DNA of 64,000 bases from Ischnura elegans (Eukaryota; Arthropoda; Insecta; Odonata; Coenagrionidae). The stretch's first letter is position 1; every line of letters starts with the position of its first letter. The position numbers and the translations under genes are program-made. Under the pieces are notes generated by a model. That model saw only the letters and a program-made list of their open reading frames with translations, ran no database searches and was not told where the DNA came from. Positions 1-64,000 of this stretch are shown piece by piece. The DNA lies in contig NC_060251.1 in NCBI RefSeq assembly GCF_921293095.1, forward strand, positions 55,197,585-55,261,584, read 5' to 3'.

Positions 1-251
1 AGAAAAATAAAATTTTAGGCATTTCATCTTTCCCTCAATTTTCAACTAGGAATTTAAACTCATCAAGAAAAAATGCATCAACGATAATCTGTGAAAAAAA
101 TTCTGACTGTAGTAAAAAACGAACCTATCTGATACTCAGCTAATTATTGTTCACCAAAACCAATGATAATCAATATATTTCACATGGGTAATGTCAATAT
201 CAAAAGAACATTTCTATATTACAACAGACAAACTGAACCAAATATGCCTAC

Positions 252-1522
252 CATAGTGAAGATCCTGCTCATAAGGGATGTTGTAACTTTTTTGACATGT
301 CTTTAAGCAGGCTGGGGTGTCACCACCTTCACCTTGGCATGGGGGCCTTGAACCATTGATATGGTGCTCACAAGGCTCAAATGCATAGGGTCTGCAGCCC
401 TAAAAAATGTAATAGCAAACAGCCATTCAATAAAATTTACTAGTTGACTATCAACCACATCCGAACATGAATACCATAACAATAAGATTAGTTTTTTCTC
501 AAATCCCATTTCAATGCAAAAAAGAACCCTTATAATTTTGCAAGATCATGGAAAAATGTACAGTTAAGGGTTCATTGTACTAAAATATACAAAAATAGAA
601 GGTATACTAGAAGACTTACGGCAGTAAAATCTATGTCCATAGGTTTTAGTTAAAACAGCTTAAGCTTATACGACTTATATCATAGAATAAAAACGAATGC
701 CTCTTCATGAGTTATTTACCTGATTAGATCCATAAGATCCACCGCTAACAATACCATGATGGACCCAGTACGCCCATGCTGAGCCTGGGTACCCTCCATT
801 GCAACCATCACCACAAGATGTACAGCATGATACAAGGTCCTCAGAGGAAAAGCGGAAATTTACTTTCCCATTTGAATGAATACACAACCGATCAGACATA
901 GCTTCTGCGGCTCCAAAAGCCTGGAAAAAGCATTCGAAAACTTATTAAGAATACGTAAGATTACACAATAGGCTAAATCTTCTAGCTATAAGTACAAATA
1001 TGAAAGGGCAATGGCCTTCGTGGTAGCGATATGCAACCTTCGGTCATGTCGTCATCCTAATGTCGCCATTAAAATCCACAATTAGCCTATCTGTAGGGCA
1101 AGAAACGCTTACCCAACATGATCCGCAAGACCCTTGGTCTCTGATTTCCGAAATTGTGGGGCAATGGGGCCATTGCTTTCGGGAGTCAAAATTCTCTGGA
1201 ATTTCTTCATCACCTAATAAGTAATGCTCCCTTTCAGGCAGTCGATGGAGGCGAGATTCGGGATGAACTCCCATCAGCCTCTTGATATACTTCATGGAAA
1301 CATGAGGCCCGAAGTTATGCCCAGCCTGAAATGGAGAATGATGTTATAAATACATTCAGTTTGATTACGATTACGTATTTCAATTAACGTAGCAAAAAAA
1401 TCCACGTATATTACCTTCCAGGTCGTATTCAAGGAGTTGATATGATTAACAAATTCATCCGATAATGGATTTAAAGAAACTGCAGTGGAGATCAAGGCGG
1501 TTAAGAAGAATATTTCCAACAT
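252..1522 (-). CDS. CtsB: Cathepsin B-like cysteine protease, N-terminal part (3' exons outside window)
   Basis: Papain-family (C1A) lysosomal cysteine protease. Coding exons on the minus strand, in transcript order: 1415-1522, 1113-1325, 720-920 and 252-399; the next donor at 250-251 leads out of the window. The start at 1520-1522 begins a hydrophobic signal peptide ([16 protein letters not shown]); an ATG further upstream in the same frame is separated from it by a likely acceptor just before the chosen ATG. A propeptide with LNTTWKAGHNF and a mature start near [14 protein letters not shown] follow. The catalytic cysteine lies in DQGSCGSCW, and the exon join gives [14 protein letters not shown]. 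The [18 protein letters not shown] and [13 protein letters not shown] segments are cathepsin B specific, and the occluding-loop region [13 protein letters not shown] is present. The catalytic histidine and asparagine would lie in missing exons. No damage is visible in the part seen. Homology is certain; the symbol is generic. Confidence 0.95.
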
Positions 1523-2302
1523 GTTCCTACAAAAAAGCAACATAAGTATCTCAATCACAGTAAGATACTGACACGCTACACAATCTACAAAATTAGTCTA
1601 CCAAAAATAGCAAATACAAACAGAAAATATAATAGAAATTTCAAATGGCACTGTAACATCAATAACGTACGTCTTGTAAGTACCAATCCCCAGACGGAAA
1701 TAGGCCTAAATTACACAGTGAGAGCAGCACAACAGCCGACAGCAACCCGCTAACTAGCAGATCAACGATTCCTTGAACAATAAGCATATAGTCCCGTATG
1801 GACTCAAACTGCGTAGCTGATTCTGAGTCAGATAACACAACAACAAGAGTAATGATCAGCTGACCAGCGATGTCATTCGAAGGGTTGGAAGTAATGCACA
1901 TCAATTGCGCACGCGGAGCCCAATGCAAACTGACTAAGCTTCTCAACTAGGAATTTCTGTTTTTAACTCTAATTTTATGCCGTTTTTGGGAAGGTGAAAG
2001 ATATCAGTATTCACAAATGAATAATAAACAGTAGATTTGAGGGCCAAATAAAAACAATAATTTCAGTAGGTCAAAACACGTAAAATTCTCATATCAAATA
2101 TAAAAAAAGCATAGCGAAATTTTTAAATGCGAATACAAATTGCTTTGAGAATGCACGTGTGTTGTTGTTGTTCATGCAATATTGCTCATTATTGTCCTAC
2201 TCATGGTTCTGTTTTGTTTAAATGTGAAGTGTGAATTACTAACGCGGTCATCTTGTTGTTTGACTCTAGTGTGTCATACTTAGTGCTTCTTATTTTATAA
2301 TT
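1523..2302. promoter_or_regulatory. Shared upstream region of cathepsin B and WDR3 (divergent pair)
   Basis: The coding starts of cathepsin B (minus) and WDR3 (plus) are 780 bases apart, head to head. An acceptor-like tract just upstream of the cathepsin ATG (about 1525-1540) implies a noncoding first exon of that gene somewhere in this stretch; I could not place its donor. No TATA box or clear initiator was identified, and no transposon was recognised. The regulatory role is inferred from position only. Confidence 0.4.
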
Positions 2303-5300
2303 ATGGGATTAACGCGAGAATACTTACGGTACGCGGCAGGTGGAAAATTTAATATAATTGCTAGTTCAGAGTGTAATGTAGCATTCGTCACGTATCAAGG
2401 CTTTGAAGGACGTTTTGTTGCTGTCGGAGCCTGCGAAGATGTCATAATATGGGATTTACGTCTTCTGGAGAAAGTGAGTTACTTACCGGCTAAGTATCAT
2501 CAGCGGAAATTCTCTTACAAGTAGTCTTTGTATGCTGTCGACTTAAGTCTCGGTTACGTCGACTCACTGTCAAGCCGAAGGTCTTTAAGTCAAACAGCCA
2601 CCCTTAATTGATAGTCCCTTCGAAAATGCTAGGCGCACATCAATATTGAGCAAAAAGGAAGAAAACTACCCGCTCCTTTTATTAAAGAATATGTTAATCG
2701 TTGAAGCCTTTATTGCTTAGCTATTTTATTATGCCTGACAAAACGAGAATGCCATTTTGGCGAGTCTATTTAGTCTTGAGACGTATCTCACCTAGGCTTG
2801 ATGTCATTAGGTAATGGGCGTTTAAATCATATAGTGTCCCCGTGGAACTTGTTTTTATGTGTCCATAACGACAGCCTGTTGAAGTATCTCCCTCGTATTG
2901 TGTATGTTTGATCATTGGGTGCTATTTTTTTGGCACAAGTAGGTATTAGATCCGAAGAATTACAGTTTGAGTTAGAACTGTGTCATCCTATTGGGACTCT
3001 CGAATGCTATGCCCTTCGTCTATCGTAGTTTCATGGAAATAACTTGTTAACTGAACACATATGTTAATGAATTGGAGATGCAATTTTCATGGTCAACTTA
3101 TATGCTTATTCCAGAGTGGTCAGGTTTTCCTTGGTTGCAGCATAATTTCAATGCAAAACGCAATTCTATGTACATATAGGGTAGCTGGCTTCCCTGTTAA
3201 ATTTATTTTCATTTTCTTTTGATTTCACTTGGATCATGTCTTTTATAAGTCTTTGAAAGTAGCTTCTTTCTTGGGCTATCAGATTTATGTCATCAGACTT
3301 ATTTTGGATCAGTCCTGTTAATGTGTCTTCTGCTGTTTAAGAGAGTCTCAAGTTCCTGATCTCAGTCACTCAATGGTATTCCTGGTAGCAAGGTTGTCCA
3401 AGTACGCTACATAATGTCTGAAATACTAAAGTAAAGTAGTACTAAAGAAAACTTTCAAGTGCTAAAGAAAGATCCGTAACCGAATGGTTAAGCTGAAGGA
3501 CCACATATTGAAAGAAAACAAGGAAAAAAGTATACCAACAAAGGTTGTGCCACCACTATCGCTCCACAGGATAGTGGGTTTCATTTCCAGTAGGTTGTTA
3601 TTCTTTGGTCAGTGAGGGAAATTCAATAAGGGCAAAACATTTCCTTTCTTCATCGTCCAAATGCGCAGCAACCACTGAGTCTCCCGCTACCCAGAGCATG
3701 ACTTGCGATGGACTCCATAGAATAGAGACGCATTCGACGGCATCATGTGTGCACATTGGGAACGCTCCTCTGAATTTTCCGTATATCTCAATGATACGAC
3801 AAAAATCCTTACGGGCCATGGCAAGCTTTCTCTTGAAGCAAATAAGACGGTTAACGAGCAGATTTGATGGGCCACATATTTGAATGCAGTTGACGTTGTC
3901 GTAAGTGTGTGCCTACCTTATGTAGCAACTACCATAGAGGGGATTGGGTTGGAGTGGTGGCTAGAGTGCTGGCTTCTCACCTTGTCGGGTTTGGTTCTTA
4001 ATCCCGACAGTGGCAGAGACTTTTCAGAGGCTGCCCAATCGCTGCTTGAGTGCCTTACTTATGGATATATATATTATCTAACGGTATATAATCCTTGGAT
4101 CAAGACAAGGGTTTTTTTTCAAACCTTTTTTTTCTACTGCTCACTAGAATGGTGGTGCATTTGATATCCTTAGCAGTTGTGTCTTCCTTTTTCCCGCTAT
4201 CTCTGTCTAACCCTCCTTTCTTTTCCTTCTCCTACTCTGGTACTCATTCTAAAATTCACTTGAAGCCCATCCTTTTCCTCATTTTCTCATATCTGAAAAT
4301 TAATAGCATAAATATTTGCCTGACGTAATCTGCAAGACGGCAGTGGTCAGGAGTGATTGTGAGCATCAGGAAAAAAATTAACATTTTATTTTTTTCTAGC
4401 CAGTGGCCAATCCCAAAAAAAAATATTTTCTGCAGTTTGATACATCACTTTCTTTTCAATTGCTTAGGAAACCAATTTTGTTAAATTAAAACAATTCGTG
4501 ATATTTATTGATGTCAAATTACTTTTGACAATATTTAAGGGTCTAATAAAATATCTAAATTAATGTGGACAAAAAAAACAAGGCACGAAAAGCATAACTC
4601 CAATGAATTCACACTTCCCTTTGGACAGTATCTCTTCTTTCATTAAATTCAAAATCTCAGCAGCACTTCAATATATATTATATGTCAGCATCAACATCTC
4701 CGGTTGTACACCTATTTCTCCCTCTTCTCCAATATATTAATGCCTCATTACCCTCCCTTTGCATTTCTCCCAGTTGTACACGGTACTTGCACTTTTATTC
4801 ATCTTTCGCTATGCTTCTGCTACTGTTAAGCCAGCCCCCAACAAGCTTTTTCCCCCACTCGCCTGCTGACAAAGGTATCTCAAATCAAGGTAGGAGCATA
4901 TTCTTCTCGATCCAAAGAAAAACGCATTCTGTTCATGTGCTCGTCAGTCCATCCAGAAAAGCTAAAACTTCTTCAATGTCAACTGCATTCAAATACGTGG
5001 CCCATCCAATCTGTTCATTAACTGTCTTGTTTACCTCAAGAGAAAGCTTGCTATGGACCGTAGTGATTTTTGTCATTTCGTTGAGATATGCAAAGGAAAA
5101 TTCAGAGGAGTGTTCCCAATGTGTGCACATGATGCTGTCGAATGTGGCGAAAAGCAAGGAAATGGTTTGCCTTGTTTGAATTTCCCTCACTGACCAAAGA
5201 ATAAGAACACACTGGAAAGGAAACCCACTATCCTACAGAGTGTTTGTGGCAGCACAACCTTTGTTGGTATACTTTTTTCCCCAATGGTACACCACCCTTG

Positions 5301-8300
5301 TTTCCTTCAATAAGTGGTCCTTTAGCATAACCAGTTGGTTATGGGTCTTTCTTTAGCACTGGAATCACGTAATGGTGTTTCTTTCAATGAAATCTTGTCT
5401 TAAGTTCTTGGAATGTATGAAATTATGGCAAAATCCAACAGTTTTGTCTTTTCTACCCGAGGGTGCTCAGTACTCCTTTTCAGAACCTTAATCTGGATAC
5501 TGATAAATTTTTATAACAGTTGTTGTTAGACAATGGCCGACTATTCCTGCTAAAATTCATGAGAATTCTAAACGTTATAATGTATGCAAGTCCTTCCTTT
5601 CTCCACGTGATCATTTAAATCAGACATGATCCTATTAAACCTTGTCTAATTCCAATAATTTGGAAGTTCTTATCTCATTCTAGAATATCGTACACAGTTT
5701 GCTTTTATTTCCTTAAGGATCTCGAATATTTTTAACCCATTTTTACTCAAGGCCTTGGTGCTTAATGGAGAGAAAAGTGAGGTTACACGACTGTGTCCAA
5801 GTCCTGTAAAGAAGTTCTTGGCTGCCGGATATGCTGATGGTGCTATCCAGGTTTTTGATTTGACCGATCCAGAAAATCCTGTGTCTTACATTGGACACAA
5901 GTCAGCCATAACCTGCCTTTCATATGATTGGAGTGGCCAAAGGCTAGCCTCTGGCTCCAAAGTAAGTTTTCACTGTCCTGAAAAGTAAAAGTGATATTTT
6001 AGTTTGCAGTTTAATGTTTCTTTTCATATTCACTATTGAATTTCTTGTTTAAGTTAATGCTTCAATGAAATGTTTCTTTATTTGTTATGTGATATTTTTT
6101 ATCAATATGTTGTTTGAATGTTATTCTGTTAAATCTCTCATAGTGAAAGCTCTACAGCCTTTATCTGTGCTTAGTAAGGTGTAGATTTTCAATGAACTTC
6201 CTTGAAAATTTAACCCCTCGGTGAAAACATCTTTAAAATCTATCATAGTTAATAATCTGGAAACTGAATTATCTCCAGCATTAATTTTTATGAATAATGA
6301 CTTTAAATTTCAGGATACTGATATTATTGTCTGGGATGTAGTTTCTGAATGTGGTCTTCACCGTCTAAATGGCCATCGTGGTGTAGTTACTCAAGTACTC
6401 TTCCATGGACCTGACCATCCATCTCTGCTTATTTCATCATCAAAGGATACTTTTGTGAAGTTTTGGGATCTTGAAACCCAGCATTGCTTCAAAACCCTCA
6501 TTGGACACAGGACTGAGGTTTGTATATTGCTTTTTTTGTAATTTTTAAATTTTTGTTGCACGTTAAAATATGTATCCAATTTCATCTGTGGAAGTAGCAA
6601 TGCAGTTTTTGCTGAGAGATTTTTTTTCATTTTGTAATTTTATTAGCTCAATGAAAAGTACATGATTGTTCATTGAAAGTTAGGAAATGGAAGAATTTGA
6701 AACAATCTCCTGGTTAATATTTCACCTGCATTGCCACCATGGGTTCCAGTTCTCCCCAGTCAAATTATATTACTCAATGTTTTGGAAGGAAGGCAGGAGT
6801 ACATATTTCCGTGAAAACATAATGCACGCAAGAGCATTTAATGTAACATATACGTTAAATATGTGAATTGATAATGATAGCAGTCGGTTACATTTGTTGA
6901 GGTTAGGGTTGCAATAGTGAAATGAATGATGTCATTTTGACATTAATAACAATGTACTAGAACAGCAGGATAACAGAGAGAGAGAGAGAGAGACTGTACA
7001 GAAACTTCTATGTATAAGCTCCCCTTATTCAAGTTATTTTTATGGGAAATTCAAGGTGGCAGACTCCTGTCTCATTGTTTGCTGTATGAGGGTGAAAAAA
7101 GATTTTAGTGTTTGTGCAGAATGTTACCCATTGAGGTAGTTTTCTGCCACAAATGGCAAAATACTCAAACCATGTATCAAATCAAATACAGGCATGCGAA
7201 AACCCTCATACGGTTAAGTATACTGTCACTGTGGATGTTATTAAGCGTAGTTAAATTTGATGTTTATACCACTGAATTTTTGTGGAATAATTTTTTGGTT
7301 TTAAAGATTGAAATTCTAAATTTTTTTGTACATACTTCAATGTAGGCCTCCAGAAATTACGTATATTTATGTGAAACTAGCAGTTTCATTGAATATTCTG
7401 TTCTTTCCAACAGGTTTGGGACATCAGTATTCTGAAAGATGGAAAATATTTGGTGACTGGTTGTGGTGATAGTGAACTTAGAGTTTGGTCTATGAACTTC
7501 ATTGATAACGAATTTGATGAAAAACCAGAGGTTAGAGAGCTGGACAAGACTTTTCTGGAGGAGGATGGTGACAGTGTCTCATTAGTAAGTAATTTTTTTT
7601 GTTTTAGGTATAAATTTAATTTTCAATATCAGTGGCTGTTATATTTTGCAATATCAATATATGAAAATAGAATTAGACACACATACCATTTTCATAAAAC
7701 AATAGATTTATTGCTTGACATGATTTTCTCTGCAAACTCAATTCACCACGGTATGTCACATCCATTCTTCACCTCATTCGTTGGATTGAGTTGCCTTTAC
7801 TAAAATAAATTTTATGAGAGGTATTGTTTTTTTTTGATAAGGTAGTGACGTTGCTATTAGTTTTGATTGGTTTAATCTCATTTGTTGCAGTATCCACTAA
7901 GATGCCACAAGGCTGGCTCTATACTTCGGAATGGTTTAGGCCGTGTAATGTCACTTGCTGTTGACTCATCTGGATTTTTCCTGGCATGTTACGGAGCTGA
8001 CACAAAAGTTGAAATTTTTCAATTCAGGAAAGAACTGGAAGCCACACTCAAGGCCAAGAAGAGGCTCCGTAGGGAACGCAAAAAGGCTCTAAAGTAATTT
8101 TTTCAGTATTTTTAACAATATTTTGTTATACCCCATGGTTTACTTTTGAAATTTGTTGAAAAGGGAAGCTGTTTTTCTTATGATGTAAATGTTACTAGAA
8201 GTTTTTGGTTGTTAAATTGGAATTCACTGATGTCGTTCCAGGAATATGTATGTATCCTTGAAACATTGTTTTTGGCTTCTCACCTAGATAAGGTTGTGAA

Positions 8301-11300
8301 TGAGATTGATGTTTGAAATCCAGTGCATGTTGCTTATATGACATTGTGTGATAAATCATGTATTCAATTCTTCTTGTTGAGTCTGTATATCATTTATCAA
8401 AAATTTATTTTTTGTTTGATACAAAAATGAATAATATTGCTTTGGGAAGAGCCCCTCAAAAATTCCTAAAGGAATGTTAACCACGATTGCCTCATCATTT
8501 TCTGAGCCATTACAACTATGGTAATTCAACAGAAAACTTAAAATAATTAGTTAGCATGGATAAGTGTTTTCAGTTTTCCACAAGAAAATATCATTTCACA
8601 TTGTGGAGTTACTGTTAACTCCTTTGCTTATGGATTTTTCAGTATCGTAAGTAATACTGGGCCCTAAAGTAATGAGCACAATTACTTTAGGATTTTTCTT
8701 GAGTACAAGTGTTAAACAGTATTGCATGTGTTGTGATGCACTATTACTTGAATGGGACATGCTGTCGGTACTCATCAGGTTTCCCACAGTATTTTTGTCA
8801 TAGATCATTGTGAATTATACGACCTCTGCCATGCACTTTTCTGCAGTCTGTTGTAAATGGCAGTGCATCTCAAACTTTATAAACACTATCAGACTGTGGG
8901 GAGAGAGAAATCATCCAGATTAGGGAAAAGATGTAAATTGTGGAAAAAAAATCAGTGGCAGGAATGCAAAAGCAATATTTTTATCTTTTGACTCTTGACT
9001 GTACTTCTTACAGAGCCACCTCAAGGGAACTCATGTCAATGGGGTTTTTTTAGGGGTATGGTCATAATTTAATGTGAGAAAGACCTAATAATAATATTGT
9101 GACACAACCAAGTAATTGTGTGCTTGCATTGCATGGTTGTGGGGTGCAAACAGTCATTGCCTCTAAATATAAGGTATTATTTTGTATCTTTTTCTGTGCT
9201 GTAATTTTATACTTCTGTTTCTAGGGATGGGGGTGTTCAACCTGAAATTAATGACCAGGATGCCGTAGAGGTGACCTTGAAAGATGAAGTACTTAGACTC
9301 CCAGTTCTCAAAATACCTCCATCTGATGGAAAGATCAAATCAACTGCTCTTATCTCTGGCAAGGGTGGTGAACTGCGGGTTTGTAAAATGGCCTTCTTAC
9401 CTTCACTATTGAAGAAATTGCAATTCATTTGTCTTGAATAATAATTATGGTGTTCCCACGTATGGGAATGGAAACCCCACTTGCTCTCTATTTTTTGGTC
9501 TCCAAAAATATCGAGAGGAATACCAAGTTTAGAGAGGACAGAATTTAATAATTTCAATGTAGCAGCACTTTTTTCAATAGGGTGGTTTCCTATAATTTTT
9601 TTGTTGCCTAAATGGAAAGATTATTACTCGTTGAGCACGTGTTTCACTATTTTAGATTTTTAAATTACAATATCAATTTTTTGCGATTAAATGAAAAGTG
9701 AAAATTTTCAAGCACACGAAAATGCGACGACTAAGTAAGAATGCTGGGTGGAGCCCAGCATTCATCCTTAGGACAAGAACATATTGAATTTTTCTTTATC
9801 ACCGACTTTTTTAAAAGATGCAAAAAAAACATAGATACCAGGGATGTAGGAGTACTCAAAAATTCGAGTCGAGTTGAGTAGTACGTACTTGACTTAAGTG
9901 ATTCGAATAGTATTACGAATATAGAGCTAAGTCGAGTAGTTTCGGTTACAGAGCTGTCGAAGCCTGTAAGTTCAGAAACCTGCTAACAGAAGGCACTATC
10001 ATGAAACTCATGCGGTAATATCATTTATAAAGTCAATAAGTCGTTTTAGGCCTTGGAGTTTCAGCATATAGTAGTCGACATGGGTGGCGAATACCTTTTC
10101 GTCTGACCATCTACGGTGTACTCGGAGTAATCGGAGTGGAAGACAGCATCGCTCATACTTCCTTATGCGATACTTTAATACCCTACCATAGTCAAATGCC
10201 GAGGAAATTAGTAAAAATTGTTAGGATTTCTATAGAAAAAATTCAACTTTTAGGTTTTAGGGGGCAATGTCGGTGTTTGACATTACAAGTAGTGCAATCT
10301 TTTAGCCTTTTCAGCACCAAGTACATCAAATGTTAATTTTCGTTTATTCCATTGTTGTGTTTAGTTTCTCTCTTATATTTACTGGAAATAGTGGCTAAGG
10401 TTGATTAAACGAAGTAAGAAATAGATAAAACTGCTCTTTTGTTCTACAAAGTTAAAGCTAAGTTCTATAGTTAGTTTGCTTCGTCCACTAAAATTCCATG
10501 AATATCCATGATCCATTCAAGATCCATATAAATCGTTGATTTAACTTTTAATAAAACTTCCTAAGGTTCCCAAACCTTGCAACTTTGGAAAGAAAGCACT
10601 TGTCCAGCTGCACAAGTGTGTTGCGAAAGACGTTTTTCTGTAACATGGAGGCGTCAAATCCTGCTGCCTGAGCATATAGAGCAATTGGTTTTTCGGCAAT
10701 AGAATTTGAAAGTATCCAATATTACATTAAACATTTACGTATACAATCTAAATATAACTGTTCAAATATCGTTGTTGAGGGGTCTTCCGAGCAGTTTGGA
10801 TACATATGTACATTGACGATATATTACTACAGGTTAATTCATTTCAATTGTGCTTTTGGAATTGTTTAAGACACATTAATTTTCATTCATCTCCTAATTG
10901 TGACTAAATTACAATCAATGTTCCTCGTTATCTTTTCCTTTTCCCATCAAGCTAAGCATTCAAAATAGAAAATTTACAAGGAGATTAAAAAAAAAAGATA
11001 ATATGTTGGAGAATGCATTGCTGTATTGCCTATTTCAAGAATTACCATACTCGACTTGATACTCGCGAGTAGTTTTTAACTCGACTCGATACTCAACATG
11101 AGGTCAAAAATTACTACTCGCACATCCCTAGAGTATACACTTGGATACAGACAGAACATAAATAATCAAGAAAAGTACAAAGTGATACCAATGGCAGCTG
11201 TACTTTTCAAACAAAAGAAGGCAGTAATACAGATAGCCAACTATGATATCAATATGAATGCGGTGAGAAATCACACACTTCAATGATAATTTATTTTAAG

Positions 11301-14300
11301 TCTTTATTATAAGATTTTGGTTCTCACACACATTTGAAAATATCAGGAATGGAAATGCTGTAAGCTGTCCTGATGTTATGATTACTTATTGGAATCCTCC
11401 GGCATGATGGTTTTTTTTTTCTTTTTGCAGATAGCTATCGCTTCGCGCCACAATGTTCTTAGTTTGTACAGTTTGATGACTTTGGATTTTGTGGATGAAG
11501 CAAAGAAGGAAGACTGCTACAAAACCTTGGGAACTGTCACAAAATTAGGCCATCGATCGGAAGTTCGGACGCTCTGCTTTAGTTCAGATAATTTAGGCGT
11601 TCTTTCAGCTAGCTCAGAAGCAATCAAACTATGGAACCGGTATGTCATATTTTCTTCTCTTCTCCTGTGATGGTAATTCTCTAATATAAATGTCATCCAT
11701 AACTCAACTCTTGTGGCTAATTTCATGGTAATTTTACTGAAAAGTTAGAACCAGGTGGGCTTCCCTTCCTATGGCTGCCTTGGTCGTCATAAAACTAGTC
11801 ATTCTTGTTTTTACATTATAATGATTAAGGCGTGATAGTGTTGAACGTGAACATTATGAGGTTTAAGAATTTATTCAATTTTCCATTTTTTTAAACAGGA
11901 AATAATTTTCTTATTATAATTAGATTAACTGCTTCAGCATTAAGACAAATCCTATATGAATACTGAGAATCCTAAACCTAGATCTAAAGGTTCAAAACTG
12001 CACCAGTGTTAAAGACCAGGAAAATATAGGAACTGAACCATACTTTATATAAAATGTCTATTGTTAAAGCTCTAGCACATTGATTTGCTTGTGTAAATCG
12101 TTCACAAGTTGTATTGCCTTAGAGTTATTTAATTTTTATCACAGACTTATTATATGTGACCTGGAGTGAATTCACTGTTGAATAAATTAAATAATGTGTG
12201 GTGAGATGCTTCATGCAATAACTAATAGGGATGGGCTATTGATCAGATGGTGCTCGGTTCAAATCCTGTTGGATCCTTTGGTGATTCACAAACTAATCAT
12301 CCTCATATATCATTGAAAGGACATGAATCCCCTACCCTGAATGTGTGCAATCTACTCACCAGAGCTAAGTGTGGGGTGAGCTCTACCCTATAAAATTTTT
12401 ATTGAATAACCTTGATTTTTAGAAACTGCTGCCAGCTATCCTTGTAAGTTACCCTTAAGTCAGTTGATATTCATTTTGACTCTGCTTTTATTCTCAAGAA
12501 AGAATGTCTGGCAAAATTGATGTCTTTTTATTATGCAGATTCCATCTCTTTTAGTTGAATAATTTGAGTGTATTTCTTATCTATGTTTTTGATCATTTTT
12601 TGTATTGATATATTTTGTATTTCTTAACGTGATATTAATCATTTGTTATATTATAACTTTTTATATTGATCACATTTTATCTTTTGCCACCCTTTACTTT
12701 TTTAACCTGTTAAATAATGCTTATTAATGTTTACATGCTTCTTATATATGCTTATTTATGTAACACTATGTCTTTATACTTACTTATGTAGCACTATTTT
12801 TGTACAATGGGTTAACACCCGTAAGAAGAAACAATTATTATGATATTATTATTGTTAAGTGCTGGTAAAGGGCTGTAATTACTCGGATATAATCATCTGG
12901 CTTCTGCTGTACTTCATAAACCAGGATGTACATAATAATTAACGCATAGTGATTTTTCTTACTAATCTAGCAAACTTCTCAAATATAGGGAATCTGGATC
13001 TAGTCCAAGCTAAGGCAAGCAAGTTTTGTCTGTGTACTTTATATCTAAAATATGTTAAATTCCTATCTAATTTACGTAATCTGGTTAAGCTATTATTGTT
13101 TAATTCCTAGGCCATCTCTGTCATGTTTGAGGACAGTGACTGGAGAAGATACCAAGAGTGGAAAGGTGTCATCGATTGGGTATGTGCTCTCTGCCTGTTT
13201 TGTTCCTGGTGATCGACATGCTATCATTGGCATGAGAGATGGCAGATTGTTAATTGCAGACATTGGTGCCGGAGATATTCTCGAAGAAATCCCAGCTCAC
13301 TCCAAAGAAGTGTGGTCCATTTGCCTGACCCATGATGAGGTATGGATCTGCGTTCCGAGTGCACATTGATGCTGATGGTATATTTGATGTGAAGTGGTCA
13401 CTGATAACTGAAGTTAGGGTTTCAAAGATTTTCCAAAATTCGCTTACTCCATGTCCAGTATTGCTGTAGACAACAGTTTTGCCAGTTCCTGGATTTTTTT
13501 GTCAAAGGACCTGACACCTTTGACCTGAAGACGCCAGGAGGATCACTGGCAAAACTGACGTCAATGGCAATACCTGATGCTGTCTAACCAAAAAAATGAA
13601 ATAAATCATCATCCACTCGGTAGAAACCTGAGAAGCAACTTGCATTCAAATCATTCAGGATGAAAAATAAGGGCAAAATAAGGAAGTGTGAAACCTTGAG
13701 TGGTAAATATTGAGAGAGTCATGAGATAATTTTGAGTAGACCCAGTTTGGACCAGTTGCCAGTTTGTACGGAGCACAGGTCTATGTTAGCGTTCCTCTAT
13801 AAGTCTTGTCCCATAAGTGTAATCTTCAATCCACTTGTTGCCATCAGATGATTGGGTTATAGAGTGGAGAGCAACGTCAAACCAAATGTTGGGTATTTCC
13901 CCCTCTCCCCTTCAGCGAGTGTCGCCGTCCTCGGGGTTTTCCAAGATCCGGCCGACTCACATGTGGCCCCTTTCTCGTGGTCTCTACCAAGGGGACTCCA
14001 CTCACACCCTTTTGGAGTGAGGGAGTGCCGTTACCCGAGGGTCAGTAACCCTCAGACCCTATCACCCATGCCCTTGCCGACGGCGTGGGTGTCATTCAGT
14101 GTTTAACGTCCGGGAGCGTGTGGACGCGGAGTTTTGGCGTGCGCTTCCCTGTAAGTCGCACGCGAAATTAAGAGAATTCCATCGAAGGCATCTTCGCCCT
14201 TTATTTATCATAACCCGGGGCACACGTCCCTGCACGCACATCTTCTGAACCACCACGGGCCGGATTGTGCGAACACCAATCTTTTGTTTTTTTCACCAGG

Positions 14301-17300
14301 GATGACGTTGTATCTTTTAGATACCTACTGTGGAACCTCGTTAAAGCGAGTACGGGCTATAGCGACACCCCCGCTATTACGAGAGATAGCCGATGCACCG
14401 TCAATTGACCCTATAATAAGCGTGTTACAAAATTTGTTTTTACGAGACCCTTTCGGTGTTGGCTCTCGCCATAGCGAGGGTTTCACCGCCGGAAGACTTT
14501 CATCAAGACTCCTTAACCTCTGTAATTGCTAGCAATCTGTTAGAAATGAAGTTAATGGAGTGCTCAGTCTCAAATTTATGTGGTAAACTGTCGTTCGATA
14601 AATATAATGATTGACGAAACAATGCTTTGCATGATTTTTATTCAGTGTGGCGCTTATAAATTGTTTGCATAGTGAGTCGTTATTTGAGTAAGGAAATTTA
14701 GTGATGCAAAAAAACATCGCCTTTCGTCTGGATTTATGCTTACGTTTATCAGATAGATGTTTATCTGTCGCCGCACCACTCCTGTTCCTGTATATCTGTT
14801 CGCAACAGGTATATTGGCTATTATTTGCTCCACCTCCGGTAAAGCGACAATTCGCTATAGCGAGTGTTAATTAGTGCACCGTGGGGTGTCGTTATATCGA
14901 GGTTGCACTGTACATGAATTGTGTAGCAATTTGGTATCATCATCTTTTGTATAAGAAGGCTCCATTTCCCCCTGGAGAAAAAATGCACAGAGCCACGCAG
15001 AGTGGGGTCATTTAGGCATTCTGCCGCAGGCCCCTATTTGAGGCCCTATAAGCTGTCTTACTTCGTGTTCTAAGATGAAAGGTAGGGCAAAGGCCCACAG
15101 GAAAATGCTACTCAGGGAGCCATAATGTCTCTCAGCAGCCTTTAGTTTACAAAGTTTTATCTACATGATGCCAGTATTACCAATTCCTCTTGATATTAAG
15201 AAATAATTAGCTTATGAATTACAGGTCTACATTTTTAGTTTTTGGAAGTAACTTGTGGACTTTTAGGTACTATCATTTGCAAAAGTCTTGCAACAAATCG
15301 AGCGGCGCCACTTTCGCTCCACAAAGATTGTGCCCGGAAACTGTATGGTTTTCGGGTGTATGCAACAATCCAATACTAGTCTTCATGGTTCAATGCATGG
15401 AGAACGGGTCATTGGGTGGGTGAGGTATTTTGTCATCCTTTTCAGTCTCGGGATTTGACCGCTTCCATTTAAGTGAAATTAATGTTCATGATATTCCCCC
15501 AAACACATTGTAGCATTTAATGCAGTAGGAAAGATCAAAGGTAATTCCTCGGAGAGATTTTAAAAAGTTGGTAGCTTGGCTCTTTTTGAGTGATCTCAGC
15601 TCTTTTCAGAGAGCTGGAAATCACGAGTCGTTCACTGTGAACATGGACTTTTGTTTACATGTATCGACTCGGGTTGATGTTTTAATACAATATCAACGAC
15701 ATATGATACGAGGCAGCTTTGAAATTCCCAGTGTTTCATCATATAAATATCTGAGCAAACACGTAAAATATGAATTAGTTAAGCTGATCGGCATTAATCG
15801 TTGCGTAAGTATTAACAGAGTTCTCCGACGTCCGTCAATCGGTAAAGATGTATTCCTTTCCACTTATTCAAAGTATGACGAGGAAAACTTATTTCTAGGT
15901 AAAAGTCCCATTTTTAATCATTGTCGGATTTCAACAGGTATTGTTTGTTAAAATGTTCTACCGCTGAATTAGTGTGAATGCGAATAATAACTCTAAGCTG
16001 CAATGTCCTTGATGATTAAGTTATCTTATTTAGATGCAATCATTTACATATACACTGATGAATTCGGGATAATGTAGGATACTTACTTAGCATTATTAAT
16101 TGAATTATCTACTTGCATTGAGTAAGTTACATTGTATTAGGAAATGTGTTTGTTGGCAATACGTTTTATGTCTAAGGCATCAGTGGAACTGCAGCTCATT
16201 TCATAAAACCTTTCAAGTCGAGTAAGAAGGACGTAAGCAAATCCTAACAGAATTTCTGTTTTTAATGAATGTATACGCTTGCTTCATTATAAATACTAAT
16301 ACCGAGTTTGAAACATAATAACAAAGAATAATAACTTAAAAAGACGATACCATACCGAAGTCGCAGGCGACAACATCATAATATTCCTATTGTATATACT
16401 AACCAGCCGAAACATAGAGTATGCGAAAGCCTACGTGTTCAAGTTATAATCATATAAACGAATAAAAGACTAATATCCCGAGAAAGGGATTATTTTGATT
16501 AAATTCGTTCAAGTGAGAAGCCGTAAGAGAAGCACATGAAGGAGCTCAGTGTTACAATAACAGCAAGTAATTAAAATTACCGCTCGATGACCTTGAGCTA
16601 GAAATAGCTCAGTTGATAAGTATTCGGGCTAGTGATAGGAGGGGCCCGCGTTCGAGTCCTTCCCGTGGCCGTAAATTTTTTATCCTCCGTATTTTATTTT
16701 AAAGTTTTTTTATTTTTGAAATTTATGTTAAGAGGGTACCAGCTGTTGAATTTGAGCATTTTTTGCAACAATTTCTAATTTAAATGACCGTGCGACGGGA
16801 ATCATGCGTAGTTAGCGCGGTAGGACGAATCGATAGCGTTTTCTTGAAGGAACTCCAATCAGAATCACTGGTGAATGTAATTCCTAGTGCTATATGGTTT
16901 CCTTTACAGGTCCGTAACTGCTCAACATAATTAAACTTTGGAATGAGAGCTATCGTAAGAATCTAAGGTTCCATATACGGAATTTCTTAAATAGATCAAT
17001 TTTATCTGATTAAAAAGAAAATTATGAATGATATTTTGCAGCGATTATAATTACCAATACGCATATATGCTGTCCGTCTATGTAGTATGCTGCCTATTTT
17101 TCATCAACTTGTCGCCATTTCCTACCAAGTTAATTTCTCCAGTAAAGTTTTTCAGAACAATTTTACCCTTTTTCGTTTCGTAAATGAGCAGTGACGGAAA
17201 CTTTTCTTAGAAATAGAAAAAGATATAAATTAAGTGAAGGATTTTACTTTTAAACTTTAGGCTTCAGTATTCTACAATCAGTGTTTTTTTAATACAGTAA

Positions 17301-20300
17301 TTTTGTTGGAAAGGGACAGAATGTGAGACTAGCTGATCTACTAACAATAAGTACAATCCTAGGAATAACCTATGTAATGGTAATCCTTAATCGTGCACGC
17401 ACCACGGCGCTTATTTTTAAATATAGGAAAGGCTTATCTTGAGGTATTTATCAACTATTTTTCTAGTGCGTACTTTCTTCAAGCAAATTGTGGCATCAAC
17501 ATTTATATGATAGTGCTACAAATTAGCCCTATTTACACTATTTTGGAAGTACGTGAGAATCACTTACGGTCTGCAAGTTTTACTCCAGGTAACCTACTTC
17601 CTCGTCCCTGGCTGGTATAGTTGCGATAAATATGTAGGGTAAGACGAGGTGCAGGACCTATTAGCTGACCAAAACTACGGCCCGGGAGCACCCGATTCAG
17701 CTGAGGGAGCGGCTAAATTATGCGCCAAGTATTTTACCTCCCTAATAGATGCGCAAAGTATTTCCCTCCCTAAAAAAAGGCGAATATTGGTTTAAATTGA
17801 CTTTCAATTTAATATCTGTCCGTTGTTGTTATTGGAAACCTTACCAATGGAGGCATTCATGGATAGGGAAAAGTCGTACTATTAAGTCACTCTTTAAGTT
17901 GGTTGTCCTTAATAATATAATAATGGCTGAAATATTAAAATCGAAACAATAACTAATTTATTATAACAAAAAGAAGATTAATGCGACATGATCACTAAAT
18001 ATGTTAGTGCTATCGTAAAAATTTAAGCCTCTCCTAGATATGTAAACAGTAAAAATAGAATAAAGTTTCCTCTCCTGACCTTCCTTATTATTACAACAAT
18101 ATAGTGTTTATGATCTTGGAGTATAGGTCATGTTAATAAAATACACATTTGGCCAACGTTTCGGAGATTTATTCTCCTTCCTCAGGGCTCTTAATTATAA
18201 TGAATGTTTACAAAGAGAATAAAGAAAATAAATTAATTAAGTGGTTACAAAAATTTTGATTCAAAATTTTTGTAACCACTTAATTAATTTATTTTCTTTA
18301 TTTTCTTTGTAAACATTCATTATAATTAAGAGCCCTGAGGAAGGAGAATAAATCTCCGAAACGTTGGCCAAATGTGTATTTTATTAACATGACCTATACT
18401 CCAAGATCATAAACACTATATTGTAGTAAAAATAGAGACACATTCTGCTAGCAACGACGAGGCCTAGCGATTTTTTTTGGCAATCAAAATTCCATTTTTT
18501 TTCGAAGAAACATTTCCATCGGTTTAAATACATTTATCCAATTAACAAATTGATAATTAATGAAGAAGAAAGCTTATGGAGCTATCTTTATCAGCTTCAA
18601 CCTACGTAAAGAACTATTTAATGCCAATCAATTAAATATGGTGGAGACGACAGAGTCGTTTTTTTTCGGAAAATTGCCAGTTAATTTTTTTTCATTTATT
18701 AATTCTTCTATATCGAACAAATATTTCAACAACTTAATATAAAGTCTCCTGAACGACGTTGAATCCCTAAAAATAGGGTTACGAGCGAGTTGATTTCCGT
18801 GTTCCTAATGGCGAAATCGTGCCCCCAGCCGGCCTTATGGGGTTTACCATTGGAAGCCAGGCGTCATAGGTACCCACTCTTTTAACAGGTAAATATTTTC
18901 AATTATCTACTCCAGTCAACTACGGGTACAAAAATAATCTCAAACGCCGCGACGACTTAACCCAACATCTACGCTCGTTTACTCAACTGAACATCGTAAT
19001 GATTTCCTACGTCTCACTCCCGTGTCACGATGACCCGTTCGTGAGTCGTACCCGAGCTACCATGAAGATTCATACCTAGATAGTGATCATTCAAACTTAA
19101 TGGTGGCCAGAAATCGACAATGGAGCGAAAGTGGCGCCGCTCGATTTGTTGCAAGACTTTTGCAAATGATAGTACCTTGACTTGAAGAAGACTTAAGAAT
19201 CTTCATGTGTAAGTTTTGAGCAAGAACTGTTGGGCACAAACAGAGTGGAGAACACTAAGTCAATAGATCTGAACTAGTAAACGAAGTCAATGAAAATGTT
19301 TTTAATAACTTTTGGAAAATCTATTGCATCTATTAAAATTCATATAAAATCTATGCTGAAATGATGAGTCTAGCTAGTCATGGACTTGCAATGCCAAATC
19401 GCATACACACGAGTCTAGCTTGTTATGAACTTGTGATCCCAAATCACTCAATTAGCTCATTATCAGATGTTCGTCATTTTAGCATTATTTAGGGGAACAA
19501 TATACATATTTTGGAAGTTAAACAATGTTAAAACATCCATAATATACGCAAAGTACTCATATTTCATGAAATATGATGCATTGGAAGTGATAAAATGATT
19601 TTATGCGAGTAGCAATAGCTGTGTCCTCTCTGTATTTACCCATATACTTCACAAAACGTAATAATACATAATCACTTTTTATTTCTCTGTTCTACATTGA
19701 TTACAAACAGCAAAGTATCATTTCATTGCCTACCATTCCATTTAAAAAGAACCATCGAAAAAATAAAGAGAGGATAGAAGCATGATATTCAGAAAATAGA
19801 TTGAAGTGGAAAGGGTTTATATGGAAAAAAGTGGGTATCTGCATCAGGGCCGGCCTTAGGGCGGGGCGACCGCCCCTGGCCCCGCGCTTTGGGGGGCCCC
19901 GCGTTCGTGAAAAAAAAATTAAAATATACGATAGTTTAGAATCAAGGTATCATAACGGCGTAATTACAAAGTCTGAATTTGGGAGGGGAACACATACTTA
20001 GCCAGAGAGTGGTAGGGATTCAAAATGCTCGAGTTTGTAGATGGGGTGTAGAGTTTAATATTTTAAGTGAAGGGCCCAGCACTGAAGGTTTACCCCTAGC
20101 CCCGCACCTGCTAGGGCCAGCCCTGATCTGCATGCTGTGCTGTGCAGATGCAGTCCATGCTGTCAAATAAGTGTGGAATACAATAAAGATTATAATTTAT
20201 GGAGTGATACATTGCTTTTATGCATTTCTGATACATTTCTTTTATGCATCTATATGTCAGGAATTCATTTCTTTTTGCAGAAAGGCTGCATTTCTGGGGG

Positions 20301-23300
20301 TGGTGACAGTACTGTGAGGTTTTGGAGTTTTGAGCTCATTGAAGACAAAAAGCAACCCACGGAAGACTCGGATGGAACCGTGACAAAGGGGAAAATTTTG
20401 TCACTATTTAATACCCGGGCATTGAAGCTGGAGGAGACAGTCTTATGCATTTGTATTACCCCCAATGGGCGCTTCATAGCAGTTGCTCTTCTGGATTCAA
20501 CTGTGAAAATATTTTTTATAGATACTTTGAAGGTTAGTGGGATAAATTAAACATCTGTAATAATTTTCCTTTTGATGGTGAGTGAATGTTGATTTGAACA
20601 GAATGGATTGTGCTCCTTTTTCTTTAAAATATGAAAGCCAGGTGAATCGGGAACTATGCATGAAGTTTCCAAGTAGGCTTCCACGGAGATTATGAGGGTA
20701 GGCAGCGATTCTTCCAGGTTTCCTTCCACTGAAACGCCGAATCGAAGAACACAGAAGGGCCGTAAAAAATAGACAATTGAGCCAGTCAGCAGTGGCAGAA
20801 CACTAGAGGACTTAACCACAAAATTACTTCGACAGCACCTCTTTATTGACTAAAGAAGGCCGCTTCTTCCCAAGAATCATCAGGGAGACAATTGAAATTG
20901 CCAAAACACCCAAGAACTCCAGCCGTGAAGATAGTTACACTCTCGCCAGCTCATGTAAACGGGTCTTCAAAGATCTCGACCTATAGGGCACACCTCCACA
21001 AAATAGGTGCCAAACAGGGTGTATATAAAGACGGCCAAATTTCTGCGTTGTCCCTGCAGTGGACCCGAGGAAGCCAACTGGAGCGCTGGCTGTCCAGTAA
21101 AATGGATAAAAATGGAAGGAAACCAGAAAGAATCGCTGCCTACTTTGTGTGAATTTTTAGTCGCTGGAATAGGGTGGTTTCCTATTTTTTTTATTGCTTC
21201 AATTAAAAGATCATTACTCCTGGAGTATGTACATCATGATTTTAGATTTTTAAATGACAATATCGATTTTTTTTGTGATTAAATGAAAATTTTCAAGCTC
21301 ACGAAAACGCAACGACTAAGTATGAATGCTGGGAAAAGCCCGTGTGTTGTCATTCTGGTTCCAGCTGCCGCTGTGTGAGGCATAGCATGGGCACCAATCT
21401 GGCCTTTTTCAAATGAGGTTAAAATTGACTATTAACATTCGTCTAAACTGGGGTTTCTAAAACCAAATAATTTGTATATTATAAATACACTAATGGTGGG
21501 TAACGAATCGCAATCAATGCCTTTCTTTTTCTTTGATGAAGGAAACTACCCCAATGTGCATGAATTATTCAAGAATTTAAATCAAATTAATTGTTCATAA
21601 AATTTTTCCGGTTCGACATCTATTTTCTGTTAATTATGATGTCTTGAGATCTCACTGAGGAAGTGAGACGTTCATCAATTAGGTGTTAAATTTCTATTAC
21701 TAAGTTTCTTAAAATTATGAATGTAAACTTTTGCATAAATATAATAAAGTAAAAAGTAATTTAGGGTGTTTTAAAATTCTTTTCTATCACAGTATTCACC
21801 TAAGATTAAGCTGGATTTTTATGAAATATCCCAGGAAAACCTGGAATTAGGTATGAATTTTTTTTCTTATATTGGCTGGAAACCCTGGAAAGGGTAGCAT
21901 TTCTGCATGAATATGATACCATCATAAAATTTATAAAATGTTAAAGATAATTTTATTGCTGCTTTTGATTCTTACTTATATATGCAATTCATTCAAGCAA
22001 TCAAACATTCATCTAACAAACAAGGCCATTTCTCAACCTAGTCGACTTTAAGACTCACTTTTAGCTAGAAATCCAAAACTTTAAGGCATTTATATTTAAT
22101 TAAGGGCTAAAAACATAAAGATAAAAGTAAAATCAGAATAATGCATTCCATACTTTGTTGTAAATAATCAACTATGTTGAAATATTATCTAGTTTTATAT
22201 TTTTATAAAATTGAAGAATTTAAATAGTGAACACATTACTTAAATTCTTTAATTTTCCTTTCTAATTATCCTTTAATTCATTTGAAATGGCTGTAATTTG
22301 ATACCAATACATATTTTATATGCTCATGTATTATAATTTACAGATTTTATTAATAGATACTAACAATAAAGGAAACACTACCTCTCATGTTATTTAAATT
22401 GTCATTATATATAATTTACATGATTTACAATTTACATGATTTACATTTAAGGATAAAGAATGCACTTTAAGATCATAGGTATGTTGGAAACTAATTGATT
22501 CATTTCCCCATGTCTTTAATTTTTTATACTAGGAAATTAAAATACAACAGCAGATAAGTTTAAGCATTTTACATATTTTATGACAATACACACTTAAGGT
22601 TTAATTTTTGTATCTTTTTTTCAGTTTTTCTTATCTCTTTATGGACACAAGCTGCCCGTTGCATGCATGGACATATCATCAGACTCTAAGCTGATCGCAA
22701 CTGGTGGTGGAGATAGAAATGTGAAAATTTGGGGCCTGGATTTTGGTGACTGTCACCGCTCACTTTTCGCCCATGACGACAGCATCACAGCAATCAAGTT
22801 TGTTCCAAAGACTCATCTTTTCTTCACTTGTGGACGAGATGGCCGAGTGAAGCAATGGGATGCTGACACTTTCACCAAAATTATTACTTTGCCGGTAAAT
22901 GCTTAAAGCACTCAATTTCCAGTTTCGTTTGGATTATACACTGATTTGTGATAGAACAAAAAAGACTTAAAAGCTCCGCAAACTTTATGGTGTTGTCGAC
23001 TAATTTCGGCAGCTAGAACGCCATTCTCAAGACAAGCAGTTAATATGCAGTAGAGAATGACGTTATAGCTGTCAAAACTAGTCGACAGCACCTTAAAGTT
23101 TGTGGAACTTCACTGTGTTTTTTGTTCTACCATAAATATCTCCTCATTCCACCAAGTCACTCCAAAATCAGTTGATTTCACTAATTTGTGATATTGTATT
23201 TTTCTGGTTACGATTCAGGCCCTTTCCCATTTTTACTCCTGGGTTAAACCTACACTGTCCGAAAGACAATTACAAATTTCTTTCAGCAGTAGGAATTCAT

Positions 23301-26300
23301 TTTTAACGTGCTTATAAGTTTCGAATTTTTGTCAACGTACTGGATCGTGCCTTTACTTATACATAATTCTGTATTCGTTGCATAAAAACACTTCATTTTG
23401 TTGTCTTTTTTTGCATGAAATATGAAAAGCACATCACTCATAAACTAAATTACCCATAAATTTAGTTGTATTTACTCCAATAATCTCATGAAAATTTGAC
23501 TTTTTATTTCTCCTGTGTTATTGATCAATTAGTTAAATAACCCTTTTTTTGTGTTACTCTGATATAGCATCAATAATTGTGTGGTCGCCTAAATGACGTT
23601 ACAGTAGACTCTCGTTAATACGAGCAACGTTATTACGAAGCTCTTGTTTTTACAAAGATAATTGTTGATACCAACAAAAAGGCTAATACAATCTATAGTA
23701 AAAGAAACATTATTACGAAATTTTCATTGTTACAAAGTTACGAAAGTTGTTTCCCGTTCTGGTTCAGGTTCCAGGGGTTATAAAGTGAACTTTATTATGA
23801 AGTTCCACGGAAAAGCAACAGTGTTTATACGCTAACTAATGGCATTTTATAACACAATAACGGCATATTTAAAGGTGGATGTAAACTATGCTATATCATA
23901 ATCATTGTGCTACGTTTAAGTTCTCCTTGTGCACTGTGCCCAAGGGCATCAATTATATTTCTTTTTTTTTATGATATTTCTTAGAGTATAGGTCAATGTA
24001 AACAAAGTTATAGCCAATGTTTCGATTTATTTAAAATCATCCTCAGGGCTATGAAAGAGAAAACATGAACAATATAAAATACAAAGATGACAACGATATA
24101 CAATATTTAAAATCATCCTCAGGGCTATGAAAGAGAAAACATGAACAATATAAAATACAAAGATGACAACGATATACAATATTTAAAATAGTTGTCATTG
24201 TTAAATAGTTGTCATCTTTGTATTTTATATTGTTCATGTTTTCTCTTTCATAGCCCTGAGAATGATTTTAAATAAATCAAAACGTTGGCTATAACTTGGT
24301 TTACATTGACCTATACTCCAAGAAATATCATAAAAAGTTATTAAACAAGGTCAAGAATAGAAGAGGAAAAGTAATAATAACATATTTCTTTCTTCAGTCA
24401 GAGATACTTCGGTATCCACGCAACATCATATAATAAGCTTCATTCATGTGGAATCATGATGACCCACTCATTGTTATTCGTAAATTACAATCAGTATGTC
24501 GTGTCCTTATGAACATTCAAAAAATTCAAGCATGCCCGAAATTTCTAATTTGCCTTTGGAGGTGGCCGATGCAAAGTAGTGTGGCGTAATGGAACTCACA
24601 TTTTGGGCACATTCTGATCAAAGTGCCAATTAAATCCGTTGTGAAGTCAGTAACTGTTTAACATTTTTCCTTTATGCAGACAGTGCACATTATTCGGCTC
24701 CATCCGCGTTGCATGCGCAACTAGATCAGTTCATCACAATTGGGAATGCACTCAGTAACGCAATCACTAACACAAAATTGTAATGCATTGTTGCATTCTG
24801 CAGGATAACCACACTTTTTGATGCCTTGCATAGGTTTATCAACTTACCAGCAAGCTCTCGGGACGAATTTTGTTCGTGTATTGTGGATTTACTGTATTTG
24901 TTCATAATTTAATCGCGTATATCATACACATGATTCTGAAACTATTCCACAGCACAACTACCTATGTTTAACCTCTTCCCTACGCAGGGCGTGATTTCAC
25001 GGCCTGAATTTTCTGATGCTAAAGAAGGAAGGCCGGCTTTTCACGGCTGGAATTTTTCGAAGCAAAAGGCCAAAGGCCGTTTATTCACGGTTTCGCGGTC
25101 AAGCATGCCAAGTGGGTCCCAACCGCCATTAGGGTCCCTCAGCGTGAGAGGTTCGACCCTTTCCTATTGTCCGCGTGGGGATTATCTCGGCCCATTCCGG
25201 CTCTCAGTGTCCCACTCAAGGAAGGTGCTCATGGTCACTTATTTGTTTATAAGGTGGAATAACTAAAAACGTAAATGTTGCATTTTTTGAAAATCAATGC
25301 GAGTAATTACATTCTGTATGTTCTGCTGATTGGTTCCAAATTTTAAACGGAATTCTAGCGTTCATATTAACGGAGTTGATCATCACCTAGAACAATTTTT
25401 GGGGACGCTAAGGTTAGATGTTTCATTGTTATTTTTACAATTTACTAGCAAGTTTATAGGAGAGATATTGTAATTATTAACATCTAAAAGTATACGTTAC
25501 TCTGTTAGCTACATTCTAAGTGTACATTAGCGGTGAAATTCGATAGATTATCCGATTTAACTTCTATGAAAAAAAGCCCTCGTAATGTAATAAAATTTGA
25601 TTCCCTCAGTTCTTTGTCGTGAGCCAAAATTACAGCGGCTATTTTTAATAACCTCTTACCAACCTTTGAATACAAAGGTATTATAAACGAATTTCGCTAT
25701 AAATACTGATTAATGCATATCCTAAAAATTCGTAAATTTAATGTACCAATAGGGAATGTTTTACGTAGACACATGTTGTGAGAAGCATTCCATACCATTG
25801 CAGGAATAAGAACTGCTCTGCCCAGGTAATTACTCTCATATTGTAAGTACTCTCATTGGTGTAAGTATTCTCATACTGATATATGTACGTGGAAGATGAT
25901 AACCTCACTCTTCTCGGAAAAGCTCATTTGGCTATGATATAGTGCCGTTTTGCTGAAAACCCTAAAAATAACCGTAGAACTTCGTTTAAAAGTTCTACAG
26001 GCATTACACAATAAAAGGAATACATTGATGAACACATTTAATGCAACAGTAACAATTAAAAAAATTAAAATTGCACTGGCAACAATAAACTGACCGCAAA
26101 AGTACGCCGGGATGGGCTACCTTCGGGGAAAAGGATCGAGGATTATATTTGCCCAGTTGCCGAGGGACCCCGCTAGGAAAGGTCATTAAGGGGAGGAAGC
26201 GACTACCTGGTCAGTCCCAAGCCGAAAAAAAACTCCGTACGGGGAGAAAAAGAAAATCTCAAACCTTTCGTAGAGCCAAAAGCAACTTCCCGCGAAGGAG

Positions 26301-29300
26301 CTCGGCGCGAAAAGGTTAAGTACGGGAGATTGAAAAGAGTAGGAATTTCGGCTAGGTATGTTTTTTTGCGATGATTCCTTATAGAAATGCTCTCACGAAG
26401 TTTTTTTCTTGCGAACCTCCGGTTTTTCGGTCCCGTGAACTTCATAGCCACGAGAGTTTACTTCATAACCAAGTTATTCTGTAACCAATTTTAATTCTAT
26501 CCATTGTTGTGGTGATCTTTTCCAGGGTCACAGAGGGGAGGCGTGGGCTCTAACTGTCAGTCCTAATGGGAAATTCGTGGTCAGTGCTGGGTCGGATCAT
26601 GTTCTTCGTGTATGGGAGAAGACTGAAGAGCCGTTGGTTTTGGAAGATCAGGAGGAGGTGGAGAGAGAAGAGGAGGCGAATGAGAGGGATGCCCTCGCTA
26701 CCGGAGAAGGCACTGTGGTTCCTGGACAGCATGGATCGAACTTGCCATCAAGGAAAACTGCTGGCAGCGAGAAAGCGGTAAGCCTTCAGTGAATGATTTC
26801 ACTTATTGTAATAGGTATGTGAAATTAATGGGATGAACTACCTAACTTCTCTCAAGTTTGCACCCGGATAGGAAAATCTAATTCAGACAACATTTTGGGT
26901 ACTGGCTACTGAATGAGAAATTTGAATTAACCATAGCTTTCTGTGAATGATTTCACATATTGTTATCAGTGGCACAGCGAGGGGGGGTTTTGGGGTATAA
27001 ACCCCCCCCCCCCCCAGAGTTCAGAGAAATTTTTAAGTTTAATCCATTTTACTTAATTAGATAGATATTACTTATAGAATAGCGGAAGGATTAATAAAAT
27101 ATCCCTCGGAAAGCCGTAAAACTCACCATTTTGAACCAATTATATTATAATTCCGCAATTTACTAATCTCGCACCTACCGGTTATCCTGGTGGGTATACC
27201 AAACCCCCACACACATCGGTATTAGTTGCACCTAAACCTCCCCCAGCCTTAATTCCTGGCTTCGCCCCTGATGGTTATAGGTATGTGAAATTAATGGGAT
27301 GAATTAACTTCTCTCGAGTTTGCACGCGGGTAAGAAAATCTAAGGCAGACGATGTTTCGGGTACTGGCTGCTGAATGAGGAATTTGAAGTAACTGTAGCC
27401 TTGAGAATGGGTAACGAGGCAGAAACTGAAACATCATCTGCCTTTGATTTTCTTGACCGCACGCAAACCCGAGAGAAGTTTATTCATTCTATTTGCCGGT
27501 AAAGTGTTAAAGCATACAGATATTAGTGGGGTTGGACCACTTTGATCCCTAGGTTCCCTGGATTTTGAGCTCGGATTTGAAATTAGAACTGAAGCCAAAA
27601 TGAATTGGTACCAGAATAAATTGCTACAAAATTAATAATTTTATCCTTCATTAAAATGAAGACCTTGAATTTAATCCTGTCAAATAATGTTATTTTTACA
27701 TCACCATCATACTAACTTATAGCTCTTTGACAAATGTGCAATTAGAATTTGAAACAGTTAGACCAAGGAGCTTAATAAAGGAGCAAAATACCATTAATTA
27801 AGGTTATTATATATGTATGTATTAGGATCTTATGTCTTTCCCTACTCCTGATATATTCTTTTTATAAGCGTATAACTAATTTTATCTCTGATTTTCTAAG
27901 CTTTTGTATGCTTATGATAAACAAAATCATCAGCCCCAGTAAATGTATCACCAGTTGTAACATGTATTTAAATATTTTTAAAATTACCTGTTATAAATAA
28001 AAGTTTTGAATATAACGAATATCTAACTTTTGCTCTATAGGCTGAAGAAATCATGGAAGCTATTGAAGTATTTGAAGATTATAAGAGCAAGCTTACTGCT
28101 CATGAAGAAACTTGCAAAGCACTCAAGTTGCAGGGGAAAAAAGATCTACCTCCACCTCCAGTGCCTCCTCTTCTGATGACTGCCTTCAAAATTTCTTGTC
28201 CCAACAGGTTCCTGATTGAAACTATCAGGAGAATCAGGTCTAGGTACGTATAAAATAAAAAAATAAAATAATGAAAATTTATTATGTGATGTATTTAAAA
28301 AAAATATTGATTCTCTTCTAGATTTATTTTAGACTAGAGCTTGATTCTCTTCTAGACTCATCTAGAAGAGAATCAAGCTGTAGTTGTTCTTTCTAGATTT
28401 CTTTTTCTTTAGAAGAAATGATTGGGGTAATATTATCGTGGCCTATGCATTGTACCCTCATCTAAGGTGTGTTCATTGCCACTACTTTTTTTTCTTGGAA
28501 ACTTTGGCCTATGTGTCAGTACTTTCAGCACTCACATCAATTAAAAGTTTTTTATTTTTAAAAATAAAGTTTTTATTTCTCGTGTATTTCTTTTACCTCC
28601 ATTTTATTACTCTCTGTCTTTCCTAACGCATTCAACCTTCATTTTCAAAAGCAGATTATGTAAAATTCTTTATAACAAACGGTATTGCATATATTGTAAA
28701 TTCGTATATTGTATTAGTGTTGTATACAATATGTATGTTTCCAATTTGACGAGTTCTATGTCACATGACCAGTGGAACAATAAATTTTATTATTATTATA
28801 TATCCAATAAGCATATGACTTGAATTAGTTTTTCCTCCCTTCAGTATTGTTAAAATAATTTTCTCTTTATTCTAGTGACCTAGAGGAAGCTCTATTACTT
28901 CTACCATTTTCGTGGGCTTGTCGCTTCCTTGAAGCTTCACCTGATCTCTTTAAACACTGTGGGCCTGATGTGGAGCTTTTATGTCGTACCCTGCTCTTCT
29001 TGGTTCGAGTTCACCAGGCACCTATTATTGGGGCTACACATTTGTTTCCGCTAGTGACAAATATTACACAGCTGGCATTCAAGCACTTGAAGCAGCTCAG
29101 AGTAAGTCCAGTTTTGTGACGTTGATTTACCTCTGTGTGCATTATCAATCTGATTTTTTTTGTCTTACAACTGGCTGTTGAGTGGTATTGTCCTTGATCT
29201 AACTTCGTGCCCATGAGTTTGGAGCTAAGTAAAAATACAACCAATGGCTAAACGTGAAAATTGCCTAAAATATTTTCTTAATTTATTATTCCTCAAGTCA

Positions 29301-29651
29301 TTCCATGATTTTGATGAAATTAATGATTTTCTCGATTTCTATGACATTCTTTATTAGATTTTTTTTTATAAGTTCCAGGTTTTTAATGTCCATTAGTTGA
29401 ACATGAATTAATTTATTTCCTATTGTTAACTCTATGTGGATTTGGATTAGAGTTAACTTCACCGAGATTTTTAATCCTTTTTTCAGGACGTGGTTGGCTA
29501 CAATCTGCATGGCCTCGAATTTTTGCAACGAGAAATCGAAATAAAAGATGGTGTCCAGTTATTCCGTGAGGCTACTCTGGATAAACGGGAAAAAGACAAG
29601 AAAAAGAAGAGGAGAGAAAAGGCCATCAAGCGAGCTATTTTGACGCTTTGA
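2303..29651 (+). CDS. WDR3: WDR3 / UTP12 (DIP2) homologue, SSU processome WD40 protein
   Basis: Nucleolar component of the UTPB subcomplex of the small-subunit processome, needed for early 18S pre-rRNA processing (family knowledge). Fourteen coding exons: 2303-2473, 5752-5961, 6314-6517, 7414-7584, 7891-8093, 9225-9378, 11431-11639, 13111-13339, 20281-20532, 22625-22894, 26526-26777, 28041-28243, 28876-29101, 29487-29651. They sum to 2919 nt, or 972 residues plus TGA; human WDR3 is about 943. The start [13 protein letters not shown] matches the family N-terminus. WD repeats are visible throughout: [20 protein letters not shown] (about 105-125), [63 protein letters not shown]-like [30 protein letters not shown] and [15 protein letters not shown]. 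This fits two tandem propellers. A basic linker ([13 protein letters not shown]) ends exon 5. Residues about 780-960 form the Utp12 C-terminal domain, ending in a lysine/arginine tail ([18 protein letters not shown]). Three donors have the weaker GTTTG or GTTAG form (after exons 3, 6 and 9). Introns carry most of the transposons listed here. Confidence 0.97.
2474..3464 (+). other. WDR3 intron 1, 5' part, no recognised feature
   Basis: About 1 kb of AT-rich intron after exon 1. I saw no further exon, structured repeat or transposon end here. Confidence 0.5.
3465..5365. repeat. Diverged inverted duplication with a shared protein-like segment, WDR3 intron 1
   Basis: The stretch about 3465-3905 recurs in reverse orientation at about 4975-5365, with roughly 1 kb of unrelated AT-rich spacer between. 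Each arm read outward (minus strand on the left, plus strand on the right) encodes a similar segment of about 50 residues. Landmarks are [30 protein letters not shown] and HDAVEC. The left arm continues about 45 residues ([20 protein letters not shown]...) to a stop, and homology continues past that stop as if into a 3' UTR. The right arm diverges after HDAVEC. Many differences between arms are conservative amino-acid changes, so the segment may once have been coding. I do not recognise the protein. It could be a duplicated pseudogene, an old transposon, or an inverted duplication of a lost exon. Confidence 0.6.
6975..6994. repeat. (AG)n microsatellite
   Basis: About ten AG units in intron 3 of WDR3. 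Confidence 0.9.
8094..9224 (+). other. WDR3 intron 5, no recognised feature
   Basis: Intron between exons 5 and 6. AT-rich, with no element termini or coding segment that I could recognise. The shorter introns 2 (5962-6313), 3 (6518-7413, apart from the AG run) and 4 (7585-7890) also look plain. Confidence 0.5.
9580..9770 (+). mobile_element. Truncated copy of the GGGTGGTTTCC MITE (family copy 1)
   Basis: Starts after TA with GGGTGGTTTCCTA and is clearly similar to the first half of the copies at 21172 and 41521, including the run TGAAAATTTTCAAGC and the GAATGCTGGG motif. The 3' half is missing. It ends near a small hairpin (ATGCTGGG/CCCAGCAT), where homology stops. The family has GGGTRGTTTCC inverted termini and TA target sites, typical of Tc1/mariner-derived MITEs. 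Confidence 0.75.
9839..11130. mobile_element. hAT-like nonautonomous element with TCGA-rich subterminal repeats
   Basis: Begins CAGGGATGTAGGAGTACTC and ends ACTACTCGCACATCCCTA, giving imperfect inverted termini of hAT type. Both subterminal regions carry many ACTCGA/TCGAGT units. The architecture matches the element at 50494-52174, which has a perfect 8-bp target duplication; here the flanks match only partly, so the boundary is approximate. No transposase-like ORF was seen. It lies in WDR3 intron 6. Confidence 0.65.
11640..13110 (+). other. WDR3 intron 7
   Basis: AT-rich intron. The only structure I noted is the tRNA-like box B sequence described at 12225; the rest looks plain. Confidence 0.5.
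12225..12400 (+). repeat. Possible tRNA-derived SINE fragment
   Basis: Contains GGTTCAAATCC (12256-12266), a good RNA polymerase III box B, about 25 bases after a weak box A-like stretch. A region rich in GTGGGGTGAGCTCTACCC follows. No terminal A-tail or target duplication was recognised, so this is only a suggestion of a SINE remnant. Confidence 0.35.
13455..13590. repeat. Foldback repeat with hammerhead-like core (WDR3 intron 8)
   Basis: An imperfect palindrome: 13455-13510 pairs with about 13517-13580, joined by GTCAAAGG/CCTTTGAC. On the plus strand, CTGAAGA (13525-13531) is followed by a GCCAG/CTGGC hairpin, then AAAAC and a GTC triplet at 13560-13562. This is the order of a minimal hammerhead ribozyme with one core change (G12 to A). 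I interpret it as a Penelope-like element end; see the other foldbacks. Confidence 0.55.
13850..14300. other. GC-rich block of unknown origin
   Basis: A 450-base stretch much richer in G+C than the flanking intron, rich in CCCTC, GGGGAC and CCGACGGCG-like words. It is abruptly bordered on the right by a pogo-like element. I see no ORF with recognisable homology. It may be a fragment of an unrecognised transposon or retroelement UTR. Confidence 0.4.
14328..14910. mobile_element. Internally deleted pogo/Tigger-type element (short copy)
   Basis: Flanked by TA. Terminal inverted repeats are CTGTGGAACCTCGTTAAAGC at the left and ATATCGAGGTTGCACTG at the right. Both ends and the subterminal 150-300 bases are nearly identical to the 1.9-kb copy at 45198-47074. 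This copy lacks the middle; the junction at GATAAATA/TAATG suggests a microhomology-mediated deletion. Typical of MITEs made from a parent transposon. No coding capacity remains. Confidence 0.85.
15568..15951 (+). CDS. Hypothetical 127-residue ORF inside the 57-bp-TIR element
   Basis: Open from ATG at 15568 to a stop at 15949-15951. Landmarks are [20 protein letters not shown] at the start, then [16 protein letters not shown] and [20 protein letters not shown]. No signal peptide, zinc knuckle or DDE-type motif is visible. Length alone is near what chance allows in this AT-rich DNA. It is listed because it is the longest ORF in an otherwise unclassified transposon-like element. Confidence 0.2.
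   Translation: MVAWLFLSDLSSFQRAGNHESFTVNMDFCLHVSTRVDVLIQYQRHMIRGSFEIPSVSSYKYLSKHVKYELVKLIGINRCVSINRVLRRPSIGKDVFLSTYSKYDEENLFLGKSPIFNHCRISTGIVC
16601..16672 (+). repeat. tRNA-like sequence (SINE head or tRNA pseudogene)
   Basis: Contains a good box A (TAGCTCAGTTGATAAG) and box B (GCGTTCGAGTCC, 16648-16659) at tRNA-like spacing. The acceptor stem does not close and the T-arm is imperfect, so it is probably not a functional tRNA. A short T-rich stretch follows. It lies within the 3.9-kb TIR element. Confidence 0.5.
18060..18424. mobile_element. Penelope-like foldback insertion with near-perfect palindrome
   Basis: Bases 18097-18259 and 18261-18423 are inverted copies around base 18260, with one mismatch in 163 positions by my reading. 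The insertion is flanked by a 12-bp direct repeat, AGTAAAAATAGA, at 18048-18059 and 18425-18436. Each arm carries CTGAGGA, a GGAGA/TCTCC hairpin, then GAAACGTTGGCC (plus-strand copy 18335-18368), the hammerhead-like signature of Penelope-like element ends. About 37 non-palindromic bases precede the left arm inside the duplication. No ORF. Confidence 0.75.
18720..18870. other. Short GC-rich stretch inside the 3.9-kb element
   Basis: Sequence with GCCCCCAGCCGGCC and TACCCACTC words stands out in base composition from the surrounding AT-rich DNA. No homology recognised. Confidence 0.3.
19845..20125. mobile_element. hAT-type MITE, 281 bp, perfect 8-bp target duplication
   Basis: Ends CAGGGCCGGCCTTAGG and CTAGGGCCAGCCCTG are imperfect inverted repeats of the hAT type. 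The flanking bases ATCTGCAT occur on both sides (19837-19844 and 20126-20133). No coding capacity. It sits about 150 bases before WDR3 exon 9. Confidence 0.9.
20640..21165. mobile_element. Penelope-like retroelement remnant (GIY-YIG ORF tail and 3' end)
   Basis: Plus-strand segments around 20745-20960 resemble the C-terminal end of the Penelope-like element ORF, downstream of the GIY-YIG core: [17 protein letters not shown], then [20 protein letters not shown]. The fragment is degraded. The motif RIAAY flanks it in inverted orientation on both sides (about 20685-20725 minus, 21120-21155 plus), so at least two facing fragments are present. It lies in WDR3 intron 9, immediately left of the MITE at 21172. 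Confidence 0.7.
21172..21551. mobile_element. GGGTGGTTTCC MITE, full-length copy 2
   Basis: About 380 bp with inverted ends GGGTGGTTTCCTA and AGGAAACTACCC, TA at the left flank. Closely similar to 9580-9770 (first half) and 41521-42152 (both ends). The internal segment GGTGGGTAACGAATCGCAAT is shared with the third copy. Noncoding; Tc1/mariner-like termini. Confidence 0.8.
22951..23137. repeat. Foldback repeat with hammerhead-like cores (WDR3 intron 10)
   Basis: Arms 22951-23037 and 23061-23137 are diverged inverted copies around a loop of about 24 bases. Each arm has TGAGAATG, a short hairpin and then (G/A)AAA..TAGTCGAC. The hairpin is GGC/GCC on the minus-strand arm and TGAC/GTCA on the plus-strand arm, so a paired position changed on both sides. 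The AAAACTAGTC stretch fits a minimal hammerhead stem III followed by the GTC cleavage triplet. Read as a Penelope-like element end. Confidence 0.65.
23602..23835 (+). mobile_element. Pogo/Tigger-like fragment, left end
   Basis: Begins TACAGTAGACTCTCGTTAAT, typical of TA-flanked pogo-like termini, and continues with ACGAG and ATTACGA repeats. No matching right end was found before the next element. Truncated and noncoding. Confidence 0.5.
23964..24335. repeat. Foldback repeat with hammerhead-like core and 76-bp tandem duplication
   Basis: The left arm (about 23964-24094) matches the right arm (about 24197-24335) in reverse. Within the left side a 76-bp unit is repeated in tandem (24033-24108, 24109-24184). 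On the minus strand at 24019-24046 the order is CTGAGGA, a GATTT/AAATC hairpin, then GAAAC. The right-arm version has decayed core bases (CTGAGAA...AAAAC). Outer bases GAGTATAGGTCA are shared with the palindrome at 18097, so the two are related Penelope-like ends. Confidence 0.65.
24972..26315. mobile_element. Possible TTAA-flanked (piggyBac-like) element, 1.34 kb
   Basis: TTAA at 24968-24971 is followed by CCTCTTCCCTACGCAGG, and CGGCGCGAAAAGG precedes TTAA at 26316-26319. The two ends are weak inverted repeats. The GC-rich terminal 250 bases at each side contrast with an AT-rich middle, as in many MITEs. No transposase. It ends about 210 bases before WDR3 exon 11. Confidence 0.4.
26840..27490. 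repeat. Foldback repeat cluster split by a hAT MITE (WDR3 intron 11)
   Basis: A segment starting near ACTTCTCTCAAGTTTGCAC (26844) is repeated in direct orientation at about 27302. The second copy is followed by an inverted copy (27410-27490), making a palindrome at 27293-27490. On the plus strand at 27400-27426 there is CTTGAGAATG...GAAAC, a degraded hammerhead-like core. A hAT MITE (26967-27270) interrupts the cluster. Read as another Penelope-like foldback end. Confidence 0.55.
26967..27270. mobile_element. hAT-type MITE, CAGTGGC family copy A (304 bp)
   Basis: Ends CAGTGGCACAGCGAGG and TGGCTTCGCCCCTG. Target duplication ATTGTTAT/ATGGTTAT matches at 7 of 8. Shares internal sequence with copies at 49166-49461 and 57725-57986, which lie in the reverse orientation. 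Contains a long C run near its left end. Noncoding. Confidence 0.85.
27491..28040 (+). other. WDR3 intron 11, 3' part, nothing recognised
   Basis: Plain AT-rich intron up to the acceptor of exon 12. Confidence 0.5.
28338..28379. repeat. Perfect 19-bp inverted repeat (hairpin)
   Basis: AGCTTGATTCTCTTCTAGA (28338-28356) pairs exactly with 28361-28379 across a 4-base loop, CTCA. Part of the arm (GATTCTCTTCTAGA) also occurs just upstream at about 28310. It lies in WDR3 intron 12, not next to a splice site. Confidence 0.8.
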
Positions 29652-29725
29652 CTGTAAATTCCATTGTTCCCCTGAAAAAATATTACCTGTATCAGGTACT
29701 TATGGTTTTTTAAGCTTGATCTATC

Positions 29726-29731
29726 AATAAA
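29726..29731 (+). other. Polyadenylation signal AATAAA of WDR3
   Basis: AATAAA 75 bases after the WDR3 stop codon, followed by a T-rich stretch. The likely 3' end of the transcript is just downstream. Confidence 0.7.
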
Positions 29732-32700
29732 CTCTTTGTTTATAATTCTCTCTTATGTTTTGTGAAAAGACAGCGAAGACAACCATTTGCAAAGTTTAAG
29801 GGTAACATGAGAGACTAATGCTTCAAATGGTGGTACAGCAGACTCCTGATTATCTGGGTCCGGCTTATACGTATTGCAGATTGTTGGTGCACGAGTTCAC
29901 ACTCCTATGTTTTCCACGATCTATGTAAAAAATTAAAAAGCTGACGCAAAAGCAGCAGGATATTTACATTTTAATGCATGACTACTCCTGGCCTATTATT
30001 TCTATTAGAATCCCTTTTGTAAAATGGAAATACATATTTTATTTGCTTGCTGACCAGGAATGCTTCAAGTTCACCTGGATGCCTGATTTAGCATTGCAGA
30101 TGAAGATCAGTGGCGGGAAAAAACTCGTGAGTAATTTTAGAAGATTCTTTTATGGTAAACAAATCGTAAATGAAGAAAAATGTTATCTACGATCATTATA
30201 TGTATATTTCGTATTGCATTATTGCTGTGGACTCGCATGCAGTTGAATGCGGCCCAAAGGAACCGGAGATTTCGTCGCTCTAAGGCATGTTTACACCATG
30301 ACTAGACTGAAGGCAGCGAGGAAAGTTGGAGTAGAGATAGAATGAGTCATGGCCAGGCACATGCTTGCGCAGACAGTTTGCCTTTAGCCTTGATTTCTTA
30401 TAACCACTTCTGAGGGTGATTGTGTAGCAGCCAGTTGCCATCACAGGAATACCGTGTTCCTGTTTTCCAAGCATCGCGGTGCGTGATTGCGCTTGTGATC
30501 ATGGATCTGCATCCCGAGCAACTTGTGTGAGAAGTGAATATGCAGCGTGGTGCCTGTGTAGTTTCTGACATCGCACAGTGGTATTGAAGCATTCATGCAA
30601 AGCACGTTTCTGAATTCGTGATCTCGCAGCCACAGATGTGTAGCTTTGGGAAACCAGGTTCATATTACTCAGAGCTGTAAGAATATGATTGCAATCAAGC
30701 TATTGCCACTAAAAAGATAGCAGTCAGGAAAAGAAAGCTGCTAATGATTCCAGAAAGGATCTAAAATGACGTAAAATGTGCTTGGATAATAATAGATGGA
30801 TTGCTTTAAGTACATGATGAAAATTAGATGAAGTTAGGTGAAAGTTTGGATTATTGGCTGGGTGTCACTCAGTCCTCATCTTGACATAAAACTCTAAAGA
30901 ATAACTTTTGGTTAATGCAAATGTGATCAAATTGTAAAGGAAATTGCACAGTATTCCAGATTAGCTGGCTGGGAGTCCCTCTAAAGAGCAGAGGCTTTAC
31001 TTAAATCAACTCCTGATCTTCAAATCCTTGTGAGTTTTAGGTATATATCAGGAGTGTATTTGAATGAGTTATTTAAAAGATCAAGTGTGGGTGTAATATT
31101 TCATTGTTTTCATTTTGTAGGGATCATAATTTTGTGAAAATTACCAAACTTACGCAAGTAGTTGACTTACTGTATTTATCTGAATATTGTCCCCCCTTTT
31201 TTTTTCAAAAATGCCCCTGGTAAAAGTAAAGTGAGGACTATATTCAAATGCATTTTAAAATTTTTTTCCTGAAACTGAAGCCTCAAAATTAAGGGGAGGG
31301 CTGTATTCAGAGGGGGACTATATTCCGAGAAATACAGTATTTTGAATGATAACCTCAATCTAGTACAGTGAAATGGCCTCTAAATTATAATTTAAGAAAT
31401 ATAGAAGCGATATATGTATGGTGCATGTATCCATAATTTTTTAATATCAAACCAAATTATTCACAATAACACGTAGATGTGTATGAACACAGTTTAGAGG
31501 TAAGTGTACATTCTCATTTGCATCAGCGATAAATTATACTCACTAACAGAAATCAGATTCCGCAAGCAATGTACATATTAGGATTCATGGTTTATTTCCA
31601 TGATAAAGTCATCTTTCCCTTACTTTCTCTGCTAATAAGCTCCGCATTCTGTATAACTCCGTAACTGTATTACATAATAAAGGAAAAACCAGTGTGCATG
31701 AATTGTGAGTGATTAAAATAATTAATTATGCCTTTTTTAGGTGTCATAGAAATTATAGTAAGTAGCATGTAATATTTAGTCATTACGAATTCACTCACAG
31801 CATCATGATGCAAATCATGTTAAATATTATGGTTACATTTATTATATTAGTTATTCATTTTCACCAAATAACTCAAGCGAATGGTTTCTTGTAATAATGT
31901 ATAAAACTTTTATCTTTAGGTTTAACACTGGAATAGTATGCAAAGTAACTGGTTAACCGATACTTACCACCCATTCCTACTGTTCAAACAAAGGTCATAG
32001 GCTCAAGTCCTGCCTGGATAGGTTGGTCCCTCCTTATTTGTGAATGAGAATTAAATTCAATTGCTTGGAGGAGTAGACTAAATGATATATGTATCCACCG
32101 TTTTTGCTCGGTAACAATTTATTTTCAGAAAAGTGGATTGTTATAACGCTTGAGAATTACTGAATAAATTTTAAGTTTCAATAGAAACCAAATTAGCTCT
32201 AATGCGTAGTGAGGTAATGAGGGACTAACTAGAAAGTCAGGGGCTTGCAACTTTTTATATGTATTTAATTATTTTTCATTGAAAGACCTTTAGAAGAGAG
32301 TCTATTCATTTTTTACACTGGCCAATAAATAGACTAAATCTGTATCTTCCATCAAACTCAATATCATTAGCATATTTAATGATTGTAAGTTCCTTTCTTC
32401 AAAATATGTACTGGTAAAAATAACAAAGACTTTACGAGCTAAATTCATTTGGTGTCATATAAACTGACTCATTGCATAATTTTTTATAATTAGTGACAAA
32501 CATTACATTCTTACATCCACACACAATAGTGGGTGCATAAAATATAATTCTGCATAAACGTGCTCACATACACCCAAGTTTCAATCTCTAAAGTTCCTTC
32601 AGGCTAATAATGCAGCAACTGCTGGCTGGATATTTAATTTGTACATAAATTATAGCCTTACTCTGGCTATATCACTAATTTTTAGTGCTAGAAAAAGTTA

Positions 32701-32816
32701 ATCTCGAGAGTTTTCCATTAAATGAGGCTGCATATCCTTCAAGAACATTTGTCCCATACTCAAGAAGTGGGCCATTATGCGACTGTATTAACTTCACTGG
32801 CAACTAAGCACAGGAA
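29732..32816. other. Convergent intergenic region between WDR3 and SDE2
   Basis: About 3.1 kb between the two gene ends. It holds the small TA-flanked MITE at 31170. It also holds a fragment starting TACAGCAGACTCCTGATTATC near 29834 that resembles a pogo-like terminus, and a box B-like AGGCTCAAGTCCTG near 31990 that may mark a SINE remnant. The stretch 30250-30660 is less AT-rich and unclassified. No credible gene was seen. Confidence 0.5.
31170..31337. mobile_element. Small TA-flanked MITE, CTGTATTTCTC family copy 1 (168 bp)
   Basis: Ends CTGTATTTATCTGAATATTG and GACTATATTCCGAGAAATACAG are inverted repeats of about 30 bp, with TA on both sides. The interior carries further ATAGTCCCCC/GGGGGACTAT words. 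Same family as 58670-58838. Noncoding. Confidence 0.85.
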
Positions 32817-35800
32817 TTAAACAGCCAAAACCTCTTTCTTCAATGCTTCTTCCTGCCCGTTTTCTTCAGATCCCGATTCCTTTTCAGTCACTGCACTTGT
32901 TCCTTCAATGTCTCCAGGAGCTCCAGTAGATTCTTCTGAATTGGAAGATGCATGTACGGAATCACATGAAGTTTCACTCTCATTTTTTTCTTTCTTCTCA
33001 CCTTTCACATCTGGAACAGCTTCCAACGATGATTTAGAAGGCTTTTCAGTGCCTTCCTTATCTTCATCTGAGTCATCACTGTCACAGGAACTTATGTCAT
33101 CTATGTCAGCCACCCTGATGAATAGAGAATATAAATTGGTATCATGAAATGCTCAGTATCTGTATGGGATTAAAATAAAAAATTTTTTGTAAAAGAAATG
33201 AGAGACAGGATTAAATAATAAGATGTTCTAATATCCATAAATTGTAGCAAAATAAAGGAATATTATAAGGGTGAGGGAACATGAAACAGTTACCAGTAGT
33301 AAAATAATTCTTAACATCTCATTATGCAAAACTAGAGGAGATTATTTAGTGTAGCTAACGCACAACCTCTGTATTTGCAGCACGATTAAAATAAGTAACA
33401 TACATCTGGACATGTTAGAAAAAAGAAGATTACGAATGACGGTGGCCTGTTGGTAAAAATTTTGGTAGGTACTCCTATCGTGGTGGTGAATATATACAAT
33501 ACCTTTAAGAATTAGATTTAAGGATTTAAAAAGGTCACAATGGCCAACTTAAATAAATATTATGGTCACTCTGAAAGAAATTATTGTGATAACTTTGCCG
33601 ATGTTGGAACTTGGTAATTTAGCAAAATGGGCTTAATTTTCCAACTACATACATAACATCATTCCAAGTGGGAGATGAAAACTAATCAGATTATGATATT
33701 ACGAGATTAAAACAAGAAAACAAAAATCATGAGAAATTATGGAGCAGCAATAAGTGAAGTAAAACGCACTAATCAATCAACTCACCATAGGCAGGACTTC
33801 TTAGAAGGCTTCTTTGGTTCAGGAAGCTTCCTCTTCTGTGAAGTTGATGGCATACTACAACTGGAAGTTGAGGCCTTCATGCCTGTAAAAATTTTAGCGA
33901 AAAACATGTTATAAAATAAGGCCATAGCCAGAAAACATTTTCTGGAGGAGGGCTTACTTAGAGCAGGGAATACATTTTGGAGTGCTCATTCCAGGAAGAG
34001 TTACACCAGTGACTTATCACCTACTATGGGCGATGGGTGCCAGAAGAAAAATTGTTGAGAAGGCGCATTAAGTGCCGTACCTGGGGCATTCTGTAACCAG
34101 ATGTCATAATAAAACATCTGTTTAAACAGTAAAAAAAATGGTATTTTTGAGAAAAATTACTTTTTTCTGTTGCTCTTATTTGTATTTTTTTCCTTTTCTA
34201 AATGCACAGTCTCTATTCAAATTGCAAAATTTGTCAGTACAATCATTTCCCAAAAACTTTCACTAGTCAGGGGGTTGCAAGCGCCCAAGCTACCATATTT
34301 CAGGGGGGATTTGAACCCTTCAACACCCCAATTTCTATTGAATTACCAGTAATGTGCAAGTACTTTGCAGTCATGCAATAACCCAGCTACAAATTAAGAA
34401 GGTTTAGGGGCACCTGCAAACCTACAGCAGGTCAAGGTGGAAGGAGTAGAAGATTCAATTGCAGTAAACTGATGGTAAACTAGGTCTTTTCATACGTCAG
34501 CTTTTAACACACTGTCATTTATTACAACATTGAGGGTGGGCTTGATGTTTTCCACATCTAATATTCTATTTCAACTCTATGTCACTGACTTTAACAATGA
34601 AAATCTCCATGCTGTGAAATCAAAGGACAAGAAGTAAAATCTTACATGGACAATGATGAGAGGTTGACAGAATCACAAAATATGATAGGGGAGTATATTC
34701 AAAACCTTACCACAAATTATGATGCAACATTGAACATCTATGCTTTCAACTTACTTCCAGGCATCAACAACAAAGATTTCTACTGATGACAAACCACATT
34801 GACAAAGTACCTTGATCAACAGCATCCCATACTTTCTCACTGAGGTCTGATCTCTGCTTTTCATATTCCTTATCTTGGAATTCATGCTTTGGTTCAGCAC
34901 ATAATCTTTCTAGTTTCTTCTTCCGCTTTTCTGCAGCTTCTCTCTCACGGTCAGCTTGCTGAGCAATCCAGTTCTTTAGCCTGCGTGTGAATGAGGAAAT
35001 GCAAAGTGTGAACAAAATTATGCACAACCCCAACAGAGGGAAAAACAAAGTTATACATAAAAAGTCGAAAGACAAATCCTACTTTTCCGAACTTTCGGAG
35101 GTCAAATTACACAATTGTATCAGTCATGAGTATCATTCCACAACTGGTATTGATATCAGTGATGAGTGCAGTAGGGCACTTCTGGGTTCTGTCCACATTG
35201 TCATTTTAGATGGTGGCGTTTCACCAACCATGCTGTAGGTGTCCTCAGGCCTAGCTGAAACATCGCCATCAAAAATGACAATGCAGATGGAACCCGGAAG
35301 TCTACCCAACAGTGAACCAGAACACTGCAAAAACCTACACCAGTGATGAGCATTTACAAACAGATAGCTTATCAGCCTTTACAGTGCCTTTGATTCGATA
35401 AGCCAGGGTAACCATCATCAACCAAAACTTGATGACACATGGACCATCAAAGAGATTATGATCCCACAACCAGAATCATAACCACTGATGTTGTATCTCA
35501 GTTTTTGCTATGATTATCAGCTGATAGTTAAAGAAAATAGAAATTTTTGTGGTGATTAGTTGAGTAGAAATTCTAATATAGTTTTAAACAACTGCAACTT
35601 ACTTGAATAATCCATCTAAAACAAATAAATATAATGCTAGCATAATACTATAGGGTTCCTTTCATTACTACCTGAACACATATACTGTCTAATTGATATT
35701 TAGCTGCCACCTCCTTCTACAGTAATAATAGATAATTTGATACAACATCCCTTGGTAACACTCATGCTAGATGGCTTTAAGTTGAGAAGATTTCTGGCTA

Positions 35801-37241
35801 AGCCTAACATTTGTGATAATCACGGCACAAGTACATAATAGAATATGAATAGCTGTATGGAACTCATATAAATAGCCCACATAAGACATCAAGAGAGTTC
35901 AGGGAAATAATATGTTTACACAAGAATGATGTTTCAAGAGATGAAATAAATGCCACATGCATTAATGCTTCTTATTGTGTACGAGGAATTTAGCTCTTTA
36001 TTAAATTATTTAGGAGGAAACGATGGATGAAAAAGGTCGATGAATCCAGTTTTTGCTTTGAAGTAGATGATATATAAAAAATGCATGCACAAGAGGACTA
36101 GTCAATACAAATGTGTAAAACCTAATGGTTGTTTCCAAAAGCAAGGTAATCACAAATGATAAACCCATTAACATCCAACACTACCTTTGTTACCAGCTGG
36201 TAGTGTATGCCTATACCTGACTTAAATAATATTTTCCATGGACTTTTAGAAAAATCAATAATCGAAGCCCAACAATTTGAACAAGTATTGAAGTATGAAT
36301 TCGATAACGAAAAATCTGTCATTCGACAGTCATAGTTAAACCTATAATTTCATTTTGCCCCTTAAAAAGTTGGATCGTCACACATTGCATTTCTATGTTC
36401 ATGCGTTAACAGATTAACTGTTTTCGTTACTGTTGTTGTAATTATTATTACATTTTCGGCGGTGGAATTACTGGTCAACAGTTTTTCACCATTATAATAT
36501 TAGCCCTTTAGTCGTACTTTCAGCAGAGTCACTGTATCGTGTAGCCAGTATTACAGACATTATGAGCACAAGGAAAATCAAATAATTCCATATTTTCAGT
36601 CCAGGAAGACCAAAATCAAAATGCTTAGAGCTATGGAAATGCGGGCATTTCCAGAACCCAATTCTTTTCGATTGAATGTTGCGTGGGTTTTCGGGACCCC
36701 AATTTATAAGGTAAACCAGGCGAAAGTGGGCATATTTTGCCATAATGAATACAAGAAGAGTGTACCTCTTTTCCTCATTGATGTCCCTCAATCTTCTTCC
36801 ACTCAAGTCTCGACAGGCCTCACGGTTGGTTGTCTTCTCAATTTGGGCCCCGATTGCCCGCAGCATTGAACCAAATCCTATGAAACGATATAATATTAAA
36901 AAGGGAAATGCACAAATTTCAGTCAATCGAATGAAAATTAAAAGTACCTCCTTTTCCTCCACGAAGGCGAGGAACTGCATGAATGACTCCATCGTTGATT
37001 TCATCCGAAGGGTCGACACGTTTTCCATTACGGACATAGTAGAAGTCTTCAACATTACCCTAGATAACATACATGGAAAATCAATAACAAAAAAAACTCA
37101 ATTTCACTTAAACTGTTAACATGTTGAATATTGGCTACTCACAGTGTATTCTGGTAGAATTCCATCTAATATTTCAACGTTAACTTGTGGTTCCGTTAAA
37201 ACAACTGTCTTTTTCAAGTGGCTTATGTATAAAAGGAGCAT
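32817..37241 (-). CDS. SDE2: SDE2 homologue, ubiquitin-fold precursor (splicing / replication-stress factor)
   Basis: Coding exons in transcript order: 37143-37241, 36948-37059, 36766-36877, 34811-34980, 33786-33882, 32817-33114; 888 nt, 295 residues. Residues 1-70 form the ubiquitin-like domain ([31 protein letters not shown]) ending in PRLRGGKGG, where the family is cleaved after the first GG. Then comes the Sde2 core: [49 protein letters not shown] and a charged helix, [14 protein letters not shown], followed by [10 protein letters not shown] and an acidic serine-rich tail ([16 protein letters not shown]). In fungi the released C-terminal part joins the spliceosome; in humans SDE2 limits replication stress with PCNA (family knowledge). 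Human SDE2 is about 451 residues and ends in a SAP-like domain; none is visible here or between here and WDR3. Start chosen as the ATG giving an exact frame into the Ubl. Identity is secure. Confidence 0.95.
33115..36765 (-). other. SDE2 introns 3-5
   Basis: Introns between exons 3-4 (34981-36765), 4-5 (33883-34810) and 5-6 (33115-33785). The foldback at 35163-35323 is the only structured element I recognise. A G-rich stretch near 34265-34330 could be a degraded hAT-like fragment. The remainder is plain AT-rich sequence. Confidence 0.5.
35163..35323. repeat. Foldback repeat with hammerhead-like core (SDE2 intron 3)
   Basis: Arms about 35163-35222 and 35257-35323 are diverged inverted copies (landmarks CATTGTCATTTT, GGCGTTTCA). 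On the minus strand at 35218-35248: CTGAGGA, an ACC/GGT hairpin, then GAAACGCC and an ATC triplet. Same organisation as the WDR3 intron foldbacks. Confidence 0.6.
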
Positions 37242-38132
37242 ATTTGAAAATATTTTTCCACCACAATTATTGCCACTTTCATAAATACTCTACACTCTTT
37301 AGTAATGTAAACTCTATGGCCACTTTTTAAGCAAGTTGACGAGGATCGCTTAAATTTCTTCAGTTGTTCGAAAAAACTTCATAACATAGGTGGCGCCTGG
37401 ATACGTTTTGTTTTCACTGCAAATGAGGCCAAGGGGGCGGGGACGGCGAATGATGATGAGGATGATGAGCAGTGTAAAAATAGTGGGATGAGCGTACAAT
37501 ATGGGCGATGTGGGTTTCCGAAGTGTGTCAATGAATGCATGCAACGTAATGAGGACCTAGTAGGTTTTTTCCATCGGTGCCTACTCCTGTTAATGCACCA
37601 TGGAATAAATGCAATTGCTTCCAATCGGAGGCATCTGTAACTAATGTTTCATCGAACTGCTATTTATAGCTACCTGCTTTGGAGTTACCTCCAATGTCAT
37701 CTCACTCTATCATTTATTTATTATTTTCATTAAATCGCTATATACTCGTCGTTATAACATACATTTTTGCCTCTAAGCCAACGTAACAGAATTTAGAATT
37801 CGTTTAAATTTGGAAGAGTAATCAAAATCCAGAGATTTATCCTTCTTCGCAGATTCTCTTCTTCAAATATGACACATTCTCTTCTTATCTCGCGATGTAG
37901 AGCTGTAGGAACACTTGTTTTGATAACATATCATGTGTTTGCAAGTGGCTCCGTGGCTCCAATGCGGTGGTTTGCGAGCCTACCACGCAGAGGAACGAAT
38001 GAAACGACATGAGCGTTCCAAGTTTTCCTGCAATGATATCATCAGGGTTGGGCGTTGTGATGTGACGCTTTATATTGATACGGTGTTCTATTCTCTCGAG
38101 ATTTTCGTGTATCTATACATATTTGCAGAAAA
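37242..38132. promoter_or_regulatory. Shared upstream region of SDE2 and the CIN85/cindr gene
   Basis: 891 bases between divergent start codons. It must hold both promoters and both 5' UTRs. It includes a GC-richer patch with GATGATGAGGATGATGAG near 37450. No TATA box was recognised. No transposon was seen. Confidence 0.45.
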
Positions 38133-41100
38133 ATGGGTAATTTTTAAGATGTAGTTGTACATGAAGCTTAATTTTTAAGGATTTAAATGTATTTGCATTG
38201 CAACCGATTTGTTTATATGTCCCCAGCTGGACGGTATTATGTGCGTAAACTTGGCTTGTTTATTGTTGTGGACTTAATCGCATTGATTTAATCTCTTGGA
38301 TGTGATATTTTTCGCTATTTTTATTTGACGGGGAATTACTTATAATTATTATAGCGAGGAGTTTTCTCAATATTGATCTTAATTGGTTGACTTTTCGTGT
38401 GTCAACATTGCAACCCGTTTCCCATCATTGCAAAAGCAGTAAATAATACATATAGGCGTTTGGGTATTGTCTCAAATTATGGGCATTACTCAGTGCCGTG
38501 ATATGTTACCACTGGAATAGAGTATCTAGCTCTTTGCAAATATTCGACGCTGATCCGTATCTTTTATTCACTCGACACCTCCGGAATTGCTTATTGAATA
38601 CGCTAGGCAATTGCCGATTTCTAATCAAGTTTGCCGAGAAATGAATAAATACATGTTTATGTTATGATTGTATTAATCGTCTTTTTAAAACTTTTTGACG
38701 GTGAAATTTGGTTACTGTGATGAGTCGTGCGTATTTTACTTTGAAGTAAATGTTCATTGATGGAATCAATAGTACTACCTTTATCTTTTGCATTAAAAAT
38801 ATTTGTACCGACCTATGTTTTGAAAACATTTACGGCTTTAGCAGACTACTGTCGAGACTTATTGAATAAGTTGTTGAGACGAATGAAAATATATGTTTGG
38901 ATGGATAATCTATAAGTTACATTTGTTAGTTTTCTCCACAATTTTTTAAATCTTGAGAAGTGTTTTTGACCATTTTTAGTGTAAAATCACGTCACTAAAA
39001 AATCGTGAATGTATTTACTTGTCCTTGAATAATTCAACCTATCACCGTAGTAAATTAAGTTTTAATATGCGGGTAATACATAGAAATGTTTCATTTCAGT
39101 GGAGGCCCTTGTGGAATTTGATTACGCTGCTCAAGCTCCAGATGAGCTCACACTAAAGAAAGGAGATATAATCACTGCCATAAAGACCGAACCTGGGAAT
39201 GGTTGGTGGGAAGGAAGCCTCAAAGGTCGCAGAGGCTTGTTTCCTGACAATTTTGTCAAGGTTTGACATTTTATATTTTTAATTAATTATTTTTAGCTTA
39301 ATTTTTTAAACTATTATGCATCTTAAGTACAAGTGTTGATTTATTTAGCTAGTTTCCCGAGATTAAAGAAATATTAGTTATTTGTGTAATAAAATGATCT
39401 CTGATAAATAATTTGTCTTGAAGTTGTTGTGAACCGGTAGTGGAAACAATAAGGGGTCGTGATCAGTTGAATATTCCAAGAACTGGAAGCTCGTTACCAT
39501 GAAACAAGACTAACAAAAAACGTGGAAGGGGACTTAAAGAGGTTATACTTAATACTAATAAGGAATAACTGCTATTCTGGGTAAGGACAATGAGGTAAGT
39601 TACCTCATTGTTCTTACCCAGAAATGTTGTGAAAATAGTTCTTTGCTTGTTTAACAGGAATCCCTCAAGGCCTTGAGACAGCAAATGCATTAACTACTTT
39701 TAATAGTATTTCCACTTGATAACTCTGCTTAAAATAAGCAACTATCATTTGTTCTCATTGGTGAAGAGATGTGAGAAAAAAGAAGAAATTGCCAGACACA
39801 GTGCTGGCCGACAGACGTGAGACCTTTAATGATGAACAAATATTGTGTTCATTTGTAGAATTTATGGACTTCAGGATTTAAAGAAATACTTCCTTTGCAA
39901 TTCTGGTATTGAGCTTTCCGTTTTATTCAGTCAAGTAAGACAGCAGTGTAACAACTACAATGAACATGATATTCATAGAAACAGCTAAAGCTTTAAATTG
40001 TAAGATCAACATCATTAAATGTGTTATAGATTTTCGGTGAAAATAAAGGATTCAATTTTAATCCAAACTATAGCATAATGAAAAACATGATTAATAACTG
40101 ACAATGAGTAGTCATCCTCCACACTCAACGTATATTCTTAAAGCTTCACGTGTAATAATGTGGTTTAATAGAACACAGATCAATGCCCCAATCACTTATG
40201 GAGGTCATTTATCGGTCATGGAATCAATTATTTAATATTGATAACTTTTTAAAATATATATTACCAATGGAACAGTGCTTGCTATTTACTGAGCTTGTGC
40301 TTCCTTGCTATTTACTGAGATCTGGGAGAAGTAAAACTTAGCTGCCTAATTAAAATTATTTCAAATGACCTGGCGGCTTGGAAGGGTGGAAATGGTGGAT
40401 AGGATCAGCATTAGTCCAGTCAAATGGTCTTGGAATAGATTCCATTTGGAAGCTCATGACCCCTAAATATGCTGAATGGCTGTGAGTGAAGGGGAGGTTT
40501 CATGTGGGTAACTTGGAGGAGAAAGAGAGAAAGGTGACCTATGCCATCAGAATGGTGACCTATGCCATTAAGAAGAGATAGATAATCACCCTTGGGTGAT
40601 GTTTAGAAGAGATTTATGAATTCTGCCTGTGCCTGCTATGAGATCGTTACTTTGCACCCAAAATCGCCATCAATGAAATAAATTCTCACTATTTTAGAAA
40701 GAAAAGTGTCAATATCCTCCCTCTTTTCATGAGTTGGTATCATCATCAGGATTTTGGTTCCGTAATTTGTCCTGGGAGAACCATTCATTGAGGGAAGAAA
40801 TAATTGACAGGAGAGTAAACAACAATGAACCCTGCGAGGCCCAGTACAGATTAGCAAAAGTTTGTAATGTCATCAACTCATCTGTGTAAGGCCATGAATT
40901 TTTCACGGGGAATAGAGAAGTAGGTGATATACCAAGAAGCATAGAAATATGTACCTGTCTCTTCATCAGTCAAACTCTATCACAATTGTGAGAAATGGCT
41001 CTTGCCAAACTGTACTAAACCCCTATTTGTAGCTGTTCACACAATATTAGAATGGACATGCATGCACTACTTAAAGTGGTGAAATTCTATGACATTTCAA

Positions 41101-44100
41101 TTAAAGACTTCGTAATGTTCTGCCACTTGAATTATTTTCCTGGCTGGATTTATTAGAGGAGTAAAAAGGGCCTAATGAGATCAGCTGTATGGTATTGGAA
41201 GGCAACAAGGTCTATTTTGTAAACACATACTTCCTAAAATAAACTTCGTTCTCAAGGATCACAAAGCTGAAGATTTATGAAATCCCAATGAGACCAGAAG
41301 TTATGGTGCTGAAGTGAGAACTCTGTCAAAATATGGTGAAGAAAGATTACTGGAGGGATCTATTGTTCAATGTAAGACAGAGACAGTGAGGGTGAGGAGG
41401 AACATGGTGATAAATGAACTTATAGAAGAGAAGGACGTAGTAAGATTCTCTTAGGTATTAAAGGTGGCAATGGTGGTTCATCTGAGAAGAATGGAAATTT
41501 AAAGAATGACAAAATAGAGTGCTATCCTATTTTTTTTAATTTCCTAAATCGAAAGATTATTACTCCTGGAGTACGTACTTAACGTTTTTGGATTTTTAAA
41601 ACACAATATGTATTTTTTGCAATTAAATAAAAAGTGAAAATTTTCAAGCATGCGAAAACGCGATGGGTAAGTATGAATGCTGGGAAAAGCCCATGTGGCA
41701 TCATTCTGGTTCTGGCTGCCGCTGTGTGGGGCCACCTTGGTGTGAGGTTATGAGCGCTGCAACGATGTAGGCTGCTAACAGCTAGCTCTTGGCTTAAATA
41801 AGGATTATTAATACCCTGTCAAATGAAGGAAACTCTCCGACCACAGCTAATTTTAATTGGTGATTATTGCGAGATGTTTCCCTGATGTCTGTGCCTCTTG
41901 TATGCAATGGTAATCTCAGGCAACTTAGAATTGCTGACTACTCGTATAGCATCTGGGCCCCTGTGACGCCACGTGGAGTGGCATTGCATGGCAGCCTATG
42001 TGGCCTTTTTTAAATGAGGTTAAAATTGACCATTAACATTCGTCTATACTGGGGCTTCTAAAACTAAATAATTTGTATATTATGAATACACTAATGGTGG
42101 GTAACGAATCGCAATCAATGCCTTTCGTTTTCTTTGATGAAGGAAACTACCCTATTATGGTGGATGGCTAGATTTTAAAGTAGTTGAGATGAGAGGTAGA
42201 CTGTGGAAGGATGGCCTTAGGGTGCTGAATAAGACTTCCAAGCAATGGGAGTCGTTAGATGAAGGGAGAGAGCACGAAGAAGGGCTGAACAGAGATGCCT
42301 ATATTAAAGCTTGCAATTACTTGTATGGGTTGGGGAAATGCAGGGTGGAGAAAAGTTATTTCACGAAATTTTAATCCTGGATAGCTGATGCCAACGGAAA
42401 CCAAAATTACTGTTGGTGTTTAGGTTGAAAACGCACCATTTTTAAATTACAGAAACTTTGAGCCAAGAGCTCTGATTGGCTGTGATTTTGCCCTATTGCT
42501 AGATGCCTTAGATACATCATGATCATTGGCGGACAAAGAATTTGAAGTTGTGAATGCCTAGAGCATGCAGTAACAAGGCAAACTCACAGCCAGTGTGAGT
42601 GCTTGGCTCAAAGTTTCTGTAGTTTAAAAATGGTAAGTTTCCAACCTAACCGTAATTGGTAATTTTGGTTACCACTGGCATCAGCTATCGAGGGTTAAAA
42701 TTTCGTGATTTACTTTTTCTCCACCCTGCATATCAGGTTTTAGAATTTGTGAAGTGTTTAATTCACGTGATTGGGTTTCAGTGCTGACATATCAGCATCA
42801 TGTAGAAGATCCTCCTTATTTTCATGCTCTTTACCCCTCATTTCTCTTTTTCTTCCCCTTCCGTTCAATAGTAACTATACGTACAAATTGGCTCTGCCAT
42901 GTACTGCTTGTTACCTGAAGATGGTCTATCAATATTGAAATCCACATCAAAGTACATGTTTTATTTTGTGGAAGAAATAACCTCATGAATTCAGTTGGAA
43001 CAAATTTGGCTTTATTTTTTGAGAATTCTCAGGATATAAGTTTGATTGCCTAAATAATAAACTGTAGGTCTGTAATGACCATTACTATGTAATTTTTTGT
43101 GTTCCTAATGATAGGTATGGATATTTATATTTTGGTTAATCGCATCTTGATTGAAACTTGATTGTTTTTGGTGAGATGTGGTGGAACCATTCCTTCATAA
43201 ATGAAATAGGCTTTGCAGGTTTATTTAAAGATTTTAGGTTTAGGTTTGACTATAAATGTTAATTTTCAATCTTGAATTTCATTCCAGGTGATTAAAAAAG
43301 ATGCCCCCACAGAATCCCATAAGGATGAAAAGAATGGTGTTGTTCTGAGATCAGGTGAGTTGTTTGCTCGGTGATCTCGTGTTTTACAAAAAATTTGACA
43401 CTTGTCAGTCAAATGCAAATTTGACTGTCCATTAAAAGTGAAATTTTTCTTTTTACCTTTTTTACGTTATGATGTCTATACTTAATGATTGTATAAGTTT
43501 TGCTCTTGTGTTTATCTTTTTTGGCAATTGTATGAATATTTTTTAAAATGAAGTTATACATATTTAGCTGGCTGTGCTTCTGTGTAAAAAAGATTAAAAG
43601 TTTCTTGTTTTTATAATGGTGAGAAAATTGGCGATTCTTTCCATGGTCCATGCCTGCATTTCAATGACTAAGTACGTGAGATGTTAAGAAAATGGCTGAG
43701 ATCAGTCTATTGAACTAAGTGCGAATGTTTTTGAAAAATCTATCTTGCAAGATGTTTTCAGCCCTGTCATTTTACTTTGCTTCAGCCGTTGGAAATTTAG
43801 AAGAGGCAATGCTATACTTTGGTTGAAAACAAGTTTCAGCCAAACTTCTCTTTGTATGCAAGTTTTTAAAGTAAATCATAATAGGGAAATCTATCAAGGT
43901 GAGGATTCAGTCTTGCACAACCCAAGTAATAAAACTAATGACTGAAAAGGCTTAGCTTTACTTATGCCTGGTTTGAAGTCACCTTCTAAATGTTGCTAAT
44001 GCTGTTAACCCAACGAGCACTGCCCCTTTACTCAACCCTATTTGGCTGTATTTTCATCAATAATGTTGCTGCAGCCATTGTTGCACTTATTATTAGAGTG

Positions 44101-47100
44101 ATTGTGATGACTAATGGATGCCTACTAGTCCTTACTTTTACTGCCAGTGATGAGACGTTATTAGTTCAAGAGGAGAAGATGGCTCTTGTGTTCAATAACT
44201 CATTTACGTATTTATTTGTTTTGTGCCACTGTCTAATTTAAAAAATAAAAGTTACTACTTTGATTTCACCATCCTCTTTTGAAGTCCCATGTCATTGATG
44301 TTTGAGATGCATGCGTCTAAATTATTAATGATAAGGTTATGACATGAAAAAGTATTAAATTATAGTAAGCTGTCTTTTCCCCCTTTTTTATGCATGAATT
44401 TCCACTATTTTCCCCTTGTGGTTTATTTTAAACCTTTCACCGATTTAACAATCTCCCATAGCCATGTGTCGATCAGTTAGAAAAACAAGATTTCTTTAGA
44501 GTGGGCTGAAAAATTACTTTTTTTTCAGGAAAGAATTTTCTGTACGCATGAAACATATCTGCTCATATTCGGGTCTCAGACACAAATTTTTTTCAAAATC
44601 AGATAATATTAACCTCTGTCGTCTGAGCCCTTAAGGTTTAATATGTTACAATTTAATATTGGCAAAATTTTGAGACAAACATCTATGGATAAGAGATCAC
44701 TACTACCAAGTATATTTTGGCCTTAACTAATCTTGAGGATATCTTTCAGCATTATATTTGCTGAGTTTGTAGTTTGTGTAAATAATTTTATCATATCGCG
44801 GTTCAAGAGAATGATCAGCAAATGTCAAGTAAAGGGAACCTGTGCACCAGCCAAAATGTCTGTCTGGGTGTGGCATCACTGCAGTAGGGGATACTGAAAA
44901 AACTCAAGCGGGGTCAAAAGATACCTTGTGTTACCTTTACTTTTATGGTAATAAAAAATAATCAAGTCATATTCAAAGTTTACGAAGGTTTTAATTAAAG
45001 TGATTATGTAAAAATATCAGACAATGCCATGTTATGACATAAAAAAGTTAAAACTTTGGTTCTGCAATGTTTGACATTACAGGCAGCCCCTCAAGGGGGG
45101 GGGGGGGGTGCGTGCCCCCTGCACCTCCTATCTGTATCCACCACTGCATCTCTGCACATGTTTCCTTTTGAAAATTGAATTAGCGGTAAATGAACTACAG
45201 TGGAACCTCGTTAAAGCGAGTACGGGCTATAGCGACACTACCGCTATAACGAGAGATAGCCGATGCACCGTCAATTGACCCTATAATAAGCGTGTTAAAA
45301 AATTCGTTTTTACGACACCCTTTTGGTGCTGCCTCTCGCCATAGCGAGGGTTTCACCGCCGGAAGACTTTCATCAAGACTCCTTAACCTCTGTAATTGCT
45401 AGCAATCTGTTAGAAATGAAGTTAATGGAGTGCTCAGTCTCAAATTTATGTGGTAAACTGTCGTTCGATAAATAAGTAGTTAATTTTGGTGAAAATATTG
45501 TGGCATTAGCATTCGCGAATGCTTCATCTTCTTTTGTTCCTCGGACGGCAGAAAGCAGTCGGCAGCATACCCGCACGCCCGTGAGTTGCGTGAAAAGAAA
45601 GCATTTGATGGCAGACACCATGGCCAAAAAAACACCAAACACGTCTAAGCGAGAAAATAAAAATAAAGGTGTAATATGAGAGTGTCGAAATTAATTTATC
45701 TTCCTATTCGCTCTGCAAAATTATAAAAACACAGAAGCGCCCAAGGAATGCAGACGATGAATAGTTATAAGGAGCTTTGTTCGAGTGGTTTTGCCCATTC
45801 AAATCTGCGGGAACTTCTGAGAAAGGGGCTACGCCCAAGCCTAAAGTGGAACATTTCAGGGATAGATTGCGAATCGAGAATTTTAAGAGTGCAGAAGGTT
45901 GATTATACTATTGCGAAGCACCAAAGCGTTATCTCCCCTCATAATTACTGGTCATGCCTGCGGTGTAAACCCGAAGTCGTGGAAGAAAGGACTCCGATCA
46001 TAAGTATCTTTAGAAGTATTCCCCGCGTCATATAACATAGACGAAACGGAACTGTTTTACATACAACTCCCCGACAAAACCCTTGCAGTATGAGGTATTT
46101 CTTGCAATGATGCCTCTAAAGGTAGGTAGTGCGCCTTAGCGATGATGTAGAATGTACGAAGCAATGATACTCAGCGTGAATTGTCCGGATGGACGTATTT
46201 ATTCTCCGTTGCGGATTTACAAAGGTGAACTATTCGCGTCAGTGGTCGGAGTCGTACTGGCGCTCTCTTTTGTCACGTGGGTAGCCGAGCATCCCCTGGT
46301 GGCCGCTGGAAGAACTCGCAGAACAACTAACTCTCGTTTGCAGTGCCGTGGTAAACTCGGTGTATTACTTCAAATACGTCGCGAGCGTAACACTCGAAAA
46401 GAAACTTTTTTTCAACAACGGCAATTTTAATCACATCATTTTTCAAGCTTAGCAAACTTTTTACCGTAGATGATGTAGGTATTACATTATTTGATAGAAA
46501 AAGTCTTCCAAGGCGGGAACGTTATACAACCTTCCACCGTTTTCGCCTGTAGAAACAAATGTAATGCATTATTTCACTTCACTGCCGCTTAACGTACAGA
46601 AACAATAAACATACACCAATGGAAACATTTGAGGCATTAAATAACCACAATACTGTTTTATCAATTAATTTTTGAATTTTCAGTGGAAAATACCAAAATA
46701 ATAGAATGATCACGTAAATGAACTAATTAAGTGCATCGAAAAATGGCTTCGTCGGTTGTGCATTGGCATAATGATTGACGAAACAATGCTTTCCATGATT
46801 TTTATTCAGTGCGGCGCTTATAAATTGTTTGAATAGTTAGTCATTCTTTGAGTAAGGAAATTTAGTGATGCAAAAAAACATCGCCTTTCGTCTGGATTTA
46901 TGCTTACGTTTATCGGATAGATGTTTATCTGTCGCCGCACCACTCCTGTTCCTGTATATCTGTTCGCAACAGGTATATTGGCTATTATTTGCTCCACCTC
47001 CGGTAAAGCGACAATTCGCTATAGCGAGTGTTTATTAGTACACCGTGGGGTGTCGTTATATCGAGGTTGCACTGTAGTTTTCCAAATATTACCCCCTTTT

Positions 47101-50100
47101 AGAAATATGATTTTCAGATAAATATGCAGCGTAAAAGAAAATTGATTAAAGCTTTATATACTTAGCCATTGGGCTTAAGAATACCAGTCCTCTATCATTG
47201 TTGTAAGTTCTTTAAAAAGCGGAAAATGAGACCAATGTAATATAATGACCAATGGATAATATCTTCTTTCTTTGGTGATGATTTAGGCTTCGTCAAATTT
47301 TATGTTGTGTCTGAAATGCAAGAAATTTTCTGAGTTTCTGTCAGCTGGTTCAAGTATGATAATTTTCTGCCATTTTAGTAATGATTTGATGAAGTAAGAT
47401 GTGATACCATAAAATTTTTATGTTCTGAACATTTAATAAATACTTAATCAATTGAAATGATCATTCCTTCTGTCTAGTTTTCCTTAAATTCTCCAATATG
47501 TATCACCTAGTCACACCCTTAGCTGGGCCCCATCTATGACCATGGGCTTGTTTCAGCTCTCTTTTATTTTTTACAGTCAGTTTTAGACAGATTTAGAACT
47601 GAATTTTGGGAAGCATTTATTGACGGCATCCTGAATCGTTTGTGCTGAGGACCTGTTTTTCATCTCTTATTTTGCATTTCTCCGTTGCAAAATTTTTTAT
47701 GCTTGATAATTTGGAACATTTAATCCAATGACATACTTTATTTGAGATCTAATGCTGGGAAGTATAGTTTATAACTCAGCAGAAGCAAATAATATTTAGC
47801 AATAATTTATAATAATGGGACCATTGCAATTGACTATTAAAATGACACTTTGGGTATTGGTCTTAACACGTTGCGTACGGATGGCGAGAATTCTCGTCAT
47901 TTAGGCGCGTCAACCTAAACAATTTTAAAGCGTACAATACGTATTCGTCAGTACGTTTTCAGTTGTTGTTCGTTATTCATAATGAATTGATGCATCATAG
48001 CGTTCGATTGCGTAAAGTTATATTCTAAACATTAGCATTTTAACCATGTTTAAACCAAAGGCATTACGCCCTAATAGGCACATATTTCCAAATCAGCGTT
48101 CCTAGGAATTTAAATACCCCGGTATGCAACGTGTTAAGATTGTTAATTATTGTTATACATGTGTTTGGCTAGTTAAAATGAATTTCTTTCTATAGCTTTG
48201 TATTGTCGTTTCTGAAAAGTGTTGTTTTAGACAGGTGAAGTACATCTCTCTGAAGAACAGGCTTCGTCTATGTGAAATTAATTTTTAGTGTGGATATATG
48301 TGTATATTTCCTCAAGCCTTCCTGTCTCATATTTTTAATGAAGAAAGATGAAGTATTGTTGCATATTATTCTTCTTGTACATAGTTTGACAAGTTAGAGG
48401 CGTTACAAATAGATTGTCATAACATAATAAATAGAGGTGATTCAAATCGCATGCATGGGTTTTGTGTGGTGGTATGAAATACTTGTGTGTCACCTAAAAT
48501 GGATATTTGCTATTAATTCAGCATGAAAACTACAAATGTTAGGATAAATCTAATAATCACCCTATAGGTTTTAGATGTAGTGGAATGAGAATGATTTTTT
48601 TAAACAGTTAATATAATTCTTCCTTTAAATTAATAAATGTGCTTAATTATTTTCTTTGGCTTTCTCTAGGATCTAAACGACGATGTCGAGCAATTTTCAG
48701 CTATAAGCCAGTGAATGAAGATGAGTTGGAGCTAAAAGTGAATGACCTCATAGAGTTTATATCTGAAGTTGAAGAGGGATGGTGGAAAGGAAGATTAAGA
48801 AGCAAAGTATGTATATCTATGTCAGATCTAACTCAGTGGAGTACGTAGAATTAATAAGCTTGTGCAAAAATTTTATCTTACCTGAGAGTGAGAAAAATTA
48901 GTGTTATGGATTAGTTGGTGATGGTTTTCCGGGTTTACACCGCGTTGATTCATGTTTTTACAACGCGGTGTAAACCCGGAAAACCATCACCAATCAACTC
49001 ACTGCGGAAGCCTCCGTAAAAGTTATGGATTAGTTGTTGACTTTACCAGATTTTTTGCCTATTGCCTTCTGCTATAAATTGCTCATGTAGTTCAGAACCA
49101 TTTTGTGGGGAACCCTGTGTAGAAGTGCCTGCTTTATTGTGCTGGGAAAAAATAAATTCCTGTACCAAGGGGCGCAGCTAGGAATTAAGGCTGGGGGGTA
49201 TTTTAGGTGCAACTAAGCCTGTGGGGTGTGGCATACCCGTCAGGGTAAGCGTGAGGTGCGGGGGCCCTCGCCCAGAAAATTTAAAGATAAATGGTTCAAT
49301 ATGGTGAGTTTTACAGCTCTCTGAGGGATATTTTATTGATACTTACACTCTTATATAAGTAATATCAATCAAATTAAGTAAAATGGATTAAACTTAAAAG
49401 TTTCTCTGAGCTCCGAAGGGGGGGGTTTATCCCCCAAAACCACCCCGTCGCAGCGCCACTGCCCATACCTATCTGTTTATCAAAATATCTCTCTTACTTT
49501 ATCCTTATATTAGACATGGAAAAATAGTGGGGTTTGTATATAATTTTCTCCCTGTCGCTCTGAAAGATATCTATTCTCAATTGTTCAAGCAATCTAAGCC
49601 TAGTTGGTAGTCTCTTATTGCTCTCAGCCTAATTGGTTTAACATTTGTATAATGCTTTCTATGTACCCGTAGCAGTTTTCGATGAATCTCATAGCCTTCC
49701 TTTGTATTTTATAAAGTTCATGGATTGAGTCTTTCTGTGCCAGATTCCATATGCTTGCTGCTGTTTCTAGGTGTGGCAGGAAGAGTGCAAAATAGCACCT
49801 CTTTTTTTCTTTTTCATTGTAAAATATTCCCATAACTTAGTTGACAAATTCTAGCTTCTTCTGGGCTCTACCACAAATATTTCTTATATGTGTTCCCCGC
49901 GATATGCGTTCAAAGTTATCGTAACTCCCAGATACTTCACGTCTCTACGTTGACCTCATCTTCAACTTATATGTACTTGGGATTGGTTGGACAACCTATG
50001 CAAGAAATCTACTGCCTCCCATTTACTCAGATAAAGGTCTAGTCCCCACTCTTGGCTCCAGCCATGAACATCGTTTAAATTAATTGATAGAATGCTGAAG

Positions 50101-53100
50101 TAAGAGTGACCACTATTTTCATCATAGATTGTCAACATTGTCAGCAAATAAATGCTAATGTAACCATCAAACGTGTGGGAATGCACTCTAGCTCCTATTC
50201 CATTTTCTGTTCTAGAAATAGAAAATCTTCTGATTTGGTACATGCATTCATCCATGCTCACTCTAGTCCAACAAAATTCTTCATACATTCACGCATTAAC
50301 TTATGCATGTCGAAATACAGTGAGTCCTCGTTCTACGTCACTCCGTTGAACATCATTTCGCGATAACGTCAAGGCTTTTAAATTTCGCGCGAGAAAAAAA
50401 TGCGAAGCGGCGGGCGTTGCAGGTTGTTCGTATTGTGGGCGGTAATACAGTCAGTCTAAACGAAGTGTAAAACGGTACGTTTATTGTTAATTGTAGGGAT
50501 GTGCGAATAGTATCCGCGAATACTCGAATACCTCGAATACTAGAAAGTATTCGATATTCGAGGTTTCGAATAGTTATGCGAAAAGTACCGCCTCGAATAC
50601 CTCGAATACTTTGAATTTCGCGTCATACACTGTCGCACGCACGTCGTTGGTAGTTGACTCGGAAAAATGTAGAGAACTGTAGTCATTTAGTGCTCGCAGC
50701 GCCGTTTTACGCAAGTTGACGAATTACATCAAATTCGTGGATTTTAGCGGTGAAAAGAGTTCGACGAGGGGAACCGAAAATGGTCGGGTGAAAAAATCCG
50801 AAAATCCCCGATTCCCCCCACCAGGAGAACCTCAGTGCCGTGGGATAGCAACCTTAGGGCATTTCCCACGATCCGCTATCCCCCTCCATTCAGCACTCGC
50901 CTCACCCACTCTGACGCTTTCCTCTTCTCCGAAATCAAACAAAAGGTCCCAGCTCGCGCAGGGATCGCATTACGAAGACCCCTGCTTCGAAAAAAATATC
51001 GAGTTACGAGAACAATAAAAACGTGTTTCACGCCCTCCCCCCTTTTCTCACCCACTGACCTTTTTCTGGCTACCTGCTTCGAAGTTCCCCATTTCTGGAG
51101 GTCAACTGCTGTGTGAGTACCGTGGGATACTTACATTAGCGCATTTCCCAAGATCCGGTATCCCTCTCCATTCAGCACTAGTCCCCCCCCCCCTCTGAGG
51201 TTTTCCTCTTCTTCGAAATAAAAAAAAGGTCACAGCTCGCGCAGGGATCATATTACGAAGACCTTAGCTTCGAAAAAATACCAAGTTACACGAGAACAAT
51301 AGAAACGTGTTTCGGGCCCTCCCTTTTCTCCCACACTGACCTTTTTTTTCCTACCAGCTTCGAAGTTCCCCATTTCTGTGGAGGTCAACCGCTGCATGAG
51401 TCATCTATTAGCACAAAAGGTGTCTAAGAATGACTTTCGTCAATTGATGTTACACCTTTATTGAATTGAAATATTAGTAATGTGCGCGTAATTTCAAAAA
51501 GAATAAGGCCAAACGCGACGTATTTCTGAGTTTATTTATGCATTTTACGCAAAGAAATAAATGTCAAAATACGACGGAGACTTAGCATTCTGGCAAAACT
51601 CGATATGAGCAGCAGAGCTTCTCGGAAGTTGATGCGGTATTTTTTTCCGAAAACATATATCAAGTTACAATTTATGAGTGGTGCTATAAATCTTTATTGT
51701 TACAGTCGCAGACAAAGGGATATTTTCCCAGAATATTTGGTTTCTCCCTGATAGCAATTCCAATTCATCTTCTTATCTCGTGAGAACACTCAAAGATGGA
51801 CTAAAAATAATTGAAGAAAATCTGGTGGAAAAGAGCTTGTATTTTGCAAAATGCCTCAGATTGTCAGCTAGCACTTGGCAGCAGGAGTGGGGGTAAAGCG
51901 ATGTTAGTTGAATTAATTATATGCCCAATTGTTTCCATAAAATTAAAATATTCATTAATGAGCTAAATTCCTGTTCCAATCATTTAAAGGAAATCAAAAT
52001 TACTCCCCAAAATCTTGTGTTGCCTGCTGCATAGGCAAATGAGTCAAACATTCCAGCATTCATCATTTAGTATTCGAGGTATTCGAAATTCGAGGTATTC
52101 GAATATTCGAGCAATGATTTAATATTCGAATTCGATATTCGAATTCGAGAAATCTACTATTCGACCCATCTCTAGTTAATTGCGATTACGGTTTTAGCAA
52201 ATTTTCTGCAAAATGAATTCTTAGGTAGGTGCACAAGGTTTTACTTGACATAATGGTTTTCAGGAACCTTAAAAGTGATTTCAAGGAATTTTTCCATGTA
52301 GAACTTGGAGTTTTTGTCGCCACTTTTTTCGCCGTGTTCACAATAATTTTGGTTCCTGTAAATGCGACGATGTTTCAGCGATGATGATGCCCTGGCGACG
52401 CTCGCTCGGGCGACCACCATAGCGAAGCTGAAGAGCAAATGCGGGATGATACAAAAATGGAGAAGGATTTACGTCAGTGCTGCTTTTGTCGTCGATGAAT
52501 ACAGGAACTGGTATTTATGCCATAGTTTGGCATTCCCATCGTAAAAAATGCCCCAGATATGATGCGCTAAAATTTTTTCGCGTAGGAAGTGTGAGGTCTA
52601 GAAGCCGATATTCACTTTTTACATTGTTTCTTATGGGATATTATGTTTCGATTAACGTCATTTCGTTTAACGTCACATTTTTCAGGAACGGTAAGTGACG
52701 TTAAACGAGGACTCACTGTACTGTGTAACGAGGTATAATGAGGACCATAATGGGAATGAAAGCCAAAAAGATCTAGTTAAAATATAATAAAGCTGCAAAT
52801 TGATTACCCACTGACTGACTCATCACAATTCGCAGCCCAAGCTGTGATAGGCGTGGGTATTTGGCTTATTGGACGTAAAAGTAAAAAAAAATTCATCGGG
52901 AGGAAAAATCTTAAAACTTGAAAAAATCGATTAGTTTTCGAGATATATCGACTTGAATTAACATGGGAGCCTTATGGGACTAAAACGTTTTCGCTTTAGT
53001 TTTGTATTTTTCAACGTTTGAGGAACATGATATTCAATGGACATAAACTAGATTTTTTGGTTGATTTTTTGGTATGGTTGCCATTGCGACAAATTGATAT

Positions 53101-56100
53101 TTAGTATTTTTTATTATAGTTTGAACGTTTTCTATGCTTTTCTTATGGAAAAAGTTTAGGAATTTTTTTGACCAACTTGCAATAATTGTAGGACAAATTC
53201 CTTGAAATATAAGGTGTAGGATTTTTTTGTTGATTTTTTGGGTATCTTGGAATTTTCATATGTCGAAACAATTCCGAGGAATAAACGATTTCGATTTAAC
53301 ATTGTCGTGATGGGCGAATTTTCAAATTCGGATTTCGGCCTTGAGACATGTGCCATATGAAAATTTGGAATCTCTTAGAAAAACCGTAGAGGGTACTTTG
53401 TACCCTCACGATCTACCTTACTTTTCCCGTAACCATCTTTGTTAATTCATAATAAAATTCCGAAAAATATCCTGCACGCGAAAAATCATTGTCGCCATTT
53501 TTTTGTGGAGCATACAATCTTGGATATCTTAGCAACCATTCAAGCTAGATGAATGAAATTTTCAGGGTAATACTTTTATCAATAAGGTCAACTTTTGCAA
53601 TTATGACCATTTCACTCGAACGATTCATTAGCGAGTTATATCGATACTAATCTCCTTAGTTACGCTTTAATCGCCAATAACTTTTTTGTTAATCAAGTTT
53701 TGAACATGAAAATCATACACAATACAACTTTTAATGTGTTTTATCCGACAAAAGTTAAAACAAGCCGATCCGATGATTAAAACCGATATTATCATCGATG
53801 GAAGTGTGCATTCGATATATCCCTTTTTCTGAGTTATTTATATAGTTACGGAGATATAAATTTTAATAATTTTGTGAGAAAGAAAAGCTCTATGCACACA
53901 TGTAAATAATTTCGATAGATAACGATTCCTATTGAAAATATATCGATATGAATTTATATCGATAGGTCTCTTTTTCTCCTTTGCTATTGACCGTACCTGT
54001 CCGTAATTTTCAGGGTAGTATCTGACTGGCAATATAAATGTTTCTTTATAATTAGGGCTCCATGGCTACCATAGTTTTCATTTTATATCGACATTTAATT
54101 TCAATGTAAAGTAAATGGCAATACACTCATATCGTTTTTACGTACGATTTCATTCAGGATTTCGAAGTGGTTGCTAAGGCTGGAAGTGATTGTTGATGTC
54201 TGGTAAACCAACTCTACTACACGTAATTATGCTTAAGCGTAACCAATTCATTATTTTGGTTTAAACATTGACTTATTTTTTTTACTTTCAATGACGTTTG
54301 CATGCATTACACCATTTCAAAATGCTTAACTGTATTTATGTATTTTTTATATTTGAATGTTTTTAACAGTTTTAATTTCCCTTTGATAATATATCTCCTT
54401 TCCAAAATTACATACTACATTATGCATCATTGAAATACGAAAAATTAAATATTCAAGGCGCATCCTTACCCATTCTTTCATCAAATCATTTCAGCCGCAG
54501 TATTGATTGCCTAATGTGCGGAATAATTTCAATCATTGTAACCGGTAATACTGACCATTATATACCAGGGTTGCTTTTTCCCGTGGTTATTTAACCACAC
54601 GAAATTACGGATAGTATGCTATTAAAATATTTACTTACGTTTTCTAGCATACGTAGGGCCTATATGTTATGCCTTTCGCATACTTCTTTACCAACGCTGA
54701 AATTTGGGGTTACGGAGACTACACCCTCACGTCGTTTACGTCCCTTACGTACGTTTACACCCTCACGTCACGTCACCCACACACATCGTTTAAGAATGTT
54801 TTACATTATATGGGATTCAAATAGTCGGGAATCGATATCTAATAAAGCTCGCTTAAGGCGTCACGACAAATGAATGCCATAACCAAAAATTGAGTTAATT
54901 CGGCGAAGATAATTTGCTGTGAATATGTAATGATTATGAACAAATCTTGCGCGACCTGTTATGAAAGCCGTGTTACGCTGATTTGCGTTGGTTGCACCAT
55001 CTATAGTGTGATAATAAAAATATATTTTAGAATATCTATTTTCATGTGTATTGTTAATAAAATAAACTTTCGTGCATGGTGATACTTTTGAGTGCCGATA
55101 TTTCGCGTTCATATTGCCATCTCCCACCTCACAAATAAGAGCAGGTTTTAGAATAGCTAATTTTATGGCTGTGTGTGAAAATAATTTACAGGCCAGGCGA
55201 TAGCTATCTTTCACATTATTCCGCACTCATGCATTTAAGAATAGATGAACAGTTATGATGTGTGTGATTTGTCGAATTTTTATAAATAAACCTCAAGGAA
55301 TATGCGAACGCTGGATTTTTGAGGACAGAGCGTTTGAGCTTCTCTCGGTTGAAAGGTGGTAACATTTAATAGATCCGCGCTTTTTGGATTTCTGTCATCG
55401 AAATTAACTTGATCGGCTGGGCATTGGTGCATTGAATTGGTCTCAGTCCGATAGTAAAAAAACTGTTATATTTTTTAAGTATGTTGGGTTCAAATCTTCA
55501 TAATCAGAAAGAGAAAAGCTACAAGTCTAGGACAAGGGTCAAAATACGAAAAATCGGCGATATTTCACAAGTGCTTCCGTGGTTAATTTTATATTTCTCT
55601 CCATTACGTAAATATTCTATTCAAAACGGTCTTAACGCTTATATCATCGTGGTTACTAAGACGACGTTAAGTATTGTTGAGCGTATCCTCCGTCTATTTC
55701 ATCTATTAAAAGGATATTGTAAGTGTTTTCTTTCCCTTTTTAAGCAACTTATGGACCCAATAGTCGAACACGCGTGACACAAACATGTTCCCACCCCCCT
55801 CTCGAACCCGCTTGATGAAATCAAGCGCCTATCGACTCGTTCCAATATAATGTGAGTCAAACCCAATCTGAAAACTTCTCTGGAGCACAATAAACATTGC
55901 ATGCACAGATATAATGATGTTATGGATTCAATCACTTGAAAGATAATTTGGTATCGTAATAATAACCTTACAAAATTGATGTAATCCATTATAGTGAAGC
56001 ACTCAATTTGGAACTGATACTTCTACTCAGATTTTTAATTTAAAAACTGATGCTAGTAGCTGAACCAGAATCAGAACCAAAAAACAGTGTTATCAACCCA

Positions 56101-59100
56101 TCTGTTTTTAGAATAAAATGAGTTACGGTACACAATATTACTTGTTTCATGTTTTAACTAATATGACCGAATTTATTGTAAAACTTAAACCAATAGGTAG
56201 AAACTCTGGAACGATGGCTTCATTGCCTGCATTAAACTCAGCTATAAAGGCAACTTTTCTGACCTCTGTCTTCCAAGTATCTGAAATATAATTTATGACG
56301 GTCACACCTAATGAATACCCTTCCATGGAATATGTGGATGAGTGTTTATGCCAATTTTGTACTTTTGTCATAGAATCCCAAAAAATGCCTATTTTATTGC
56401 AATTGTCAAACCAGACTGTAAAGGTATAAGGTATTCATTAGAGCTATCATTGATGGTATCCCTGAAAAGTAATGACAAAAATAATTGTGGGATCTGAGGT
56501 TAGCAATCCTTGGCACTGCAGTTTCATTCTATTTTCTTACTCCCCTTTATTCTTCAGCCTTGCATACTTTACGTCTTTCCATGCCTAATTCCTCTAACCC
56601 AAGTCTCCTCCACCCTGTCTGGTACAGTCAACTCTCAATTACCTATTCATGTCAATGAATGTAAAGTGAGGTCTGGATGATTGGCAAGCATGGATAATCG
56701 AGAATACAACAATTGCTGCCGCATTATGGACATTTTACTTAATGATGTGGAAAATACTTAGGATACATACATTTACATATACATACAGTAAAACCTCTAT
56801 GTAGTGAACCCCTTAACATCATGAACCTCCATACTTCATACCACCCCTACGGTCCCGTCAAATTTACTTGTAAATTTATAGGCAAACCTCTCTGTAGTGA
56901 ACCTCTTTATCTCGTAAAACCTCTACTCATCATACCAAGGAGACGCCCCCGAGATGGCCTAACTACCTCCGTAGATCATACCGAGACAACTAGGGACTAT
57001 TAATGCAGCCGCGATTATGTACATGGAATGACATTTTCAGCAGTAAATGTTTCACGCTTATTTTTTTTCATTTACACCTTTAATATGTTGTAACTTTCAC
57101 GTTAACCATTAGTTACGGCCATTTTGTTCAATATGAGAGCATACCTAACAGTAAGTAATAAAAAAGGTATCCAACTATCCTAATCATTTTAAGTGATTGT
57201 GGAATTAAGAGAGGTCACATTGTGTTCTCTTGAATCATGGTAAAAATTACGTGATAGCGCTCGCTTTCTGTTGTCATTAAATAATAAATATATGTTCATT
57301 AATGCATGCATTTTTATTTAAACGCATAAATATAATGGTTTAAATATATTACAGTAGAGCCTTTCATTTCCAAAGGATATGAAAAAAATGCTGCCTATCA
57401 CTTAAACCTCTCTATAGTGAACATCCATAGATAAAATTGCTTAAATTTTGACCCTCTCCATTACGATGTTAAGAGGTTTTACTGTATTAATGAATTTTGT
57501 TGTGACAAAATCCAACTTATTTTGTATTCTGTTATCGTTGCCTTCAATTTTTTTAAATTCAATGTCTAGATATAAAAAAATAGCTCAGATAATCCATAAA
57601 CCGGATTATTGGGAACTGGATGAACAAGGGTTGACAGTATTAGATTTTTCAGCGTGACGTAGCTTCTTATAAGCCATTCCAGCCTCTTTATACCACTTTC
57701 CTTTCTCATCCCTTTACTCATGCTCAGGCGTGCAACTAGGAATTAAGGCTAGGGAGAGTTTAAGGACTAACTAATATTGGGGGGTATGGAATACTGGAGA
57801 TGCGGGTGCCCTCCCCTAGAAACTTTTTAAAATAAATAGTGAGTTTTTAGGCTTTCTGTGGGATCTTTTATTAATCCTTGCACTATTCTATAAGTAATAT
57901 TTATCCACTTCGGTAAAATGGAATAAATTTTAAAATTTCTCTGAGTTCTGGGGGGGGGGGGGGGGTTATCCCCCACTGCACCACTGCTCATGCTACATGC
58001 TGGCTGGCCAATTTTTCATTCCTGTTTCTTTTTTCACTTCAGGTTGGAGTGTTTCCGTCAAATTTCGTTCAAGAAGAGGTTGTGACTGAGAGCCTGCTAA
58101 GTGATGCTTCTGAAAAGAGTGTCCCTAAAACCAAGGGCGACTCAAAAAGATTAAGTAAGTACCTAATTCTTTTCTTTCCCTGTCTTTTGTTGTTTTTTCC
58201 ATAACTTTGTTGTTAATGAAAAGCTTCATGTTTTGTGAAATATCAACCAACTTTTTTTTTTTTTCGTTTCAATCAAGATTTTCATTTATCTATTGTATGC
58301 TTAGGGTCTGGCATGGTTCAATAATTTAACTCTCTTTTTTTTGTTTAAGTGGTGTGAAACAAAGCTCTAATTGTAACATCAGTGCTTACATTTTTTGGTG
58401 AAAAAATTCTCTGAAATTATTCTAAATACTCTGCTCTTTATCCAAATTCAATGTTAAATCTAGTGTAAAAGCAGTGATGACAGTTCTCTTTGCCTGTGTA
58501 GGGTGAATGCTTATTTGCTGTGATTTTGCTGCCAATGAAATGCTCAAAAATTTTTGTTGTGTTTGGCTTCATGTTAGTGTTTTATGTTAGAGTATAAAGA
58601 TGGTTAAAATACTGATTAATTAATGGCTGATATTGCTGTCTGAGACTTCAGCCCAAAGTTTCACATTTACTGTATTTCTCCGAATATAGTCCCTCTCTGA
58701 ATATAGTCCCCCCCCCCCTAATTTTGAGATTTCAGTTTGAGAAAATAATGTAAAAAATTCGTTTGAATATAGTCCCCCCTTTACTTTACCACCGACATTT
58801 TTGGGAAAAAAGGGGGGACTATATTCAGACATATACGGTAATTTTCAGGTTTTACTGCCAAATGTGCTAGTGAAACTTGGTGTCAAATTGAAAAATTGGA
58901 ACGCTCTTGTGCTGAATGCTTCCCTCTCTCAAATTCCTAGTTAGATTATAGTTTGTGAAATCCAAATCATTTTGCTTTTTTTTTAATCTTTGAATCCTAA
59001 TAAATAATGAAATAATAATGGAAAACTTCTCATGTATTGTGGTTCAAAAAAGTCTTAAAAATGTGATGTTTGAAATTTTAGGTTATGTAGATCCTCAATA

Positions 59101-62100
59101 CCCTCATTACAATGTTCAATTTTACTTTACAAATCAAATATGTAAATATAAATTAGAATCACAAGTGTCCAGGGTAATTACTCACGAAGGAAAATCGGAA
59201 GTGACAACACATACCATTACTTCACTAATCAAATTAACGTAATTTTTAGACAGGATTGATAAGTATTCAGGACGAAAAATTCTCAGTGACTACGTGTGTG
59301 AACAAACGCAACTACTTTCATTACCTGACCCCCTTTTTGTTTATTTTCGCATCCTCAGCAAGAATTGTTGGCCATTATTATTATTCACCATTGTTTTTCT
59401 CCCATTGTCATAAAGAATTGTTACATCAGTGTCTATACTACAACTTCCTGGTAGATATAATCTCTGTTCTACACCCTCTGGTTGTTATACTCTCTCACCT
59501 GAATGAATTATTTCATAATTTGTTCAGTGTTTGATGCCTTTTGGGTGTCAAAGACTATGTTCATGCAGTGGCGTATCTATGAGGGGGGTTCAAGCCCCCC
59601 ACTTGGGTATCCAATTTACTCTACATAGAACGGTTATTTTTTTCTGACCCCCACTACTGCTCGAATTTTAAACCTCACTTAGCCACCCTCTTGTCCCTAT
59701 CCTGGATCCGCCACTGTGTACATGGAAAGAATGTAAATCTTCATCATTAAGCAAGGTAATGCCCGCGGAAGTAAGCTGCCGAGTTGGTGGTTATGGTAGA
59801 GGGAAGAAGTGTTTTACTGCAGGGAACTGAGAACGCTCAATAGACCTGAAGAATTTTACTGTCGCAAGCTGCCGATAGCCAAAATTCAATAATTTACAAA
59901 AGCTTTTAAAATTTGACTTGCATTCATTTTAAGTCTTGAGAATAATCTAAAATGACTTCGAACACCTAGCACTGGGGCTTTCACTCAGGCCAAAAATCAC
60001 ATTTCATTAAAATAATGGGACAGACAGAACAGAAAAGTAAGTTCCAGCAAAAAATTACATCATTCAGTTATCCTCTCATAATTTCCCTGTAAAAAAAGGA
60101 GAAAGTTGCCAACCACATTTTAGTATTAGGTGACGTCATGAGAGTTCCATTTCATAAACTTGTTCAGACATAACCATTCATTAAGACAGTGAATCACTCA
60201 CATGAAGGTTAAAAACAGCAAACCATGGTCAGGTCAAAGAGTAGTGATCTGAGAAGTAGTGATCTTCTTGGTGGGAGTTTATGGCATAATCAACTTTTCA
60301 GTGGAAGGATTAATGCTGTTGATTATTTGCTACAAATATACTGAGAGGTAGGCAGCAGAGTGAACAATGGAAAGATTCTGGTCTCTTTATTTTTCAACCC
60401 CATGCGATAAACTGCAAGTATTTCTGGTAATCTAGATTAATGGGGAGGCATCCTTTGTTGATCAATGAGAGCTGTACGAATTCAGCAATTTATGACCTTT
60501 GTTATGAGATGGGCTACATTGTCACATTAGCCTGTTGAGATAGGAAGTGATGTCTTCATAGTATCTTTTGATTAATTTTGAATTTCTAGTTTATTGCATG
60601 ATGGAGTTGGGTTTGTAGCTACTTGAAATGTGTTTGGTGGCACTGCTAGTGTTTTTTTTTGCACCAGTATGGATTGTCTGAGTCCGTAAGAGTTAGTGTT
60701 CACCACCAGAGTTTGAATAACTTATGTCATAAATGTGTGGAACTTCATTTACTTTTGTTAGCTATCTCATATTTCATTCAAGAATAGTCTCTTGGTAAAA
60801 GTTTCAAGTCAATAATAGATAAAGATTTTTAACTGATTCATTTCTCAGTGATCCAGTGTTAAATTCAATTAGAATTGAAACAAATTGAATTCCAAGTGAA
60901 TGCTAACAGTGGAGTGCTCTCATCACTGTCACTTGCTTGACACCTGAAATTTTATTGTACTAAATTGAGCTACATTTCTCTTTCTTTAATGTCAGCATTG
61001 AACCTTTTTTTCTGTATGAGCAGCCAGATATACTCCAGAGTAAGGTGGAGAAAAAATTTTTGAAATAAGATATTGAAACCTTTTTCTTTATTGCATAAAT
61101 CAAAAAACACAAATCTTGAACACAATTGATAAATATTTAGGACAAGAAATTGGGTGCGACAATGCGTAAGACTAAATGCCACTATTTCCATTATATTTCT
61201 CCCCTTGTTTGTTTATTTTCACGTCTTCCAAGAGAATTATCTTTCACCATTATTTGACTCTCATTAGTTTCTCCTGTTGTCAAGGATAATTGTTTCGTTA
61301 GCCCCATTTTAAAGAAAACGTTTGAGGGACTTAAAGTCATTTTCTTTTAAATGTCTTCGAAACACAACTCTTAAACTTTAATAATGCAGCAAAAAATTTT
61401 TGTAACATAACCTTCCTTAACTTCTCCAGTGGAAGCCCCTGTGCCTTCGAGTTTGACCTTTCCTTTTTTTTTTCTTTTGTATCTATGAACTCCACCACTG
61501 CCACCCAGGCCAGCTACTTATTTTAAATATCTGAATGGACTCTCTCCATCATTTTTTACTATAGTTTTAGTTGTTCTCGTGATTCATGAATTCACAGCTG
61601 ATGAAGGAGCAATGCAATTCTGAAATGTTGGCTGATTAAAGAGTCCGAAAGCCTAAGAGCAAAACTTTTCCTGGGCCAAGAATTGAACTAGAGATTATTG
61701 CCTTTTCTGGCCACTGTGCAGAGCAATATACAGCAAAACCTCTTTATATCGTAATGGAGGGGACCAAAATTTGGGCAGTTTGATGTATGGAGGTTCACTA
61801 TAGAGAGGTTTTTGCGATAGGCACCATTTTTTCATATAATTCGGGAATGTATTAGGTTCCTTGATTCTCATATCACTTTACCAAGGTATAAGGGGATAGA
61901 TGTTAGGCCTAGTTGTGGTCCAAAAGGTGAAGGTCGGTGCTATTATTCCATGAGGGAATTTTTTCCCATTGCAATTCATATAAATTTCACCACTTTTCAA
62001 GTTCCAGGATTGAAATTATAAATAAAAGTATCATTTTAAGACTATTTTGCTACTTGCTTACGTGCTTATTTCGTAAATTTTGAGGACTAGGAGAGGGAAC

Positions 62101-62352
62101 ATCATATTCTTTAACCAATGGCAAAAGTTATTTTGTTTATAGTTGTCTTTTAATGCTTATTAGCGTGTTTGTTGAATATTTTTTCATTTAATTATCTTGT
62201 CAACTCATGTAATAGCATTCATAAACCTTTATCAGGCATTCCAAATGTTGAGGAAACATTATATCCTAGTCTGGGAGATTCACAAAGCCATGTCACGGAA
62301 ACCCAGGGCACTGAAAGTGAGGCGGGAGTTCCATCATTGCCCCCAAAACCAG
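38133..62352 (+). CDS. cindr: CIN85/CD2AP family SH3 adaptor (cindr), 5' part; continues past window
   Basis: Endocytic and cytoskeletal scaffold; its SH3 domains bind Cbl-type PxxxPR motifs and, in Drosophila, link adhesion to actin (family knowledge). Exons: 38133-38136, 39100-39260, 43288-43354, 48670-48806, 58043-58154, 62236-62352; 199 full codons. The first coding exon holds only ATGG, and the join gives [13 protein letters not shown], matching the vertebrate start MVEAIVEFDY. SH3-A spans residues 2-55 ([36 protein letters not shown]). SH3-B spans about 83-135 ([31 protein letters not shown], then VGVFPSNFV across an intron). A serine-rich linker ends in VPSLPPKP at the phase-1 donor. 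SH3-C, the proline-rich part and the coiled coil would be in exons beyond 64000. Introns reach about 9 kb and are full of transposons. Confidence 0.93.
39261..41520 (+). other. cindr intron 2, 5' part
   Basis: Apart from the hairpin at 39575, no element was recognised. The stretch 40370-41500 is less AT-rich than its surroundings and may hold old unclassified repeat DNA; no ORF there has recognisable homology. Confidence 0.45.
39575..39623. repeat. 24-bp inverted repeat with 1-base loop
   Basis: 39575-39598 and 39600-39623 are inverted copies with one mismatch (GTAAGGACAA versus GTAAGAACAA). Foldback in cindr intron 2, origin unknown. Confidence 0.75.
41521..42152. mobile_element. GGGTGGTTTCC MITE, longer copy 3
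   Basis: The right end AGGAAACTACCC is followed by TA. The left end is degenerate, but the adjoining 180 bases align with copies at 9580 and 21172. About 250 extra bases (roughly 41735-41990) relative to copy 2 suggest it is closer to the parent element, or carries an insertion. Noncoding. Confidence 0.75.
42338..42731. mobile_element. Foldback MITE with about 150-bp inverted arms
   Basis: Starts ATGCAGGGTGGAGAAAAG and ends CTCCACCCTGCAT. Arms 42338-42490 and 42580-42731 align in reverse with moderate divergence (landmarks ATAGCTGATGCCA, AAACTTTGAGCCAAG). I could not settle the target duplication. Noncoding; superfamily uncertain. Confidence 0.7.
42915..42941 (+). repeat. Hammerhead-like motif without palindrome
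   Basis: CTGAAGATGG...GAAATCCACATC, followed by GTACATGTTTTATTTTGTGG, as at many Penelope-like element ends. The stem between the conserved boxes pairs poorly here. Weak instance. Confidence 0.35.
43355..45197 (+). other. cindr intron 3, 5' part
   Basis: AT-rich intron. A G-run with flanking CAGGCAGCCCC and CCACCACTG near 45081-45147 resembles a short hAT MITE but has no target duplication. Nothing else recognised. Confidence 0.45.
45198..47074 (+). mobile_element. Pogo/Tigger-type DNA transposon with transposase remnants (long copy)
   Basis: TA-flanked, 1877 bp. Ends CAGTGGAACCTCGTTAAAGC and ATATCGAGGTTGCACTG match the deleted copy at 14328-14910. Inside, plus strand, an ATG at about 45619 opens [17 protein letters not shown], a basic start that ends quickly at a stop. 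At 46031-46090 a frame reads [20 protein letters not shown] before a stop. This matches the first catalytic aspartate block (NxDETGLFxxxxPxKT) of the pogo/Tigger DDE transposase. The 95-residue open stretch at 45748-46035 lies between them in another frame. The copy is inactive and too short to encode a full transposase. Confidence 0.85.
47867..48133. mobile_element. PiggyBac-type MITE, 267 bp, TTAA target
   Basis: TTAA at 47863-47866 and 48134-48137. Ends CACGTTGCGTACGG and CCGGTATGCAACGTG are inverted repeats. No coding capacity. Diagnostic TTAA target and CAC-type end suggest mobilisation by a piggyBac-family transposase. Confidence 0.85.
48918..49021. mobile_element. Short retro-type foldback insertion with 15-bp target duplication
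   Basis: 104 bp flanked by GTTATGGATTAGTTG at 48903-48917 and 49022-49036. Inside, 48915-48947 pairs exactly with 48961-48993 (33 bp; core GGGTTTACACCGCG) around a 13-base loop, followed by a small CGGAAGCCTCCG hairpin and AAAA. The long variable target duplication fits target-primed insertion of a folded RNA or cDNA. Inserted about 100 bases after cindr exon 4. Confidence 0.7.
49166..49461. mobile_element. hAT-type MITE, CAGTGGC family copy B (reverse)
   Basis: Left end AAGGGGCGCAGCTAGGAA and right end CGCAGCGCCACTG. Internal words (ACTCTTATATAAGTAATAT, AAAATGGATTAAACTT) match copy A reversed. Flanks CCTGTACC/CCCATACC match at 6 of 8. Noncoding. Confidence 0.75.
49550..50300 (-). mobile_element. 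LINE (non-LTR retrotransposon) remnant, reverse-transcriptase end
   Basis: On the minus strand an upstream piece (about 50110-49990) reads [20 protein letters not shown], the LxxDLxxVxxWxxxWxMxLN block of LINE reverse transcriptases. A downstream piece (49833-49624) reads [19 protein letters not shown] and then [15 protein letters not shown]. This is the PHLEYASxVWxP...LEKVQRRAxRFI block found after the RT in CR1/Jockey-like elements. Order and spacing are right, but stops and frame changes separate the pieces, and the 5' side is cut by the pogo-like element at 50318. Inactive, old copy. Confidence 0.8.
50494..52174. mobile_element. hAT-type nonautonomous element with perfect 8-bp target duplication
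   Basis: Starts TAGGGATGTGCGAATAG and ends CTATTCGACCCATCTCTA. GTTAATTG flanks both sides (50486-50493, 52175-52182). Both subterminal regions are dense in ATTCGA/TCGAAT units, as in the relative at 9839. The interior holds a 282-bp tandem duplication. 1681 bp, no transposase. Inserted into the pogo-like MITE at 50318, so younger than it. Confidence 0.9.
50834..51397. repeat. Two-copy tandem repeat, unit about 282 bp
   Basis: 50834-51115 and 51116-51397 share GTRCCGTGGGATA at the start, then CATTTCCCACGATCC-like, AGCTCGCGCAGGGATC, AAACGTGTTTC and TTCGAAGTTCCCCATTTCTG. The units have diverged by scattered changes and a C-run expansion. Inside the hAT-type element; open frames across it are not credible genes. 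Confidence 0.8.
52721..56624 (+). other. cindr intron 4, unclassified AT-rich stretch with ATCGATAT-rich part
   Basis: From about 52800 to 54060 the sequence repeatedly uses TATATCGA, CGATATA, TTTTCGAGATAT and GAAATTTTCAGGGT-like words. That gives a texture unlike the rest of the intron, but no terminal repeats or coding match. 54060-56624 is AT-rich with a small GCTTGATGAAATCAAGC hairpin near 55810. No gene recognised in either. Confidence 0.4.
56625..57637. mobile_element. Possible outer TA-flanked element enclosing a nested one
   Basis: TACAGTCAACTCTCAATTACC at 56623 and GGGTTGACAGTA ending at 57639 form short inverted ends with TA flanks. Inverted similarity beyond about 12 bp is weak. 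It encloses the clearer element at 56786-57484. Confidence 0.4.
56786..57484. mobile_element. Pogo-like TA-flanked MITE, CAGTAAAACCTCT family
   Basis: Ends CAGTAAAACCTCTATGTAGTG and GTTAAGAGGTTTTACTG, with TA on both sides. Subterminal words ACCTCTCTATAGTGAAC recur inside near both ends. A relative of the right end, reversed, occurs at 61728. Noncoding, about 700 bp. Confidence 0.75.
57725..57986. mobile_element. hAT-type MITE, CAGTGGC family copy C, perfect 8-bp target duplication
   Basis: CTCATGCT flanks the element at 57717-57724 and 57987-57994. Ends CAGGCGTGCAACTAGG and CACTGCACCACTG. Interior matches copies A and B, including a long G run. 262 bp, about 55 bases before cindr exon 5. 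Noncoding. Confidence 0.9.
58670..58838. mobile_element. Small TA-flanked MITE, CTGTATTTCTC family copy 2 (169 bp)
   Basis: Ends CTGTATTTCTCCGAATATAG and CTATATTCAGACATATACGG are inverted repeats with TA at both flanks. Contains several ATAGTCCCCC words and matches 31170-31337. Lies in cindr intron 5. Confidence 0.8.
59245..59440 (+). repeat. Diverged direct repeat, copy 1 (pair of 61120)
   Basis: Aligns with about 61120-61300: GATAAGTATTCAGGAC/GATAAATATTTAGGAC, then TTTGTTTATTTTC, then ATTCACCATTGTTTTTCTCC versus TTTCACCATTATTTGACTC. Origin unknown; no coding sense in either copy. Confidence 0.55.
59566..59716. mobile_element. Short hAT-type MITE (151 bp)
   Basis: Ends CAGTGGCGTATCTATGAGG and CTGGATCCGCCACTG. 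Target duplication TGTTCATG/TGTACATG matches at 7 of 8 (59558-59565, 59717-59724). Interior differs from copies A-C apart from the C/G-rich end. Noncoding. Confidence 0.85.
61598..61626 (+). repeat. Hammerhead-like motif without palindrome
   Basis: CTGATGA, AGGA/TTCT hairpin (one G-U pair), GAAATGTTGGC. The TTGGC that follows also occurs after the core at 18360 and 24019. A likely Penelope-like element remnant about 300 bases after the repeat at 61120. Confidence 0.4.
61728..61820 (+). mobile_element. Pogo-like fragment, CAGTAAAACCTCT family
   Basis: TACAGCAAAACCTCTTTATA followed by ATCGTAATGGAGGGGACC and GTTCACTATAGAGAGGTTT is the reverse of the right end of 56786-57484. No opposite terminus was found. 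Truncated. Confidence 0.6.
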
Positions 62353-64000
62353 GTATTATTTTTTGCTAGTGGTTTGATAGGTGGACTCTTGAGGACTTCT
62401 TGGAATAACACTCCTGGTTCTTTTTAATGTACTAGCATGAAATCCTGGGAAAACTAATCATCTTAGGAATACTAATCAAAGGCAGTGTATGAGGTGGCTA
62501 ATACTTTCTACATTATGACGGTTATGGGATAGGATAAATTCTAATCTTAGAATGTGTTTGTAGAGTAGCTGTATATGTAAACTTGGTTTCCGACAGCTAA
62601 TTATGGGTTGAAGAATCCATCAAGGAAGTGGATAATAAATTTCCCAATACTTGACTGAATACCTTGTTACTTGTCTTGTCTCATCTAAGTGTATATTTGT
62701 CTTTCTTTATTGTAGCTTAAAGCATTCCTTACTGCTCTTACATATGCATGTGAGTGGTTTTAGCTGTAATCTTTAAATATCTTCTAGATGTGCATTATAT
62801 GGTGGGGTACAAACATACATTACTATGGAAATTTTGTGAGATAAGTCTTAATCTTCTGTTGCAATCAGGCTGTGGCTTGTGGCTGTTGTTCCTTGCCATA
62901 GTTAGAAAGTTAATGAATCAGTTATCATTGCAGTATAAATATATGTGAATGGTCTTAAAAGTATTATCTATTATTAATGCCTCACCATTACTAGGATTTA
63001 ATGAAGCCACACTTAAATTTTAGATGTGCATGCAAAAATATACTTAATTGGAATGACCTCATATTTCTTGTTCTGGCAAGTAGAATTTTTTATGTCTGTG
63101 ATTAAATTATTAGAAATAACACTCAAATGTAATGTGTGCACGAACATGCAGTGAGTGTGTTTGAATGAACCACACATTAAAAATTATCAAGTAAATACCC
63201 AAATTTTCAATTTAATAATGTTCAGCTAATGTAGGTCTGTATAGCAAATTTTGGCATGGCTGCAGTCTTATTAAAGATTGATTTAATGGCCTCTGTTATG
63301 CACTGATAATGATGGCTATTCCACCAAATCAAAAGCACTGTTGCTCTGTTCCCTGACTATTGCCACAAAGTGAAAGCACCCACATATGTTTGTATGCATG
63401 AATGAATTGGCCAGAAAGTTCACTAGTAGTAACTGTTGTACATTTTTTGTATGCTTTCTTGTGTACTTGTTGTACAGTTTTGTTTTGTTGTACAGTTCTC
63501 GAAGAGAGATGGAAGACTTCTTTCTTTGCAGACTTATTGGCTTCTTATCCTTATTTTTGCTCTTTTCACCCATCAATCTACTCAGCCCTTACTGTTTTTT
63601 AATGTAAGATTGTTTTAGAAGCATGCTTTCACTTTCATAATCATTATTTTTCTTTTTTACGACTTATGGTGTTGTTCCCATAAAATGTTGAGTATGTGTT
63701 TGAGCACTAAGCCATTTAAAATCATTTTACCTTGAAATAGTCTACACAAAAAGTTCAAATGGATGAAATGCCTTAATATACCTTGAGCCTTACTTGAATT
63801 ATGTCAAATACTCTTTTACATAATACCATGACAAGCGATTAAGTTAAGAGTGCCTAAAAAAATATCATTAATTTTCCTAAAATTGGCCATGTTGGACACT
63901 TATTTTAAAGTTTGTTGGAACTTCCTTGATCTATGTGGAAACTTGTAAAACAGTTCGTCTCTTTCCAATATTCATTGTACCAATGTGGTAGTTTCAAAGG
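62353..64000 (+). other. cindr intron 6, window end
   Basis: Runs from the donor after exon 6 to the window edge. The next exon should complete a phase-1 codon and lead to SH3-C; I saw no such exon here. Several short open frames near 63316-63618 overlap on both strands and look like chance. Nothing else recognised. Confidence 0.5.

Follow-up and report, generated by a model that had tools for sequence, protein, structure and literature searches.

Hammerhead-like ribozyme cores in palindromic insertions of Ischnura elegans and their relation to Penelope-like elements

Introduction

The pairing of Penelope-like elements with hammerhead ribozymes is already published, and minimal type I hammerheads were reportedly described in these elements by Cervera and de la Pena in 2014 and by Luense, Weinberg and Breaker in 2017. 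An excerpt of a 2020 review calls the role of the Penelope hammerhead a mystery (PMC7761336), and the insertion mechanism of these elements is still under study (PMC11167929). For the anole element PAc it was demonstrated in vitro that both strands are cut and extended and that the tail is delimited by two start sites (PMC11167929). In the rotifer Adineta vaga, according to excerpts of a published description, Penelope elements have inverted pseudo-LTRs, target duplications of 8-10 bp and an optional tail on one pseudo-LTR, and the palindromes are ascribed to self-priming, possibly on an antisense template (PMC3846280).

Here we analyse 64,000 nucleotides of Ischnura elegans (contig NC_060251.1, positions 55,197,585 to 55,261,584; "the window", to which all positions given without a chromosome refer), for which a first-pass annotation had proposed eight hammerhead-like loci, six of them in inverted repeats, as ends of several Penelope-like families. 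Our analysis supports this interpretation as essentially right, although only six of the eight loci are real, i.e. those at 13.5, 18.1-18.4, 22.9-23.2, 24.0-24.4, 27.4 and 35.2 kb, which we assign to families F5, F1, F3, F2, F6 and F4, respectively.

Results

The boxes named in the first-pass annotation are present where it placed them at all eight positions. The window contains the bare motif CTGANGA-N{4,30}-GAAA 16 times, versus 5.4 ± 2.6 times in shuffles, i.e. about 3-fold over chance, and a strict descriptor that demands paired stems I and II and an NUH site finds four positions (18185 minus, 18335 plus, 23030 minus and 24046 minus) versus 0-2 in 60 first-order Markov controls. The covariance-model search proposed along with the annotation finds no hammerhead when Rfam is used: there is no match in the window at gathering thresholds, none of the 14 matches at E ≤ 10 in 12000-64000 is a hammerhead, and the genome search with RF00008 has no match here, nor in control genomes. 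The best relaxed Rfam matches, mir-19, mir-790, mir-1002 and mir-203, lie on both strands of the palindromes.

Models built from genome copies, however, do detect the ribozyme. R1, made from 19 sequences chosen for intact cores, one of which is window 18327-18373, matches at E < 1e-5 at 24248 (plus), 24008 (minus), 18147 (minus), 18327 (plus), 13517 (plus), 35207 (minus) and 22990 (minus), and marginally (E 0.04-0.17) at 24084 (minus), 23048 (plus) and 27393 (plus). R2, made from 38 copies on chromosome C1 with the window sequence excluded, is significant only at 18152 (minus), 18334 (plus), 24013 (minus) and 24255 (plus); 13524 (plus, E 0.17), 27402 (plus, 2.1), 35223 (minus, 4.3) and 61597 (plus, 6.6) are at noise level and score below a further position, 20859 (minus, E 0.12). 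The damaged loci at 13.5, 23.0, 27.4 and 35.2 kb thus rest mainly on their genome copies, in which the boxes missing from the window are legible. Three loci had been called weak beforehand. This holds for 42915 and 61598, which R1 does not match at any E up to 10 and which are unsupported as hammerheads, 61598 having in addition no other copy in the genome search, whereas 27400 is marginal with R1 (E 0.17) and yet real by its copies. At the latter the second GAAAC is the box, and not the first one, as had been assumed.

Chance matches to a short motif would account for the modest enrichment of the bare motif as well as for 42915 and 61598. For the six loci, however, this origin is refuted by core counts, stem pairing and covariation, and we regard its probability as negligible: one exact core pattern has 10,290 matches in the 1.72-Gb genome versus 0 for the reversed pattern, and at least 4 of the 5 stem II pairs are formed in 89 of the 100 core matches listed. 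Stem II starts one nucleotide further from CUGANGA than originally placed, pairing in 277 of 330 cells with this offset of 1 and in 130 of 330 with offset 0. The stem covariation that had been postulated exists between the families, where 0/2000 swaps reach the observed pairing and 0/500 shuffles are as high in paired cells and covariation score, while two of the five between-family shuffle measures failed to beat shuffles. This supports the view of the first-pass annotation that selection had maintained the fold before the elements inserted. Covariation is absent among F3 copies (176/216 paired versus 173.7 ± 2.0; 376/2000 swaps as high), as is to be expected of dead copies.

Judged by boxes and stem changes, the loci carry a predicted minimal type I hammerhead with stems I and II and a reduced stem III, for which most families, though not F5, are predicted to have a self-complementary ACGU or ACUAGU. 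CUGANGA, GAAA and NUH boxes lie between stems I and II, in the window itself for F1 and F2 and in genome copies for F4 and F5. F3 and F6 depart from the standard boxes at positions 3 and 8, where a U3-A8 core pair replaces C3-G8. The cleavage site, given as GTC/ATC in the first-pass annotation, reads GUU/AUU at 18.1 and 24.0 kb, and GUC both at 23.0 kb and in the genome copies of the 27.4- and 35.2-kb loci. In RNA folding the two-stem hammerhead is the minimum free energy structure in only 2 of 7 examples.

All six loci lie in inverted repeats, as had been noted, four being recovered by repeat search and those at 13.5 and 27.4 kb by eye. The F1 insert (18060-18424) is flanked by 12-bp target duplications (18048-18059 and 18425-18436), and its 174-nt arms are 98% complementary and 1 nt apart, with a long (tailed) left and a short right outer end. 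Its left arm contains a hammerhead (18147-18193, minus; R1 43.8 bits, E 3.6e-9; R2 E 3.4e-8) with GCC/GGC stem I, CUGAGGA, GGAGA/UCUCC, GAAAC and GUU; the hammerhead of the right arm (18327-18373, plus) reaches E 3.6e-9 with R1, of which it is a part, and E 3.4e-8 with R2, built without it. The F2 insert (23955-24391) has 10-bp target duplications (23955-23964 and 24382-24391; a rival 9-bp match lies at 23974-23982), 135-nt arms of 95%, a short left and a long right end. The left-arm hammerhead (24008-24054, minus; R1 E 2.2e-10, R2 E 4.4e-8) is composed of AUAGCC/GGCUAU stem I, CUGAGGA, GAUUU/AAAUC, GAAAC and an AUU site, while its right-arm counterpart (24248-24294, plus; R1 E 3e-11, R2 E 2.9e-5) carries A instead of G8 and has its GAAAC box damaged to AAAAC. 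The F2 insert also includes a second, partial minus-strand copy, whose hammerhead (24084-24130, minus; marginal with R1, E 0.044) ends after the CUGAGGA box.

The F3 insert (22944-23193; 10-bp target duplications 22944-22953 and 23184-23193; arms 85 nt, 81%) contains a hammerhead at 22990-23038 (minus; R1 E 8.3e-6) with a UUGAGAA core (U3-A8), UGGC..GCC stem II, a GUC site and UGUC/GACA stem I, and in its right arm a remnant at 23048-23091 (plus; marginal with R1, E 0.13, and seen in genome copies). The F4 insert (35157-35350; 10-bp target duplications 35157-35166 and 35341-35350; arms 46 nt, 80%) has its right arm broken inside the ribozyme and, by eye, a short left and a long right end; in its hammerhead (35207-35256, minus; R1 E 6.2e-6 and genome copies) the scissile GUC has become GCC, and genome copies read GAAACGUC followed by GCCA. 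F5 and F6 are decayed palindromic copies, delimited by eye and by genome copies to 13440-13600 and 27300-27500, respectively, and no target duplication was found at either. The F5 hammerhead (13517-13567, plus; R1 E 2e-8, R2 non-significant with E 0.17; genome copies) shows UUGAC/GUCAA stem I, CUGAAGA, GCCAG/CUGGC, an AAAAC box and a damaged site. The F6 remnant (27393-27450, plus; R1 marginal over 27393-27425; genome copies) has a UUGAGAA core, and its copies display GGGU/ACCC stem II and GAAACGUC followed by GGCU.

Outer ends were scored on distinct paired inserts, 15 single-ended loci being left out. All 17 F1 and all 20 F2 inserts (37/37) combine a short outer end with a long, tailed one; a laxer tail pattern had made one F1 insert (L026) long-long by a chance match and was tightened before the final F1/F2 count. 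Among 15 F3 pairs, 13 show this combination and two are short-short; the F3 insert of the window, outside these 15, is short on the left and long on the right by eye. F1 and F2 inserts are usually flanked by a 9-15-bp target duplication, with shared flank strings of 12-15 bp in 17/17 F1 inserts versus 1/272 mismatched pairs at ≥10 bp, and of at least 10 bp in 17/20 F2 inserts versus 10/380 mismatched pairs. Inverted repeats with target duplications would also be produced by DNA transposons of a non-autonomous fold-back or MITE-like kind in which a hammerhead-like motif happens to lie. Here, however, the outer ends occur in two fixed forms, the inner ends vary freely and the arms are unequal, and longer copies extend into the C-terminal portion of a Penelope ORF, a coding content that contradicts such an origin for F1. 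Overall we consider it highly improbable.

Arm lengths were compared in F1 only, as F2 palindromes align across both arms and offer no usable reference. F1 arms are unequal and joined by overlaps of 1-9 bp (9/17) or by short or longer filler (8/17). In 7/17 inserts the arm with the short end is longer than its partner, by at least 77 nt in five of them. Within an F1 insert the arms diverge by 0.35%, versus 2.7% between inserts (0/2000 permutations; 11 of the 17 inserts); in F2 the signal is weak (3.5% versus 4.2%, equal medians, 4/2000, 10 inserts), and a single palindromic master may have given rise to some of the inserts. Near-identical arms would also be expected if a single cDNA started at the distal site, folded back and copied itself into the second arm; such self-priming is the published account of the rotifer Penelope palindromes (PMC3846280), and the arm lengths permit it in 9/17 F1 inserts. 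Nevertheless, a copied arm cannot exceed its template, as the short-ended arm does in the seven inserts, and were the short-ended cDNA made first, its copy could not acquire the tail. The copy would moreover continue into the target flank, but the flanks carry direct duplications. Arm lengths, end types and flank duplications thus disfavour this snap-back, which we consider improbable.

RVT_1 (9.9e-8 and 2.7e-7) and GIY-YIG (~1e-6) domains are found in one frame in both of the two longer F1-like frames scanned. From 126 ORF matches we sampled 20 3' flanks, the ORFs being 63-93% identical to the F1-like ORF, and for 19 of these 20 Penelope-type ORFs the exact core follows at a distance of 178-262 bp from the coding end, with stem II fully paired and present in four different versions; a first descriptor recovers 5/20 of these ribozymes, sequence reading with the plain pattern 19/20. 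For F2, a coding remnant precedes the ribozyme in one copy (L032). For F3, the one longer stretch inspected, which spans the 2.5 kb that separate two of its cores, yielded no ORF. Searches of the PDB with the ORFs returned no useful match. The claim that several Penelope-like families are represented thus holds for F1 and F2 by coding sequence, whereas for F3-F6 we infer membership from anatomy only. Adjacent ORF matches less than 5 kb apart comprise 11 head-to-head and 3 tandem pairs, 1 split copy and 0 tail-to-tail pairs, and adjacent cores among the 100 matches listed comprise 16 head-to-head pairs, 2 same-strand pairs and a single tail-to-tail pair made up of two unlike sequences; relatives show a tandem spacing of ~3.0 kb at C6:85.3 Mb and C4:30.7 Mb. 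Metazoan retrozymes are tandemly repeated, non-autonomous sequences that likewise have the type I hammerhead layout and a weak stem III (excerpts of PMC7229834 and PMC7761336). Yet they are described in these excerpts as tandem repeats of ~150-450 bp, whereas the six loci are without exception inverted rather than tandem, and F1 and F2 are moreover linked with coding elements, which makes this origin very improbable.

Discussion

Old insertions preserve a legible record of how an element is copied into a DNA cut from both ends of the cut. We consider it likely that the six loci represent 5'-truncated insertions, in head-to-head arrangement, of Penelope-like elements with an endonuclease, each arm ending in a 3' region with the hammerhead, and that they arose by two-sided priming. 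The GIY-YIG endonuclease would cut both target strands, leaving 3' overhangs of ~12 nt, and RNA of a single source would be reverse transcribed with both overhangs as primers. The long, tailed end would stem from a cDNA initiated at the distal site and the short end from one initiated at the proximal site; the two cDNAs, truncated at unrelated points, would finally be joined in the middle of the insert. That both 3' ends of the staggered break prime is suggested by the short and long ends, the same-source F1 arms and the short-ended arms that are longer in 7/17 inserts; these features, i.e. the end rule, same-source arms and unequal lengths, distinguish two-sided priming from snap-back without experiment. 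As both arms pass through the cleavage site, the templates were probably uncut at this copy of the ribozyme, and its likeliest, putative use is dimeric self-cleavage that processes tandem RNA. The start sites of PAc, which are alike on both strands in vitro (PMC11167929), count against the proposed mechanism.

In a bolder version, which we regard as unlikely, Penelope insertion would be obligatorily paired and asymmetric: two RNAs of the same source, held together by the self-complementary stem III of their hammerheads, would be delivered to both overhangs, one per start site, so that part of the job of the ribozyme would be RNA pairing, and F3 and F6 would represent a natural C3-G8 to U3-A8 swap. 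If active, the F3 and F6 ribozymes would be natural double mutants of a core pair usually regarded as fixed. The paired short/long end rule of the F1 and F2 palindromes, together with the same-source arms and the arm lengths of F1, and the U3-A8 pair of F3 and F6 may be new, as neither was found described in the literature searched, the Penelope-hammerhead papers of 2014 and 2017 being outside the comparison.

The predicted ribozymes resemble the published Penelope hammerheads in their core, in the absent or minimal stem III, in their position in the repeat of the element and in the suggested action as a dimer, and differ from them, as far as the general description goes, by the U3-A8 instead of C3-G8 in F3 and F6. 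With the Penelope of Adineta vaga, the inserts share the head-to-head inverted arrangement, the short target duplication and the tail on one side, and while short and long ends are counted here, the excerpts of that paper contain no such count (PMC3846280). Poseidon PAc of Anolis carolinensis likewise combines an ORF for reverse transcriptase and GIY-YIG endonuclease with a hammerhead, but the PAc ribozyme overlaps the start of the ORF, whereas here it is read after the ORF of truncated copies (PMC11167929). PAc and the present elements both have an optional tail, delimited by two start sites of reverse transcription; PAc shows no difference between the strands in vitro, whereas each F1 and F2 insert has one start site per side (PMC11167929).

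Results

Six of the eight hammerhead-like loci proposed by the first-pass annotation stand, namely the palindromic inserts at 18.1 kb (family F1), 24.0 kb (F2), 22.9-23.2 kb (F3), 35.2 kb (F4), 13.5 kb (F5) and 27.4 kb (F6), whereas 42915 and 61598 are without support in the covariance-model scans and 61598 also in the copy search. The bare motif CTGANGA-N{4,30}-GAAA is weak evidence (16 observed in the window vs 5.4 expected), and the Rfam search, which had been proposed as a check, gave no hammerhead match in the window. A covariance model of genome copies, R1, built from 19 of them chosen for intact cores, one from the window, finds seven positions with E<1e-5 and three marginal ones. The independent model R2, built from 38 chromosome-C1 copies without window sequence, backs the 18.1-kb and 24.0-kb loci only. 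Thus, the remaining four loci stand by their copies in the 1.72-Gb genome, i.e. at least 55 (F3), 40 (F4), 42 (F5) and 47 (F6) matches, each count including the query itself, and boxes damaged in the window are legible in fetched copies. An inverted repeat at 42335-42734 (177 nt, 81% complementary), ending 180 bp before 42915, has no hammerhead match.

The F1 insert lies between exons of a WDR3-like gene (7393-7803 and 20086-20550, plus strand; the stretch at 20086 matches the Pfam WDR3 second propeller with 3e-22). Its centre (18223-18297) and 48913-48995, both palindromes, match microRNA families on both strands in a relaxed Rfam search. The window also holds an SDE2-like coding stretch (36492-37097, minus strand; Pfam E 1.5e-14). 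At 3454-5364, a 190-aa frame that matches no Pfam family is enclosed by four nested pairs of inverted-repeat arms (86-92%).

The claim that these inserts are Penelope-like ends is borne out for F1 by coding sequence and for F2 via genome locus L032; F3-F6 are without a coding link. Longer F1 copies contain a GIY-YIG-containing frame, and two longer frames combine RVT_1 and GIY-YIG. Among the 126 genome matches listed for the F1 frame (62-100% identity), 20 had their 3' flanks fetched; 19 contain the exact core 178-262 bp in, with fully paired stems II (GGAGA/TCTCC in 2, GTTTT/AAAAC in 7, GATTT/AAATC in 4, GGACA/TGTCC in 6), and the twentieth has a damaged box. Three tandem Penelope ORF matches, spaced by 3,003 bp, are found at G000:C6:85308963-85315904.

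The exact pattern CCTGANGA-N{9,26}-GAAACGTNGGC has 5,129 + 5,161 genome matches, its reversed control 0 + 0, and 89 of 100 listed matches, all from one contig, have at least 4/5 stem II pairs. In 66 distinct inserts 277/330 stem II cells are paired vs 187.5 +/- 6.8 after the 5' half of one row is combined with the 3' half of another; 0/2000 such swaps reach the observed count. In 38 equal-length rows pairing (84.2% vs 61.2% of cells) and covariation score (0.622 vs 0.251) exceed the shuffles, 0/500 being as high in either case, and 19 exemplars from about ten families behave similarly in pairing (88.9% vs 59.8%; 0/500); the counts of double-change pairs and pair types show no excess over shuffles in the 38 rows and are unremarkable in the exemplars. 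Stems covary across families, and no covariation was detected among F3 copies; the hammerhead fold was thus maintained between families, and dead copies drift.

Swaps of the core pair 3-8, usually C3-G8, to pairs other than G3-C8 have been assayed in vitro. With patterns allowing both states at each position, F3 gave 77 genome matches (U3-A8 72, U3-G8 3, C3-A8 2, C3-G8 0) and F6 gave 5 (U3-A8 4, C3-A8 1); the 6 U-A cells among the 19 exemplars are not independent evidence, as rows were chosen by core. C3G or G8C alone abolishes cleavage and the combination partially restores it (PMC11167929), which makes an exchange of the pair plausible.

From 30 F1 and 30 F2 loci we scored 37 distinct paired inserts, the others being duplicates of these or single recognised ends (15 loci). 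All 37 have one short (untailed) and one long (tailed) end, the chance being 2^-37 under independent, equal end choice; a laxer tail pattern scores one as long-long. In F3 the rule holds in 13/15, and head-to-head is almost the sole orientation of neighbouring elements or cores. In F1 the strings common to the two flanks of an insert are 12-15 bp long, in F2 9-15 bp, far above what mismatched flank pairs share. Target duplications lie at 18048-18059/18425-18436 (F1), 23955-23964/24382-24391 (F2), 22944-22953/23184-23193 (F3) and 35157-35166/35341-35350 (F4); none was found at the F5 and F6 window loci. At L052 (1571-1663) an F2 end adjoins another hammerhead-like Penelope-like end, apparently inserted into another element.

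Discussion

Direct duplications, together with element 3' ends on both sides, suggest a staggered cut of the target that would leave 3' overhangs, both of which would serve as primers on RNA. Both arms of an F1 insert derive from one source, as they differ by 0.35% on average within inserts vs 2.7% between them (0/2000 permutations, 11 inserts); in F2 this signal is weak. A snap-back, in which the second arm is a copy of the first cDNA, is improbable: such a copy cannot exceed its template, yet the short-ended arm is longer in 7/17 F1 inserts (long-ended in 9, equal in 1), and a copy made from a short-ended first cDNA would lack the tail. Two RNA-templated cDNAs remain, which would be joined mid-insert; F1 junctions show 1-9-bp overlaps (9/17) or filler (8/17).

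Both arms span the cleavage site, i.e. the RNAs copied into inserts were uncut there. Where stem III would be, there is a self-complementary ACGU or ACUAGU, which suggests dimers; the title of a 2017 paper by Luense, Weinberg and Breaker also speaks of dimers. In simple folding the two-stem form is the minimum in 2/7 examples (F1, F6). The function of the ribozyme is therefore putative. In seven loci (L092, L097-L101, L107) GACCT or GACCC, some 30-44 nt 3' of GAAAC, could pair with AGGTC or GGGTC beyond as a tail hairpin, T->C and A->G changes being compensatory between families.

Hammerheads within Penelope elements are already known; our additions are further members in this genome, together with a variant core and a strict rule for insert ends, both of which merit testing. 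In Adineta vaga, a tail has been described on one of two inverted ends (PMC3846280); the searched parts of the Penelope literature, including those of this paper, contain no count of tailed ends and no two-sided reading. In vitro, the RNA copied by PAc, the Poseidon Penelope element of Anolis carolinensis, is likewise uncut at the cleavage site. As in the proposed mechanism, PAc cuts and extends both strands, with two start sites bounding the tail, but, unlike the one-short/one-long inserts found here, it shows no strand difference in vitro (PMC11167929).
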